Source: Utricularia gibba
Lineage: Eukaryota; Streptophyta; Magnoliopsida; Lamiales; Lentibulariaceae
Assembly (NCBI GenBank): GCA_002189035.1
Contig: NEEC01000014.1
Span: 2,296,501 to 2,360,500 of the forward strand
Direction: 5' to 3'
DNA: 64,000 nt
Within the stretch, counting starts at the first letter, position 1. Each line of letters starts with the position of its first letter. Shown here piece after piece: positions 1 to 64,000 of the stretch. The translations under genes and the position numbers were made by a program. Under the pieces are notes generated by a model. It saw nothing but the letters and a program-made list of their open reading frames with translations, was not told the DNA's origin and ran no database searches.

Positions 1-505
1 TCTGAATTCTAGCTATTTGGGGCCAGTTTCGCACGTGATTACACAACGGTAATACATAAAAAAACTTTCATAAGAAACAGACCCTGTGTAAAAAGCAGGT
101 GCAGAAGAGGTAAACTTCATACGTATCATGGTTGTCTATAAATGTTAATCCTCCATTAACACCTGCCTAACTACTTCAAAAGCAGCATACAGAGAGGGAG
201 GGAGCAGTTGGCTAAGCACAATCACCAACTCTATAATAATGAAGCATGCAGATGAGCAAGGGGGCATGCAGTTCTGAAAGATGCATGTCTCTACATTGAA
301 GGCGAATCACCATTTTTTTAGATAAATAAAGCATTCCACACCTGGTGGTATTAAAAGCCAGAAAACTCATGTACAGAGACAGCTAAGCAAGTTTTTTTTC
401 CCTCTAGTTATTTTATGCACAACCAAAAGAGTGAAACACATAAAGCAGGGAAGGCAGGGCATTTACATCCTACACTCTTGTTTCCCAGGGAGGCTGGCTG
501 TGGGG

Positions 506-928
506 ATGGATCCCTCCAAAGGTGTTGAAGAATGCAACAGCAGTGAATCCGGCTGGACGGCGTATATTGATTCTCCAACGCAAGAGGATGATCACACGAG
601 CAGTGAAGAAGGCAGGGAGTGCAGTGTAAGTGTACGAGGGTGCAAGAAATATGCTGAAGAAGAAGATCTGGAAGAAGTGGAAAGCGATGATTCAATGGCT
701 TCTGATGCATCATCTGGTCCAAGTCATGCAGGGAGTAGAGATGGAAGGAAGCAGAATCAGCAAGAAAAGAAGAACAAACATCATATGCAGATAAAGGCAG
801 AAAAAGATAAGTCGGCAACACACAGGGAAAATGCTGCTGGAAGGTCCAACCAAATACAACAACAGCCATCACTTTCCTGGACAAAGAATGTGCAGTTACC
901 AAGTGAGAGAATTCAAGAACGCAGGTAG
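506..928 (+). CDS. SOFL: SOB FIVE-LIKE (SOFL) family protein
   Basis: The protein is about 140 aa if unspliced. SOFL proteins are plant-specific and linked genetically to cytokinin level and response; their biochemistry is not settled. Two family signatures are visible: SSESGWTAYIDSP near residues 11-24 and DDSMASDASSGPS near 76-90, followed by a basic Lys/Gln-rich stretch. The start is the ATG at 506; the frame stays open upstream but has no other ATG. The last codons read into CGCAG|GTAGAC at about 922, a fair splice donor, and an acceptor-like CTTCCAG lies near 1151, so the C-terminus may continue in a second exon. The family call is strong; the 3' end is uncertain. Confidence 0.8.
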   Translation: MDPSKGVEECNSSESGWTAYIDSPTQEDDHTSSEEGRECSVSVRGCKKYAEEEDLEEVESDDSMASDASSGPSHAGSRDGRKQNQQEKKNKHHMQIKAEKDKSATHRENAAGRSNQIQQQPSLSWTKNVQLPSERIQERR

Positions 929-2235
929 ACAATTTTGTAGCTTTTTTTTTTCTCCACGCCCAATCAATTCTACACATTAAAAAGAAAAAAAAAATATCAA
1001 TCGGCAGCGTGAGCAACATGTGCAGGTTTTGTGGCCAAATGCACTTGTACAACTAAGTTCTTCTAGATTTCATTGAGTTCCCAAGGAACGTTTCTTGTGT
1101 GGAAGTTTCCTATGCACTCTTGTCTTTCTGTGCAAAAATCTCTACTTCCAGGAATATGGGATTCAAACCACTCATGTTCTATCCAAATTCTACAAAGATG
1201 AGCATAAGTTCAATGAAACCTCTGTTGAGAACGATCCCCTTCATCATATCTTCAACAAGGTATGAAAGAAGCACGTGAGTTACAGAGATTTTAAACTATT
1301 TCTCATTCAAAGGAAGCTATGCAGGAACGGGAGGTAGGTTAAGTAAAGCATCACAACTTTTGCGGAAAAAAATAAGTAAAACATCACAATCTAATCTAGG
1401 GGACATCAGATATTCCCATACTAGGCTTCACAATTTTTTATTTGAATGTGATTCTAAAATTTCATTTCTAGTTACAAAAAGAGAGAGAGAACATAAGAGA
1501 ATTGAATCCAAAATCTAAAATAAGCGATACAACATGCCACATGGTTTGAATTAAGCATAAACCCAAGAATAACATTGGAATTTGTGAGATGAGGAATCAC
1601 ATCAAGAGCACAAACCAAAGCAAACCCTACACACAGACGGGGACTGTTCATCTATCGTCCCCCACCACGAGTTTGCTCCGCATTTCCCAGTTCAAGAAGC
1701 GACAAACTTCACAAGAAAACAAAACCCATTTGGTAAAATTCTAAAATCTAGCAAAGCTTAGAACTTTTCCAGTTTTTCTCTGGGCAGCCAAACGTGATCC
1801 TTGAAGAAACCATGTTGCAAACAACTAAAAAACAAAGGAAAACTGAATTCACTGCTGCGTTATTCTTTTTTACATCTAACAAGGATCACAAAGATTTAAA
1901 ATTTACCGACATTACGTCGGTGCTGAGTGGATAGGACCCCCTCCTGCCCATTTTCCTTATCCATTGCCAACGTTTCCTTCTTATATTTAATAATTAATGG
2001 GTTTTGTACGTCGGAACTGGGCACAGCCATGAAATTATTTTACTTTCGTTTGTCTTGGAGTAGAAGACTTTTAGGTGTGAACCTGTGAATTAACTGGCGG
2101 AGCTGCAGCATCCACAAAGATCAAAACAAGCCCGTGCCTGTTGTAAAAGTGTAGTATGTTAACTTAAGCATGAAATGAAGAAAGACATTGTCGTATACTT
2201 CCATGTTGAACACGTATGGGGGTGCAGGGGAAAGA
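929..2235. other. Spacer downstream of SOFL, no firm gene
   Basis: No ORF with family character is seen. A possible second SOFL exon starts near 1152 after CTTCCAG. The rest is AT-rich, and the part near 2100-2235 is probably the 3' UTR of the gar2-related gene on the minus strand. Confidence 0.5.
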
Positions 2236-3411
2236 CTAGAATCTACAGCAGAAGACGCTGGATCTTCGACCTTTGTGTTTCCTGGAATTAGCTTTAGCCA
2301 TTTTGACAGGACTGTGGTTCCATTCAGATGATAATCTGCAAAAATGATTCGTATTGTTAGTAATGCTGATCTATTCTACAGATTAATGTAACAGCAGCAT
2401 AAGGAAGAATTACATAGGAAAAGCAAAGGATCTGCTGCTTATACTGCCATCCGAGCGCATAGAAACACTTCCCGGATGCATGATGGTCTCAGTGTATGAG
2501 ATCAGCATCGCTTTAGAGAAGCTCGTCTCTCCTGCATCATCTCTGTGGATTGAAACTGAATCATGGTACGAGGGTGCTTGATCATCAGTGTTCCTGCTGC
2601 CAGAACTTCCCTGAACATCTTCTATCGATGTGGCGTTCATCGAGGGGATGTGCTAAAGAAGAAATGCAACCTTGATGAACATGATGAAGGTAACATAATT
2701 TGAAAGAACAAGAAAGTCCCATACACGAACCTTGCTGCTAAGCTTGGAATCTCCCTGGCTCTGACTAACCAATGGATCATCCTCTGGGACATGAGACACA
2801 TTCTTCGCAACCGGCTCAGAGCTTGAATCGACTTTATCAACTGCATCCGGAAAATGCAACTGAAGTGGAGCATGGCCAGAGGAGCTAAGTGATTGAGATT
2901 TAGATCTTTCTCGATCATCAGCATTAGGCTCTACTGAAATATCCACAGCCAATCCTTCTTCAATGCTATCTGTTTCAGAAGGATGAGAAATTGAGGACAC
3001 GCTACACTGATCACTCTCACAACCTTCAGTCAAAACTTTGTCCTCCAGGCAGTTTACAACCCTGTTGTTGGCCATAGAGTCATCGTCTGCATTTACATCA
3101 GTAGAAATTTTGCATTCTTTTGGACTGTGATCTGTGAAATCTTCGGAGGCAATAACATCCCCTGCACAACACCGAACTTCCCTTTCCTTTCCACCTAACT
3201 TGGCATCCTTCTCCAAGCTTGGCTCATGCAAGAGGGTCCAACCTGAGGCCTCTCCACTTTCTACCCCGGTAAATGCAGGAAACATCCTTCTCTTGTTTTC
3301 ATCACTTAACAAAGATGTCGAATGCATCAGGAATCCTAGAGATAGAAGTGTACCTGGAAAATATTGAGCAGTATCAGGAATCCGTAGCGGTGGAGAGGCC
3401 TGGGTAAGCAT
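2236..3411 (-). CDS. 18S pre-ribosomal assembly protein gar2-related (plant)
   Basis: Three exons on the minus strand: 2731-3411, 2414-2652 and 2236-2335. All junctions are GT-AG and in phase, giving about 339 aa. The body is Ser/Asp-rich and of low complexity. The recognisable part is the C-terminus: RSDGSISSRSFAFP, then ILSSEWNHSPVKMAKA, a basic stretch, and the terminal SVFCCRF. That arrangement is typical of plant proteins annotated as gar2-related, whose real role is unknown. The chosen start is the ATG at 3411, but an acceptor-like TTACCCAG sits just inside it, so the N-terminus could instead come from an upstream exon. The last exon was found by phase and conservation; it is too short to stand out as an ORF. 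Confidence 0.72.
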
Positions 3412-4606
3412 CGTGGGAATGCTTCTATATGAAGTAAAAGTTCAGGGTCTAATCAAAAGAGAATCATACAGGTTCACGAAAAGCATAAATGCCTGAAGTT
3501 GAAGTTTGTGTATTGTAAGTTTAATAGAATCATTCTCAAGGAGAATCAGGAATGCACAACAAGAAGAGCTGCAACGAAGATCACCAAAAAGGAAATTACG
3601 AAATTATTCTTGCCAACATTTCTTCAAAAAAGGGACTTCATCAGCGGAAGAATCTTCCCTTTATCAAAGCTAGATCTTTACCCATTTATTCCCCTCGATC
3701 ATGTGACCTTAGCCTATCTTTCACGTTCAAGCATACACCCACACACCCATTTACATTGCAATTTGACATTTAAAGGAAGAACCTTTTCCCCTAAAACAAT
3801 GCGCATGCAGAACTTCAGCACAATACAAGATGCGATATCTACTGAGCCAAAAAATAACCAATAAATTACAATAACCACATTACATCGATTCAACAAACCA
3901 TCAGGGTTCAGCTGTTTTATGCGTCAGAAAACTGCGAGGATCTCTCCTTGATGTTCATAACTACACTCCACCCAACAAACTAGAAACCCACAAAATTTTA
4001 GTAAAGAAAAGACGAAACCCAGGATCGAAGAAGAAAGATTGGTAGCTAGCCAATGAGTTACGCTGCACGCCTATGGTGATCCCTCCTTCGATACAGATAC
4101 GGTACGACTCTCTCTTAAATGCAGTGCCTGCCCGAGGCCTTCCCCATCACAGTTCCGGTAAAGACTTTAGGCAGAGTAGCTTTCGTTGCATTCAGTGGTA
4201 ATGCCAACTAGACATTTTTATTTTGAATCTCCTATCTTCACGCACAAAAAAATGACAAGAGGCAACAGAACAATGAGGTTGACAAGAGGACTACGCTCCA
4301 ACTGCATAATTGAGACAAGAGGGATGAACCTTGTTGGGCGATTTGTCGTCACACGAGCTATCATTCAAGCAACGTTTTTTATATCATTTTTTTTGAAACC
4401 GATTCTGATTTTCATCTTTGTTCGTAAAGAACAAACTCTGCTAATGATTAGCAGCACAACTTGCTGACAACGGTCTTAGGCATCACCTTCTTCCAAGGTC
4501 TTCTTTCTGAAAGCTTCGAAAATGGAAGTCAAACTTTAAGAAAGCAGGGTCAAATGCTTAAACTGTTTCCTTTGTTTCATAAACTACAAGGATCCACAAA
4601 GTTTCT
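3412..4606. other. Spacer: gar2-related upstream region and 6PGL 3' side
   Basis: This lies between the 5' end of the gar2-related gene and the 3' end of 6PGL, both on the minus strand. It probably holds the first gene's leader and promoter (to about 4180) and the 6PGL 3' UTR (about 4450-4606). ORFs here have no family character. Confidence 0.5.
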
Positions 4607-5726
4607 TCATCCCACATCAGAAAAGCACGAGTCTTTGATCTTGGCCGCAGCTGCTGAATCGAGAAACCAGACCAATTCACCATTGATTGGCCTCACCATA
4701 CTTGCCGGAAGCCCCGGAACACTATCATCAACAACAAGTTCCACTGCCTCCGCCTTGCTACCACCGGTAACGACGACTGCGACGTTAGCGGCAGAGTTAA
4801 TGACAGGCAATGTGAAGGTTATTCTCTCTGGTGGGGGCTTGGGCGAATCTGTGATAAAAGTCACCCATTCATCTTCCTCGTGGATAGCACGATGGTTGGG
4901 AAACAGGGAGGCCACATGCCCATCAGGTCCCATGCCGAGGAGAATGAGGTCGAACTTGGGACAATCAATTGATTCAGAGACGCTGATCAAGCGAGTCTTG
5001 ACAAGCTGCCTGATCACAAACTCATAGTCCTCGGCAGCCTGCTCCGCCGTCAACGAGTCGTTTATAGAATGTACATGGCTGTGGATGATTGGAACCTGAA
5101 AAGAATATGGATACACGGAATGGTGAGAAGATACAACATTTACTTCGAGAGCTTGTTCTACTAATTGACATATGAAAGCGCAAATTTTGATCAAACACAA
5201 TGCCCTGAACCTGATTCCAGCAGCACAATAAAACTCAAGAGGCTGTTGAAACTAGTTGTATAAGTCCCAAAACACTTCACAAGTTCACAGAAGAGTATGT
5301 TACTCCAAAATCATCATATGGGAAAAAGAAACCTTAGGCAAAAAGTGATCCTTGGCAAGCCTATAGTTACTATCAGGATGGCTTTTGGAAACAACACGCT
5401 CATCAACCCAGAATATGTGCCATTTTCCCCAATCAACAGTTTTGTTGTATGGAGCTTCACACAGCTTTCTGCGGAAAGAAAAAACCACGAGTTCAATCAA
5501 TTAAGTAAAGATTGCCACAAAAGTGGAAGAAAAAACAGATATGCAGCCCCCACCCTAGTAGAGATATGAGAGAACCACCAGACAAAGCAATCGCAAAAGC
5601 TCCGTGATCCTTTACCGAAGTCTCAGATAGCTCTGCAATGTACTCTGCTAAGCTGCTGCTCAGTTCGTCAACGGTCTCATAAACTCTCAAGGCCCTTCCA
5701 TTCTTAAGGACACCAGTAAACGCCAT
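4607..5726 (-). CDS. PGL: 6-phosphogluconolactonase
   Basis: It hydrolyses 6-phosphogluconolactone to 6-phosphogluconate, the second step of the oxidative pentose phosphate pathway. Three exons: 5554-5726, 5333-5468 and 4607-5095, with phases that close exactly to 265 aa, a usual length. Family motifs are clear: [12 protein letters not shown] in exon 1, [13 protein letters not shown] and FWVDERVV in exon 2, and [17 protein letters not shown] in exon 3. The ATG at 5726 opens with [10 protein letters not shown] and shows no transit peptide, so a cytosolic form is likely. A good donor-like site just upstream (about 5750) suggests a 5' UTR intron. Genes of this family can have several paralogues; which one this is cannot be said. 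Confidence 0.93.
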
Positions 5727-6938
5727 GCTTTGAACTAAAAAAACAAAACTACCTGCATCATGCCGATGAGTTCAGGCGGCATGAAGTTCGAAAAATCTTA
5801 TTTGAAAAGATGCCGAGTGTTATCCCTCAAGAACAGATAGAGGAAACGCATGCCATGAATGAATCCAGAATTCTCGTCAGCAAAGGGAACAACTTTTTCT
5901 ACTACCATCAAACAGGCCCCAACACCCTCAAATTAGGGATACAGATTCAGAGCAAATAAGACATGAGGATAAAAAAAAAAAAAGCAACAATTTTTGTAGA
6001 GAAACCGACACGAAGGAACTACAACCGGCTTATTCTCCATGTAAACATAACAAAAAAAGGAGCAATCCCGCACCGAAATCCCACAGTAGCACACTAAAAA
6101 AACTCAGATTCTCATAGACCCATCAAAGAAACACACAGAAAAAATGCATTCTTTAGATCAAGCGAAAAAGGAAGCCAGGCCTCACCACAGAAAGAAATCA
6201 AAGAAAGGCTTCAGTAGAGAAGCAAAAGAAAATAAAGCGAGACAGAAGAAAATTTCCGATGGGCATCGGCCTCCATTGTTTTATAAACACGCCATGGGGC
6301 TCCCCCACACATGCCGCTCAAATTCACTGCTGGATAAAGACAAGGGAGGTCTCCTATTTCCCCGCAATCTACCTGATGGCTACCCATGAGAATCCAACAA
6401 CCAACACGCAAGAAAAATTTACCCACAACAAACGTGTCTGAAAGCTGTTGTTACAAGTGAAGCCCGAAGGCACCAGAGTTGTTTTTCTTTCTTATCTGGT
6501 TACTGCTTCCCTTGAAAGCAGGTGTAAAGAGGATAAGTTGCCATAAAACTCGTTAGGAATCGCATTATCCAAACTGGGTTCAGATAAAAGTGGAATTTTG
6601 TGAGAGCCTCTTTCTTTTGAAAACCATCCATCCGTGGGAAGAGGCAACAAACATGGATAGTTGTAACAGGGCAAGGTAATTTCTTATGTAACGCGCTGCT
6701 TACCTGCGGCTGAGGAACCTCCTACTCTGCCTCTGGGGATACCATCAACACATGAAGATGACACTAAATCCAATTATAAGTGCGGTTTTACTAATAGATA
6801 CTTGATTAAAACACAATCATCGCAACGTAGAAGAATAAATTTGAGTATTCGCTTTTTGTAGCACCTATTCTTATTTACCAGTATTTAATTTGGATTTGTC
6901 ACCTTTAAAAAAATAGGAAAGACAAAGTTGCCTGCCAC
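5727..6938. other. 6PGL 5' leader or promoter and spacer
   Basis: Upstream of 6PGL on the minus strand. It probably contains a non-coding first exon and a 5' UTR intron (donor-like sequence near 5750) and then the promoter. The ORFs near 6144-6674 have no recognisable content. Confidence 0.45.
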
Positions 6939-7010
6939 AGGGCCCTACCGGATTCGAACCGGTGACCCTTTGATCTGCAGTCAAACGCTCTACCACTGAG
7001 CTAAGGACCC
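6939..7010 (-). tRNA. tRNA-Cys (anticodon GCA)
   Basis: A complete 72-nt cloverleaf on the minus strand. The acceptor stem is GGGTCCT paired with AGGGCCC, with one G-T pair. The D arm is GCTC/GAGC. The anticodon stem TTTGA/TCAAA closes the loop CTGCAGA, giving anticodon GCA. The T arm is ACCGG-TTCGAAT-CCGGT, and the discriminator base is T73, as expected for tRNA-Cys. There is no intron. A run of T residues follows within about 30 nt on the minus strand, suiting RNA polymerase III termination. The gene looks nuclear and functional. Confidence 0.97.
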
Positions 7011-9085
7011 ATTCCTGAGATGTTTTATTTATTTATTTTTATATTTAAATTGGTTTTGAGAGCATTAAAATTCAGGAAATTGAAGTTGTAAAATAGTAAA
7101 TAAAATGTAAGACGGCAAGTTGTATTATTGTATGAAGGCTAGGGTCAAGAACCGAAAAGGACAGGAAGCGCATCAATTCACCATTTGGTCCAATCTGTAC
7201 GGTTCCATGTCGGCTGGTCATTGAATGCTTCCAGCCCCCGCATTCAATCACCACTTCTTCTTCACCTCCCTTTTTTTCCCTTTTTTTTTTGTGCTATTTC
7301 AGTGAAATAAAACTAGGCATCTTTGATCGGTGTCTCCTTCTCCACTGTAGTTGCTTTGAACTTGGTTTAAGATTCTTCCAGTGTTTAATTTCCATCGCTC
7401 GTGGGAGCCGCGATACACCCCCGATTTGGACATTTATAGCGGATGCTTCCATTGCTTGCTTGCGATGGTCGATAGCGTGATGGTGCAACCATCTTCTGGA
7501 TGATGGGCATTGTCTGGTTTCGAGTGTCGATTTCGGTTATGGAATGTGTGCGTTGTGGGGAATAAAGATGGAGCTGGATTCCTTTAAAGAGGGGAGGCGA
7601 GGCGAGGCTGGCCGCATGAAATGTAAATGTAAGCCATTATGGAAAAGGCAGCCACCCCAACGATGCTGTGGATGAGCTGAGCTACTGCGGATTGGGAATG
7701 GGAATGGTAGAGTCTCCTCTGCTTCTGCTTGCCTTTGAAGACCAAATCAGATAGGGTTAGGGTCTTTCATTGGGTTCACAGCAAACAGGACACGACGTTG
7801 CTGATCATCCATTGCGCTGGTTTCCAGTTTTCCTCGCTAGTGAAGCTTGGTTGGAAGAGAAATCTTGATACCCTTTACCATCCCCATTCCAAATTCACAT
7901 AGAATGTTACACAATGCTATGAATTCCTTCACATCAAACTAAGGGTTTTGTTTAAAACAATTTAGAATCATTCCTATTATCAAATACCAATGGTTTTTAT
8001 TACTTAGTTTTAAGTATTTGCAAATCCCAATTTCTATTTTATTAAAATTAATTCTTTGAAGTTACTTCTAGATGGATAAATAAAACCCTAAAGTATTATT
8101 CTGAAAATTTTTTGAAATTTATTTTTATTTTTCAAAAATTAAAAATAATTTTGTTTTAAAATACTGTCAATTATAAAACTAATTCTACTAAAAATACATC
8201 TAAAATTATACTACAAAAATTGTTTTTGAAAAAATAAGAAGCTGATTACTTTTAATTCTTATTTTTATTTTTTAAAAATAATTTCGAAAAGTAAAAATAA
8301 TTTTCAAAAATTTTCCAAAACACTCCTTAAAACTATATCACTAATGTGCAAAACCTTGATAAGTGTAGCAACCCGACAACCTGGTCGAAAATAACCAAAC
8401 TCAAATCTTAGGACTTGGGCTATCTGTGTATTGATAAGTGTCACAGAATGCATCTAATTGGAACCAAGTTTTCCATCCCTAAAACCGATAAACTGAATTT
8501 GCAAACAAGCTCAAGGTGACTCATTTCATAGAAGAGAAAGAAAAAGGATCCATTTTGGGCAGGATATTGTGACAATGCAACATCAACTCGTGACCTAGTT
8601 ACTAGTAATAAACAGAACCTAGCAGGAGCATTAGTAGGAACATGTACAAATCTTACTGATTGCAACCCTAGATGATTGCTGAGAAAGAAAAAACAAGGGT
8701 AAGAAGGTAGACTAATCATTTACAGCTAAATTGAATGAGCAGAGGGCGTGATAATAATTAGGGTTTTGATGAAGAACGCGTACGGTTGAATTATAATTGC
8801 TGAATACATGAAAAACAGATAGGCATTCAGAGCTCCCAACTCATAGCTTAAATAATTTACACACACCTGAAAATCACAGAGGTAACTAGAAATTTCAGCA
8901 GTCTTCTTCTTGCATCAATCAGTTGCAGGTCTTCTAGATCAAGGCCCAGGCGAGTGAGTAAACGGCAGTAGTGGTGGTTCTGGGCAGTTAAATTTGGTCA
9001 GTTACGGTGCAGTTACTAGACCCTCCTCTTTCATGGCTGAGGTAATCCCAGCTTGTAAGAAACCCCAGGAAGCTAGTGTTGGGGT
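7011..9085. other. Long intergenic spacer
   Basis: About 2 kb without a supportable gene. Bases 7900-8340 are very AT-rich, with A/T homopolymers. The part near 8700-9085 probably includes the 3' UTR of the TCP gene. Confidence 0.5.
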
Positions 9086-10093
9086 CTATGAATGAATCCG
9101 AGGTGAAATGATGAGGGCAAGATGATGAACTCGGGATTCCGAGGAGTTTTTCGAGGGTTCCGGAGTCAGGAGGCTGTTGTTCGTAATCGACTCCGTAGGA
9201 TAAAATCCTTGCTTGATCTGTATAAGCTGGATCTTGATCTGGTGGGGTGGAGCTTCAAAAGGAGGGTTGGCTGAAAACCCTAATTTCTGAAGGTGATGAT
9301 CGTTTTCAGTTGGTGCGGATTCAGGTATCTGGGGTGTGAATCTGGTCATCTGCTTCTCTTTGGTTCGGCATCTTGCTCGTGCGCGTGCCTTATCCCTAGA
9401 TTCTCGAAGGTTAGGTTTGGAGTGCAGCTTTTCCGAGTGTTTCTCCTCTTTCTCCACATCTTTAAATGCATCTTTGTTGGAGCCTTCTTCGATCCCGGAA
9501 ATGACTTCATCGCACTCCGACACGAATGACTCGCTCTTCGCATCGCTATCGGAAACATTAGAGTTCACCGGAGGGTGATTCTCGGTAAGCTCCCTGATGG
9601 CCTTCTTGGACTTGGTGAACAGCCACTCTATCGTCTTGCTCGCTTTATCGTATCCAAGCATATCTTGGAGATCAAAGAACTTGCGAGCTGCTTGGAGGGA
9701 CAACCTCATCCTCCGATCTCGAATCCCTTGTGCCGTACATATCTTGCTATGCCGGTCCTTTTTTCCGGCTCGCCGTCTCGGAGCAAGAACACCCATATTC
9801 CGTCTCCTCACAGGCGGATCCACCTTCTTCTCCACCTTGGGGTCCAAAAGCTTGCCTTTTGCCTTCACCTCCACATGAGATTTGTCACTTTGATCAACCC
9901 CAAGATAGGGATTTCCCGGGATCGCCTGATTCTGATACAGAATCCGATGACCCATCGACAGCTCCTGCTCCTGCGGTGCCGCAAAATGAAACAAGAGCTG
10001 AAGTTGCTCCTCCCCGGAATTAGGGTTTTGCCGGGTGGGAGGAGGTCTCAACCATGGCTCCAAAAGACCAGCTTCAACTGATGGAGGATACAT
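9086..10093 (-). CDS. CYC/TB1-class TCP transcription factor (BRC1/TCP18-like)
   Basis: A nuclear DNA-binding factor of class II, CYC/TB1 clade. Members of this clade control axillary bud outgrowth and floral symmetry. One open exon of 335 aa. The start is taken at the ATG at 10093 (MYPPSVEAG), because family members often begin MYP; an in-frame ATG lies at 10174. The TCP basic helix-loop-helix runs over about residues 110-168, with [18 protein letters not shown] and [16 protein letters not shown], then the second helix ending SKKAIREL. An arginine-rich R domain, [18 protein letters not shown], at about 230-247 places it in the CYC/TB1 clade. The C-terminus is unremarkable; a further 3' exon is possible, since such genes often have a late intron. 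Confidence 0.9.
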
Positions 10094-11306
10094 TATATGA
10101 AGAAGCTTTGGATCCCAACAAACAAGGATTGAGACGGGATGGATGAAGGGAATCAAAAGGGAGAAGAATTCCACACACTGGAAGTGGAACTGGAACTAGA
10201 GATAAAGAAAGTCAGGGATGAATCCATCTCACAATTATGCAAATCTACAGTTAAAAGAGGAGTTGAAATACAACTCATGTGATGTGGACATCACATCATC
10301 ACCAAACCCCCCCTCCTTTTTTCTTGTTTTAACAATTCACCCCCCTGAGTTTTGTAATATATCCAAATTAAGACCAAAATGGAAGCATGGAGTTGGTTTT
10401 GGAAAGGCATAGCTTTGGTTAACAAAGGTGAATAATGAAAGTTATGAGGGCAAAAGAGGCATTCATTACATTCGCGAGGGAGGGGTGGATGTCCGCAATA
10501 TTAGAAACCCTAGGGGCTAAGGCTACAACAATTATTTGAGTAATGAAGGCCATGTTTCCTTGACCATGTTATCGCATATTCAATTGCGATTTGCCTTCGC
10601 CCATTAAAAAATACATTTTGCAATTTAGTCCCTGTGGGCACTCAATCATTCATACATCTCTTTATTTTATTCAAATTTAATGACCAAATAAAAAAAAACC
10701 CTCATTAACACAATGTCTTCGGCACCATGTTTGAAATAGTTAAAAAAATCGACGTTTAATCGTGATTCAAATCATAATTAAATAGTTTATATTTTTATAA
10801 AGAAATATCAAATAGTAATTAAAATATGATCGGATCATGATTTATTTTTTTGTATTTTAAAATGGTTCGAATTGAATTCGTCATTTTCATAAACAATTCA
10901 TGTTGCAAATTGGGTCTACCCCGATTTTTAAAATATGGGTTGGACATTATTATAAATAAAATAAAATAATAGAATATCATCATCAGCATTCACGTTGGGC
11001 TGGTCCTCCACCAACATTGAAATTGCAGCCCAGCCCATTCGCAGAGCTTCAGCCCACCAAGTTCGAGTAGAGGACCTTCCACAGCACGAATGGGACATTA
11101 TTTTCCACATTTAGAACCCTAATTTCCAACGTGTAAACTTGTTTCTATTCTTAGGAAGCTGTTAAAGAAAAGGAGTTTCTTTTGTGCACCATCAGAAGTC
11201 CGCATTTGTAGGCATGTCAATTAGGATGCATACCTATATATATGTGGCCCATGCGACAGGCATACCTCAAGAGGAGACGCAGCGCGACGACGCACAGTAA
11301 ATAAAT
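10094..11306. other. Spacer between TCP and peroxidase promoters
   Basis: Divergent intergenic region: upstream of the TCP gene (minus) and of the peroxidase (plus). It is AT-rich at 10670-10980. Apart from the TATA element listed separately, nothing is identifiable. Confidence 0.5.
11234..11243 (+). promoter_or_regulatory. TATA box of the peroxidase gene
   Basis: A CTATATATAT run lies about 65-75 bp upstream of the peroxidase ATG, a plausible distance for a short plant leader. Inference from position and sequence only. Confidence 0.5.
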
Positions 11307-12521
11307 ATGGCTTGTGGAGGAAGGATTCCGGCGACCGCACTTGTTGCTTTCTGGGTTCTTCCTCTCTTCGCCTCCGCATTCATCCCCGAGCTGCGCCTCC
11401 CCAACTTTCCTGTGCCCCTACCACGTCTTCCTCGTCCAATAATCGGATTCCCCGGGTATCCGAATCCTGTTGATCGCGCTCCGCCGCCTGCGGCCAATGA
11501 GCCACCGCGGGGTGGAGAAGGTGCAGAGGCACCATCTGCGGGCCTGAGAGAGGGATTCTATGACCGGAGCTGCCCTATGGCTGAGAAGATCGTGAACGAC
11601 ACCATCCATAAGATGTTCCAACGAGATCGGACGCTCGCTCCGGCGCTCGTCCGCCTCTTCTTCCACGACTGCTTCGTCACGGTAAACAACAGAAGCACCG
11701 ACATGGTGTGATTCTTATATATATAGAGATCCCATACAGGTTGAGATTTAACTGCTTGTTGTCTCCAGGGCTGCGATGCATCCATCTTGCTGGATGAAAC
11801 ACCATCAGGAGATGAGGTGGAGAAGAAATCACGTCACAATGGCCGATTCGTCAGGGGGTTCGAGGCCATAGATGAGATCAAGGCTGAGCTTGAGGCTCAG
11901 TGCCCTGGAGTGGTGTCCTGTGCTGACGTTTTAGCATTCTCTACCCGCGATTCTCTTGTCTTCACCGGTGTTCCCAACTACGGTGTGGCTGGAGGACGGC
12001 GAGACAGCCTCGAATCCTCGGCCAGGAACTGCATCGGAAATCTCCCTCTCCCGGATACGCCCATGGACAGGATCATCCACATGTTTCAAAAGAAAGGATT
12101 CTCTCTCGAGGACCTTGTGGTGCTCACTGGAGCGCATTCCATCGGCAGTGCACACTGCAGCACCGTAGCTGACCGATTTCACGATCGGGAGAAATTTAAG
12201 GACATTGATCCAGGGTATCTGCTCAAGATGCAGACGCTGACACAGTGCCAGGATGATAATCAGGACATTCCCTTGGATCCCTACTCAAGCCACAAGATGG
12301 ACGCACGGTTCTACAAGGAGCTCATGTACAGACGAGCCTTGCTCGAATCAGATCAGAATCTAGCGAAAATACCTGCAGCAAATGCCACCATGACGCAGCT
12401 AGTAAATGATCAGAATGGTTTTCTTAGTAAGTTTACCAGCGCCATGATCAAACTGTCTCAGGTCCAGGTACTGACAGGTGATCAGGGGCAAATCAGGATA
12501 CGCTGCAGGGTTGTAAATTAA
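11307..12521 (+). CDS. Class III secretory peroxidase
   Basis: A haem peroxidase that oxidises phenolics with H2O2 in the cell wall or apoplast. Two exons, 11307-11681 and 11769-12521, give 375 aa. The single intron sits between FHDCFVT and GCDASILLD, a position conserved in the family; other common family introns are absent. A hydrophobic signal peptide (ATALVAFWVLPLFASA) is followed by an unusual proline-rich stretch (FIPELRLPNFPVPLPRLPRP) up to about residue 80, which makes the protein longer than the common 320-350 aa. Catalytic features: distal RLFFHDCF (His about 120), VVSCADVLAF, and proximal VVLTGAHSIG (His about 248). Cysteines for the family disulfides are present. It appears intact. 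Confidence 0.95.
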
Positions 12522-12651
12522 GAATGGCCTTCTGTAATCTCGAGGGTTGTCATAACCTTTACACATGCTGTAGAATAGAGGTGAAAAGGGAAATGTGCTT
12601 TACAATATCTGTTTTGAGTTTCATCCATCAAGTCACCAACACAAATAAAGT

Positions 12652-14361
12652 TTAGAAAGTTAAAGAAGAGCCATCTCCCAGTTGATCGATGACGTTCTCC
12701 ACTGTTGCCAATAACTCTGAAATATAATCTAGCAGTCAGCACAAGATGCAGCAGCCATTGCATTGATGATCAAGATTTTCCATTCGGAATAATCACAGAA
12801 CCGCGTACCTTTGAAAGACGTTCCCTGAAGAAAATGCTGCACATTGACACATAAAATTCAGTAAAATTGGCAGCATATTTATCCATCATGGTAAAAATGA
12901 TAAATTTTCCGGCAAGGAAAAAGATAGCAATGCAGCGAATCAATCACCATCAGTTGGGATTTAAGATGATATCCGGTGTCTTTTGGGGTCTCTGTCACAA
13001 ATGATTGAGACATGGTGATCAAGCATGATATCACGAAAATAATTGATTGCATGTAAGCATGCCATTACAACCTTCAAAGGCTTTCAGTTGACAACCCTTC
13101 AGCAATTCAGTGAAATCAGGAGGAAATGATACCATAGTCCCATCAGCTTCATGATCTTTGACCGGTTCATTGGAAATGGTATGTTGAGCCAAGTTAAGCT
13201 CAGGACATGGGAGCATTTCTTGGGTAATAACGTCCACCGATGTTGAAGTTTCCCAATCCAACAAAGGCCTAGGGATAAACCCTTAAGCAATCTATGTTTG
13301 TGATACTCAACAGATGCCTACCAATAAAAGCTATGGGGAGTACCTGTACACTTCTTCAGCTTGAGATGACGACTGTGGTTCAAAGTTGGAGGATTGAAGT
13401 GGCATCGCAATTCCATTACTGAAGTTTACCTATGTCCAAATTACCACCCAAATTCTCTGTCAGCAAGTAGTTCATAAACTAAAGGAATGAAAGTGGACTC
13501 CAGACTTCACCTTCACAATGTCTATGAATTTCTCTGCTTCCTGAAAGGTAGAAAATCCCAATACAAATTTCTGAATCTGCAGCAAACCACGAATAACAAT
13601 TAAAAATAGGGTCATATATGAGATCTCTTCCCGTATCCTCACAAGATCGCAGAGTTATAAAGCGAATTCCAACACATGTTCACAAATATCATTTTGAAGA
13701 TGCAGAACTTGCTAGAAACAGAGACGAACAGTAGATGGAATGGAAGCCTTTAAAAACAGATTTCAAAAACTATTCAATAGTAGTATTAGTAGTTCAGGTT
13801 GCTTGCCTGACCAAGACCATCTTTATAGCTCACAACAATGAACCTGCTCCCTCGAGCAGGGACGCCAGAAGGGCACTCAACTTGCGGATGCGAGAAGTGC
13901 ATCCTAGATAGAAAATGCTTTTCCTGCAAATTTCAAGAAAAAAGCCGACAAATCGTTCAAATCCGGAAAGTCCACCCGATCATAGCGTGAACTAAAAGCA
14001 TCAATTTCCGGTAGCCATAATAGCAGCACGGAGTTTGATAACGCTAATTTGATGAACTCACAAGGGTCATACACCTGAAGTCGACTTCGATAACTGCGCG
14101 TTCCTCTCCGATCGAAGATCTTTCGTACCTGACGTTGAGAGACGCGCAATCCGTAGAAATCCAGTGACCACGGGCGCGCCTTTTCTGAAGCGGCACCAGA
14201 AGCGGATGATTGTCTACGGAAGCAGCACCGGAATCAGATTTTACTAAGCGCGCGTATTGAACTTGCCGCTGATCGATGATTGCAGAGAGCTGTGAGCATT
14301 GAATGGAAGAACATTCCACTGCCATGTCGCTCGCAGATGAGAATGACGTAGCTCCCGCCAT
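12652..14361 (-). CDS. PHS1: POOR HOMOLOGOUS SYNAPSIS 1 (PHS1)-like meiotic protein
   Basis: PHS1 is a plant protein needed for homologous chromosome pairing in meiosis; it acts in RAD50 nuclear import. Eight exons (minus): 14062-14361, 13807-13923, 13511-13576, 13344-13429, 13072-13268, 12948-12991, 12809-12824 and 12652-12716. The phases close exactly to 296 aa. Recognisable parts are GSRFIVVSYKDGLGQ followed by IQKFVLGFSTFQEAEKFID, then FPPDFTELLKGC, and the C-terminal LKSQLM/GTSFKELLATVENVIDQLG, matching the family's last helices. Exon 7 is a 16-nt micro-exon. Intron 2 begins GC (CAG|GCAAGC). The start is the ATG at 14361; a second in-frame ATG is at 14325. The family call rests on memory of the conserved blocks. 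Confidence 0.8.
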
Positions 14362-14662
14362 TCCGGAATTGAAACCCCAAGAAGATGAATATTTAAATAA
14401 ACTTTTTTTTTAATTTGACGAGAGATAGGTGCTTTTCGACTCATGTGGCATGCCCGTGTTCGATTCGAGTTTTCCTACCGAATTGTTGCAGATGGGCTCT
14501 GGAACTCTGGTATCAAATGAACAAACAGAAAGCTAACACAAAGCATGAAGATTTTGGGAGCGCAAGTGCTCTTCAGTACATGTTCTTTGTAAAGTGAGGA
14601 GCTCAGAGAAGGCCAAAACTCTGCAAACAAAATCCCGGAGAAGAAGAGAACTACACAGATGA

Positions 14663-16682
14663 TTAGACATGTAGAGAAGCCTGGAGTGAGGAAGCTATGG
14701 CAGCAGCAAGGCTAATAACTTCGAATGGAGCCTTGCCTTTAACCTGGTTCACCGTCTCCGGGCAAGAGTCAGTTATCCAGAAGTACGTCATGCCAGTGGC
14801 GGGGTTCCCTGCAGCAAGCATGCAACGCCATTTCAGAGGAGTTACAGAGATAAAAGAAATATGAAGGTTCGAGAGAGTGGGAACCTCCGTTGTCGTGTTT
14901 GAATCTCTCCCATGACTTGTTTGGGAAGATCCCATGTGTTACGTATGCACTTATTTTTGTAGCTCCATGACGGGCCAGCACTTTCTGGGAGCAAGAAAGA
15001 AGCAAGATTGAAAGAAATGCTCTTCTCCATGAACATGAGCTAAGAAAAGGATTTGAATGTTCTGACGAATAAAAGAGCAGGTCATTAACCTGACACTCGA
15101 TAAGGGTTCCACCCGACTGGACAAGATCATCCACGATGACAACATGACGTCCTCTTGGATCACCCTCTTTAAGCTTTACAATCCTTTGATCTCCTTCTCT
15201 AACTTTGTCACAAACAATCTGCTCATTTTCAGGACATACCACAAGTTCATACTTCACGAACAGATCGAATCTAGCATAGTTTCACATTGCAAAGTAGATA
15301 ATTCAACCTCATCTATCCCATTCTGAAAAGTGTATGAAAAGCATCATGCAGTAGTAAAATGTTGAGCATCCACAATGCCTAGGAGGAATACCATAGGGAA
15401 ATGTTGGAGCTGCTTGTAAAACCGTTTACGTGCTCCATCATCAGGGAAAGCTATCGTTATCTGATCAAGAAAAAAAAAACTATCTTCATGTTTATGACAT
15501 ACAATTGAGAACCAGTAAGAGATTGCAGCACAACAGCGGCATATCTGCCGTAGCAAATAAAATTTGAAATTTGGCAACAATTTGAACAGACTAATAATGT
15601 CTTACAAAAAATATAAATGAGAAATTACGTTGTCTGAGTCCGGTAGCTGTTGCAGTCTATTCAATAGAAGAGGAATGCCGCTTTCAAAGCGAGGTAAAAT
15701 TTTGTCATCAAAGTAAAATCTCTCCTGCAAGACAGAAATCAAGATCAGAAAAGCAAAAACTTAGGCAGAAATAAACCTACAATCGGCATAAACTGATGAA
15801 GAGAATGAAGCAAGGACTACTAAGCAGCTAAACACCAACTTGTAAGGCATGGATATCAAAAATGACTAAGCTGGTTGGTCCCCCCTTAGATATTGGAATG
15901 CTAGACAAAATCCTAGCCATCGTGACAGCTGTTGCAACATCTCCCTCATCTTCCATTCGTTCAGAAGTCCCAGTTGGGAAAAACGGCAGGATCAGTGTGA
16001 ATGACTTGACAGAAAGTTTTGGCAGAGCATATATTATGGAAATTTGCTCAAAAATAACTCCAGGAGAACTGAATGAGGCCAAGAAAGCAGCATCTCTTCC
16101 ACATACTCCTTGAGCATTGGGAATAAATAAGTTGGGAAATCCATCATCAAATGTCCTGATCCGATAGAATTACTGAAATGAAATCAGCATACGTGTTTTG
16201 TAGGAGAATTATTTAGAAATATGTCGATAGTCATTCGCCACACAGCATCATACAAGAAAAACAAGCATGCGGGAGCGATCCATGCAGTTTAAAACGATCA
16301 AGGCAAAGGCATAATCAAGAACTCGCATTTCAAATTTCAAATCCCTTTCCACAACTAACAAGAACCACCTCCATCTAATGCTACGAAGTTCAACGGCATC
16401 GGATTCCGCAACAATTCTTTCGGCAAGGTGCTTCATTTCGGGGCAGTAGAAAAGGCAAACCCTTCTCCCAGGTGAAATCATATGCTCAGAGTTCCGGCGC
16501 TCGAAGAGACTGACACGATTAGGATCTACGGAAGCTCCGCAGTCAACACTCCACCTGTGAGACGGAGATGAAATGCTCTTGAGCTCGAGCTCGCAAGCAA
16601 TACGGTTTCCATAGAAAGAGGAAATGTGGTAAGAGTTTTTCCTGAAGGGAGTTAGCGGGTGCGGCGGGCAAATCGCCGCCAT
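14663..16682 (-). CDS. PRS: Ribose-phosphate pyrophosphokinase (PRPP synthetase), class II plant type
   Basis: It makes PRPP from ribose-5-phosphate and ATP for nucleotide, His, Trp and NAD synthesis. Seven exons (minus): 16369-16682, 15840-16155, 15629-15724, 15392-15460, 15090-15218, 14885-14984 and 14663-14808; the phases close to 389 aa. Key segments are [53 protein letters not shown], the PRPP-binding loop [18 protein letters not shown], and [12 protein letters not shown] near the end. The roughly 100-residue N-terminal region before the catalytic part is Ser/Arg-rich and could be an organelle transit sequence, as in PRS3-type isoforms. About 300 bases of leader and spacer separate it from PHS1. 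It appears intact. Confidence 0.93.
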
Positions 16683-17050
16683 CGTCGAAGATCACAGAGG
16701 CCTTCGCCCACCGGAAACGGATTTCGGAAAAGGTTAGGTTGTTGCGAATTACTGTTTTTTCTTATTTTATTAATTCTTAAAATCAAACAAATTATCTCAT
16801 AATCCTGACTTTTTTTTTGACGATTATTATATTTATTTTATATTCATTTTTCTAAAAAATAGCATAATTAATTGAAGAATGTCTTCATACGTAATATAAA
16901 TAATCATGTATTTAATTTTGTAATCCTTGCGTTAATTATTGGATCGTCGGTTCCTTCCTCTCTCTCTCCTCCTCTCTCTCTCTAGCCGTTTAGCGTGATC
17001 CACCGGGTCGCCGCCTCATCGCCATTTTGCCGCCGTAGTTTCATCCTCCC
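16683..17050. promoter_or_regulatory. Shared upstream region of PRS (-) and F-box/SEL1 (+), with CT repeat
   Basis: Only about 370 bp separate the two divergent start codons, so promoters and leaders must share this space. A CT-rich microsatellite occupies about 16958-16983, just upstream of the plus-strand gene; such tracts are common in plant 5' leaders. Bases 16750-16930 are AT-rich. Confidence 0.5.
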
Positions 17051-18461
17051 ATGGAGCAGGGAACCTGGCCGAGGAAGTCAGACGGGGACACTTCAAATCT
17101 TTCCCTTTCGGCACGGCACCCGATGAATCGTCGACATTCATCAACCCTGCGAAAGCCCACTTCTCATTCTTCAAATCAACTCCCAAGCTGTCGTCTTCTT
17201 CATCCATGTCGCCAATTGCTGATTACTCGGGAACCCCGTATGACGTTCTCAGAAGAATTGCAGCTACCTTCACGCTGTCCAATTTGAGGGCGGCGTCGCT
17301 CGTTTGCAAAGCCTGGAGGGACGCCCTGAAGCCGCTGCGCGAGGCGATGCTGTTCTTGAAGTGGGGTAAGAGGTATAAGCATGGCCGCGGTGGAGTGAAA
17401 GCTGATTTGAACAAGGCTTTGGATTCTTTCTTGAAAGGGGCGGCACGTGGGTCTACTCTCGCCATGGTTGACGCCGGTTTGATATGCTGGGAGATGGGTA
17501 ATGAGGAGGAGGGAATTTCTTGGTATCGGAGAGCTGCCGATCTCGGTGACCCGCCGGCCAATGTAACTTGGCGATTGCTTACCTGCGAGGTAACCTCTTC
17601 GCTACACCTTACTTGAGATGTTTTGAAGTAATCCTTGAATTGTGACCTCACAGATGGAAAATGAAAGGGAGATTGCTATGTGTGAATTTCTACTTGGAAA
17701 AACATCCCGAAACGGGAATCAGTCATTAATGCGTTGTCTTCCAAGCTGCATGTAGGAATATGGATTGCGAATTATCTTTAGCAGATTGAGATGGACAATT
17801 CCTTTGTGCAGGTAGTCCTCCAAGAACTGAAGAGGCTATCCCATTATTGTATCATGCTTCATTTGGTGGTCATGTTCGGGCTCAATACCAACTTGCGCTT
17901 TGCTTGCATCAAGGCCGAGGAACGGCACAGTCCCTCCAAGAAGCGGCATGTCTATTTTTTTACACGCTTTTCGTACATGGTCTCGAGTGCAGAACAAATG
18001 TGTGATTTCCGGTGACAATTGTCTTTACTTTGTTCTTCAGGCTCGATGGTATCTCAGAGCTGCTGAAGGAGGATATGTGCGCGCTATGTACAACACATCT
18101 CTATGCTTTCTAACAGGGGAAGGTACGGTGCAGTGCCATAAAATGGCAAGAAAATGGATGAAGAAAGCAGCTGATCATGGGCACAGCAAAGCTCAATTCG
18201 AGCATGGCCTCAGCCTCTTCTCCGTACGTGTGTTTTTTATTTTTTTTAAACGCCTGATCATATTCTGTGTTTGAATATTGATTAAGTTATTCCTTGGGAC
18301 AGGAGGGAGATATGATGAAGGCTGTCGTGTACCTAGAGCTAGCCACCCGTGCCGGCGAACAAGCGGCGGGTCATGTGAAGAACGTCATTCTTCAGCAGCT
18401 CTCCGGGCCGTCTCGTGAGCGCGCTATGAACCTTGCGGATACGTGGCGTGCTAGCCACTGA
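17051..18461 (+). CDS. F-box protein with SEL1 (TPR-like) repeats, At1g70590 type, frame disturbed
   Basis: Probably an SCF ubiquitin-ligase adaptor. Exons: 17051-17589, 17812-17945, 18041-18223 and 18303-18461; about 338 aa once two missing bases are allowed for. The F-box is GTPYDVLRRIAATF...LVCKAWRDALK. SEL1 repeats follow, e.g. ALDSFLKGAARGSTLAMVD, HVRAQYQLALCLHQGRG, RWYLRAAEGGYVRAMYN and ADHGHSKAQFEHGL. Two apparent -1 frameshifts lie in exon 1. The N-terminal MEQGTWPRKSDG is out of frame with the F-box (likely at the G run 17084-17087), and the segment after GDPPA is out of frame at 17558-17559. Intron 2 seems to start GC (GCG|GCATGT). If the first shift is real, translation could start at the ATG at 17206, keeping the F-box. 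Whether it is a live gene is open. Confidence 0.8.
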
Positions 18462-18594
18462 TGCGGTGAATGTCAGCATTGCTGCAGCAGCTAGAGTAGG
18501 AAACGCTGTAACATACCTTGAGGGTATCAAATAATTGCACAGAATGTACCATTCCAGAAACCTTCTGAAGGAGTGGCCCTTTTCGATGTAGATT

Positions 18595-19028
18595 TCAGTG
18601 AAGATACAGTTCTTTAGGGGCTGATGGCTGATGCTGCAACATGTGGATGTGCAGCCAGTCTCTGATACAGACAGCTTTTTGGCTACCCTTCTGTTTAATC
18701 AGCTCCTTCAGCTCGGTATAATGTGTGACGAAAGCACGTTCCACTCTCTCGAGGGCATTCAGAACACCGGAATGCTCCAAATCCTCGCTTTTTCTGGCAC
18801 TGATTGCAAGATAGCTTACAAGTTTCAATCCCTGCAGCTGTGGGTTTTGGTTCATCTTCAGCAGTTTGATCAGAGGAGGAATATCTCCCCGTTCAATGGT
18901 CCACGCGCAAGTAGTTGTCCAGGCAAGCAAATTTAACGAGTGAAGCAGCAAGTTCTGTACCTACATCTACTTACGTACCTTTGATTCAGTTTCCCTCTGG
19001 GATAATGCTCACGCCAATGGTCCGATTG
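18595..19028 (-). pseudogene. Remnant of an armadillo-repeat protein gene, 5' truncated
   Basis: The minus strand encodes an open segment (18595-18954) reading LLLHSLNLLAWTTTCAW, then RGDIPPLIKLLKMNQNPQLQ and LKLVSYLAISARKSED, which has the look of ARM repeats. A possible preceding 50-nt exon (18979-19028), joined in phase across a GT-AG intron, would read IGPLA-stop-ALSQRE; the in-frame TGA is at 19009-19011. No earlier ARM exons are seen, because the 3' end of the TPR gene lies directly upstream. It is squeezed between the F-box gene and the TPR gene. I infer a decayed fragment; the ARM assignment itself is moderate. Confidence 0.45.
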
Positions 19029-19127
19029 CTTGTAAAAAGGGGAAAGACTATGTAATCAATAATATACATATGGTGTATGTATTATAGCTGAAGGTTACAC
19101 CACAGGAAGTTGGCTGCTTTTTTTTTT

Positions 19128-19140
19128 GGGGGGGGGGGGG
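19128..19140. repeat. Poly-G run (13) after a poly-T run
   Basis: Ten T residues (19118-19127) are followed by 13 G residues. It lies in the 3' flank of the TPR gene. It is probably a mutational hotspot and a place where read accuracy is poor. Confidence 0.8.
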
Positions 19141-19159
19141 AGGGGGATGTGGGAGTGGT

Positions 19160-20722
19160 TTATTTCTGGAGAAAGAGTGCAGCCCCAACGAGACCAATCC
19201 AAATGGTAACCGACACCCAAAAGGCACGATTCTTCTCGAGATCAGTGGGAGGTTTCCAGACCAAGAAGTCACCTAAATAGTCCTTCCTCGAGGGAAGCTG
19301 ATTTGTGGTCGAGCCAATGAATGCTTGTTCCTTGTCCTTGTCCTTGTACTTGTCACTCCATGTTGCTGCATAGCTAATCAGATTGACACAAGGAGGTGAG
19401 CAGATAAATACGAATAGAGATGAACTTGTCCCTGTTTCCTAAAAGCAGACAAAGAGCCATTGCAGACTTGAATTACCCTCCAAAGAGACAGAGATGAGAT
19501 CAAGCACACTTACTCTTAAGATCACATCACATAAGAATACTACGGTAAAATTACATTGAGTGTTCTGTCCGTTTATTTGCTGAAAATATGGATATTAAAC
19601 TCAAGGACTCACCTGTCGTAGCTGGAGCCTATGAGAGGAATGGTGACCATCTCTTCTTGGGTGATCTTGATCTTGGGGCTTGTAGTATGTATCGTAGATC
19701 TGCCGCCTGGCGACGGATAGTGACGCTGGGATGCTTCTTTTCCAGTTCTTGGTATAGTTTGATACAGTCAGCGTGGCGATTATTGGCCTCGTAGGCCATA
19801 GCAAGCCATATTTGTATCTGAAGGTAGATGAGCGCACATCAAATGAAGCAATATCCAGCAAGAACTATCGATAAGATGGAACAAATGCGGAGAGTGAGTG
19901 AACAAATTAAAGGACATATAAAGATAAAAACACCTAAGCGTGGAATAAGGCCTCCAGCAAATGCAGATAGGAAATAGTGCAAGTAGAGGGATATATGAAC
20001 ACCAACCTCACCACCAAATAGTGTGGGAGGAGGGATGATCGTCAGGGCAGCTTCAAGAAACTCAATTGCACGTCCATACATGCCTTTCTCGTAAGCTTTT
20101 TGCCCAACTTCAAACATTAATTGGGCCGTTTTCCTTCGTTCTGCTTGCTCCCTGGCCACCTATGGTGTCATTTTGAAAGAAGGATGGCGTAATCAGAAAC
20201 CCAGAGTCTTCAAATGATGCTAATACTGGAGCACACATACAGAAAAAAAAAAGAACGCACCTTTTCGAGTTCCTTCTTGACTCTCGTCCGCTTCTCCTCT
20301 TCAGTCTCTTCCTTGAGCTCGCCCTCCGCATTTCGGTATTCCTGATCAATTTTATATTGCAACTCCTCAGCTTTCTTCTCTAGCTCCCTCCTCTCTTCAA
20401 TCTCCTTCACTCGTCGCCTCATCTCCTCCTCCCAATCGAACGCATCTTCCTCCTCGAGCTCATCCTCAATCCCGTTATTGTCGTCGTCACTGGAAGTCTC
20501 GTAATCCACCCGATCCGCCTTCGATAGATTCGTTCTCCGCTTGTTCAAGTGCTTCTCTTTGTGATCGAAAACCGGCTCCAAGTGACCGTTATGGAGGCGA
20601 AGATTCTTCTTAAAGAGGCTTAAAACTACGTCGTACGGTAGGTGCCGGCTCTTCCGATCGGCGGCGAAGGATATTGCCGCAAGGTCCACTATCGGAGATA
20701 TGTTTCCGGCGACAGACGCCAT
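19160..20722 (-). CDS. TPR-domain protein with C-terminal membrane helix, function unknown
   Basis: Four exons (minus): 20261-20722, 20007-20159, 19613-19817 and 19160-19373. Allowing one missing base gives about 344 aa. The N-terminal third carries an acidic patch and a long charged coiled coil (EEEMRRRVKEIEERRELEKK). TPR-like helices follow: QKAYEKGMYGRAIEFLEAAL and IWLAMAYEANNRHADCIKLY. The C-terminus FWVSVTIWIGLVGAALFLQK is one clear membrane segment. Conserved plant proteins of this layout exist; the role is unknown and plastid location is only a guess. In exon 3 the frame must shift after LRYILQAP at the C run (plus-strand G run 19675-19678) to keep the conserved EEMVTIPLIG segment. The start is taken at the ATG at 20722; another in-frame ATG is at 20821. 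Confidence 0.78.
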
Positions 20723-20978
20723 CTCGACGGCGGCGTGGTGTTCCAAGCAAGCGTGAAATGCTTCGGACGGCAGGAGGTAGCGTAGATATTTTGGCAAAGA
20801 CAGGAAGTGGGACCAGATCATGAGTTCACAAGCCAACTATTGCACACCACGTGGACTTATGAAGTCGGGCCTTATCTTATGGGCCAAGATCGATGTTGGG
20901 CTTTCCTACAGAACTAGCTTCATTTTGGATCCAGGTTTTTCAAGTCCAGGTACCTCGGGCTCTCCGGCAGTTCGAGAA
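20723..20978. promoter_or_regulatory. Bidirectional promoter between TPR gene (-) and HisRS (+)
   Basis: About 256 bp separates the chosen start codons of two divergent genes. Open frames run through it on both strands but have no family character. Shared or overlapping promoters are inferred from spacing alone. Confidence 0.5.
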
Positions 20979-23900
20979 ATGGCGTCGGCGGCGGGGATGC
21001 GTGTGGTGACTGTAGGCGGGAAAGGCTCATCTCTTGCATCCTCCTCTGTTTTTGAGATCGCCAATGGGGTTGCTCGTGTTGCGATCGACGCTTCAGCTAT
21101 TTCCCGGCGTTCCTCCTCGTCGTCAGTTTCTGCGTCCAAGTTTCAGTTTTCAATTCCAACTTTCTTTACTCCAGAAGAATCCAGGGCTACTTTGGTTCTC
21201 CTGTTGAATAAGCTACTGGTGTCTTCTTCCTCTTCTTGTGTCACCCAGCTTCTGGAAATTCTGGACGGTGATGTTATTGCCTCAGGATACTCACTTGACG
21301 GCGTGGAATCAAGTGATTTGGGTGCGATCGATTACACATCTGCTGCAATTGATGGCGTCTCCGGAATCCTTGATCATTGCGTTGCTGGGTTGTCTTCAAC
21401 GGTGGACGCTGTCGCAGCTATGTCATGTGAGGCTTTGAGAGCCGACGCGTCGTCTTTCAATTTAATGGATTCTGGAGATGGTTCTTCAGCCAAGGATGTG
21501 GTTGCTGTTGCTGCAGATTTCAAAATATTCTTTAACGATTCAAAGATGGTTAAATCAGGCAGTGGACTTTCCGATCCTTCAGTCGCGGAGATTCCTTCTG
21601 TTCACGGATCTTTGAGGGAAATATCACGGTTGCTCCATTCCAAAACGAGGGTTCAGTTGAATTCTGGATTTAGAGATGGATCGGTCAAGGACATGTCCAG
21701 TGCATTGCTATCCCTTGCTCGGGCTTTGGCGAACTTGGGGGAGATAAGTATCCGGCGTACAATGCTACTACTTTCCAACTCATTTCCTGATGTGAAACTC
21801 CAGTCTCGTTTATCAGAAAGCTTAGTCGCCAAATGCCTTAACTACGATGAATTGGAAGGATTATGCGAGTCCGCTTATTCTTCTCTCGGAAAGAAGAATT
21901 ATCTCCTTTTCGTCCACAAAGTTTTTGATTTGCTTGAAGCTGTTAGGAGCATTATTTCCTGTGAGGCGATAACTGCCTTTCTTTCCCATGAAGGAAGTTC
22001 AGTGTTATCTGATAGCAGTTGCATTAGCAATGACATCACTGGTCAGTCTTCAGTTGATGAAACTTCTAACACTTCGAAGAAAAGTGACAAGAAAAAGAAG
22101 GGAGGTTTGGGGAAGGGTACTTCAGATTTTATGAAGTTTCTTAAGGAGACGCTACTTGGAGAAGCTACAAAAGTTAACTTGGAAAAACTAGTTGATGATT
22201 TCATATCATTGCTAAACCCAAGGTTCTTGGTGTTTAGCGATCTCTTATTGAAAGTTAAGAAGATCGTTGAAAGCAATGAAAGTCTAAAGCGACCTAAGCT
22301 CCCAAAGGTATGATGCTGCTATTTTTGTTTTTATTCAACATTGTTTGTAGATTGTCAATAGATTTTCCTGAATTTAAGCATTGAAGAAAACAGAGGTGTT
22401 TTCTTAGACGGATGGTGATTGGATTGGAAGGCGTTTTCGATGTAGTCGCTTCCTCACTATTTTTCGTTTAATCTTGTTTCTTTTGTTCGAGAAAATTAGA
22501 ATGGCATTCCAGAGTGTTCATAAAAAGATTGTGAAAATTAATGAACGAAAAACTAAAACTTGGGAGGCTGATGAGAAGTTATCTGAAGTCAAAGTGTAGA
22601 AGGCAGTTTTTCTTTAATTGTTTCAGCTTTCCTTAATTGGTTTCACTTCTTAAAAGTTAATCTGGGTGTCCATATTTATCAAGTTTCTCGATTTTCTTCC
22701 CACCATTGAATGTTTCATTGGCTGACTTTGTTTTCTTTATGCTCGCACAGGGAACTCGAGATTTTTCAAAAGAGCAGATGGCTGTTAGAGAGAAAGCATT
22801 TTCAATAATAGTTGATGTTTTCAAAAGGCATGGTGCGATGTCCTTAGACACCCCTGTCTTTGAACTGAGAGAAACTCTCATGGGCAAGTATGGGGAAGAT
22901 GCTAAGTTGATTTATGATATTGCTGACCAGGTATGCTCTTTGTCCGTGGGTATCTTTATTATTTTACGTTTCCAATAATGTATCTAATATTAGAATATGG
23001 ACGTGAACCGTTAAGTTCACATATTTAACTCCAGTGGATTGACAATTGGCATATATATTTTTTTTTCTCAGGGAGGAGAACTTCTCTCCCTTCGTTATGA
23101 TTTGACTGTTCCTTTTGCTCGATATGTTGCTATGAACGGTTTGACCTCATTCAAAAGGTACCAAATTGGGAAAGTGTACCGAAGGGACAATCCATCCAAG
23201 GGGCGATACCGGGAGTTCTATCAGTGTGATCTTGACATTGCAGGTCAATTTGAAAAAATGGGACCAGACTTTGAAGTTATCAGAATCTTGACTGAGTTGC
23301 TCGATGAATTGGATATTGGGGATTATGAGGTTAGCGCCCCTCATGATTTAATTGATTGTATTTACTTTCTCGACTTTAATGAAAGTGTCTTATTTCTTTA
23401 GGTCAAGTTAAATCATCGAAAGTTACTCGATGGTATGCTAGCTATATGTGGGGTGCCTGCAGAAAAGTTCAGGACCATCTGTTCGAGCATCGATAAGCTA
23501 GACAAACAAACATTTGAACAAGTCAAAAAAGAAATGGTGAGTAAGGTGCACTTGTTCAGGAAACTTTGTACGGTACATGAATGTGAGTTCTTTTATAGGT
23601 ACAAGAAAAAGGCTTAGCTGAGGAAGTTGCTGAAAAAATTGGCACTTTCGTTAAACTCAGAGGTTCTCCTTTGGAGTTGCTGTCCAAGCTAAAGGAAGAA
23701 GGTAGCGAGTTCCTGACTAACAGTGACTCGGAGCTTGCACTGTCCGAATTGGATATTTTATTCAAGGCCCTGGCGAGGTCCAAGTGTATCAACAAAGTGG
23801 TTTTCGACCTTAGTCTTGCTAGGGGTCTCGATTATTATACTGGAATGATATTTGAAGCTGTCTTCAAAGGCACTACTCAGGTACTGCCCCGAATTCTGAC

Positions 23901-24547
23901 ATCTCATTTTTGTTAAACTCGTGGTACTCAATTGTGTGAATCGCAATCTCTTGGGAAAGGCATTTAGATGGGCGTTGTGATATGTAGGTGGGTTCAATTG
24001 CATCCGGTGGACGCTACGACAATCTGATTGGGAGTTTAGGCACCAAACATGTTCCAGCCGTCGGAATCAGCTTAGGAATAGAGCGAGTCTTCGCTATAAT
24101 GGAGGACATTCAGAAGGATCGAAATCAGGTATGCCATGCTCAGTCACCCTTCTGCTTTAATCTAAAGGATTGTTTTCTCAACATCTGTCTTGACATGTAA
24201 TCATCCCAACGTGAAAATTTGTTTGCTTTTTTAATTATCAGGACATCCGAGCCACTGAAACTCAAATTCTGGTGAGCATCCTAGGAGATGATCTATCTCT
24301 AGCAGCTGAGATCACCTCTGAACTGTGGAGCAACAAGTTCAAAGCCGAGTTCATGGTCAACAAGCGGATGGCGAAGCACTTCGACCGCGCCACGGGATCA
24401 AAGATTCCATACATGGCCATCGTCGGGGACCATGAACTCAGCAAAGGAACAGTGAAACTGAAAAATGTCAAGGCTGGGACTGAGGAAGAAGTCCCACTCG
24501 ACGCACTTGTGCCGGAGCTTCAAAGACGCTTAGAGAAGCAGCCCTGA
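20979..24547 (+). CDS. HisRS: Histidyl-tRNA synthetase, cytosolic plant type
   Basis: It charges tRNA-His. Seven exons: 20979-22307, 22751-22930, 23072-23329, 23402-23536, 23599-23880, 23988-24128 and 24242-24547. All are GT-AG and in phase, giving 876 aa. The first exon encodes a plant-type N-terminal extension of 443 residues, ending in a Lys-rich linker before the catalytic core at [17 protein letters not shown]. Core motifs: [14 protein letters not shown], the motif 2 region [45 protein letters not shown] and motif 3 [12 protein letters not shown]. The anticodon-binding domain is in the last exon. The start is the ATG at 20979 ([10 protein letters not shown]); upstream codons stay open without a better ATG. 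It appears intact. Confidence 0.97.
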
Positions 24548-24982
24548 AACCACACCCCTGCAACTTATGATTGCCAAGATTTGATTTTTGGTAGACAGAA
24601 GAGAAATATATAAGAGGATTTTGGTGTATTATTCCATTTGAATTGACTTTCTTGAATCTGGAATGTGTTGGGTTCGGGTCCAGGTTGGTACGTTGCGAAA
24701 TACCCAAACTACCCCCGTTGCTCGTATAATCCCATCCCATCTGCTCGGAATTAATATATGTTAGTTGTTATGGGTCGTCAACCTTCATCCATCCCCCGGG
24801 ATTCTCCAAGACTCCAACTTTACGTCGAAGTTTCTGATTTCCTATCTGGGAAGCGCTTCTCTCCCTTGAAGGCCTTTTCAGGATCTTAAATTTCAGGGTT
24901 CCGTTGATAATCTTAACGAGGTTCCGTTTTCGTGTGATATGTTATGTGCTGGTTGTCGAGATTGTGCAATAGGGTGCGCGAA
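24548..24982. other. HisRS 3' flank and GT17 promoter
   Basis: Spacer between two same-strand genes. It should hold the HisRS 3' UTR (AT-rich to about 24650) and the GT17 promoter and leader. No gene is seen. Confidence 0.5.
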
Positions 24983-26310
24983 ATGGCTGAGAATGGGTCT
25001 CGTTATTGTTCGAAGAAGATGGACGATGAATGTAGTGAGGTTGTTTCTTGTTCGTTTGACGCCTTGCCTCTGTCCTTATCGTAAATTGTGTCGAATTTGA
25101 TGTTTAAACCAGTTCCCCTGGAATCAAATTGGAATATTGTTGTGCTTTTTATTTGCTGTTGTTGTTTTCGTCTGGTGTGAAGGTTTTTGTTTTGTGTTGT
25201 GCGAATGTGCAGGAATCTGGGCGGATTTTGAGCATGACGAGATTGAGATGTATTTTCCGTGGACTGGACATAAAAGCTTTGCTTTTTCTGACTGTCCTCG
25301 TCCCAACATTTGTGCTTATTGTCCACATCCATGGACAAAAGATAACCTACTTCTTGAGGCCTCTGTGGGAATCCCCACCCAAGCCCTTCACAGAACTACC
25401 ACATTACTACCATGAGAATGCTACTGTCGAGAATTTATGCAAACTTCATGGCTGGCGGACGCGGGACTATCCTCGCCGTGTCTTCGATGCAGTGCTGTTC
25501 AGCAATGAGGTCGACATCCTCAAGATTCGATGGAAGGAGCTGCATCCCTATGTCTCAGAGTTTGTTCTCCTTGAATCAAACTCCACTTTCACAGGCTTAA
25601 GTAAACCCTTCGTCTTCTCGAGTATCCGGGATCAGTTCGGTTTCATGGAGGCACGGCTTACTTACGGACAGATACAGGGGAGGTTCAAGAAAGGGGAAAA
25701 TCCCTTTGTCGAGGAGGCATACCAGAGGCTTGCATTGGACTTCCTTCTGAGAAAGGCTGGAATTGAGGATGATGACCTGCTGATAATGTCTGATGTTGAT
25801 GAGATTCCGAGCCGGCATACGATCAACCTTCTGAGATGGTGCGATGGGATTCCACCCATTCTGCATCTTCAGCTGCGGAACTATCTGTACTCATTCGAGT
25901 TTTTTCAGGACAACAAGAGCTGGAGAGCTTCAGTTCATGTGTATCAATCAGGGAAGACGAGATATGCACATTACAGACAGTCTGATGTGAGATTGGCCGA
26001 TTCCGGGTGGCACTGCAGCTTTTGCTTCAGACATATCGATGACTTCATCTTCAAGATGAACGCCTACAGCCATGTTGATCGTGTGAGGTTTTCTCACTTC
26101 TTGAATCCCAAGAGGATCCAACGAGTAATATGCGACGGTGCGGATCTGTTCGACATGCTGCCTGAGGAGTACAGTTTCAGGGAGATCATCGGAAAGCTCG
26201 GCCCTATCCCTCGATCCTACTCCGCTGTTCATCTCCCTGCATATATCATGGAGGAGCACGATCACTACAAGTTTCTGCTACCTGGAAATTGCATCAGAGA
26301 AGGCGGATGA
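24983..26310 (+). CDS. Glycosyltransferase family 17 (beta-1,4-GlcNAc transferase-like)
   Basis: Two exons, 24983-25039 and 25213-26310, give 384 aa. The short first exon encodes the cytosolic tail [20 protein letters not shown] signal anchor ([18 protein letters not shown]) follows, as in Golgi type II enzymes. The lumenal domain has GT17 features: [35 protein letters not shown], the acidic [11 protein letters not shown] (DxD-like) and [18 protein letters not shown]. Mammalian GT17 is the bisecting GlcNAc transferase MGAT3; the substrate of plant members is not established. The frame of exon 2 is also open upstream of its acceptor, so an alternative start inside the intron cannot be excluded. 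It appears intact. Confidence 0.93.
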
Positions 26311-27266
26311 GCTCCACTGGTGCAAGATGCAAAGTCCCTAGTTAGTAATTTACGAGACTAACACTGTGGAGATTAGAAGTGACCGCATTTCTAACAGGTT
26401 GAAGATGGTGAATGGTAAGGGCTGATTTCATAGCAGAGTTTCCAGTTCCAATATTCCATGATACTCTAGATTTTGCTTCTCTTCTTCATTTTTGGCATTG
26501 GATCCAATATTCTATAACATGTTCAACGTTTAACACAATATGTTTCACCGTAATGAAAAAAGGTGGATGGTTTCTCTGTAGTTTTGATAGACATAAGGAT
26601 TCAATGTGGTTCCAAGAAGAAGAAACCAGTTTGGACAGTGAACAATGGAAAAGGACAAACATCCCAGAACACAAAAAAGGTAGAATCCAAGCAAAATTCT
26701 ACTGAGTGCTGATGTGACTCGAGTTCAGGTCACTCTTTTACAGCAGAGGAAGAAGACGACCAACTAGCAGACATGCAGTGAGAAAAAGAAGGTTCTATGA
26801 TGCTCACCAGCTATAACTTCCATTACCCACTGAAAGTAGGCCTACCCTGCAATGATGCAAAGCTTGCAGCACAGTCGATTCCCCAGGCAAAATCAATGTA
26901 ACTTTGAGGCTGGAATGAAAAGACAAAAAAGAAGCAGGAACCATGTATGGGAGGTGCTTGCTCCCCACCTTCCAAGTAAGAGATTCGATAAGTATGAGAC
27001 TCGTTGGATCAGGACACGTCGAACCGAGTGTCCGTTTCCCGACACGCTCAATGAAACAGTATCCGCCGGAGTTGCAACTCATTCCATATTTAATTACTAT
27101 AAAAAAAATAAGAGTGGTTGGGCCCCACTCTGATCAGATATAGAAACACGTCTATTTACGGTAACAGCGAAAAAAGGGGGCCTAATCACACACTAATTAC
27201 TTAATTAGTAATCATCGATATCCCCCCAAACTCCACACGTCTGACGTCATCAGCGGGGGTCAAACT
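26311..27266. other. Spacer between convergent GT17 and WD40 genes
   Basis: The 3' flanks of two convergent genes. Low-quality ORFs only; nothing else recognised. Confidence 0.5.
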
Positions 27267-28498
27267 CTACAGGGCGATCCGCCAAACCTTGATCTCACCG
27301 TCGAGGCTCCCACTCATCACTCTCACATCGCTATCTCCGCCGCCGTATTCCGCCGCTAGGGACCTCACCGGCGACCGAAGCCCATCCAGCACTGATAAGG
27401 AAGTGTAGCTCCCGTCGACGCGCCTCCGCCAAATCCTCACCGTGCGATCGGCCGAACCGCTGAACAGCAAGTCGTCGAGGTTGATCAAGCAGAGTATTGC
27501 TTTGGAGTGTCCTCTGAGTGTCCCACGCGCCGCCATGTGATCATTGCAGTTTTGTCTTTCCCACACGAGAATGGATCTGTCGCAGGATCCGGAGAAGAGA
27601 ACCGATCCGCTGGGGTTTAGGGCTAAGGCATTTACGGCGGATTTGTGTTTCTGCAGAGTTGAAATCAGGGCATATTTTTTCCCAACTTTCTTCCACACTT
27701 TGATTGTCCGATCGGCGGAGCCGGTGTAAATGAATCCGTCCATAGAAACCGCCACCGCGTTAATGGCGTCGTCATGGGCTCTGTTGATTGATTGGAGGCA
27801 GTTATTTCTCCGGCCTCCCCAGACTTTGATGCTTCGATCCCATGAAATGGATACAATCGAATCGTCGAAGTCAGAGGCAGCGAGTCCCGAAACGGTGTCG
27901 TAATGCTCTACGGTGAGTTTCTTTCTGTGGCGGCGGATGGTGACGTAGTTTCCCGGGAGAACGGCTCTGCAGAGACGATCGGAAACCGTTGGAAGGGACG
28001 CAATTTGTTTGTGCTGTTTCTGATCATTCACAATCCACACTCTGATTCTGCAATCCTGATGGGCGGTGTAGATTTTTCCAGAAAGAAACGCTATCGATTT
28101 CACCGCTCCGGAGGAGGCCTTCTCGATGCAGAAACTGTCGACGAGGGAGTTTTCCATCCAATCGTAGACGTCGATTTCGTTTCCCACGGCCGCGTACAGT
28201 AGATCATTGTGCACCGCGAGGAAACTAACGGCAGCGGCGCGGCCGCGGTGCAAGATAGTAGAGCTCACGGCGGTGCAACCTGAATAGTCGGAGAGTGCGA
28301 GCTTATCGAGGGAGGGCAGAGTTTCAAGGGAGATGGTGCTCTGTATGCTGCCGCTGATGCTGCTGCTGCTTTCCGAGGATGAGAGTTGGGAGTCGGACAA
28401 TGCGTCGTCGGAGGGGATCCCGGGCCAAGGGAATAAGGAGGCCGCAGAAACGGGTCGCCGGTATTCGCGACGGTCAGCAACCAAGATTCTAGCTCCAT
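27267..28498 (-). CDS. WD40-repeat protein, JINGUBANG-like, start region frame disturbed
   Basis: An intronless WD40 propeller of about 410 aa. Blades are seen as AVKSIAFLSGKIYTAHQDCR, DSIVSISWDRSIKVW, AINAVAVSMDGFIYTGSADR, AVNALALNPSGSVLFSGSCD, LINLDDLLFSGSADRTVRIW and VMSGSLDGEIKVW. This resembles the plant JINGUBANG group (one member is a negative regulator of pollen germination). The long frame begins without an ATG: its first codon after the upstream stop region is not a start, and the first in-frame Met is deep in the propeller. The nearest ATG, at 28498 (MELESWLLTV), is one frame off, so one base is probably missing between about 28400 and 28498. The coordinates assume that start. Confidence 0.8.
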
Positions 28499-29718
28499 CG
28501 GCTTCGTTGGTTCGCGTCGAGGAAAATGAGGTGGGAATACAAGACAGAGGGAGGGGGGATATTTATGTTTGAAAAGCCAGATACCGAAGACTCGGAACAT
28601 ATCTTTTCTACACATGTCGTCCATGGGCAATAGTGGAATTTCAAATGACTACCAAAAGGAAAAAAAAAAAAAAAAAAACTTTATTCCAAGTTTATAATAA
28701 AATAAAAATTTAACCTTCTATAGTTTATTAATAATGAGAAAAAACTTTTAAATTTCAATTCTTTTTTAAAAATATCATTTAAATTGTACGGAATAAATTC
28801 TAAATCTTGGTAATATCCTCAAAACCAACCAATAAAACCACAGGTACCCGCCCCGGTCAACGTGCCCGGGATGCTTATTCGGGTCAACTATGAGTACGGA
28901 TCCATGGGTCAGCAGATATGAGGCAAAAAATCTTACCCCCAGGCGATGATATTTCTGACATTTGTGGCCATAATTGACTCATCTTTTACTTTTTTCCTTT
29001 CTTTTTTTTTAAAAAAAATAATATATCCACACCGAACGATCCTAAAGGCAGTGAGTGATTGGTGTGGATGCCATTGTGTATTCTATTTGTGTGGATGGTG
29101 GCAACTGCCCCCGCCCATAGATATTCATGGCTAACAAGATACTAGGTTCCCTTTCCGGGTCGACCCGACCCGATCCAACCCCCTTATTATTGGATACTTT
29201 TTCAAAGTCAGACCTGCAGTTGATGATCCATGTGAATGAGGTTTGCGCCGCCAAGTCTACAGATCAGCCTCCTGGACTGCATTACGTCCGTAGGAAAGTT
29301 GCTGAAGGGAGGGGTTTGAAGAAGCTGCGTTTTTAAGGCCGGTGGTCGTTCCACGGCGGCGATAATGAGGAATTCAACCAGTTTGGTGATCACAACGAAA
29401 CCGTAACAGCTTGTCATGGAGAAGACCAGCAGAAATATACTTGCAGTTTGAGCCTTTCCAATAACTTAGGGATAGAATCAAATCACAAGTTTCCGTGCGT
29501 TGCAGTTCATGGCCGGAGGTAATGCAGCTAGCAGGCAACTGATAAAGATGGCCTATCGACCAAAACCAACCGCAAGATGCAATAAAAGAAGAGGTTTTCA
29601 GACCGTGATGGTCGATGGATTGCATAATCTACTTTCAAACTTAGAGACAGAGCCTTATTACAAACATGCGCAGATAGATTCCATTATGTACATGACAAAA
29701 CCGAGCAGAGGGAACACA
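28499..29718. other. Spacer upstream of the WD40 gene
   Basis: It contains the WD40 promoter, a 19-base poly-A run (28660-28678) and AT-rich sequence to about 29040. Short ORFs at 29127-29625 have no recognised content; one minus-strand frame near 29300-29400 has a hydrophobic stretch but no other support. Confidence 0.45.
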
Positions 29719-29904
29719 TCATTTTTTGGTGGATGATTTCTTGCCGATGCTCTTTATCCAACTGAACCCCATGATCTTCTTCCAGGGTTTGCTTTTGTTG
29801 CCCTCCCCGTGCTTCCCTCTGTCGTCCTTCCTGGTTTCCGATGGGATCGGCTCGGGGTCCCATTGGTCCGCCCACGACGGACCATTGGAATTGAACACAT
29901 CCAT
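29719..29904 (-). CDS. Small conserved plant protein of unknown function
   Basis: A 61-aa frame starting at the ATG at 29904 (MDVFNSNGPSWADQWDPEP), ending with a basic tail GFSWIKSIGKKSSTKK. The SWADQWD core followed by a Lys-rich C-terminus resembles a family of very small plant proteins I remember without a function. The frame stays open upstream (VSAQAD), so a longer N-terminus from another exon is possible. No signal peptide or membrane segment is seen. The neighbours give no hint of its job. Confidence 0.5.
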   Translation of the reverse strand: MDVFNSNGPSWADQWDPEPIPSETRKDDRGKHGEGNKSKPWKKIMGFSWIKSIGKKSSTKK

Positions 29905-31029
29905 ATCTGCTTGTGCCGATACCAAATCTCCCCACCATTTTTTTAGCAGGAGAAGGATAGATTTTCTACTGTTATGTTTAGAAAAAAAGCCCCTCTCTTT
30001 TTGTAGGGAGATGAAGAAATCGCTCTAATCCACTAAAAAAATGTTGATGGCCTCAATCAAATCATTACCTCATGTATACAAATAAAGTGTTTTAAATTCC
30101 GGCGGAGTTTCGCCGGAGCTCTGTGTTTCAGAAAAAAAAAAAAAAAAGATTTAAATAAGCTTTTTTTATCATCAAAATTTTTCTTAAATAAAAAACTAGA
30201 TTTAAATAAATATATTTATAGTTACAAAATTTAAGATAAGCATATCTTTTACAATTTTATAAAACATATAATGGATTAGTTATCAATTCATACAAACTTT
30301 GCTGTATAAAAACATTGATTCTTTCGTATTGGTATTTATTGATAACTCATAAATTATACTTTTTCGAATAATTATACTGAAGATCATCCAATTTGTTTCT
30401 AACTTTTTTATTTATTCGATTCTAAATAGTATAGAGTATAACATACGATATGATCTTTACTGTTTTTTATATTTTTATTAACATTCTTTGTGTAAGAAAC
30501 TTAATTTAAATAAGATAATGGAATATATTATATGTAAACTTAAATTAAAATTACATCTTTATAATCTCTTTTTTGTATTTTTAATTTTTAATTTATATTT
30601 ATATTAAAAATTTAAATCTCTTTATTGAAAAAAAATCATATGTAAATTTGGGTCATTCTCCCATAATAAATTATTGTGACTCAAATTTTGAAATATGGAA
30701 TTTTTCCGAATTTTTTGAAACTAATTATGGAATCAAATATCTATTTTGGATAGAGATAAGCAGATTAAAGTCAAACAAACGTTATAAAAATCTCAAATAT
30801 TGAAGCGACTCGGCCTTTGAATGCACCAAGTTTTTCGCAGTTGGTTGCATGAGTTGGAATCATGCGAAAGCTATTCCTTTTGAATAGGTAACGACTTCCA
30901 CTCCATTCGAATCATTCAGTTCTACTTCAGAGGCGCGCTGATAGTGAACTGCAATCCTATCGTGATAAAAAAGCAGCAGAAAAGATCTGGGTTTCTTGCT
31001 TTTGGAGAGTTTCAGACGCTGTAGTGAAG
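29905..31029. other. AT-rich spacer before the LHT tandem
   Basis: Strongly AT-rich from 30150 to 30780 with long A/T runs; no gene is supportable. The last 200 bp hold the promoter and leader of the first LHT gene. Confidence 0.55.
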
Positions 31030-32843
31030 ATGGTGAGAAACGAGTTCGACGAGGAGGACAATCGGCAACCAAAATCCCACGATGATTGGTTCGCCATCAC
31101 CGCATCTAGAACCGCCACATGGTACTCCTCCACCTTCCACAACGTCACAGCGATGGTTGGCGCCGGAGTTCTCAGCCTCCCCTACGCCATGTCTCACATG
31201 GGATGGTAACCTGATCGGGTCTCTCTGGTTAGCGCTAGTAATTTCTGTTTCTGAATTTGTATTCTGGTTTGCAGGGGGCCGGGAATAACTCTGATGGTGT
31301 TGTCATGGATCATCACGCTGTATACTCTTTGGCAAATGGTGGAGATGCATGAGATGGTTCCAGGGAAGAGATTCGATCGTTATCATGAACTGGGGCAGTA
31401 TGCATTTGGGGAAAAGCTTGGGCTTTACATCGTTGTTCCTCAGCAAGTTGTGGTTGAAGTGAGTACTTGCATTATTTACATGGTCACCGGAGGGAAATCA
31501 CTGCAGAAGTTTGCGTTGAGTGTGTCACCTGGCCACAAGCCTCTTAAGCTCACCATTTGCATCTTCATTTTTGCTCTCATTCACTTCTTTCTGTCACATC
31601 TCCCCAATTTCGACTCCATCAGCAGCGTCTCTCTCGCTGCTGCGGCGATGTCAGTTGCGTAAGTGCCTGGATACCTTTGAAATTCTTCATACTTGCAAAC
31701 AGAACTGTCTATGATTGCTTGTTGGTTGCGCAGATATTCCACGATTGCTTGGACAGCTTCACTGGCAAAAGGGCGACTTCAGAACGTGGCTTATACATTA
31801 ACAGGAGCCAGCGAAATAGCCAAAGTCTTCAACTTCTTGAATGCGTTGGGAGACATTGCTTTTGCTTATGCAGGACACAATGTTGTGTTAGAGATTCAGG
31901 CGACAATCCCTTCAACCCCTGAGAAACCCTCCAAGAAACCAATGTGGAAAGGAGTTGTATTGGCTTATCTGGTCGTCGCTTTTTGTTACTTTCCGGTGGC
32001 ATTCCTCGGGTACTACACCTTCGGAAACGCCGTGGACGACAATATCCTCCTGACGCTTGAGAAGCCCCGGTGGCTCATCGCCGCCGCCAACATGTTCGTC
32101 TTGATTCACGTCATCGGCGGCTACCAGGTCCCCATCCCATCGCACCCAATCCACACCCATTTTCACTACACGCAACACGAGTATAAACCTGGATTTGGTT
32201 GACTGTTACATCGGAGTGTTTGTTTTCAGATCTATGCAATGCCTGTTTTCGACATGATCGAGACCCTGCTCGTCAAGAAGCTCAAGTTTCAGCCGTCGTC
32301 GTTCCTCCGCCTCACCGTTCGTAGCTTATACGTCGGTAAGTAGTCTGTTCCCATATGAAAAATTCAAGCTTTTGTTGGAGAAAAATGTTGCCTATCCCCA
32401 CACTTTGGCGATGTGTTTATGGCAGCCGTAACGATGTTCATCGGCATGACATTCCCGTTCTTCGGCGGCTTAGTCGGATTCTTCGGAGGATTAGCATTGG
32501 CCCCAACTACATACTACGTAAGTACAGCAGCAAAAGCTTCTCAATTCTTAGCAATTTAAGCACACCAGGTTTTTCATTCTCATCCACAGCTTCCATGCAT
32601 CATCTGGCTAAAAGTGAAGAAGCCTAAAAGATTCAGCTTCTCCTGGTTCATCAACTGGGTATCTCCTCCCTCTACCCCTTTTAAGCAATGTTCTGGAGTA
32701 TGAAAATCATATATAGTGAACTGTAACCTCTGATTTCTTCTCAGGTCTTCATAATTCTGGGTGTGATTCTGATGTGTCTGGCCCCGATCGGAGGCATGAG
32801 GAACATCGTAGTGTCAGCCAAATCCTACAAATTTTATCAGTAG
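31030..32843 (+). CDS. LHT1: Lysine/histidine transporter (LHT), amino-acid permease, intact copy
   Basis: A plasma-membrane H+/amino-acid symporter of the AAAP family. Seven exons: 31030-31205, 31275-31658, 31734-32127, 32230-32335, 32426-32517, 32590-32658 and 32745-32843. All are GT-AG, and the phases close to 439 aa, a normal family length. The N-terminal [20 protein letters not shown] and the first membrane segment [20 protein letters not shown] are LHT hallmarks. Later segments include [40 protein letters not shown] and [20 protein letters not shown]. The start is the ATG at 31030 ([10 protein letters not shown]). A close tandem copy follows 400 bp downstream. Which LHT subgroup it belongs to needs a tree; the symbol is for the family. 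Confidence 0.93.
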
Positions 32844-33240
32844 GGAGAAGGCAGGATCTCAGAAACCCACAAGCTCACTCTCTGTAAATACCTTGTCCAA
32901 AAGTAGCAAGCAGAAGTCTATTTTCTTTATAGTAGAGTAGGATTTAGGAGACCTCAATCATTGGAAAATGTTATTGAGTTGTTTTTTGATAAAGTTTGGA
33001 TTTTTAGCAAATCTTATTTAAATCTCATTTCATATAAGTTAAGAATTAGATCTAAAAACAGGTAATGAATGAAATGAAAAGCCATTACAAAATCATGCAG
33101 AAGTTGCTCCTTTTGAATCAGTCACTGTTTCCTCCTTAAGCTTCGCCCTCGCAGTCGAATGGTTTCATTCTATTTAAGATGAGTGCTAGTTGAAAGGGGC
33201 CTGTGTGTTTCTTGTTTGCTTCCATTGCATCTCACTCAAA
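32844..33240. other. Spacer between tandem LHT copies
   Basis: The 3' flank of copy 1 and the promoter of copy 2, about 400 bp. It is not obviously similar to the region upstream of copy 1. Confidence 0.5.
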
Positions 33241-35121
33241 ATGGTGGAAAGTGAATTCGACAAGGAGAAAAACCAGAATTCGAAATCGCATGACGACTGG
33301 TTCACCATCACCGCATCCAGAACAGCCACTTGGTACTCCTCGACTTTCCATAATGTCACCGCAATGGTAGGCGCTGGTGTTCTCAGCCTCCCCTATGCGA
33401 TGTCCCACATGGGATGGTAACATAATCCTCTTCTCTCTTCCCTGTAAATTAGTGAAAATTTCTACGAGATTCCAGATGTAAGCTTTATGGCATGAAGCCC
33501 TGATAAGGGCCACGATATTCACTACACTCATGGAGTCTATTCGCTGATGCTGATGTGCAATCCCTTATCCTCATTTCCAGGGGGCCGGGAATAACTCTGA
33601 TGGTGTTATCATGAATCATCACTCTGTACACTCTTTGGCAGATGGTGGAGATGCACGAGATGGTTCCGGGGAAGAGATTCGATCGTTATCACGAACTGGG
33701 GCAGTATGCATTCGGGAAAAGCTCGGGCTTTACATCGTTGTTCCTCAGCAAATTGTGGTTGAAGTTAGTACTTGCATTATTTACATGGTCACCGGAGGCA
33801 AATCGCTGCAGAAATTTGCGCTGAGTGTGTCACCAGAGCACAAGCCTATTAAGCTCACCATTTGCATCTTCATTTTTGCTCTCGTCCACTTCTTTCTGTC
33901 ACATCTCCCCAGTTTCGACTCCATCAGCAGCGTCTCTCTCGCCGCCGCGGTTATGTCTCTGGTGTAAGTAGCCTTTGAAGCATTATTACAATGTGATTCG
34001 CACCTGTGCCATGCTTATGTCTCTTGCATGATTGCTTGATGCCTGTGCAGATATTCCACGATTGCTTGGACAGCCTCACTGGCAAAAGGGCGAATTCAGA
34101 ACGTGGCGTATACGTTAACGGGAGCGAGCGACGCGGCCAGAGTCTTCAACTTTTTGAATGCGTTGGGAGACATTGCTTTTGCTTATGCAGGACACAATGT
34201 TGTGTTAGAGATTCAGGCGACAATCCCTTCAACCCCAGAGAAACCCTCCAAGAAGCCAATGTGGAAAGGAGTTGTATTGGCTTATCTCGTCGTCGCTCTG
34301 TGCTACTTTCCGGTGGCCTTCATCGGGTACTACACCTTCGGAAACGCCGTGGACGACAACATCCTCCTGACGCTTGAGAAGCCCCGGTGGCTCATCGCGG
34401 CTGCCAACATGTTCGTCTTGATTCATGTCATCGGTGGCTATCAGGTCCCCAACCCATCGCAGCCTAAAACTGAATTTGGTCGACTCTTACATCGGAGTGT
34501 TTGTTTTCAGATCTATGCAATGCCTGTTTTCGACATGATCGAGACCCTTCTCGTCAAGAAGCTTAAGTTTCAGCCGTCGTCGTTCCTCCGCCTCACCGTT
34601 CGTAGCTTATACGTCGGTAAGTAGTCTGTTCCCATATGAAAAATTCAAGCTTTTGTTTGAGAAAAATGTTTCCTATCCCCACACTTCGGCGATGTGCGTC
34701 TATGGCAGCCGTAACGATGTTCATCGGCATGACATTCCCGTTCTTCGGCGGCTTAGTCGGATTCTTCGGAGGATTAGCATTGGCCCCAACTACATACTAC
34801 GTAAGTAGAGCAGCAAAAGCTTCCCAGTTCTTACCAGTTTAAGTACATCACGTTATTCATTGATTCACAGCTTCCATGCATCATCTGGCTAATAGTGAAG
34901 AAGCCTAAAAGATTCAGCTTCTCCTGGTTCATCAACTGGGTATCTATCTCCTCCCTCAAAACTCCTTTTAATCAATGCTCCAAAGTATAATTTCCAACCG
35001 GAACCTTTGATTTTGCGCTCAGGTCTTCATAGTTGTGGGTGTGATATTGATGTGCCTTGCACCGATCGGGGGTATGAGGAATATCATAGTGTCTGCCAAG
35101 TCCTACAAGTTTTATCAGTGA
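33241..35121 (+). pseudogene. Second LHT copy with nonsense codon and frameshift
   Basis: Exons match copy 1 one for one: 33241-33416, 33581-33963, 34051-34444, 34511-34616, 34709-34800, 34871-34939 and 35023-35121. Splice sites and phases are kept. Two lesions are in exon 2. A Trp codon (TGG in copy 1) is TGA at 33612-33614. A G is missing in the run at 33714-33716, making exon 2 383 nt against 384 in copy 1. Exons 3-7 are otherwise open and encode a normal LHT C-terminal half. The protein would stop early in exon 2. It is either a young pseudogene or a gene with two consensus errors; the nonsense change is a substitution, which favours real decay. Confidence 0.75.
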
Positions 35122-35579
35122 GGAGAAGGCAAGATATCAGTATACACAAGTTGCAGGGCTCCTTTGTTCAAGCCCGCTCTCTGTAAATGTGTGTCCAAGA
35201 GTTGGCAGAAGACATGGTGTCATCGAGCAGGATCAGTGCCATATGCACCATGTGTTCATGTTACAGAAAAGGCTACATAAATCTTCACAGTGGACTCTTA
35301 TACAGACTAATGGACAGCATATAGGATAGAAATCACGATAATAACGTCAACAATTACAAGCAAGGATGAGTATTCCAGAAGGATGTTTTCAGAAATGCCT
35401 GTATAGTTTATTTCTTGGGGAACGATTGCATGCGTTTCCCTACAACCCACAGAGCCGAAATCATATGACAAGGTATGAATAGCATGAAACGGTGGTGCCA
35501 TGCTAGTAAAAGAGAAGCATATTCAGCACGAGATTGGCGAAAGAAAAAACGACTTTGGAAGGTCACCTTTACAAAATGA
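35122..35579. other. Spacer between convergent LHT copy 2 and NDUFV1
   Basis: The 3' flanks of two convergent genes. No ORF of interest. Confidence 0.5.
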
Positions 35580-37477
35580 TCAAGCAGCAGCAACCTGCTG
35601 TAATTCTAGGTCCGCATGCTCTCTGATCCTTCGTTCGAGCTCAGGTCGAAAGTGTCGGATTAGACCCTGAACAGGCCAAGCAGCAGCGTCGCCCAACGCA
35701 CATATTGTGTGACCTTCGATCTGTTTTGTCAACTCCTGAAGCATATCAATCTCCTCGAGTTTAGCATTTCCAACTTTCATTCTTTCCATGATCATCCAAA
35801 GCCATCCAGTGCCTTCCCTACAAGGAGTACACTGTCCACAACTCTCATGTTTATAGAAGTAAGAAAGCCTTGCAATTGCATCAACGATATCAGTGGATTT
35901 ATCCATCACAATAACAGCGGCAGTTCCTAGTCCTGATTGAACAGCCTTAAGAGCATCATAATCCATGAGCACATCCTCACATACATCTTTGGGAATCAAG
36001 GGAACAGATGAGCCACCGGGTATAACGGCAAGTAAGTTATCCCACCCCCCACGAACACCACCACAGTGCCTCTCTATCAGTTCCTTGAATGGTATGCTCA
36101 TCTCCTCTTCAACGGTGCATGGCTTGTTTACATGGCCAGAGATACAAAACAATTTAGTGCCAGAATTATTCTTCCTTCCAAAACTCGCAAACCATTCTGG
36201 TCCACGCCTTAGTATGGTGGGCGAAACAGCTACTGTTTCGACATTGGTAACTGTTGTCGGGCAGCCATACAGCCCTGCATTGGCTGGAAATGGAGGCTTC
36301 AACCTAGGTTTTCCTTGCTTGCCCTCAAGGCTTTCCAGAAGAGCTGTCTCTTCACCACATATGTAGGCCCCGGCACCATAGTGGATATGGACATCAAAAT
36401 CATACCCCGAGCCACATGCATTCTTTCCCAGTAATCCGGCCTCGTAAGCTTCTCTCCTGGCCTTCTCCAAGTTCCTTCTTTCATTGACATACTCACCACG
36501 AATATAAATATAGGCAGCAGTTGCCCTCATCCCCACACCAGCTATTAAGCATCCTTCCAGCAATTTATGTGGGTCATGGCGCATAATCTCTCTATCCTTA
36601 CACGTTCCTGGCTCACTTTCATCGGCATTAACAACAAGGTAAGAAGGACGGCCATCAGATGTCTTTGGCATAAAAGACCATTTAAGACCAGAAGGAAAAC
36701 CAGCACCACCACGGCCTCTAAGACCAGATTTCTTGATCTCATTGACAATCCAATCTGTTCCCTTCAGCACAAGGTCTTTTGTCCTATACCAATCCCCACG
36801 TTTCATAGCACCCTTCAGAAAGGGTCATGTAGCCCATAAAGATTTGTAAAAATGCGATCTTCATCTCTCAGGCCCCCGAAATGAGTCTTCTCCGGAGGCG
36901 GAGGAGGTGGTGGAGGTTGCTGAGCTGCAGTTGCAGAGTTCGTTGCAGCATCAGCACTCAAAAATCTTGTTGATAGGGACCAACTCTGACGTGAAAGCCG
37001 AGCCAGAGCACTCCCATGCGGAGAAAAAATAGATTTTATAGGAGCCTAAAAAAATTCACAAGCTTAGTCACCACTTTTCACACAAATGACATGGTGCAAG
37101 GCAGCAGCACAATACTGAACCTCAACTACTCCAAAACATTCTATCTTTAAACTCTTGCAAAAAAATCCCAATTTTGCAAAAAAGTTCAAGACAAACAAGC
37201 AACAATTATTTGGTAAGATACATTTTTCAAATTCCGTAGTCACAATCATGGCCATCAACGAGAAATTCCCCAAAAGGGTTCGAACACAATTCGATGAAAA
37301 GAAAAAAAAAAAGAGTAATCCATACATTAAATCCCTATGCACGAAACAAGAAAATATAAATGGGTAGGAGTAGTTTCAGGGTCTAAGACAATATGCATAA
37401 ATCTCAAGATCCAAACAGAAAAACGAGATCAATTATACGTTCCATTTTGTTGAAAAACGAGGAGTGAGGCATACCAT
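35580..37477 (-). CDS. NDUFV1: NADH:ubiquinone oxidoreductase 51-kDa subunit (NDUFV1), mitochondrial
   Basis: The complex I subunit that binds NADH and FMN and carries an iron-sulfur cluster. Exon 1 contributes only the start codon (37475-37477, ATG|GTATGC). Exon 2, 37045-35580, carries everything else without introns; about 489 aa. The N-terminal [20 protein letters not shown] is a mitochondrial presequence, followed by a proline run and [15 protein letters not shown]. Motifs: [18 protein letters not shown] (FMN/NADH), [39 protein letters not shown], and the cluster ligands [14 protein letters not shown] plus [10 protein letters not shown]. One base appears missing at 36817/36818, after LHDPF, before [10 protein letters not shown]. 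An essential, normally single-copy type of gene is unlikely to be dead, so a consensus error is favoured. Confidence 0.95.
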
Positions 37478-38172
37478 GAAGCATGAATGTCTTTCCCTGA
37501 GTACGAGCTCAAGATGCGCGTCCCTGCAGCTTATCACAGCAGTCCTCTGGAGAGCATCGAGCCACGAACAGCAGTCATCCGGCGCACAGCGGTCGTCGTG
37601 GGCGCACAAGAAGATAACCGTCGGATTCAACTCTACGTAAATCGAGATCCGTTGGATTGAAAAACCGGAATGCCTGAAGAATTCACGCAACGTGGAGCAT
37701 CAACTCAACGCAATTGTCTTGTCTTTACGGAGGCCGGTCCGGGCCGCTAATGGAATGAATGGGCCAAAGCCCAATACATCCAAATTGAGATCACCTTATT
37801 ATTGCATTCCCAAAATAACCCTTGCCGTACGTTCGCTGTACAAAAGCTGTTCTTCCCTTTCCCTTGCACAGTTGTATCAGAGGAGCGATGCTATGCTGGG
37901 GTCTGCCTTTCACACCTCCAAACAGTAGCTAGGTTACGACATTAAAAAATATATAAAAGAATGCGCATTCATGTCTATGAAGCGGGATCTCCAGAATCAA
38001 TGGTAGGTCCACGGCAAAAAGGCTCCTTTCGGTTCCCCGACTTCATTTCATTCGACTGTAGCATCGCCATCTTCGCATTTCTTCCAAGATCTGCTATTTT
38101 CTTCAAGACCCATTTCCCCGAATTCCCACATTCAAGAATCATTCCGTTCCTTGGATTTGTATTCCAAAATCG
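37478..38172. promoter_or_regulatory. Divergent upstream region of NDUFV1 (-) and GT47 (+)
   Basis: About 700 bp between two divergent starts. The NDUFV1 leader is within about 37478-37720. Promoter content is inferred from position only. Confidence 0.45.
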
Positions 38173-39940
38173 ATGAAAACACCTCTTATTTGCCTCGGAA
38201 TATGCATTCCCCTGTTATTGGGAACAGTAATGATAGCCGGAACCCTAGACTACAAGTCCCAGTTGGCCTCGTTTCTCCAGTTCAGAGATGCCGCGTTGCC
38301 CTGTACAGAGGCACCTTCCCCTCTACGCGTCTACATGTACGATTTGCCGGGCCGATTCAACATCGGGTTGATGGACTCGGGTTCGGTGCCAATGAGACTG
38401 TTACGGCTGCTAATTTCCCAACGTGGAGATGGCACACTGGGCTATGGAGACAACACAGCGTCGAGTACTGGATGATGGCTTCGCTGATTTATGGGGGAAA
38501 CGATCGAGTTGCTGTCCGGGTTACGGATCCGGGTTCCGCCGATGTGTTTTTTGTGCCGTTTTTCTCGTCAGCCAGTTTCGACCTCCATGTGAAGAATATG
38601 AGAGAGGTGAATTCCATTGATGAGAAGTTGCAGGTGCGTTATACGTTTTTAAACTAATCAATCCTCTGGTATTTGCATGTGCATTCTCCCCAGACTAGCA
38701 ATTTGAGCTTTTTCTGAGCATAAAGAGAGAAATATTTGAGCAGAGGAGAGGAGGCTGACTGTTTTGTGGGGTTTTTGCTACCTGAAAGTTTGAAAATAAA
38801 GAAGGTTTAAGCAACACAAACAGTAGATCAGTGAATCAAATTTGTGTCTTGCTGTAAAACGCATTCAATGTTTCCTAGCCTAAGGGCCCTTCTTTTATGG
38901 CCTGCATTACATTCCATCTACAGAGTGACTTGCCATTTGTAGGTTATGTGCTTCTTACAGGACATTGCTGTCATGGCAGGCTGAGATTGTCAACTTCCTG
39001 AGGGCATCAGAACATTGGCAAAGATCCGGTGGACGAGACCATGTGATTCCTGTGCATCATCCTAATGCATTCAGACATCATCGGGGCTCGGTCAACACAT
39101 CCATATTCATTGTGTCTGATTTCGCTCGGATAATGTCAATCGCCAGGCTCACCAAGGATGTTGTCGCCCCTTATCCTCACATGGTGGAATCTTACTTGAA
39201 CGATGATGGGATCAACGATCCCTACCACTTCCGCAGAACGCTTCTCTTCTTCCGCGGTGGGACGAAGCGGAAAGCAGTATGATGATCACTGAACCCACAT
39301 GGATTGGCTCATGCTCTCCCGAACTTGCCCTGATCTTTCTTCACTTGTTCAGGAAGGGAAAATCAGAGGCAAACTGCGCAAGATTCTTAATGGAATAGAG
39401 GATGTCGTGTACGATGAGGCGCATGCATCCCAGGAAGGCTTCAGAGCTGTAAGCCTCCCTTCTCAGAACCGTTTTCATTCAGAACCCTTTGCCAGCTATT
39501 GTTAATCCGACTCTTCTCACCAGTCAACTGAACAAATGCGTTCATCGAAGTTCTGCCTCCACCCTGCTGGTGACACCCCGTCCTCTTGCCGCCTTTTCGA
39601 TGCGATTGTGAGCCACTGTGTACCAGTGATCGTCAGCAACAGGATCGAGCTCCCTTACGAGAGTGAGCTGGATTACAAGGAGTTCTCCATCTTCTTCTCC
39701 GATGATGAGGCCCTGACGCCAGGCTACATGGTGAACAAGCTGAGGGAGGTGCCCAAGGAGAAGTGGACGAGCATGTGGTTTGAGCTTAAAAGCATTGCTC
39801 ATCATTTCGAATTTCAGTATCCTCTGAAGAAGGACGATGCAGTTGACATGATCTGGAAGCAAGTCCGGCAGAGGGTCCCCGCTGTAAAGCTGGCTGTTCA
39901 CCGGAGTCGGAGGCTGAAGATACCCGATTGGTGGAGATGA
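38173..39940 (+). CDS. GT47 exostosin-family glycosyltransferase (ARAD-like)
   Basis: A Golgi type II enzyme probably acting on cell-wall polysaccharide. Exons: 38173-38633, 38980-39276, 39353-39448 and 39524-39940; 423 aa once one missing base is allowed. A signal anchor ([19 protein letters not shown]) is followed by [17 protein letters not shown]. Later family blocks: [77 protein letters not shown], and [20 protein letters not shown] with [21 protein letters not shown] -1 frameshift lies at the G run 38379-38381, between GLMDSG and [11 protein letters not shown]. It is similar to arabinosyltransferase-like ARAD proteins, but the subclade is not proven. Convergent with the DUF579 gene, 107 bp apart. 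Confidence 0.88.
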
Positions 39941-40047
39941 CTGGTTCGGTTCCATGGGGGGAGGGGAGGGAGGATACCAACTACTTGCACCGTGAAGCCC
40001 TGGCAATACACACCATCAATAAACGGCAATGATGTCGATGTTCTGAA

Positions 40048-41086
40048 TCAAGTGGTTGCTTTGAGAAAGGAAAATTGTTTATTTATAGACTGTGAAGTGT
40101 CTGAAGAATCATATAAGGAAAGTAATATGGTTTCCGGGAAGTTGCGCTGCCGTGAAATTACCCTAGCAAAAATAGACGGTCTTATCTGTGGCCGGGGGAT
40201 CTCGAAATGCCACAGTTTCCCAGCCCCATTCACCAGATACTTGCGGCACAAGAATCTCTCAGCGTACGTTTTCTCCACTTTCCTCTCCACATCATGAAGG
40301 AAAACGTGCGTGTTCCCAGGTTTCGTCCGGTTCCTCGCCATCACCGCCGCCGAGTATATGGCCGCCATTCTCCCCGGCGCCTTCGCGTAGTACCCCCGCG
40401 GCGCGTCGATCATTATCAGATCCCACTCCGTGTCGTAAACTCGATTCGAGAGCATGTTCAGCGCCAATCTGCAATTTGGATCCCGATTCAAAATTCGCGA
40501 CTCATCGTGGATTTCGACTTTCTTTATCAAGTTTACCTGCATTTGTCGTTGCCGCGGAGGAACGCGTTCGCCGGCCAGCACTGCGATTCGGTCTCGTAAT
40601 GCCGCAGGAGCTCGTCCGCCTCGGAGAGGTGTGTCCGATACGGCACCGTTTCAGCTCTCAACATCGGCGCGTTCTTCAACACGCTCGCCACCCATTTCGG
40701 ATCCTCCTCTAGGAAAAGCGTGTTCCCACCCGGGTTCAACCCGGCCCACATCAGCGAATCGTAACCCAGACCGAAAACGAGAAAATCGCACGGCGCCTGT
40801 TTCTTCAACACCTCCAAAGACACGGTAATCTCGCCCAACGTCTGCTGCGGCACCACCGTCGAAGTCGCGTAGTGGACGAGGGCATCCATCGCGACCACCG
40901 TGGTCCCCCACCGGAACCATTGCTCTCCCACGCGCCACCCCCAAAACACGAGATCGCCGTCCGGTATGGGGTTAGCAGGAAAGCATACACCGCCGCCGTG
41001 ACTCCGATGACGCCCAGGAAGAGATAGAGTCCCCATAGCTTCTCCGGTTTGGCCCAATTCCCCATTTTCTCTCTGATTTTCGTCAT
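40048..41086 (-). CDS. GXM: Glucuronoxylan 4-O-methyltransferase-like (DUF579)
   Basis: GXM enzymes methylate glucuronic acid side chains of xylan in the Golgi. Two exons: 40537-41086 and 40048-40468; about 323 aa after allowing one missing base. The N-terminal GLYLFLGVIGVTAAVYAFLL is a signal anchor. The DUF579 core contains HYATSTVVPQQTLGEI, APCDFLVFGLGYDSLMWAGL, GGNTLFLEEDPKWV, TVPYRTHLSEADELL, EWDLIMIDAPRGYYAKAPGR and HVFLHDVERKVEKTYAERFL. The anchor and the core are in different frames; the switch must lie between about 40870 and 40995, and the G run (plus-strand C run 40938-40942) is a likely place. IRX15-type proteins are the main alternative. Confidence 0.87.
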
Positions 41087-41600
41087 GGTTGGATTAAATA
41101 AACTGAAAGGCGAACTCAAGGAAGCTGATCTAGAAGAAAAAAAACTCAGATCCAGAGAAAAAAATGATCACAAACCGTGTGTTTTGTTTTCTTATAGATT
41201 TTTTCTCCAACTACAATCTGTCAGGATTGGACATGTCGACGGCCATGAATTATTACGATTAATTTTAATTACAAAAAAAACCGCAAGGGAAGCCGGTAAG
41301 GGTGGCTGTTAGTGTGAACATTGGAAATTACTTTATAATATTTAAACTGATTTTCTGTATATAATATTCATAATTAACGAGAGTCCAATTTTGTGGGCCC
41401 CTACCGATCCTCTTATCGAAGTAGTTTATCATTTTCGTTTGCATTTTTTAATTGTAAAAGTTTTATTTTGAAAATTGAGAAAAAGGAAAAGCGTATGAGC
41501 GTTTGGGGCACGCGACCGTTTCGAGCTTTGACGAATTTACCCCCAGCGGGTATATGATGCCCGTGAAGAGTTTCTAGGAATTACTCGGCGACTGGCGGCG
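41087..41600. promoter_or_regulatory. Divergent upstream region of GXM (-) and NTF2 (+)
   Basis: About 510 bp between two divergent starts, AT-rich at 41320-41480. Promoters are inferred from position. Confidence 0.45.
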
Positions 41601-42476
41601 ATGGATCCTGATGCGGTGGCGAAGGCGTTCGTCGACCACTACTATTCTACTTTCGATACCAACCGTAGCGGCCTCGCGGGATTATATCAAGACTCGTCAA
41701 TGCTTAGTTTCGAGGGTCAGAAAATCCAGGGCGCACAGAACATTGCAGCGAAACTCAACGGCTTGCCGTTTCAACAGTGCCAGCATCAGATCACCACCGT
41801 CGATTGCCAGCCATCTGGACTCGCTGGTGGAATGCTCGTCTTTGTTTCTGGGAATCTTAAGCTTTTGGGGGAACAGCACGCCCTCAAGTTTAGCCAGGCA
41901 CGTTGCTCTTGCTCTGCAGATCCGTGCTTTCGTGGATTTATACTAGATTCACTGTGCATCCGATACTACACTGTGAATTTTAGGTTTTCTGGTATTTGAA
42001 TTGCATTTTTTGAAGCTTTTGCACGAAAATTTGAGATGACTGGTTTTCTTTTTATTTTGTGAACTTGACCATAGGCCAGTCCCATGTTAACCTTCCAAAT
42101 TGATTCTAGAGTTCTTCCTTTTGCGAAATGCAAGCTTTCGTTTCAAATTTGGCTTCATGTTGAATTATTTTACAGACCAGTTGGAGTTTCGTCTCCATGT
42201 TTTGTGTATGCAGTTTGAGGCATGCTGTGCATTTTTAATTGCAATGTAGTAAAGAGAAGTTCATTTGACAACGACAAGAGATTTGCGCTTCCCTGTTATC
42301 TGTACAGAGGAGATTCAGGAAATGAAACTCATGTGCCAAGTTGTTGCTTTCTTGATTGATATACTGCTCATTGATGATTTTACATTGGGTCACTTTTGCA
42401 GATGTTCCATCTAATCCCTACTCCTCAGGGAAGCTTTTATGTCTTGAATGACATCTTCAGGCTGAACTATGCCTAA
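41601..42476 (+). CDS. NTF2: Nuclear transport factor 2 (NTF2)
   Basis: It imports RanGDP into the nucleus. Two exons, 41601-41897 and 42402-42476, give exactly 123 aa, the usual length. Exon 1 has AKAFVDHYYSTFDTNRSGLA, LYQDSSMLSFEGQKIQGAQN and LVFVSGNLKLLGE; exon 2 has MFHLIPTPQGSFYVLNDIFR and ends LNYA. The intron begins GC (AGCCAG|GCACGT) and ends TTTTGCAG; no GT donor gives the right phase to the conserved MFHL segment. It appears intact. Confidence 0.95.
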
Positions 42477-42865
42477 GATTTTCCAAATTCAACAACCCCC
42501 ACCTGCCTGCGCGCAGCCACTTGGGAATCTTCTATCCTCATGGCCTTGAACCCGTATCTTATCATGTGTTTTTTTTTTCTTCTTCTTCTTCAGTGGTGAA
42601 CTCATGTCTTCCTCTCTATGGTCTCTTTCTGATTTGATGAATTTGTTAGCCTTCTTGGTGCATGCCTCCATTCGCAGCCAGTTGCTTTGGTGTATGAACT
42701 CCAGAACAGCAGATTTTGTTGTCCTGTTTGCACTATATGTCTGCTTTTCGGTTTTACTTGTAACTGACTAATGTAGTCTTAGTAGTTTTTGGGGTTATGC
42801 GGTCTCCTTGGTGCAACTTGAATTTCATTACATGTTTTGCTCGCTGCAATACAGTTACAACTTGT
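42477..42865. other. Spacer between convergent NTF2 and membrane-protein genes
   Basis: The 3' UTRs of two convergent genes; CT-rich near 42570-42600. No gene is seen. Confidence 0.45.
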
Positions 42866-43397
42866 CTAACTCAGCTCACCCTCCTCGGCGATTGCACCGG
42901 CGGTACCTGGCAATCCCAATCGTGGCAGGTGAGAAATTTTGACTCCCGGGAAAGATGGTGGGACGAAATTCTCCGCAGCGTCGTTGATCCGTTCTGCTAC
43001 CGGAGTTGTTCTCCTCCGCAAGAGTCTTCCGATGATTCCGGTGAGGGATTTCAGGGGTTCCTTAAAACGTGTTTCAGACTCAGAATTAGCGACACTTCGG
43101 AAACTTGCCACGCCAATGTGACCGCGATCGTCGACGCAAGGAGGCAGTGAGTAATCAAGTTCTGCCGATGTATCTTCTTCAGCTCCCTTTTTATTTCTTC
43201 CATGGCGTTGCCCGGCTGCTGCTATCAAGTATCATCCAATCGTAGTGATCCCCATTTGGCACTAAATGAGTAGCATTAGATAGAATGCGTACCTCCGGCG
43301 CTGTTTCCGACGCTGAGAGATGATCCGATGAGGAGGCGGCGGCGATTTTTTCATCGGTGAGACTTCTGTGACTCATGCCCTTGCTGTCTACCTCCAT
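42866..43397 (-). CDS. Conserved plant membrane protein of unknown function, frame disturbed
   Basis: Two exons (minus): 43293-43397, encoding MEVDSKGMSHRSLTDEKI, and about 43215/43221-42866. The acceptor sits in repeated CAG triplets, so its exact base is uncertain. Exon 2 begins with the amphipathic MEEIKRELKKIHRQNLITHC, then the hydrophobic LLASTIAVTLAWQVSEVSLI, which fits a family of small plant membrane proteins I recall without a function. After LKHVLRNP the frame must shift by one missing base (plus-strand G run 43054-43057) to continue LKSLTGIIGRLLRRR and ENFVPPSFPGVKISHLPRLG. About 151 aa. The plus-strand ORF over the same bases looks like a shadow. Confidence 0.55.
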
Positions 43398-44059
43398 CGC
43401 TCCCTCCCTGCTGGTCCCTTCTGCATCTAACACGTACCAAATAACTTCATCGACAACACATTTGAAATATTTTCATTTTTCGTAAAAAACGAATAAAAAT
43501 TCAATAATTTATAAAACAGGGAAATTAAGTTATAAAATAATATATATTATTTAAAATCAAATTCTTGAATTTACCCATGATCTTGAGTTAAATTAATTAA
43601 ATCCATTATTAAAAAAATTAAACCAAAAAAAATCAAAAGTTATATATTTTAACATGTGCTTGTGTGATCCACAACCCCCTCGCCAACCCCTTCTTCTGTC
43701 TTTCTTTTTTATTACGTGTATCCATTGTAATGAAATTCATAGTACACAATCATTATGTACTTGATGCCAAGGAACCCATTCACAAATTGCAACACAAACC
43801 AAAACAGCTTGTGTTTTTTGTCTCATTTCCCATTCTCCTGCTTCTTGATTTCATCGTCAATCCACTTTTCAACGTGGAGACAGACGAGCAGGTGTTAGTC
43901 CGCATTGGACAGACTTGAGAGCATCCGAATCATGTCGGAGGCGAGGCGGACAACGTGGCACATTGATTGATGCCTTCAGTTTACAGGGAAGAAGCCATTG
44001 TCGCAATGTCACCAATCATGCTAACGAAGGAAACCTAACGAATTCATGAGATTCAATCT
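43398..44059. other. AT-rich spacer left of the retrotransposon
   Basis: Upstream of the membrane-protein gene, AT-rich at 43480-43640. A plus ORF near 43664 has no family character. Confidence 0.5.
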
Positions 44060-44627
44060 TGATACGACACTTCAATCAACAAGTGATTGGCAAACCAGAT
44101 CTTGGTTGAAAAGAAGCAATCCCTCAAGAAAAATAATTTGGCCCTCAAGGATTGAAAGATCCTTACAACTCAAACTATGAACTTGGATCATACTCACAGA
44201 ATCAATGAAGAAATTGGGAGTGATAAACCACACACTAGACATCACAACCAAGACTTGATAAATCTAAGTTCTACAAGAATTCAAGGAAGTAGAATAGCTC
44301 TCAAAAGTGATTACAATCAAACTTGTCCAAAACATGAGTAAGGCCTTCTTAAATAGATGAAGGATTGAGCCTTATTAGAGGAAAAGTAGTAATAATAATG
44401 TATTTGGTAGTAATAGGTTTTCTCTAATCAAATTGATGTACTTTGAGAATATTGAATTCCATGCCCAACACCTTATAGCTTGGTTGATTGGCCTATAAGC
44501 TCTTAAGCACTTCTTGATTCTTTTTGCTCTTGATCTAGTTATTGGTCCAACTGAAATAAATGGAGAATTATTGATCTTGTGTCCTTTATTTTCATTGGGA
44601 TAATCTATAGCATACATGATCTCATCA
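44060..44627 (-). repeat. 3' LTR of the retrotransposon
   Basis: 568 bp, the plus-strand left repeat, matching the right repeat along its whole length with many substitutions and few indels. It ends next to the polypurine tract. Confidence 0.92.
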
Positions 44628-44641
44628 TCCCCCCTTCTTCT
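44628..44641 (-). other. Polypurine tract
   Basis: On the minus strand AGAAGAAGGGGGGA lies directly before the 3' LTR, the expected site for plus-strand DNA priming in reverse transcription. Confidence 0.85.
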
Positions 44642-44714
44642 AGCAGATTTATCCTTGAATCATCACCATCTACATCACAAGGAATCAAGTCAGCAATATT
44701 GAACGTGGAGTGCA

Positions 44715-47700
44715 CTAAAATCTCACCTGAAAGTTCAATATTATAAGCATTATCATTGATTTTTTCAATGATTTGAAAGGGTCCATCTCCTCTGGGTGAA
44801 AGCTTTGAATGCTTTTTGCTTGGAAATCTTTTCTTTCGAAAATGTACCCAAACCCAATCTCCTGGTTGTAGAGTAACTTTTTTCCTATGTTTATTTGCTT
44901 TAGCTGCACACTACATGTTTTTGTCTTCCAATTGATTTCGAACCTTTTCATGTAGTGTTCTGATGGCATTTGCTCTCTTAGCACCATCAAAACTACGAAA
45001 TTCATCATATGGCAAGGGCAACAAGTCTATAGGTGCACGAGGATTAAAACCATACACAATTTCAAAAGGAGAACAATGAGTAGAAGAATGTATTGCTCTA
45101 TTATATGCAAACTCAACATGAGGTAAGCAATCTTCTTATGTTCTAATGTTCTTTTTTATGATGGCACGAAGTACGGTAGCTAGGGTTTGGTTTGTTACCT
45201 CGGTTTGTCCATCAGTTTGGGGATGACAAGTGGTAGAGAAAATAAGTTTTGTTTCCAACTTACTCCAAAATGTACGCCAAAAGTGGCTAAGAAACTTTGT
45301 GTCACGATCACTTACAATGGTAAGTGGCATACCATGAAGCCTAACAATCTCCCTGAAGAATAAATCGGCAATATGCGAATCATCATCAGTTTTGTGACAA
45401 GGAATTAAATGTGCCATCTTGGAGAACCTATCCACGACTACAAATATTGAATCCTTTTCCCTTTGAGTCCTTGGTAATTTTAAAACAAAATCCATAGAAA
45501 GGTCAATCTAAGGGTAAAGAGGAGTAGGAAGAGGAGTGTACAATCCTTAAAAAATTGATTTTGATTTGGCTTTCTTGCACACCAAACATCTTCCACAGAT
45601 TATTTCCACTTTTTTTTCATGTGTGGCCAATAGAAGTGTTGTTGAAGCATGTCCAACGTCTTGATGATCCCAAAATGCCCCATTAGACCACCACCATGAG
45701 CTTCTTTCACTAAAAACTCACGAATTGAACATTGAAGAATACATAATCTATTATTTTTTAAAAGAAAATCATCTTGCCTATGGAAGTTTTCAAGAAGTTT
45801 ATGTTCACATGCAAGATAAATATCTTTAAAATCATGATCAAGATTATAAAATTCTTTTATCATTGACAATTCAAGAATTTGAGCATCAAGAGTAGCTAAA
45901 AGTGTGTGCTTTCGTGACAATGCATCTGCTACAATATTCTCTTTACCTTTCTTGTATTTTATAATATAAAGAAAGGTATCGATAAACTCCACCCATTTTG
46001 CATGTCTTCTATTGAGATTTTTTTTACTCTTAACATGCTTCAAACTTTTGTGATCTGTATGGATAACAAACTATTTGTGCCAAAGATAATGTTTCCAAGT
46101 TTCAAGTGCTCTAATCAATGAGTGCAACTCCTTATCATAAGTTGGGTAATTTAGTGTAGCTCCACCTAATTTTTCACTGAAATAGGCAATAGGTCGACCT
46201 CCTTGAATGAGAACAGCACCTATTCCAACTCCAGAAGTATCGCATTCAATTTCAAATGTGTTAGAGAAATCAGGTAATGCAAGTAAATGAGCTAAGCTAA
46301 GCTTATCCTTAAGTGTCTTGAAAGCATGTTCTTGTCTCCCCACCAAAATTGCACATTTTTCTTCACAACCTTGTTCAATGATGCAGCAATTGTGCTAAAA
46401 TCTTTTACAAAACGACGGTAGAAGCTAGCCAATCCATGGAAATTGCGCACTTCTCCAATTGTAGTAGGAGTTGGCCATTCTCTAATTGTTTTCACCTTTT
46501 CTTCATCTACTAAAATACCTATATCACTTACAATATAGCCAAGAAAGAGATTTTGTTTGTGCAAAAGTCGCACTTTTTTATATTAGCATACAAACACTCT
46601 TTTCTCAAAACAACCAACACCTCACGTAAATGACATGTATGTTCATCTAGTGTCTTACTATACACAAGAATATCATCAAAGTAAATAATAACAAATCTAC
46701 TAAGAAAGGGACCCAATACATGATTCATCAATCTCATGAAAGTACTATGTGCATTAGTCAACCCAAAAGGCATAACTAACCATTCAAATAAACCAAACTT
46801 AGTTTTGAAAGCACCCTTCCATTCATCCCCCTTTCTCATCCTAATTTGATCATATCCACTACGTAAATCAATCTTAGAGAAAATGCATGATCCATGTAAT
46901 TCATCTAACATATCATCAAGCATAGGTATAGGATGACTGTACTTAACCGTTATTTGGTTGATGGCTCTACAATCAGTGCACATTCTCCATGTTCCATCAT
47001 GTTTTGGCATCAATAACACTGGAACTAAGCATGGACTAACACTCTCCCTCACCAACCCCTTAGCCATGAGTTCTTCCACTTGGCGTTGGATTTCTTTGGT
47101 TTCATCAGGGTTGGCTCTATACGCAGCTCAGTTTGGGATTTGAGCACCATGAATGAAATCAATTTGATGTTCTATTCCTCGGTATGGTGGTAATCCAAGC
47201 AATTCTTCTGGAAAAACATCATTGAATTCCTGCAAAACAAATTTAATGCAAGTAGGAAGATCCTCTTGTGATTTAGAGTTGTGTGATAAAGACTCTTTAA
47301 ACAAGAACAAAAGAAAGAGATTTCTGACATGTAACACTCTTTTCACATCACTCATTCTTGCAACAAGGCATTCCACTTCTTTTTTCCTCACAACTCATTC
47401 ATTCACGTCTTTCTTTTCACTCTCTTTTTTAGATGTTCTTTTCGTTTCTCTTGATATCTTTGTTTTCTCTCCCAAGCTCTCATCCCTCGAATCACCAAAG
47501 GATTTGATAGCAGCAGCAATCTTAACTTGATTCTCGTGTGCCGCTTTTAGAGATAAAGGCACCAATGTGATTGGTTTTACTTTCATAGAAAATGAATAAT
47601 TGTTAGTATAGCCATTATGGATCACCTTCCTATCGTATTGCCACGGCTTTCCCAAGAGTATGTGTCCAGCATGCATGGGCACTACATCACAAAGAACCTT

Positions 47701-47955
47701 ATCCTGATACTTTCCAATTTGGGAAGCAACAAGAACTTGTTTATTGATCTTTAATTCACTCCCTTCGTTCAACCATTGAAGCCTGTAGGGATTTGGATGT
47801 TTAAGAATAGGAAGATGGAGTTTATCCACCATGAGAGTACTAGCAACGTTTGTGCAACTACCTCCATCAATTATTAGGCTACAAACTTTCTTATTCACAA
47901 AGCAACGTGTATGGAATAAGTTTTCTCGTTGCTCCTCCATTGGCTTAGCATTCAT
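44715..47955 (-). pseudogene. Degenerate pol: protease, RT, RNase H, integrase
   Basis: Minus-strand pieces in order: protease near 47800-47955 (SLIIDGGSCTNVAS); reverse transcriptase 46528-47079, with the catalytic YFDDILVYS; RNase H 46071-46346 ([16 protein letters not shown]); integrase zinc-binding region near 45600-45720 ([13 protein letters not shown]); and integrase core 45136-45495, with VSDRDTKF and [10 protein letters not shown]. The pieces lie in different frames separated by stops, so no full polyprotein can be made. Confidence 0.88.
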
Positions 47956-48108
47956 GGCTAAAGTTTTTCTTGTTACTAAACTTTAGCCAATAACAGGTTG
48001 TTGTTCCCCATCATCTATCTCCTGTACTTCACTTCCACTTTCACACTCAACTTCAAATTCAACATCTCCAGAGTCCCTTAGAATCATAGTCCTTTTGTTT
48101 GAGCATTC

Positions 48109-48889
48109 TCAAGCAATATGACCATGGCCAAGACATTTGAAACACTTGATATTTCGTGTTTGTCCAGAAGACTTAAATCCTCCATCCTGGTTTCGAGTAT
48201 CTGCAGTGCCCTCTTTCATCAGTCCAAACTTAGTTGATTTCCCAAATGAAGTATAATTTGGTTTCTTCTCCTTACTTATAGCAACATTCCACGAGGTAGA
48301 AGGTTTTGGATGGTCTCTATGTTGTTCTTTAGACTTTAGTTGTTTCTCAATCTTTATTGCAACATGCAACATGTCTTCAATCTTTATGTTGTTCCTTAGA
48401 CTTTAGAGATTTCCTTGTTTAAACCATAGAAGAATCTTGTCATTGTAACTTCCCTATCCTCAATTATATTGGCTCGAATCATTAATACCTCCATTTCTTG
48501 CCAATATTCTTCCACGGTTTTGCTCCCTTGGTGAGCTTCTACAAGTTTTGGTGTTGATCTCTTTGGTAGTGGCTGGGAATGAACCTTTTTCTCATGATCC
48601 TGTTCAATTCAGCCCAAGTATGAATTGGTTCTTTATCATTTCGTCTTCTGTTGAGTACTACTTTATCCCACCAAGTTATGGCATATTCTGTAAACTCAAC
48701 AACAGCAAGTTTGATCTTCTTGGCTTCAGAATAGTTGTGACAATCAAACACATGCTCCACACGAGTCTCCCATTCCAAGTAGGCATTTGGATCGTTTTTC
48801 CCTTGAAAAGAAGGAATTTTCATCTTGATGTTATCAAATTCCTTATATTCACGTGTGTGTCTACCCTTGGGTCTTTCATCATATCTCAC
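48109..48889 (-). pseudogene. Degenerate gag with zinc knuckle
   Basis: Minus-strand gag: IKMKIPSFQGKNDPNAYLEW and EYAITWWDKVVLNRR are typical of plant gypsy capsid, and a later fragment has the zinc-knuckle start CFKCLGHGHIA. The two parts are interrupted by stops around 48375-48535. Confidence 0.82.
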
Positions 48890-49912
48890 ACCATGATTTG
48901 ATCTTCAATTTCTTTGAAATCTTCGTTCTATATCATCACCACCAGATGAATCATACGCATCAGGGATGTTATTGTTTCTCCTTTGTTTACCATACTTTAC
49001 CTCTTCAGCCTCAGATTCCGAATCTTTTTCTTGTTGAGAATTCCTTCTGCTATGGTGTGTTGGAACTCTTGTTCTTCCATGGGAGACACTATCCTCTTCT
49101 TGCTTTTTGATGTTTTTGAGAGATTAATTATGATCCTCTAGTTTGATGTGGATTTATTCCATGCATCTTTGCAATCTTCTGAACTCACTTTACATTGCAT
49201 TAAGTACAAAACGAACATCCATAACATTTGATTCTTTTGCAGGGTTATTAGAGCTCGACGTCCTACTACAAGAGAAAAGTGTAGACAAAAAGAAGGAAAG
49301 AGAGAATTTCCAAATCTCAAGTCCTCTAGAACTTTAAGACTCAATAAGCCTTAAATGATCTATCTAAGTGTGGTTTAAAGAGATAATGGTGGTTAGAATA
49401 ATGAGTGGGATAAAGAAAGCAACAATATAAGACTTGGTGATGGTAATAGTAATAATGGTTAAGTAAGAGTAGAAATGGAAAGATAGAATGTAAATTATTG
49501 TGATTAGCACCAAAAGAGGTAAGTGGACAATTGAAAAGAGTTAAAATGGAATAGAAATAGGACAATAGACAAAAATGTATAATATTGACTTTTCTTTTGT
49601 TTGGTAAATAAAAAATTCAATAGATTCAAATGACTAACTTTTTTTAACTTTTCTTGTGTGTGAAAAGTTGAAAATTCAGCTGCTAACTTTCTTTCTCCCT
49701 TCAACACGTTTTTTTTTCCTTTATGCAACAGTCCAAAAGAAAAAAATGGAAGAAACAAAGATAAGAAACCCCCCTTGGTTTTTTTTTTTCAGAAGAAGAG
49801 ATGAGCAAAAGACAAGATAACTAAATCAAGATAGATCTGGACTAGTTTCTAGGTTTTTTTTTTTAGAACGAAACCAAAACAAGATAAATAGGAGATAAAG
49901 AAGAGAAAGATT

Positions 49913-49925
49913 GGCTCTGATACCA
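49913..49925 (-). other. Primer-binding site (initiator tRNA-Met type)
   Basis: On the minus strand TGGTATCAGAGCC lies just inside the 5' LTR. It is the usual complement of the 3' end of plant initiator tRNA-Met in LTR retrotransposons. Confidence 0.9.
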
Positions 49926-49927
49926 CC

Positions 49928-50496
49928 TGATACGATCCTCCAATCAACAAGTGATTGCACAAACAAGATCTTAGTTGAAAAGAAGCAATCCTTCAAAAAA
50001 AATAAGTTGGCCCTCAAGGATTGAAAGATCCTTGTAATCCAAATTATAAACTGGTACCACACTCACATAATCAATGAATGAATTGAGAGTGATAAACCAC
50101 ACACTAGATATCACAACCAAGGCTTGATAAATCTACGTTCTACAAGAACTCAAGGATGGAGAATAGCTCTCAAAAGTGATTACAATCAAAGTTGTTTAAA
50201 ACATGAGTAAGATCTTCTTAAATAGATGAAGAATTGGGATTTATTAGAGAAAAAATAGTAATAATAATGTATTTAGTAGTAATGGATATTCTCTAATCAA
50301 GTTGATATACTTTGAGAATGTTGAATTCTATGCTCAATACTTTATAACTTGGTTGATTGGCCCATAAGCTATTAAGCACTTCTTGATTCTTTTTGCTCTT
50401 AATCTAGTGATTAGTTCAATTGAAATCAATGAAATATTATTGATCTTGTGTACTTTATTTTCGTTAAAATAATCTATAACATAAATGATCTCATCA
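49928..50496 (-). repeat. 5' LTR of the retrotransposon
   Basis: 569 bp, the plus-strand right repeat and partner of 44060-44627. It precedes the primer-binding site in the element's own orientation. Confidence 0.92.
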
Positions 50497-52000
50497 AATA
50501 CGAACATCTAAAGCCAATGCGTGTTGGGTGTCTCTTCAGTTGGATCCACAGCCAACATTAAATTGACATAAACACTCTGTACTTTCTGGTTTTAAAACAG
50601 GAAACCTGGATCTATAGTGTCGTGACTGGTGGATGCATGCCCAGTGCGGTATCCATATTAAATGGGTAAAACTATCCAAAGTCAATTCCAAGCTGCCAGG
50701 GAAGAACATGTACTAAAACTGCTGGCAGGTGCAGCCTGCACTAGTTTTTGTTTTTTTTTACTTTTGTTCAGGAAGTCAATTTGTTGGATATTTTTGAGAT
50801 GGTCGGTTTGCATTCCATCCCACGAAAGTGTACAGTTTCATCGTCCTGTATGGAATAACCGAGACACTGTTGGGTAGTTCGTTCTCTGTGCTTACATTAC
50901 TCTATGGTGGCCGGCGATGGAAGGAAAGAAGGCTGAATTGGTCAAGATCCTAAACCCGAGTTGAATTTCAGTAAACGACACCATCCCTGGGGTGCTGAGT
51001 TTGTCAACGCATCATCTTCCAGCCACTCAGAAACATGGTTTTCTGTGCTCCAAAAACTTGGCTGTTGATGAGGGAGGAGTGTGACCTCAGAGGTTGGTTA
51101 TGCTGCTACACAATGAGAGGATTGTTGGTACCAAACTCCCAGCCCGCCCCCGGGGCATCAAAGCATACAAAGCGCCTTTGTGCCGGAACCCCTAGACAAA
51201 GCGACAAATCCCACGCTCACTGACGTGTCTGAACCCCAGATTCGGCGGACACGTTTGCGTAAACTTCACACATGTTGTATATCAAACCTCAGCTACCACT
51301 GCCCGTATCGGTATCGCCATCCTCCTCCCAGTACATTCGTCACGTTTAGTGGGCGCCCTCAACCACCTTTCTTCGTTAAATGTCAAAAAGAGGAGATTTT
51401 GATTAAGAAACCTGATTTAATCGATCTGGGTTGCGGTCCTTGGGGTGAAAGGAGTTAGTTTGGGTGTTGTTTCCTTGTTGGAAAACTGGGCAGTCATGCG
51501 ATGTAAATGACATGGCTAATGTTTATGGCTAATTTTTGTTGTGTTTCGACAAGCCCATCCTCCCTCACGTGACCTGGTTTAGCTCTTTCTCACCTAATTC
51601 TTCCCTGGAAGATGTAATAACACATACACAATGCCCTTTGTCTTCGAGAATGATCCATGCTTGGAAAATGTCTAGCCTTCTCTCCAAAAGGTTAGCTGTG
51701 TAGGCATTGTAGGGGTTTTGGTTTTCTTTAATAGTGATCACAATATGAGAAGGTGGTATTGAGGAGGACATGGTATCGTCTGTACGTCACGCCATAAAAT
51801 GAAAAGCTGTTTCCACGCAACACCAGTGACATAACTCACTCAAAGGGGCACCCTCTCCTGTATATAAACCACCTTCTCCATCTCATTCTCCATTACTTTC
51901 ATTTCTCCCTTTCCAGAGAGATCGAAGCTGCTAAGAAGACCAGGGCTTTCGGGTTTCGCCGGGATACCTGTTTCTTTCTCTCTGCAGCTTCTCCTCTACA
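50497..52000. other. Spacer between retrotransposon and SWEET gene
   Basis: No supportable gene in 1.5 kb. The last part is the SWEET promoter and leader; see the TATA element. Confidence 0.5.
51861..51868 (+). promoter_or_regulatory. TATA box of the SWEET gene
   Basis: TATATAAA lies 133-140 bp upstream of the SWEET ATG, followed by a CT-rich leader. A strong match to the plant TATA consensus. Confidence 0.65.
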
Positions 52001-53320
52001 ATGGCCATCTTTGATGTTCATCACCCTTTGGCTCTTACCTTTGGGATTCTCGGTACGCATCATGTGCTGAACACAGCAGCAGATACCGCTCACGCCACCC
52101 TATGGATTCTTTCCTGTCTGCTTTGCTTCTTTCCAATGCTGTGGGTTGTCTGACACCGGTTTTCTTTCTTGTGTAGGTAACCTTATATCACTAATGGTGT
52201 ACTTTGCTCCGGTGTAAGCATCGATCCCAGCCTTTCTTCCAGCTTTTTGATCGAACAAACATTTCAATGAACGTTTTATTTTTTTTCTAAGCACTGAGCT
52301 CGATCTTTTCTCTCCCATCTTCCATTTCCATTTGCTGATGCCATGTTTCGAAGTGCAGGCCTACATTTGTGACAATATACAAGAGCAAGTCTACCATGGG
52401 ATTCGACTCGCTCCCATACGCAGTTGCCCTTTTCTCAGCGATGTTATGGATGTACTACGCCTTCCTCAAACCAAACTCCATCATGCTTATCACCATCAAC
52501 TCCTTTGGATGCTTCATTGAGTCTCTCTACCTGTCTCTTTTCCTCTTCTATGCGTCCAAGAAAGCACGGGTAATCCTTGTTTCGAGATATCAGACATGGA
52601 TGAGCTTGTTTAAAGTGTTGTTACAGAAATGGTGTTGGTGCAGGCTCAAGCCTTGAGGATACTTGGCCTCATGAACCTGGGGCTTTCAGCTCTCATCTTC
52701 GCCTTCACTTACTTCATATTTAAGGGTGAAATCCGGATCCAGGTTGTGGGTTGGATCTGTGTCGTCTTCTCTGTCAGCGTCTTCGCTGCACCTTTACGAA
52801 TTGTGGTAAGTTTGGGCACTTCAGCAATACATAATTAGAAAACACCCAAAACATCTGCTTCCATGCGTTGCAGGTTCAAGTGGTTCGAACGCGGAGTGTG
52901 GAGTTCATGCCATTGCCTCTGTCCATCTGCTTGACTTTAACTGCAATCGTTTGGTTCTGCTACGGATTTTTTCAACATGATTTCTGCGTCGCCGTAAGCG
53001 TTACCAGTTCCCAAAAGCAAGCTCCTTTATTTCCCAATTCTACCTGTTGCATTCATCCTCCTCCGGCACTGTAGATCCCGAACGTGGTGGGCTTCTTTCT
53101 GGGGATGATGCAGATGATCCTCTACGCCGTCTACCGCCGCGCGAAGCCTCGGAAGGAGGGAGAACAGAAGCTACCGGAGCTAACCAACGTAACAACAACT
53201 CTCCCGCCTCCAGAACCCCAGGATCACCAGCCACCATCTGGAAACTGCACCTGCCAGCATCCTCCTCCTCCTCCTCCGGTCGCCCCCCACGACGACGCGC
53301 CGACGGCAGCCGTCGTTTGA
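52001..53320 (+). CDS. SWEET: SWEET sugar transporter (MtN3/saliva)
   Basis: A bidirectional sugar uniporter in membranes, used in phloem loading, nectar and seed filling. Six exons: 52001-52052, 52177-52213, 52359-52569, 52644-52805, 52874-52993 and 53075-53320; the phases close to 275 aa. Two three-helix MtN3 repeats are visible: the first begins [20 protein letters not shown] and [20 protein letters not shown]; the second has [40 protein letters not shown] and [19 protein letters not shown]. The overall look suits clade III (SWEET9-15), but this needs a tree. The C-terminal tail is unusually Pro/His-rich. It appears intact. Confidence 0.95.
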
Positions 53321-54328
53321 TAAAGCAGCTACAGGTTAAGTTACAATAACCCTTTTCGCCATGGGAAGCTTAAGGAGGAAGAGGAAGAGATGACGAGGTT
53401 AGGATGGAGGAGTTAACATGGATGTGCGTTTTTACATTTCGAATAAAAAAGTGTGAAGGTACGGACATGCACAACCGTTAGACCTAAATACATACCATGG
53501 ATTTTGGATCAATTTTATTTCTTTTTAATTGATCCAATAATAATAACGAAATTGCAATTATGTTTTTCTTTCAAAATAATTCATAATTTATGAAGAGGAA
53601 AACAACGAGAGAAATATATTAGTAATATAATTTAAAAATTGTATAAGATAGATATCGTTCAAATTTTATAATTTTATTTAAATATATTTAATTATTTTAT
53701 CTTTAAAAATAAAAAAAATTACTGAATAAAATATTAAAAGTGGAAGTATTCCAATCAAATTTTCAATACAATTTTCATAAAAAATAAAATCAAGAGAAAA
53801 AATATTTGAACCAATCCGAATTCTAGGTAAGAAATATTTCAGACTTTAAAAAAAAAAAACAGAATAATGAAAGTGTATAGACCGGGCCGGGCCGGATTGG
53901 ATATTCCGGTGATGGCCCAGAGGCCCGAAAAATGGAAGTATACAAGTAACCTGTGACAGCAGCCGCGTATTTCACCAATCTCCCGAAATCCAGCGTTTGG
54001 GAACCGCGGGCGGAAATTCTTAGCGATCTCAGGTTTCGAAGAACACGTTTGGGGAAAATCCACGATCAAAAGTAGAACCACCATATCTGAACCGCGAGGA
54101 GAAACTGGATCTCTATTTGATGATCCAAGCGATCAATTTCAGCTATAAACCCTTGCAATATTCGTCGAGTTTTCGGAATCTCCACGGTGTATATCGCGAA
54201 TCGAGCCACGATTGCTTCGCTCTTTGTTTTTTTTTTCTTCCCTAATTTTGTGTTTGGGAATCGAATCGTAATTATCTGGAACTGAACTCTGGATATCGGT
54301 GATTGGAATCGACATCCTGGGTGCGTAT
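53321..54328. other. Spacer: SWEET 3' flank and CPL3 promoter
   Basis: AT-rich, especially 53510-53870. It holds the SWEET 3' UTR and the CPL3 promoter and leader. No gene is seen. Confidence 0.5.
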
Positions 54329-57300
54329 ATGGAAATTAATTCCAAGGTGCAGCAGCGGCTGGCGAGATTTGAGGGACACGACGTTAAGGAAGGTGAGATC
54401 TCTGCCGCAGGAATGGCGGAAGACGTTGTTAGTAGCGAGCGACCGCATAATCCCACGGTGGCGTTGTGGAGAAGTAGTGCTAATTCGAATAGTGTAAATT
54501 CCGTAAGTAATAATGCTGGTGGTGCTAGTGGGGCTAGGGTTTTGTCGATGGCAGATCGGTACTCGTATCAGATTGCTCCCAAGGCTTTCTATTCGGGTTT
54601 CCATAATTTAGCGTGGATGCAGGCTGTGAAAAATATGTCACTGGGAGATGCTCTGGTGATGATGAAGGATGGTAATGACGAGAATGTGGTTTCGAATTCC
54701 GGGTCTGAAGGAACTGGTAGTGTAGAGAATGATGATGAGAAGGAAGAGGGTGAGCTAGAGGAGGGTGAAATTGACGGGGATTCTGAACTAGTAAGAGAAA
54801 ATCAGGACTTGGGTACTGATGAGGTGGAGAATGGAATGATAAAGATCAGCAAGCTTGTCGAAGATCTTAGACAAGAGCTGGCCAATCTAGAAATAGATAA
54901 CCAAGCAGAAAAGTAAGGGAGGGTATTTTTTGATTGTGGATTTTTTAATTGCTTGTCCAGGGTTCGAAACATCATGTCTTTGTGACTTTCCAGATCATTC
55001 GAAAAGATGTATTCGCGTGTGGAAGGCATGGTGATTTGCTTGCAAGAACACATTTTGGGGAGCCCTTTTGCTGGGAAAGACGCATATAATGAAGTTTTAG
55101 TGACTGCACTTGAGAAACTTTATTCAGTATGATCGACAACTGGACTAATAATACATTGCGTTCATGTGCATCTGGAGATGTTGATTTGTGTAGATATATA
55201 TTTTGTTTTCACAAAGACGTTTTAACTGCAGGTCTTTTGTTCCATGACGATGGAATTCAAAGAGCAGAGGAAATCCTCTTTCCTGAGGTTTGCATTTTCT
55301 CCTAAGCTTAGTCAATTGTTTGTCGAAGTACTGGGTGTTGAAGTATTTCACAAATCATCCCTGTTTACTTCCTGTAGATTGATTGGGCAGATTGCAAGCT
55401 TGGGGCCTCTCTTTTTATCTCCTCGACAGATGAAAGAGGTTCTGTCATACATATGACATTCATTTAGCCTTATTATTGTGTGGCCTAGCACATTAACCCT
55501 TGCCCCATTACATGTTTTTCTTTTCAGGTAGAGACTATTAGTTCTTCCGTTAATGTGGTTGCTGATTCTTCGGTGAACACTGCAAGCAATGGAAGAAGTC
55601 AGGGTTTGAAAACTGATATGAGTGGTTCTCATTTGTGGCATGAACAGACAAGTGATTTTTCGCTTCCAAAGCAAGGCGAAGAAGAAAATGTATCTTCCGA
55701 ATTATCATTTCAATCTGAGAGCTTTCCATCAGCATGTGGAAAATCCGGGCTCATAAAACCTAGGAATAGGGAATTGTCTCTTCCGTTGCTTGATATTCAC
55801 AAAGATCATGATGAAGATAGCCTTCCTTCCCCTACAAGAGTTTCTGATCCATTAGCTTCCAAAAAAGACTCTTTTCAGCCAAATGGTGTGAAACCTGAAT
55901 TGCTGATCATAAAGCAACGTCGTGACCAAGGGAAGTCTGTGGTTCATCCTTACGAGACTGAAGCTTTGAAAGCAGTTTCAAGTTATCAGCAAAAATTTGG
56001 CCCCAAGTCTTTTTATATGAGCGATAAGCTGCCTAGCCCCACCCCTTCTGAAGAGGGGGATTCAAAAGAGAATGGCGATGTTACTGAGGAAGTTTCTAGT
56101 TCTACTTTCCTTAAGGCTGGACTTTCAGGAAACGGCATACATCCAGACGCATCTCTTGCTTGTTCTCCTAAGATTTCTGATGGCAATTGTTGTACAGTTG
56201 ACAATACTCCGGTTCCTTCGCTTGCTGTTAAATCTGAGAAGCATGCATCCAGTTTTCCAATGAAAAGTCGAGATCCTAGGCGTCGATTGGCAAGCATGGA
56301 TGTCAGTGCTAGAAGTCTCACCAGCCCTTCTCTCGGAAGTTTTCCATCAAACGTATCACTAGGATTGCCTGTTTCAAAGAAACAGAATGCTTCTGAAGAT
56401 CTTGTTTTGGATGGTCCAGCTGCTAAGAGACAAAGGAATGATCTCTCAGGTCCTAAGACAACCCTCCCACTTGTAACTGGATCGTCAAACTTACCAGTAG
56501 TGACCCCAAGCAAGGTTCCGCCTGCCATTGGCCCAATTTTGTCACCATTAATGTCTCAGAGTGAGGTTGCAGTTGGCAATTCTAGTGAAACGCAACCTTT
56601 GCACACTCTTTTGAGAGAAATATCGGTCAATCCGTCTATGTGGAAGAATATTGTTAATATGAAAACCCAGTCAGCAACTTTGGATAGCATTAAGGGAGCA
56701 GCAACTTCCGGTAGCCCCTCCCAATTGGTGCCAGGGAGGATCCCTGAAGAAGTGACTCCAAATCCTCAGGAGGTTATCTTTCTTATTCAGTACTTTCTTG
56801 TATGACCAGATCTTGATGGATGTTTAGTCGAACTTATAACCTCTGTGACCTTCTTTCAGATCAATCTGCAGGGGACAGCAGAGAAAATTCGAATGAAGCC
56901 TCGTGATCCACGTCGTGCTCTTCATAACATTGGGTCTCAAAAGCCTGTCAATGTTGGACATGAAAATTCTAATGCGCCCACATGTTCTAGTTCAGTCACA
57001 GCTAGAACCTCCAGTTTCGTAAAGGCAGAGGACCAACTAGCAAAGACTATTGCGCCTTCTGGTGGTCTGAGACCACCTGATATTTCCAAGCAATTCATTA
57101 CTCATGTCAAAAACACTGTTGATGTGCTGCCTTCGCGTCTACCCACTGAACCTGGCACTGGCACTGGAAAATTGAAAAATGAAAAATATTCTACTTCTGA
57201 AGAAAGCATTCCTGTCAGCTCTCAACTACCGAATGCTAATGCATGGAATGACTTGGAGCATTTGTTTGAGGGATATAGTGATCAGCAGAAGGCTGCTATC

Positions 57301-58778
57301 CAGAAAGAAAGGGCAAGGAGGCTTGAAGAACAGAACAAAATGTTCTCAGCTCGCAAGCTCTGCCTTGTCTTAGATCTTGATCATACCCTCCTTAATTCAG
57401 CTAAGGCGTGTCTTTATTTCCTCTTTGTTTTTCGGACTCTCACGGTAAAATTTGAAAAATTGTGATTTTTGTTTTCTTTTTCACCAGTTTGCAGAAATTG
57501 ATCCCATACATGATGAGATTCTGAGAAGGAAAGAGGAACAGGATCGTGACAAGACTCAGAGGCATCTATTTCGGTTTCCACATATGGCGATGTGGACGAA
57601 ATTGAGGCCCGGGATTTGGAATTTCTTAAACAAGGTATTCAAAAATCTGAATCGCATTTCCATGGTATCATCACATGGTTTTCTGAATCTTTTTTTTTAT
57701 TGCATTCCAGGCCAGTAAACTCTATGAATTGCATCTCTCCACTATGGGGAACAAGTATTATGCCAGCGAGATGGCGAGACTGCTGGATCCAAGTGGGGAA
57801 TTGTTTTCTGGACGTGTTATCTCCCGTGGTGATAATGAGGAAGCATTTGACGGTGAGGACAGGGTTCCCAAAAGTAAAGATTTGGAAGGTGTCCTGGGTA
57901 TGGAGTCAGCCGTTGTAATTATAGATGACTCTGTTCGCGTTTGGCCCCTCAACAAGTTGAACTTGATAGTCGTGGAGCGGTAGGGGATCCAACTTCTCAG
58001 TGATCCTTTTTTGTGCACCTCCTTACCCAGCATTTAGTGAACTCTACTTTTTTTTCCTAGGTATATATACTTCCCTTGCAGCCGAAGACAATTTGGTCTT
58101 CCTGGTCCTTCTCTTCTGGAGATCGATCACGATGAGAGGCCAGAAGATGGAACTCTAGCCGCGGTGTTAGCGGTGAGCCGATTCTTTCAACATGTATATA
58201 AATAGTTATCCTGTCTTAAAGCCTTGAAAACAGGTGATCGGAAGAATACACGAAAGCTTTTTTGCACACCGGTCATTAGACGAAGCCGATGTTCGAACCA
58301 TCCTAGCCTCGGAACAGCACAAGATTCTCTCCGGCTGCCGCATTGTTTTCAGCAGGGTGTTCCCTGTTGGTGAAGCCAATCCTCACATGCACCCGCTTTG
58401 GCAGACAGCCGAGCAATTCGGAGCTGTCTGCGTTAATCAGATCGATGACCAGGTTACCCACGTAGTGGCGAATTCACCTGGGACGGATAAGGTACCTGCC
58501 TCTCCTCAACCCACCCATATCCAACTTGTGATGTTTTTGGTGTCATCAACAGAAGCATGATCCACCCACCCCTTTCTCAACAGGTAAACTGGGCAATCTC
58601 CAAGGGAAGATTCGCTGTGCATCCGGGATGGTAGGCTTTCTGTTCATATTTGAGCATGTTTTTTTTCCTTGTGCAGATTGTGTTGCTGACCCAAAAGAAA
58701 ACTTGCCGTTTCAGGGTGGAGGCATCAGCTCTGCTTTACAGAAGAGCTAACGAGCATGACTTCGCCATTAAACCATAA
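54329..58778 (+). CDS. CPL3: RNA polymerase II CTD phosphatase-like 3 (CPL3)
   Basis: It dephosphorylates the Pol II C-terminal domain; in Arabidopsis CPL3 dampens ABA and immune gene expression. Eleven exons: 54329-54912, 54994-55126, 55232-55438, 55528-56772, 56860-57405, 57488-57634, 57711-57979, 58061-58172, 58234-58491, 58584-58630 and 58715-58778; about 1203 aa. The N-terminal two thirds are Ser/acid-rich and disordered, with EEGELEEGEIDGDSE. The FCP1-type catalytic motif KLCLVLDLDHTLLNSAK is at about 889-905. It is followed by FRFPHMAMWTKLRPGIWNFL and MESAVVIIDDSVRVW. A BRCT domain ends the protein (RIVFSRVFPVGEANPHMHPL to VHPGWVEASALLYRRA). The intron after LLNSAK starts GC (AAG|GCGTGT). 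Bases 55288-55377 may be a further 90-nt intron. Confidence 0.93.
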
Positions 58779-59366
58779 TAAAATCAAATTAAAATGAAAC
58801 CCTAATCCCCAAAATCTAAATGAGCCCCCCCCCCCCCCCATGGGACCCGAGCCGCAACCGCATACCCTAATCTAATCCTCTGGGGAGTTAAAAGGGGTGG
58901 ATTAAAAAAAGTATTCATTCCCCATACAAATGGACTGGAGCTGGACACAAAACCCAATGGATGCACCAAGCCCCCGTTCTGTGCCCTTGGGAGAATGGGA
59001 TTTCTCCTTTTTTTCAGATGTCTTCTAGAACATATTCGATTCTTTTTTTCACCTTTCTGGAAAGTATATCCGTTATTTTTTGTGATGCCATCCGGAAGCG
59101 GGTACCAGGAACATGGAAACATAATCATTACTAAATGAACCCCAGGAAACGAACGGAGCTCCGTACCCAGTGAAGGCGTTCGGAGGAGACAACTTACGGG
59201 TGTCATCGTACGTGTCGTCGCCGGAATGGGGCGGCGGCCGGCGGACAACGAAGTGTGAGAGTAAGGGGTAGATCGGTCAAATGAGTGACTTGCTGTCCTC
59301 TACGTCTCGCGTTTCACAACCACAGCAGTGCTTCCCACAAGATCGGGGCCGGCGTACGATCTCCGC
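58779..59366. other. Spacer: CPL3 3' flank and HD-Zip promoter, with poly-C run
   Basis: It contains a run of 15 C residues at 58825-58839. The HD-Zip leader is within about 59240-59366. No other gene is recognised. Confidence 0.5.
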
Positions 59367-59931
59367 ATGCCGACTCTGACCTCGATGAAGACGCGCTTCA
59401 GCCATGAACAGCTTCGGTCGCTCGAGACGGCCTTCACGGCGGAGGAGCGCCCCGATTCTGGCATGAAACTGGGGCTCGCGAAGAAGCTCGGCCTGGAGAC
59501 GCGGCAGGTGGCGATATGGTTCCAGAACCAGAGGGCGAGGTCGAAGGGGAGGCAGATGGAGCGAGACCTGGATGTGCTCAAGTCCAACTATGATCACCTG
59601 GTCTTGGGCTTCCAGGATCTTAGGAAGGAGAACCAACTTCTTCTGCTTCAGGTATCATCCATCACCCAAAAAGTGAACGAACTACTTTTCACAAATCAAT
59701 TAACGGAGATGGCAAACCGCGCAGGTGCAGAGACTCAGGGAAATGGAGGAAGACGACTCCAAGAATCACAGGACATCGGGAGCCAGGGAAAACCCTGGAT
59801 TTCTAGGAGAACCAAGCAGTGAGATGGTGGAGGCTAAGTATCATCTGGATGCAGGATGTTACCTTCACGAGGGTTCCTTTGGTGATGGATGTAGTTTCCA
59901 GACTCACGATTCCCAATGGTGGGATTTCTGA
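59367..59931 (+). CDS. Homeodomain-leucine zipper class I transcription factor
   Basis: Two exons, 59367-59651 and 59725-59931, give 163 aa. The homeodomain starts MKTRFSHEQLRSLETAF; its recognition helix reads RQVAIWFQNQRARSK. A leucine zipper follows at once (LDVLKSNYDHLVLGFQDLRK), and the intron falls inside it, as in the ATHB-7/12 type. The usual Trp after the recognition-helix RAR is Ser here. The C-terminus ends SQWWDF. The start is the ATG at 59367. An upstream ATG at 59281 (MSDLLSSTSRVSQPQQ) is one frame off and would fuse with the domain if one base were missing near the G run 59345-59348. The class call is secure; the N-terminus is not. Confidence 0.85.
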
Positions 59932-60116
59932 TGCTGAGTTGTTATTGAGGGCTAATATTTATTTCAATTCGTAAAAGATAGAAAATGCTATGCACCCTGA
60001 ATACAAGATCGTTCACTTCTATCCAGCAGTGCCCTTCTTCACCCTGAAACGCATTGCATCAACAAGCATCCAACTTCTGACTGTAGTAAGGAAGTCCGAG
60101 TCCTCAGTTACACTAT

Positions 60117-61465
60117 TTAATTCTCTGTCTTCACTTTGGTTTCATCACCATTGGGCAGTATGTTCTGTGCATCTGATGATCGCTGGGCCTCCTGTAGAAG
60201 ATGCCAAATCTAAGAACTTATCCAAATACACTCCCAATCGGGTAGAAGGATTCTCTCATGCGTATCTACATTGAAGAATCAGTTCTATAAATAAGTTCCA
60301 TGTTAGGGAGGCACATCTCCACCAGTGCCTTATGTGTACGCCATTAAAGCAAAGGATTTTAGTCAATGGAATACATCCGGCAATACCAAAAGGATTACGT
60401 ATTAAAGTGAATCGTTCAATGAAAAGGCATAGTATCATCAACCAGAAATAACTCACCGCAGCAGAAGAAGCACGGATTTTTCTATAAGCTTCAACCTCAT
60501 CAGGGAATGCTTGCTCTAGTTCCTCAAGGAGGTGCCTTCGCATGCCCTGTATCAAAGTAAATTGTTCCTACTCATTCACACGTGAGTTTCAGATAACAAG
60601 TAAACAACGCTTGTTCAACTTCATTTGGAATGATCGTATAGCGATTGGGGGGAAAATTATGAAAGACACTCTTGGTCAAAAGGGACCCTCTCCACTTTCA
60701 CGTCAAGACCATAGAATGCATCCGCAGGTAAAAGTAGAAGTGATAGAAACACCAACCTTGAATGCATCAGACTTCCCTTTAGTTATCTGATTCTTTAGGA
60801 TGGAGCTATTCAATACATCCCTTGTAAATTCATCTGGGTTCTTCCCGTCATCTATCAAACTGTATTCCAATCACTGACTCCTTTAAGGGGCTCCCAAATC
60901 GTACAAACAAAGCAATCCTTCAACTGAAATAGTAAAAAGTGAGGAATCTTACCTCAGAACCCCTGTGGGCACTTCAATGTGGCATTTCTCCGCCAGTCGG
61001 GACACATTATCCAGCTCCAAAACTAAATTGTTCCTTGAAATCAAGAAAATAAACCATTCCCAATCCAAATTACCAAAACAACCAGACCTTAAATCACCTT
61101 ATCTAGACAAGTAAACTAGTTTCATCAGATACAAACCAATGAAAATAATAAATCCCAGCCGAGTTCCAGTAAAGGAAACATACACCGAGGGGCCAAAGAT
61201 ACGCAATTAATCAAAGAGAAATCACATACATTCTCTGGAGAAATGGAAGTTGTGAGGCGGCACTGTACGAGGAAACGATGAGATGGAGCTGGTGGAGAAT
61301 CGCTAGGGTTTTCTGTATGGAATTTATGACTAGATTCAGGTTTTGCTTCTGATCATCCGCAGGGGTTCCGGCGGTAGTTGCGGAAGATTCCATCGGTGAC
61401 GCCTCTTCAGGTTGAGCAATCATCATTCCATTCCCTCCGGCCGCCGCTGTCGCCGATGAATCCAT
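60117..61465 (-). CDS. MED10: Mediator complex subunit 10 (MED10)
   Basis: A subunit of the Mediator middle module, linking transcription factors to Pol II in the nucleus. Five exons (minus): 61230-61465, 60953-61033, 60757-60859, 60457-60546 and 60117-60191; the phases close to 194 aa. Family segments are LNLVINSIQKTLAILHQLHL, NNLVLELDNVSRLAEKCHIE, LIDDGKNPDEFTRDVLNSSI, MRRHLLEELEQAFPDEVEAY and the last exon AQNILPNGDETKVKTEN. The start is the ATG at 61465 (MDSSATAAAGGNGMM); in-frame ATGs also lie upstream, to 61525. The final exon is too short to show as an ORF and was placed by phase and conservation. Confidence 0.93.
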
Positions 61466-61803
61466 ACAGTCAGTCATGCATGGAAGATGGTCACCAATGA
61501 AGACGGTTACTAAATAAATCGCCATTTATTTCAAAAAATTCGATAATTAACATATAATTTAATGGATTAATTGACATTTAATTTACTGACAAATATTTGA
61601 AGAAAAAAAATGTATTTATGGAAATATTATCAATTTCCCATATTGAGGAGTAAGATGATTTCTTCTCACCTTGGATTTTTTCGCCTTTTTATCATAATTA
61701 TTGATTATCCAAAAATTGGAAAAAAATAGCAAAATTCAGAAATTATGTTGGAGGTTGGTTAATATCCCCGGTGCCGGTCGGCGGGATTCCAGAATCAGCA
61801 AAC
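61466..61803. promoter_or_regulatory. Divergent upstream region of MED10 (-) and NAD synthetase (+)
   Basis: About 340 bp between divergent starts, AT-rich at 61530-61740. A shared promoter region is inferred from spacing. Confidence 0.5.
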
Positions 61804-64000
61804 ATGAGGCTTGTGAAGGTGGCAACCTGCAGTTTGAATCAATGGGCGATGGATTTCGACTGCAATCTTAAGAACATCAAGGAGTCGATTTCCAGGGCTA
61901 AGGAAGCGGGTGCGGTTATTCGCCTCGGCCCAGAGCTTGAGATTACGGGCTATGGCTGCGAAGACCATTTTCTGGAACTCGACACTGTCAATCATGCGTA
62001 GGTCTATAATATTAGTGTTGTTCTTTGAATTCCATTGATGAAGCTGCTGGATGGTTTGCCTTTGTAGTTAGTGAATTTTGGTTGCCTAAGGTCAGGAAGT
62101 AGTTAATTTCGTTGGCGTGGGGTATTTTTTGCAATCCCATTTGGCATTCGAGGCCTTGTCGCCCGTTGGTTGTATCAAAATCCTCACTTGCGATTTTTGC
62201 ATATTCATTGCTATGGAAAGAAGGAATCTTGTTTTTATACATAATCAGAATTAAATTAAAACTTTGTTTGCAACGAGCTTACGAATTGCCCGATGGATTT
62301 TAGGTGGGACTGCTTGAAGGACCTACTGCTTGGTGATTGGACAGATGGCATACTATGCAGTTTTGGAATGCCTGTGATCAAAGGCTCAGAGCGTTATAAT
62401 TGTCAGGTGCTCTGCTTTAACAGGAAGATTGTGATGATACGCCCCAAGATGTGGCTTGCAAATGATGGAAATTATAGGGAGCTTAGATGGTTTACAGGAT
62501 GGAAGCGAAAAGAGTATCTTGAAGACTTCTTGCTCCCAAGCGCTATATCTGAGGCCCTTGGACAAAAGACAGCCCCTTTTGGATATGGATATATTCAGTT
62601 TCTGGACACGTAATTTCCCTGCAATATTTTTGTTTTCTTAAATTTGCTATCCTGCAAGAACTTATTCCCGTTGTTATTCAACCCATTGCCTCCTTGCGCA
62701 TTCTGTCACAAGTCTTCTCTGGAGGAGTCAATATTTGTTTTTTATATGCAAAAAGACCGTGTCATGGGGACTTGTCGTGGGTTTTTTGTGCCATGTTACC
62801 GTTTCTACAAATTGCATCATTGGGTATTTGTGAGACATTGGATCTCATCTTCTGAGATGGCATGCTACACATTTTTACGCAGAGGTGTTGCAGCTGAAGT
62901 GTGTGAAGAACTCTTTTGCCCCATGCCACCTCATGCTGAGCTTTCCCTGAATGGTGTTGAGGTTTTTATGAATGCCAGTGGAAGCCATCATCAACTAAGA
63001 AAGCTTGATCTTCGCCTTCGTGCATTTATAGGTGCCACACATATGCGTGGTGGAGTTTATATGTATGCTAATCAGCAAGGATGCGATGGAGGGCGCCTTT
63101 ACTATGGTGGGTTGGATATTCAATTTAAATGGTCATGTTTATGTCAGTGAATGGCGATAATCTTTATTTTTTTGGATTCTCTTTAAGTGCCATTGTTTGG
63201 GCAGATGGATGTTCCTGTGTCGTTGTGAATGGAGATGTGGTTGGCCAAGGCTCACAGTTCTCCCTGAAGGATGTTGAGTTGGTTGTTGCGCAGATTGATC
63301 TCGATGCTGTATGTTACTTTCTAAATACCTTTGCTCACACGGGCAATTGGTTTTTTTTTTTTTTTCCTTTCACTCCTTTCAGTTATGAAAACTTGAGAAT
63401 GTTATCATATTTTCTGATTTTTTTATGGTTTTTTTGGAAGGCCATTGAAATTCTTTTTGTTGCACAGATTTTTCGTCAAACTAGCCGAATCTGCATGAAA
63501 TTCAAGAGAATATTGATCTTGAGAAATTGTCAACTTTAAATCTGCGGTGGCTGATGTCATTTGCTATTGTTATGATTTCAGGTTGCCAGTCTAAGAGGAT
63601 CTATTAGTAGCTTTCAGGAACAAGCTGGTCTCAAAGAAAAGGTTTCATCAGTTGAAGTACCTTACAAGCTTTGCCAGACTTTTAATATTCAGATGTCACT
63701 TTCAAGCCCACTCGAGGTCAAGATTCTTCCATTTTTATTTAATCTAACCAGAAATTCTTGAACCTTTCTGAGCATGAACCCGAGGCTTTTGAAATCTCCA
63801 AGCCAAGAGTCAGTGCATAATTATGAATAATACTTTGATTGCATTTTAAATGCTGTTTTTAACTATTTTCCTACCTGTATTCTTGAAATCTTTCAAGTTT
63901 CAGCTTCATACACGTTTTTTCCTAAATTAAAACCTTTATAGTTATTCAGATACGTTATCATTCTCCTGAAGAGGAAATAGCTTATGGGCCTAGCTGCTGG
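61804..64000 (+). CDS. NADSYN: Glutamine-dependent NAD(+) synthetase, 5' part
   Basis: It catalyses the last step of NAD synthesis: deamido-NAD plus glutamine plus ATP to NAD. The window ends inside the gene. Exons: 61804-61997, 62304-62609, 62883-63106, 63205-63308, 63582-63716 and 63950-64000 (cut); 338 codons are seen. The present part is the nitrilase-like glutaminase domain, which releases ammonia: [15 protein letters not shown] (catalytic Glu), [17 protein letters not shown] (catalytic Lys), and [20 protein letters not shown] (catalytic Cys), followed by [20 protein letters not shown]. The synthetase domain begins at [14 protein letters not shown] at the very end. All junctions are GT-AG and in phase. 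It appears intact so far. Confidence 0.95.

Follow-up and report, generated by a model that had tools for sequence, protein, structure and literature searches.

The frameshifts that interrupt otherwise good genes in this region of the Utricularia gibba genome are, with a probability we put at about 0.96, consensus errors of a self-polished long-read assembly, and the real genes are intact, with LHT copy 2 as a possible exception. That they are an artefact of consensus calling, of a known kind, and no biological feature is strongly supported. The region, called the window below, is the whole 64,000-nucleotide stretch of DNA that was analysed (contig C98, positions 2296501-2360500), and the plant assembly in which it lies comprises 100.09 Mb in 516 contigs.

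One-base losses in the window

A collinear duplicate of the window genes is located on contig C409 (approximately 1429906-1453245), where SEL1, TPR, WD40, NDUFV1, and DUF579 keep their order and an HD-Zip gene comes next. We used these duplicates as same-genome references, together with a paralogue on C328 for GT47 and the tandem neighbour LHT copy 1 for LHT copy 2. For NDUFV1, plant complex I structures supplied solved relatives as extra references. Sites were mapped by protein-to-DNA alignment in which one-base steps were permitted (Table 1).

Table 1. Frameshift sites and one nonsense codon in window genes (window coordinates).
Feature	Position	Strand	Detail
F-box/SEL1, first exon	17051-17588	+	Two -1 sites: GGGG 17084-17087 and CCC 17550-17552
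TPR gene, last part	19675-19678	-	G run (C run on the coding strand) one base short, by comparison with the C409 copy
WD40, near N-terminus	28407-28420	-	-1 site; best run GGGG 28413-28416
LHT copy 2, nonsense codon	33612-33614	+	TGG of LHT copy 1 is an in-frame TGA here; second lesion, no indel
LHT copy 2, GGG run	33714-33716	+	One base less than LHT copy 1; 435 codons, one -1 step
NDUFV1 (complex I 51 kDa)	36816-36824	-	-1 site; alignment with one -1 step; base present in C409 duplicate
GT47, GGG run	38379-38381	+	-1 site; 156 codons against C328 paralogue, one -1 step
DUF579 (IRX15/GXM), C5 run	40905-40909	-	-1 site; 170 codons against intact C409 duplicate, one -1 step
Small membrane protein, GGGG run	43054-43057	-	Presumed -1 site; open frames on either side

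In the frameshift-aware alignments, WD40, DUF579, GT47, NDUFV1, and LHT copy 2 each need a single -1 step, the first exon of SEL1 needs two, and no gene needs a +1 step. The first-pass annotation had listed nine -1 losses. Seven of these (two in SEL1 and one each in WD40, LHT copy 2, NDUFV1, GT47, and DUF579) are confirmed against same-genome duplicates or solved relatives, two of them with shifted coordinates, the TPR loss is well supported, and the membrane-protein loss is plausible. Over 178 codons the SEL1 exon shares 85% identity with its intact C409 duplicate and differs from it by exactly two -1 steps, one at the annotated G run and the other, placed at 17558-17559 before, better assigned to the CCC run. 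The one-base loss in DUF579 (Pfam match PF21729, E 9e-30) is likewise confirmed but does not lie at 40938-40942, the correct place being the C run in Table 1. WD40 aligned to its intact C409 duplicate over 400 codons with a single step, which falls inside the range 28400-28498 given earlier and has a placement uncertain by about 8 bases. The losses in LHT copy 2 and GT47 map exactly where they had been annotated. The naming of NDUFV1 as a complex I subunit with a -1 site also holds, as the sequence on either side of the site matches the plant complex I 51 kDa subunit, but in frames that differ.

In the TPR gene, one lost base at the annotated run predicts a frame in which the C409 copy shows the continuing motif QAPKINVTQEEM; this C409 copy is itself degenerate. 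A -1 site in the small membrane protein is plausible; a Pfam search gave no match for this protein and a genome search gave no paralogue. The start of the HD-Zip gene, suggested before as a tenth site, is unsupported: the gene has an intact homeodomain, and the region upstream is not conserved between copies.

Spectrum and spread of the losses

Across all loci we mapped 22 events, leaving out two GRAS steps in the diverged locus L069, and every one was a -1 step (22/22; two-sided sign test, 5e-7). A G/C run of at least three bases was touched by 20 of the 22 events, compared with 25% of nearby positions (p = 1.6e-10), and a run of at least four by 11 of the 22, compared with 9%. A/T runs near the 22 events showed no excess. 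The earlier description of the losses as unidirectional and mostly at short G or C runs is thus borne out, while its term homopolymer under-calling holds for G/C runs but not for all homopolymers.

Run-length counts from this assembly alone show a drop in G/C runs past length 7 that fits under-calling. In the whole genome, exact G/C runs of length 6, 7, and 8 number 14854, 2706, and 214 (step ratios 0.18 and 0.08), and exact A/T runs occur 64327 times at length 7 and 27400 times at length 8 (ratio 0.43). Counts from the analysed loci alone (33 G/C runs of six and one of seven) overstated the drop and were superseded by these figures.

For NDUFV1, a protein search found only two copies in the genome, on C98 and on C409. 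The window copy is short of one base near 36820; the C409 copy has that base and loses another about 770 bases off, a loss that was absent from the first-pass annotation. The two copies have diverged to dS 0.52 with a dN/dS of 0.021, which is equal before and after the window site. Both copies are hit, at different places, and under this dN/dS they cannot both be long dead. Given such strong constraint, error is a much likelier cause than two independent and very recent deletions at G/C runs. Taken at face value, the frameshifts in both nuclear copies would amount to a very recent, mistletoe-like loss of mitochondrial complex I, which we regard as exceedingly improbable.

Some loci were assembled twice, and there the copies can be compared directly. 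Over 8 kb, the small contig C5 duplicates a stretch of C412 without any substitution; the two differ by 3 one-base losses in C/G runs, all on C5. Another part of C412 is repeated on C316, the pair differing by several losses and 1 substitution over 4.1 kb, and the end of C414 is repeated on C422, with differences that consist of gaps only. One-base losses thus make up nearly all the differences between such copies, and allelic variation would bring substitutions. These comparisons serve in place of the independent assembly suggested in the first-pass annotation, although the small contigs may be low-coverage ends. At 38-60 kb, C5, C316, and C422 duplicate parts of C412, C412, and C414 at 99-100% identity (locus pairs L021/L020, L082/L083, L047/L048, and L056/L070), so the assembly contains redundant copies.

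We used GRAS genes as a genome-wide yardstick because they are mostly intronless. In about 25 of them a single frame holds the full-length domain, and more than 10 are split across abutting frames. Alignment of the split genes to intact relatives places -1 steps at G/C runs in at least ten other contigs, among them C1, C2, C142, C213, C244, C255, C328, C375, and C480. With at least 12 losses over some 43 kb of GRAS domains, the rate is put conservatively at 0.28 per kb. The window, with 8-9 losses in about 12-14 kb of coding sequence, is marginally above this rate (P 0.02-0.05), an excess to be expected of a window chosen afterwards for its losses.

The GRAS losses in L061-L064 and L072 nearly coincide, in a conserved Gly/Pro-rich stretch that is encoded by five to seven G or C. 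Recurrent error at such conserved G/C runs could mimic a shared mutation. The KCS family (PF08392) was tried as a second intronless yardstick and discarded, as most of its splits are introns and a clear -1 step was seen only in L075; steps adjoining long gaps in L071, L073, and L076-L080 were set aside as introns, and L070 was left out because it is a copy at a contig end with several bases different from C422.

Errors, decay, or slippage

Systematic under-calling of runs, the simplest reading in the first-pass annotation, agrees with the genome-wide losses, the hits in both NDUFV1 copies, the twice-assembled loci, and the depletion of long G/C runs. Under the proposed mechanism, an assembly polished with its own reads would yield a consensus in which a minority of G/C runs is one base too short. 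The technical cause would probably be PacBio CLR reads processed by HGAP/Quiver without short-read correction. The alternative named alongside it was a decaying chromosome copy, in which the window would be a duplicate segment that is being fractionated following whole-genome duplication, with the frameshifts as real pseudogene lesions. The collinear block on C409 fits such a history, as do the intact C409 copies of SEL1 exon 1, WD40, and DUF579 exon 1 and the nonsense codon in LHT copy 2. At the same time, the C409 copy of NDUFV1 has its own loss and that of TPR is degraded. The TPR copy illustrates that true decay leaves mixed lesions: it has many gaps and stops, with 126 of 852 alignment columns being gaps (L031-L032, C409:1435013-1436407). 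Each affected window gene instead has just one or two one-base losses, and the only other lesion is the LHT copy 2 TGA. The dN/dS is low across the sites (NDUFV1 0.02, SEL1 0.18, WD40 0.25, DUF579 0.36, GT47 0.17), and one-base losses also occur on other contigs and in the C409 NDUFV1. Lesion types, selection, and spread all disagree with decay, and we reject it as the general cause, considering it very unlikely for the window. Still harder to credit is that programmed frameshifting or transcript slippage allows real frameshifts to be tolerated. The sites are indeed G or C runs, and G/C runs can promote slippage in some systems, but there is no conserved slippery motif or position, and duplicates have different sites or none. 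Contigs that carry the same locus twice also disagree at runs without substitutions, unlike a real genomic feature.

LHT copy 2 calls for separate treatment, as the only gene in the window with a plausible real lesion. The one-base losses could all be errors while this gene is a genuine recent pseudogene through its in-frame TGA, which the earlier list of lesions did not include. We lean modestly towards this mixed case. In its favour, LHT copy 2 has TGA for TGG, and substitution errors are scarce in the twice-assembled contigs. On the other hand, the two LHT copies differ by dN 0.030 and dS 0.313, and their dN/dS of about 0.1 means that any loss of LHT copy 2 must be recent; the TGA might also be one substitution error.

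Relation to known assembly errors

Consensus error of the kind we favour resembles what is known of self-polished long-read assemblies (PacBio CLR with HGAP/Quiver, and nanopore drafts), which show one-base indels with very few substitutions, mostly homopolymers called too short, and false pseudogenes from fragmented genes (PMC5873921, PMC12007338). False pseudogenes from homopolymer deletions are known in long-read drafts (PMC12007338); A/T runs dominated in that nanopore example, unlike the G/C runs here. For a Capsella BAC, comparison of replicate HGAP/Quiver assemblies over 157 kb gave 9 indels and no SNPs, and the indels were not homopolymer-specific (PMC5873921). Deep HGAP/Quiver BAC assemblies carry approximately 2-6e-5 indels per base, roughly five- to fifteen-fold below the rate seen here (PMC5873921). 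The losses in U. gibba thus differ from the Capsella study in their higher rate, in being losses only, and in being strongly confined to G/C runs. Pseudogenes left by fractionation following a whole-genome duplication offer the other comparison: a duplicate block is present here too and the C409 TPR is truly degraded, but the lesion spectrum, the selection signal, and the genome-wide spread are different.

Counts of lost genes and pseudogenes drawn from this assembly, along with its gene models and frameshift calls, will be inflated unless G/C runs are checked against accurate reads. At about 0.3 losses per coding kb (a lower estimate), a sizeable share of ordinary genes would look broken. The biology of the plant is unaffected by these losses, with LHT copy 2 possibly excepted. 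Our literature search found no description of this error for U. gibba. A review describes the U. gibba PacBio assembly as built with HGAP at 88-fold coverage, with a contig N50 of 3.4 Mb and 581 contigs (PMC5793159), and the last step of the HGAP pipeline is Quiver polishing (PMC5793159). The assembly analysed here is very probably the reviewed one, from which it differs in contig count (516 vs 581), so that some contigs would have been dropped or cut. Five of its contigs, C1, C2, C409, C505, and C507, have 8500000, 6192500, 2492500, 3452500, and 642500 bases, all multiples of 2500, and these round sizes look like cuts at round positions.
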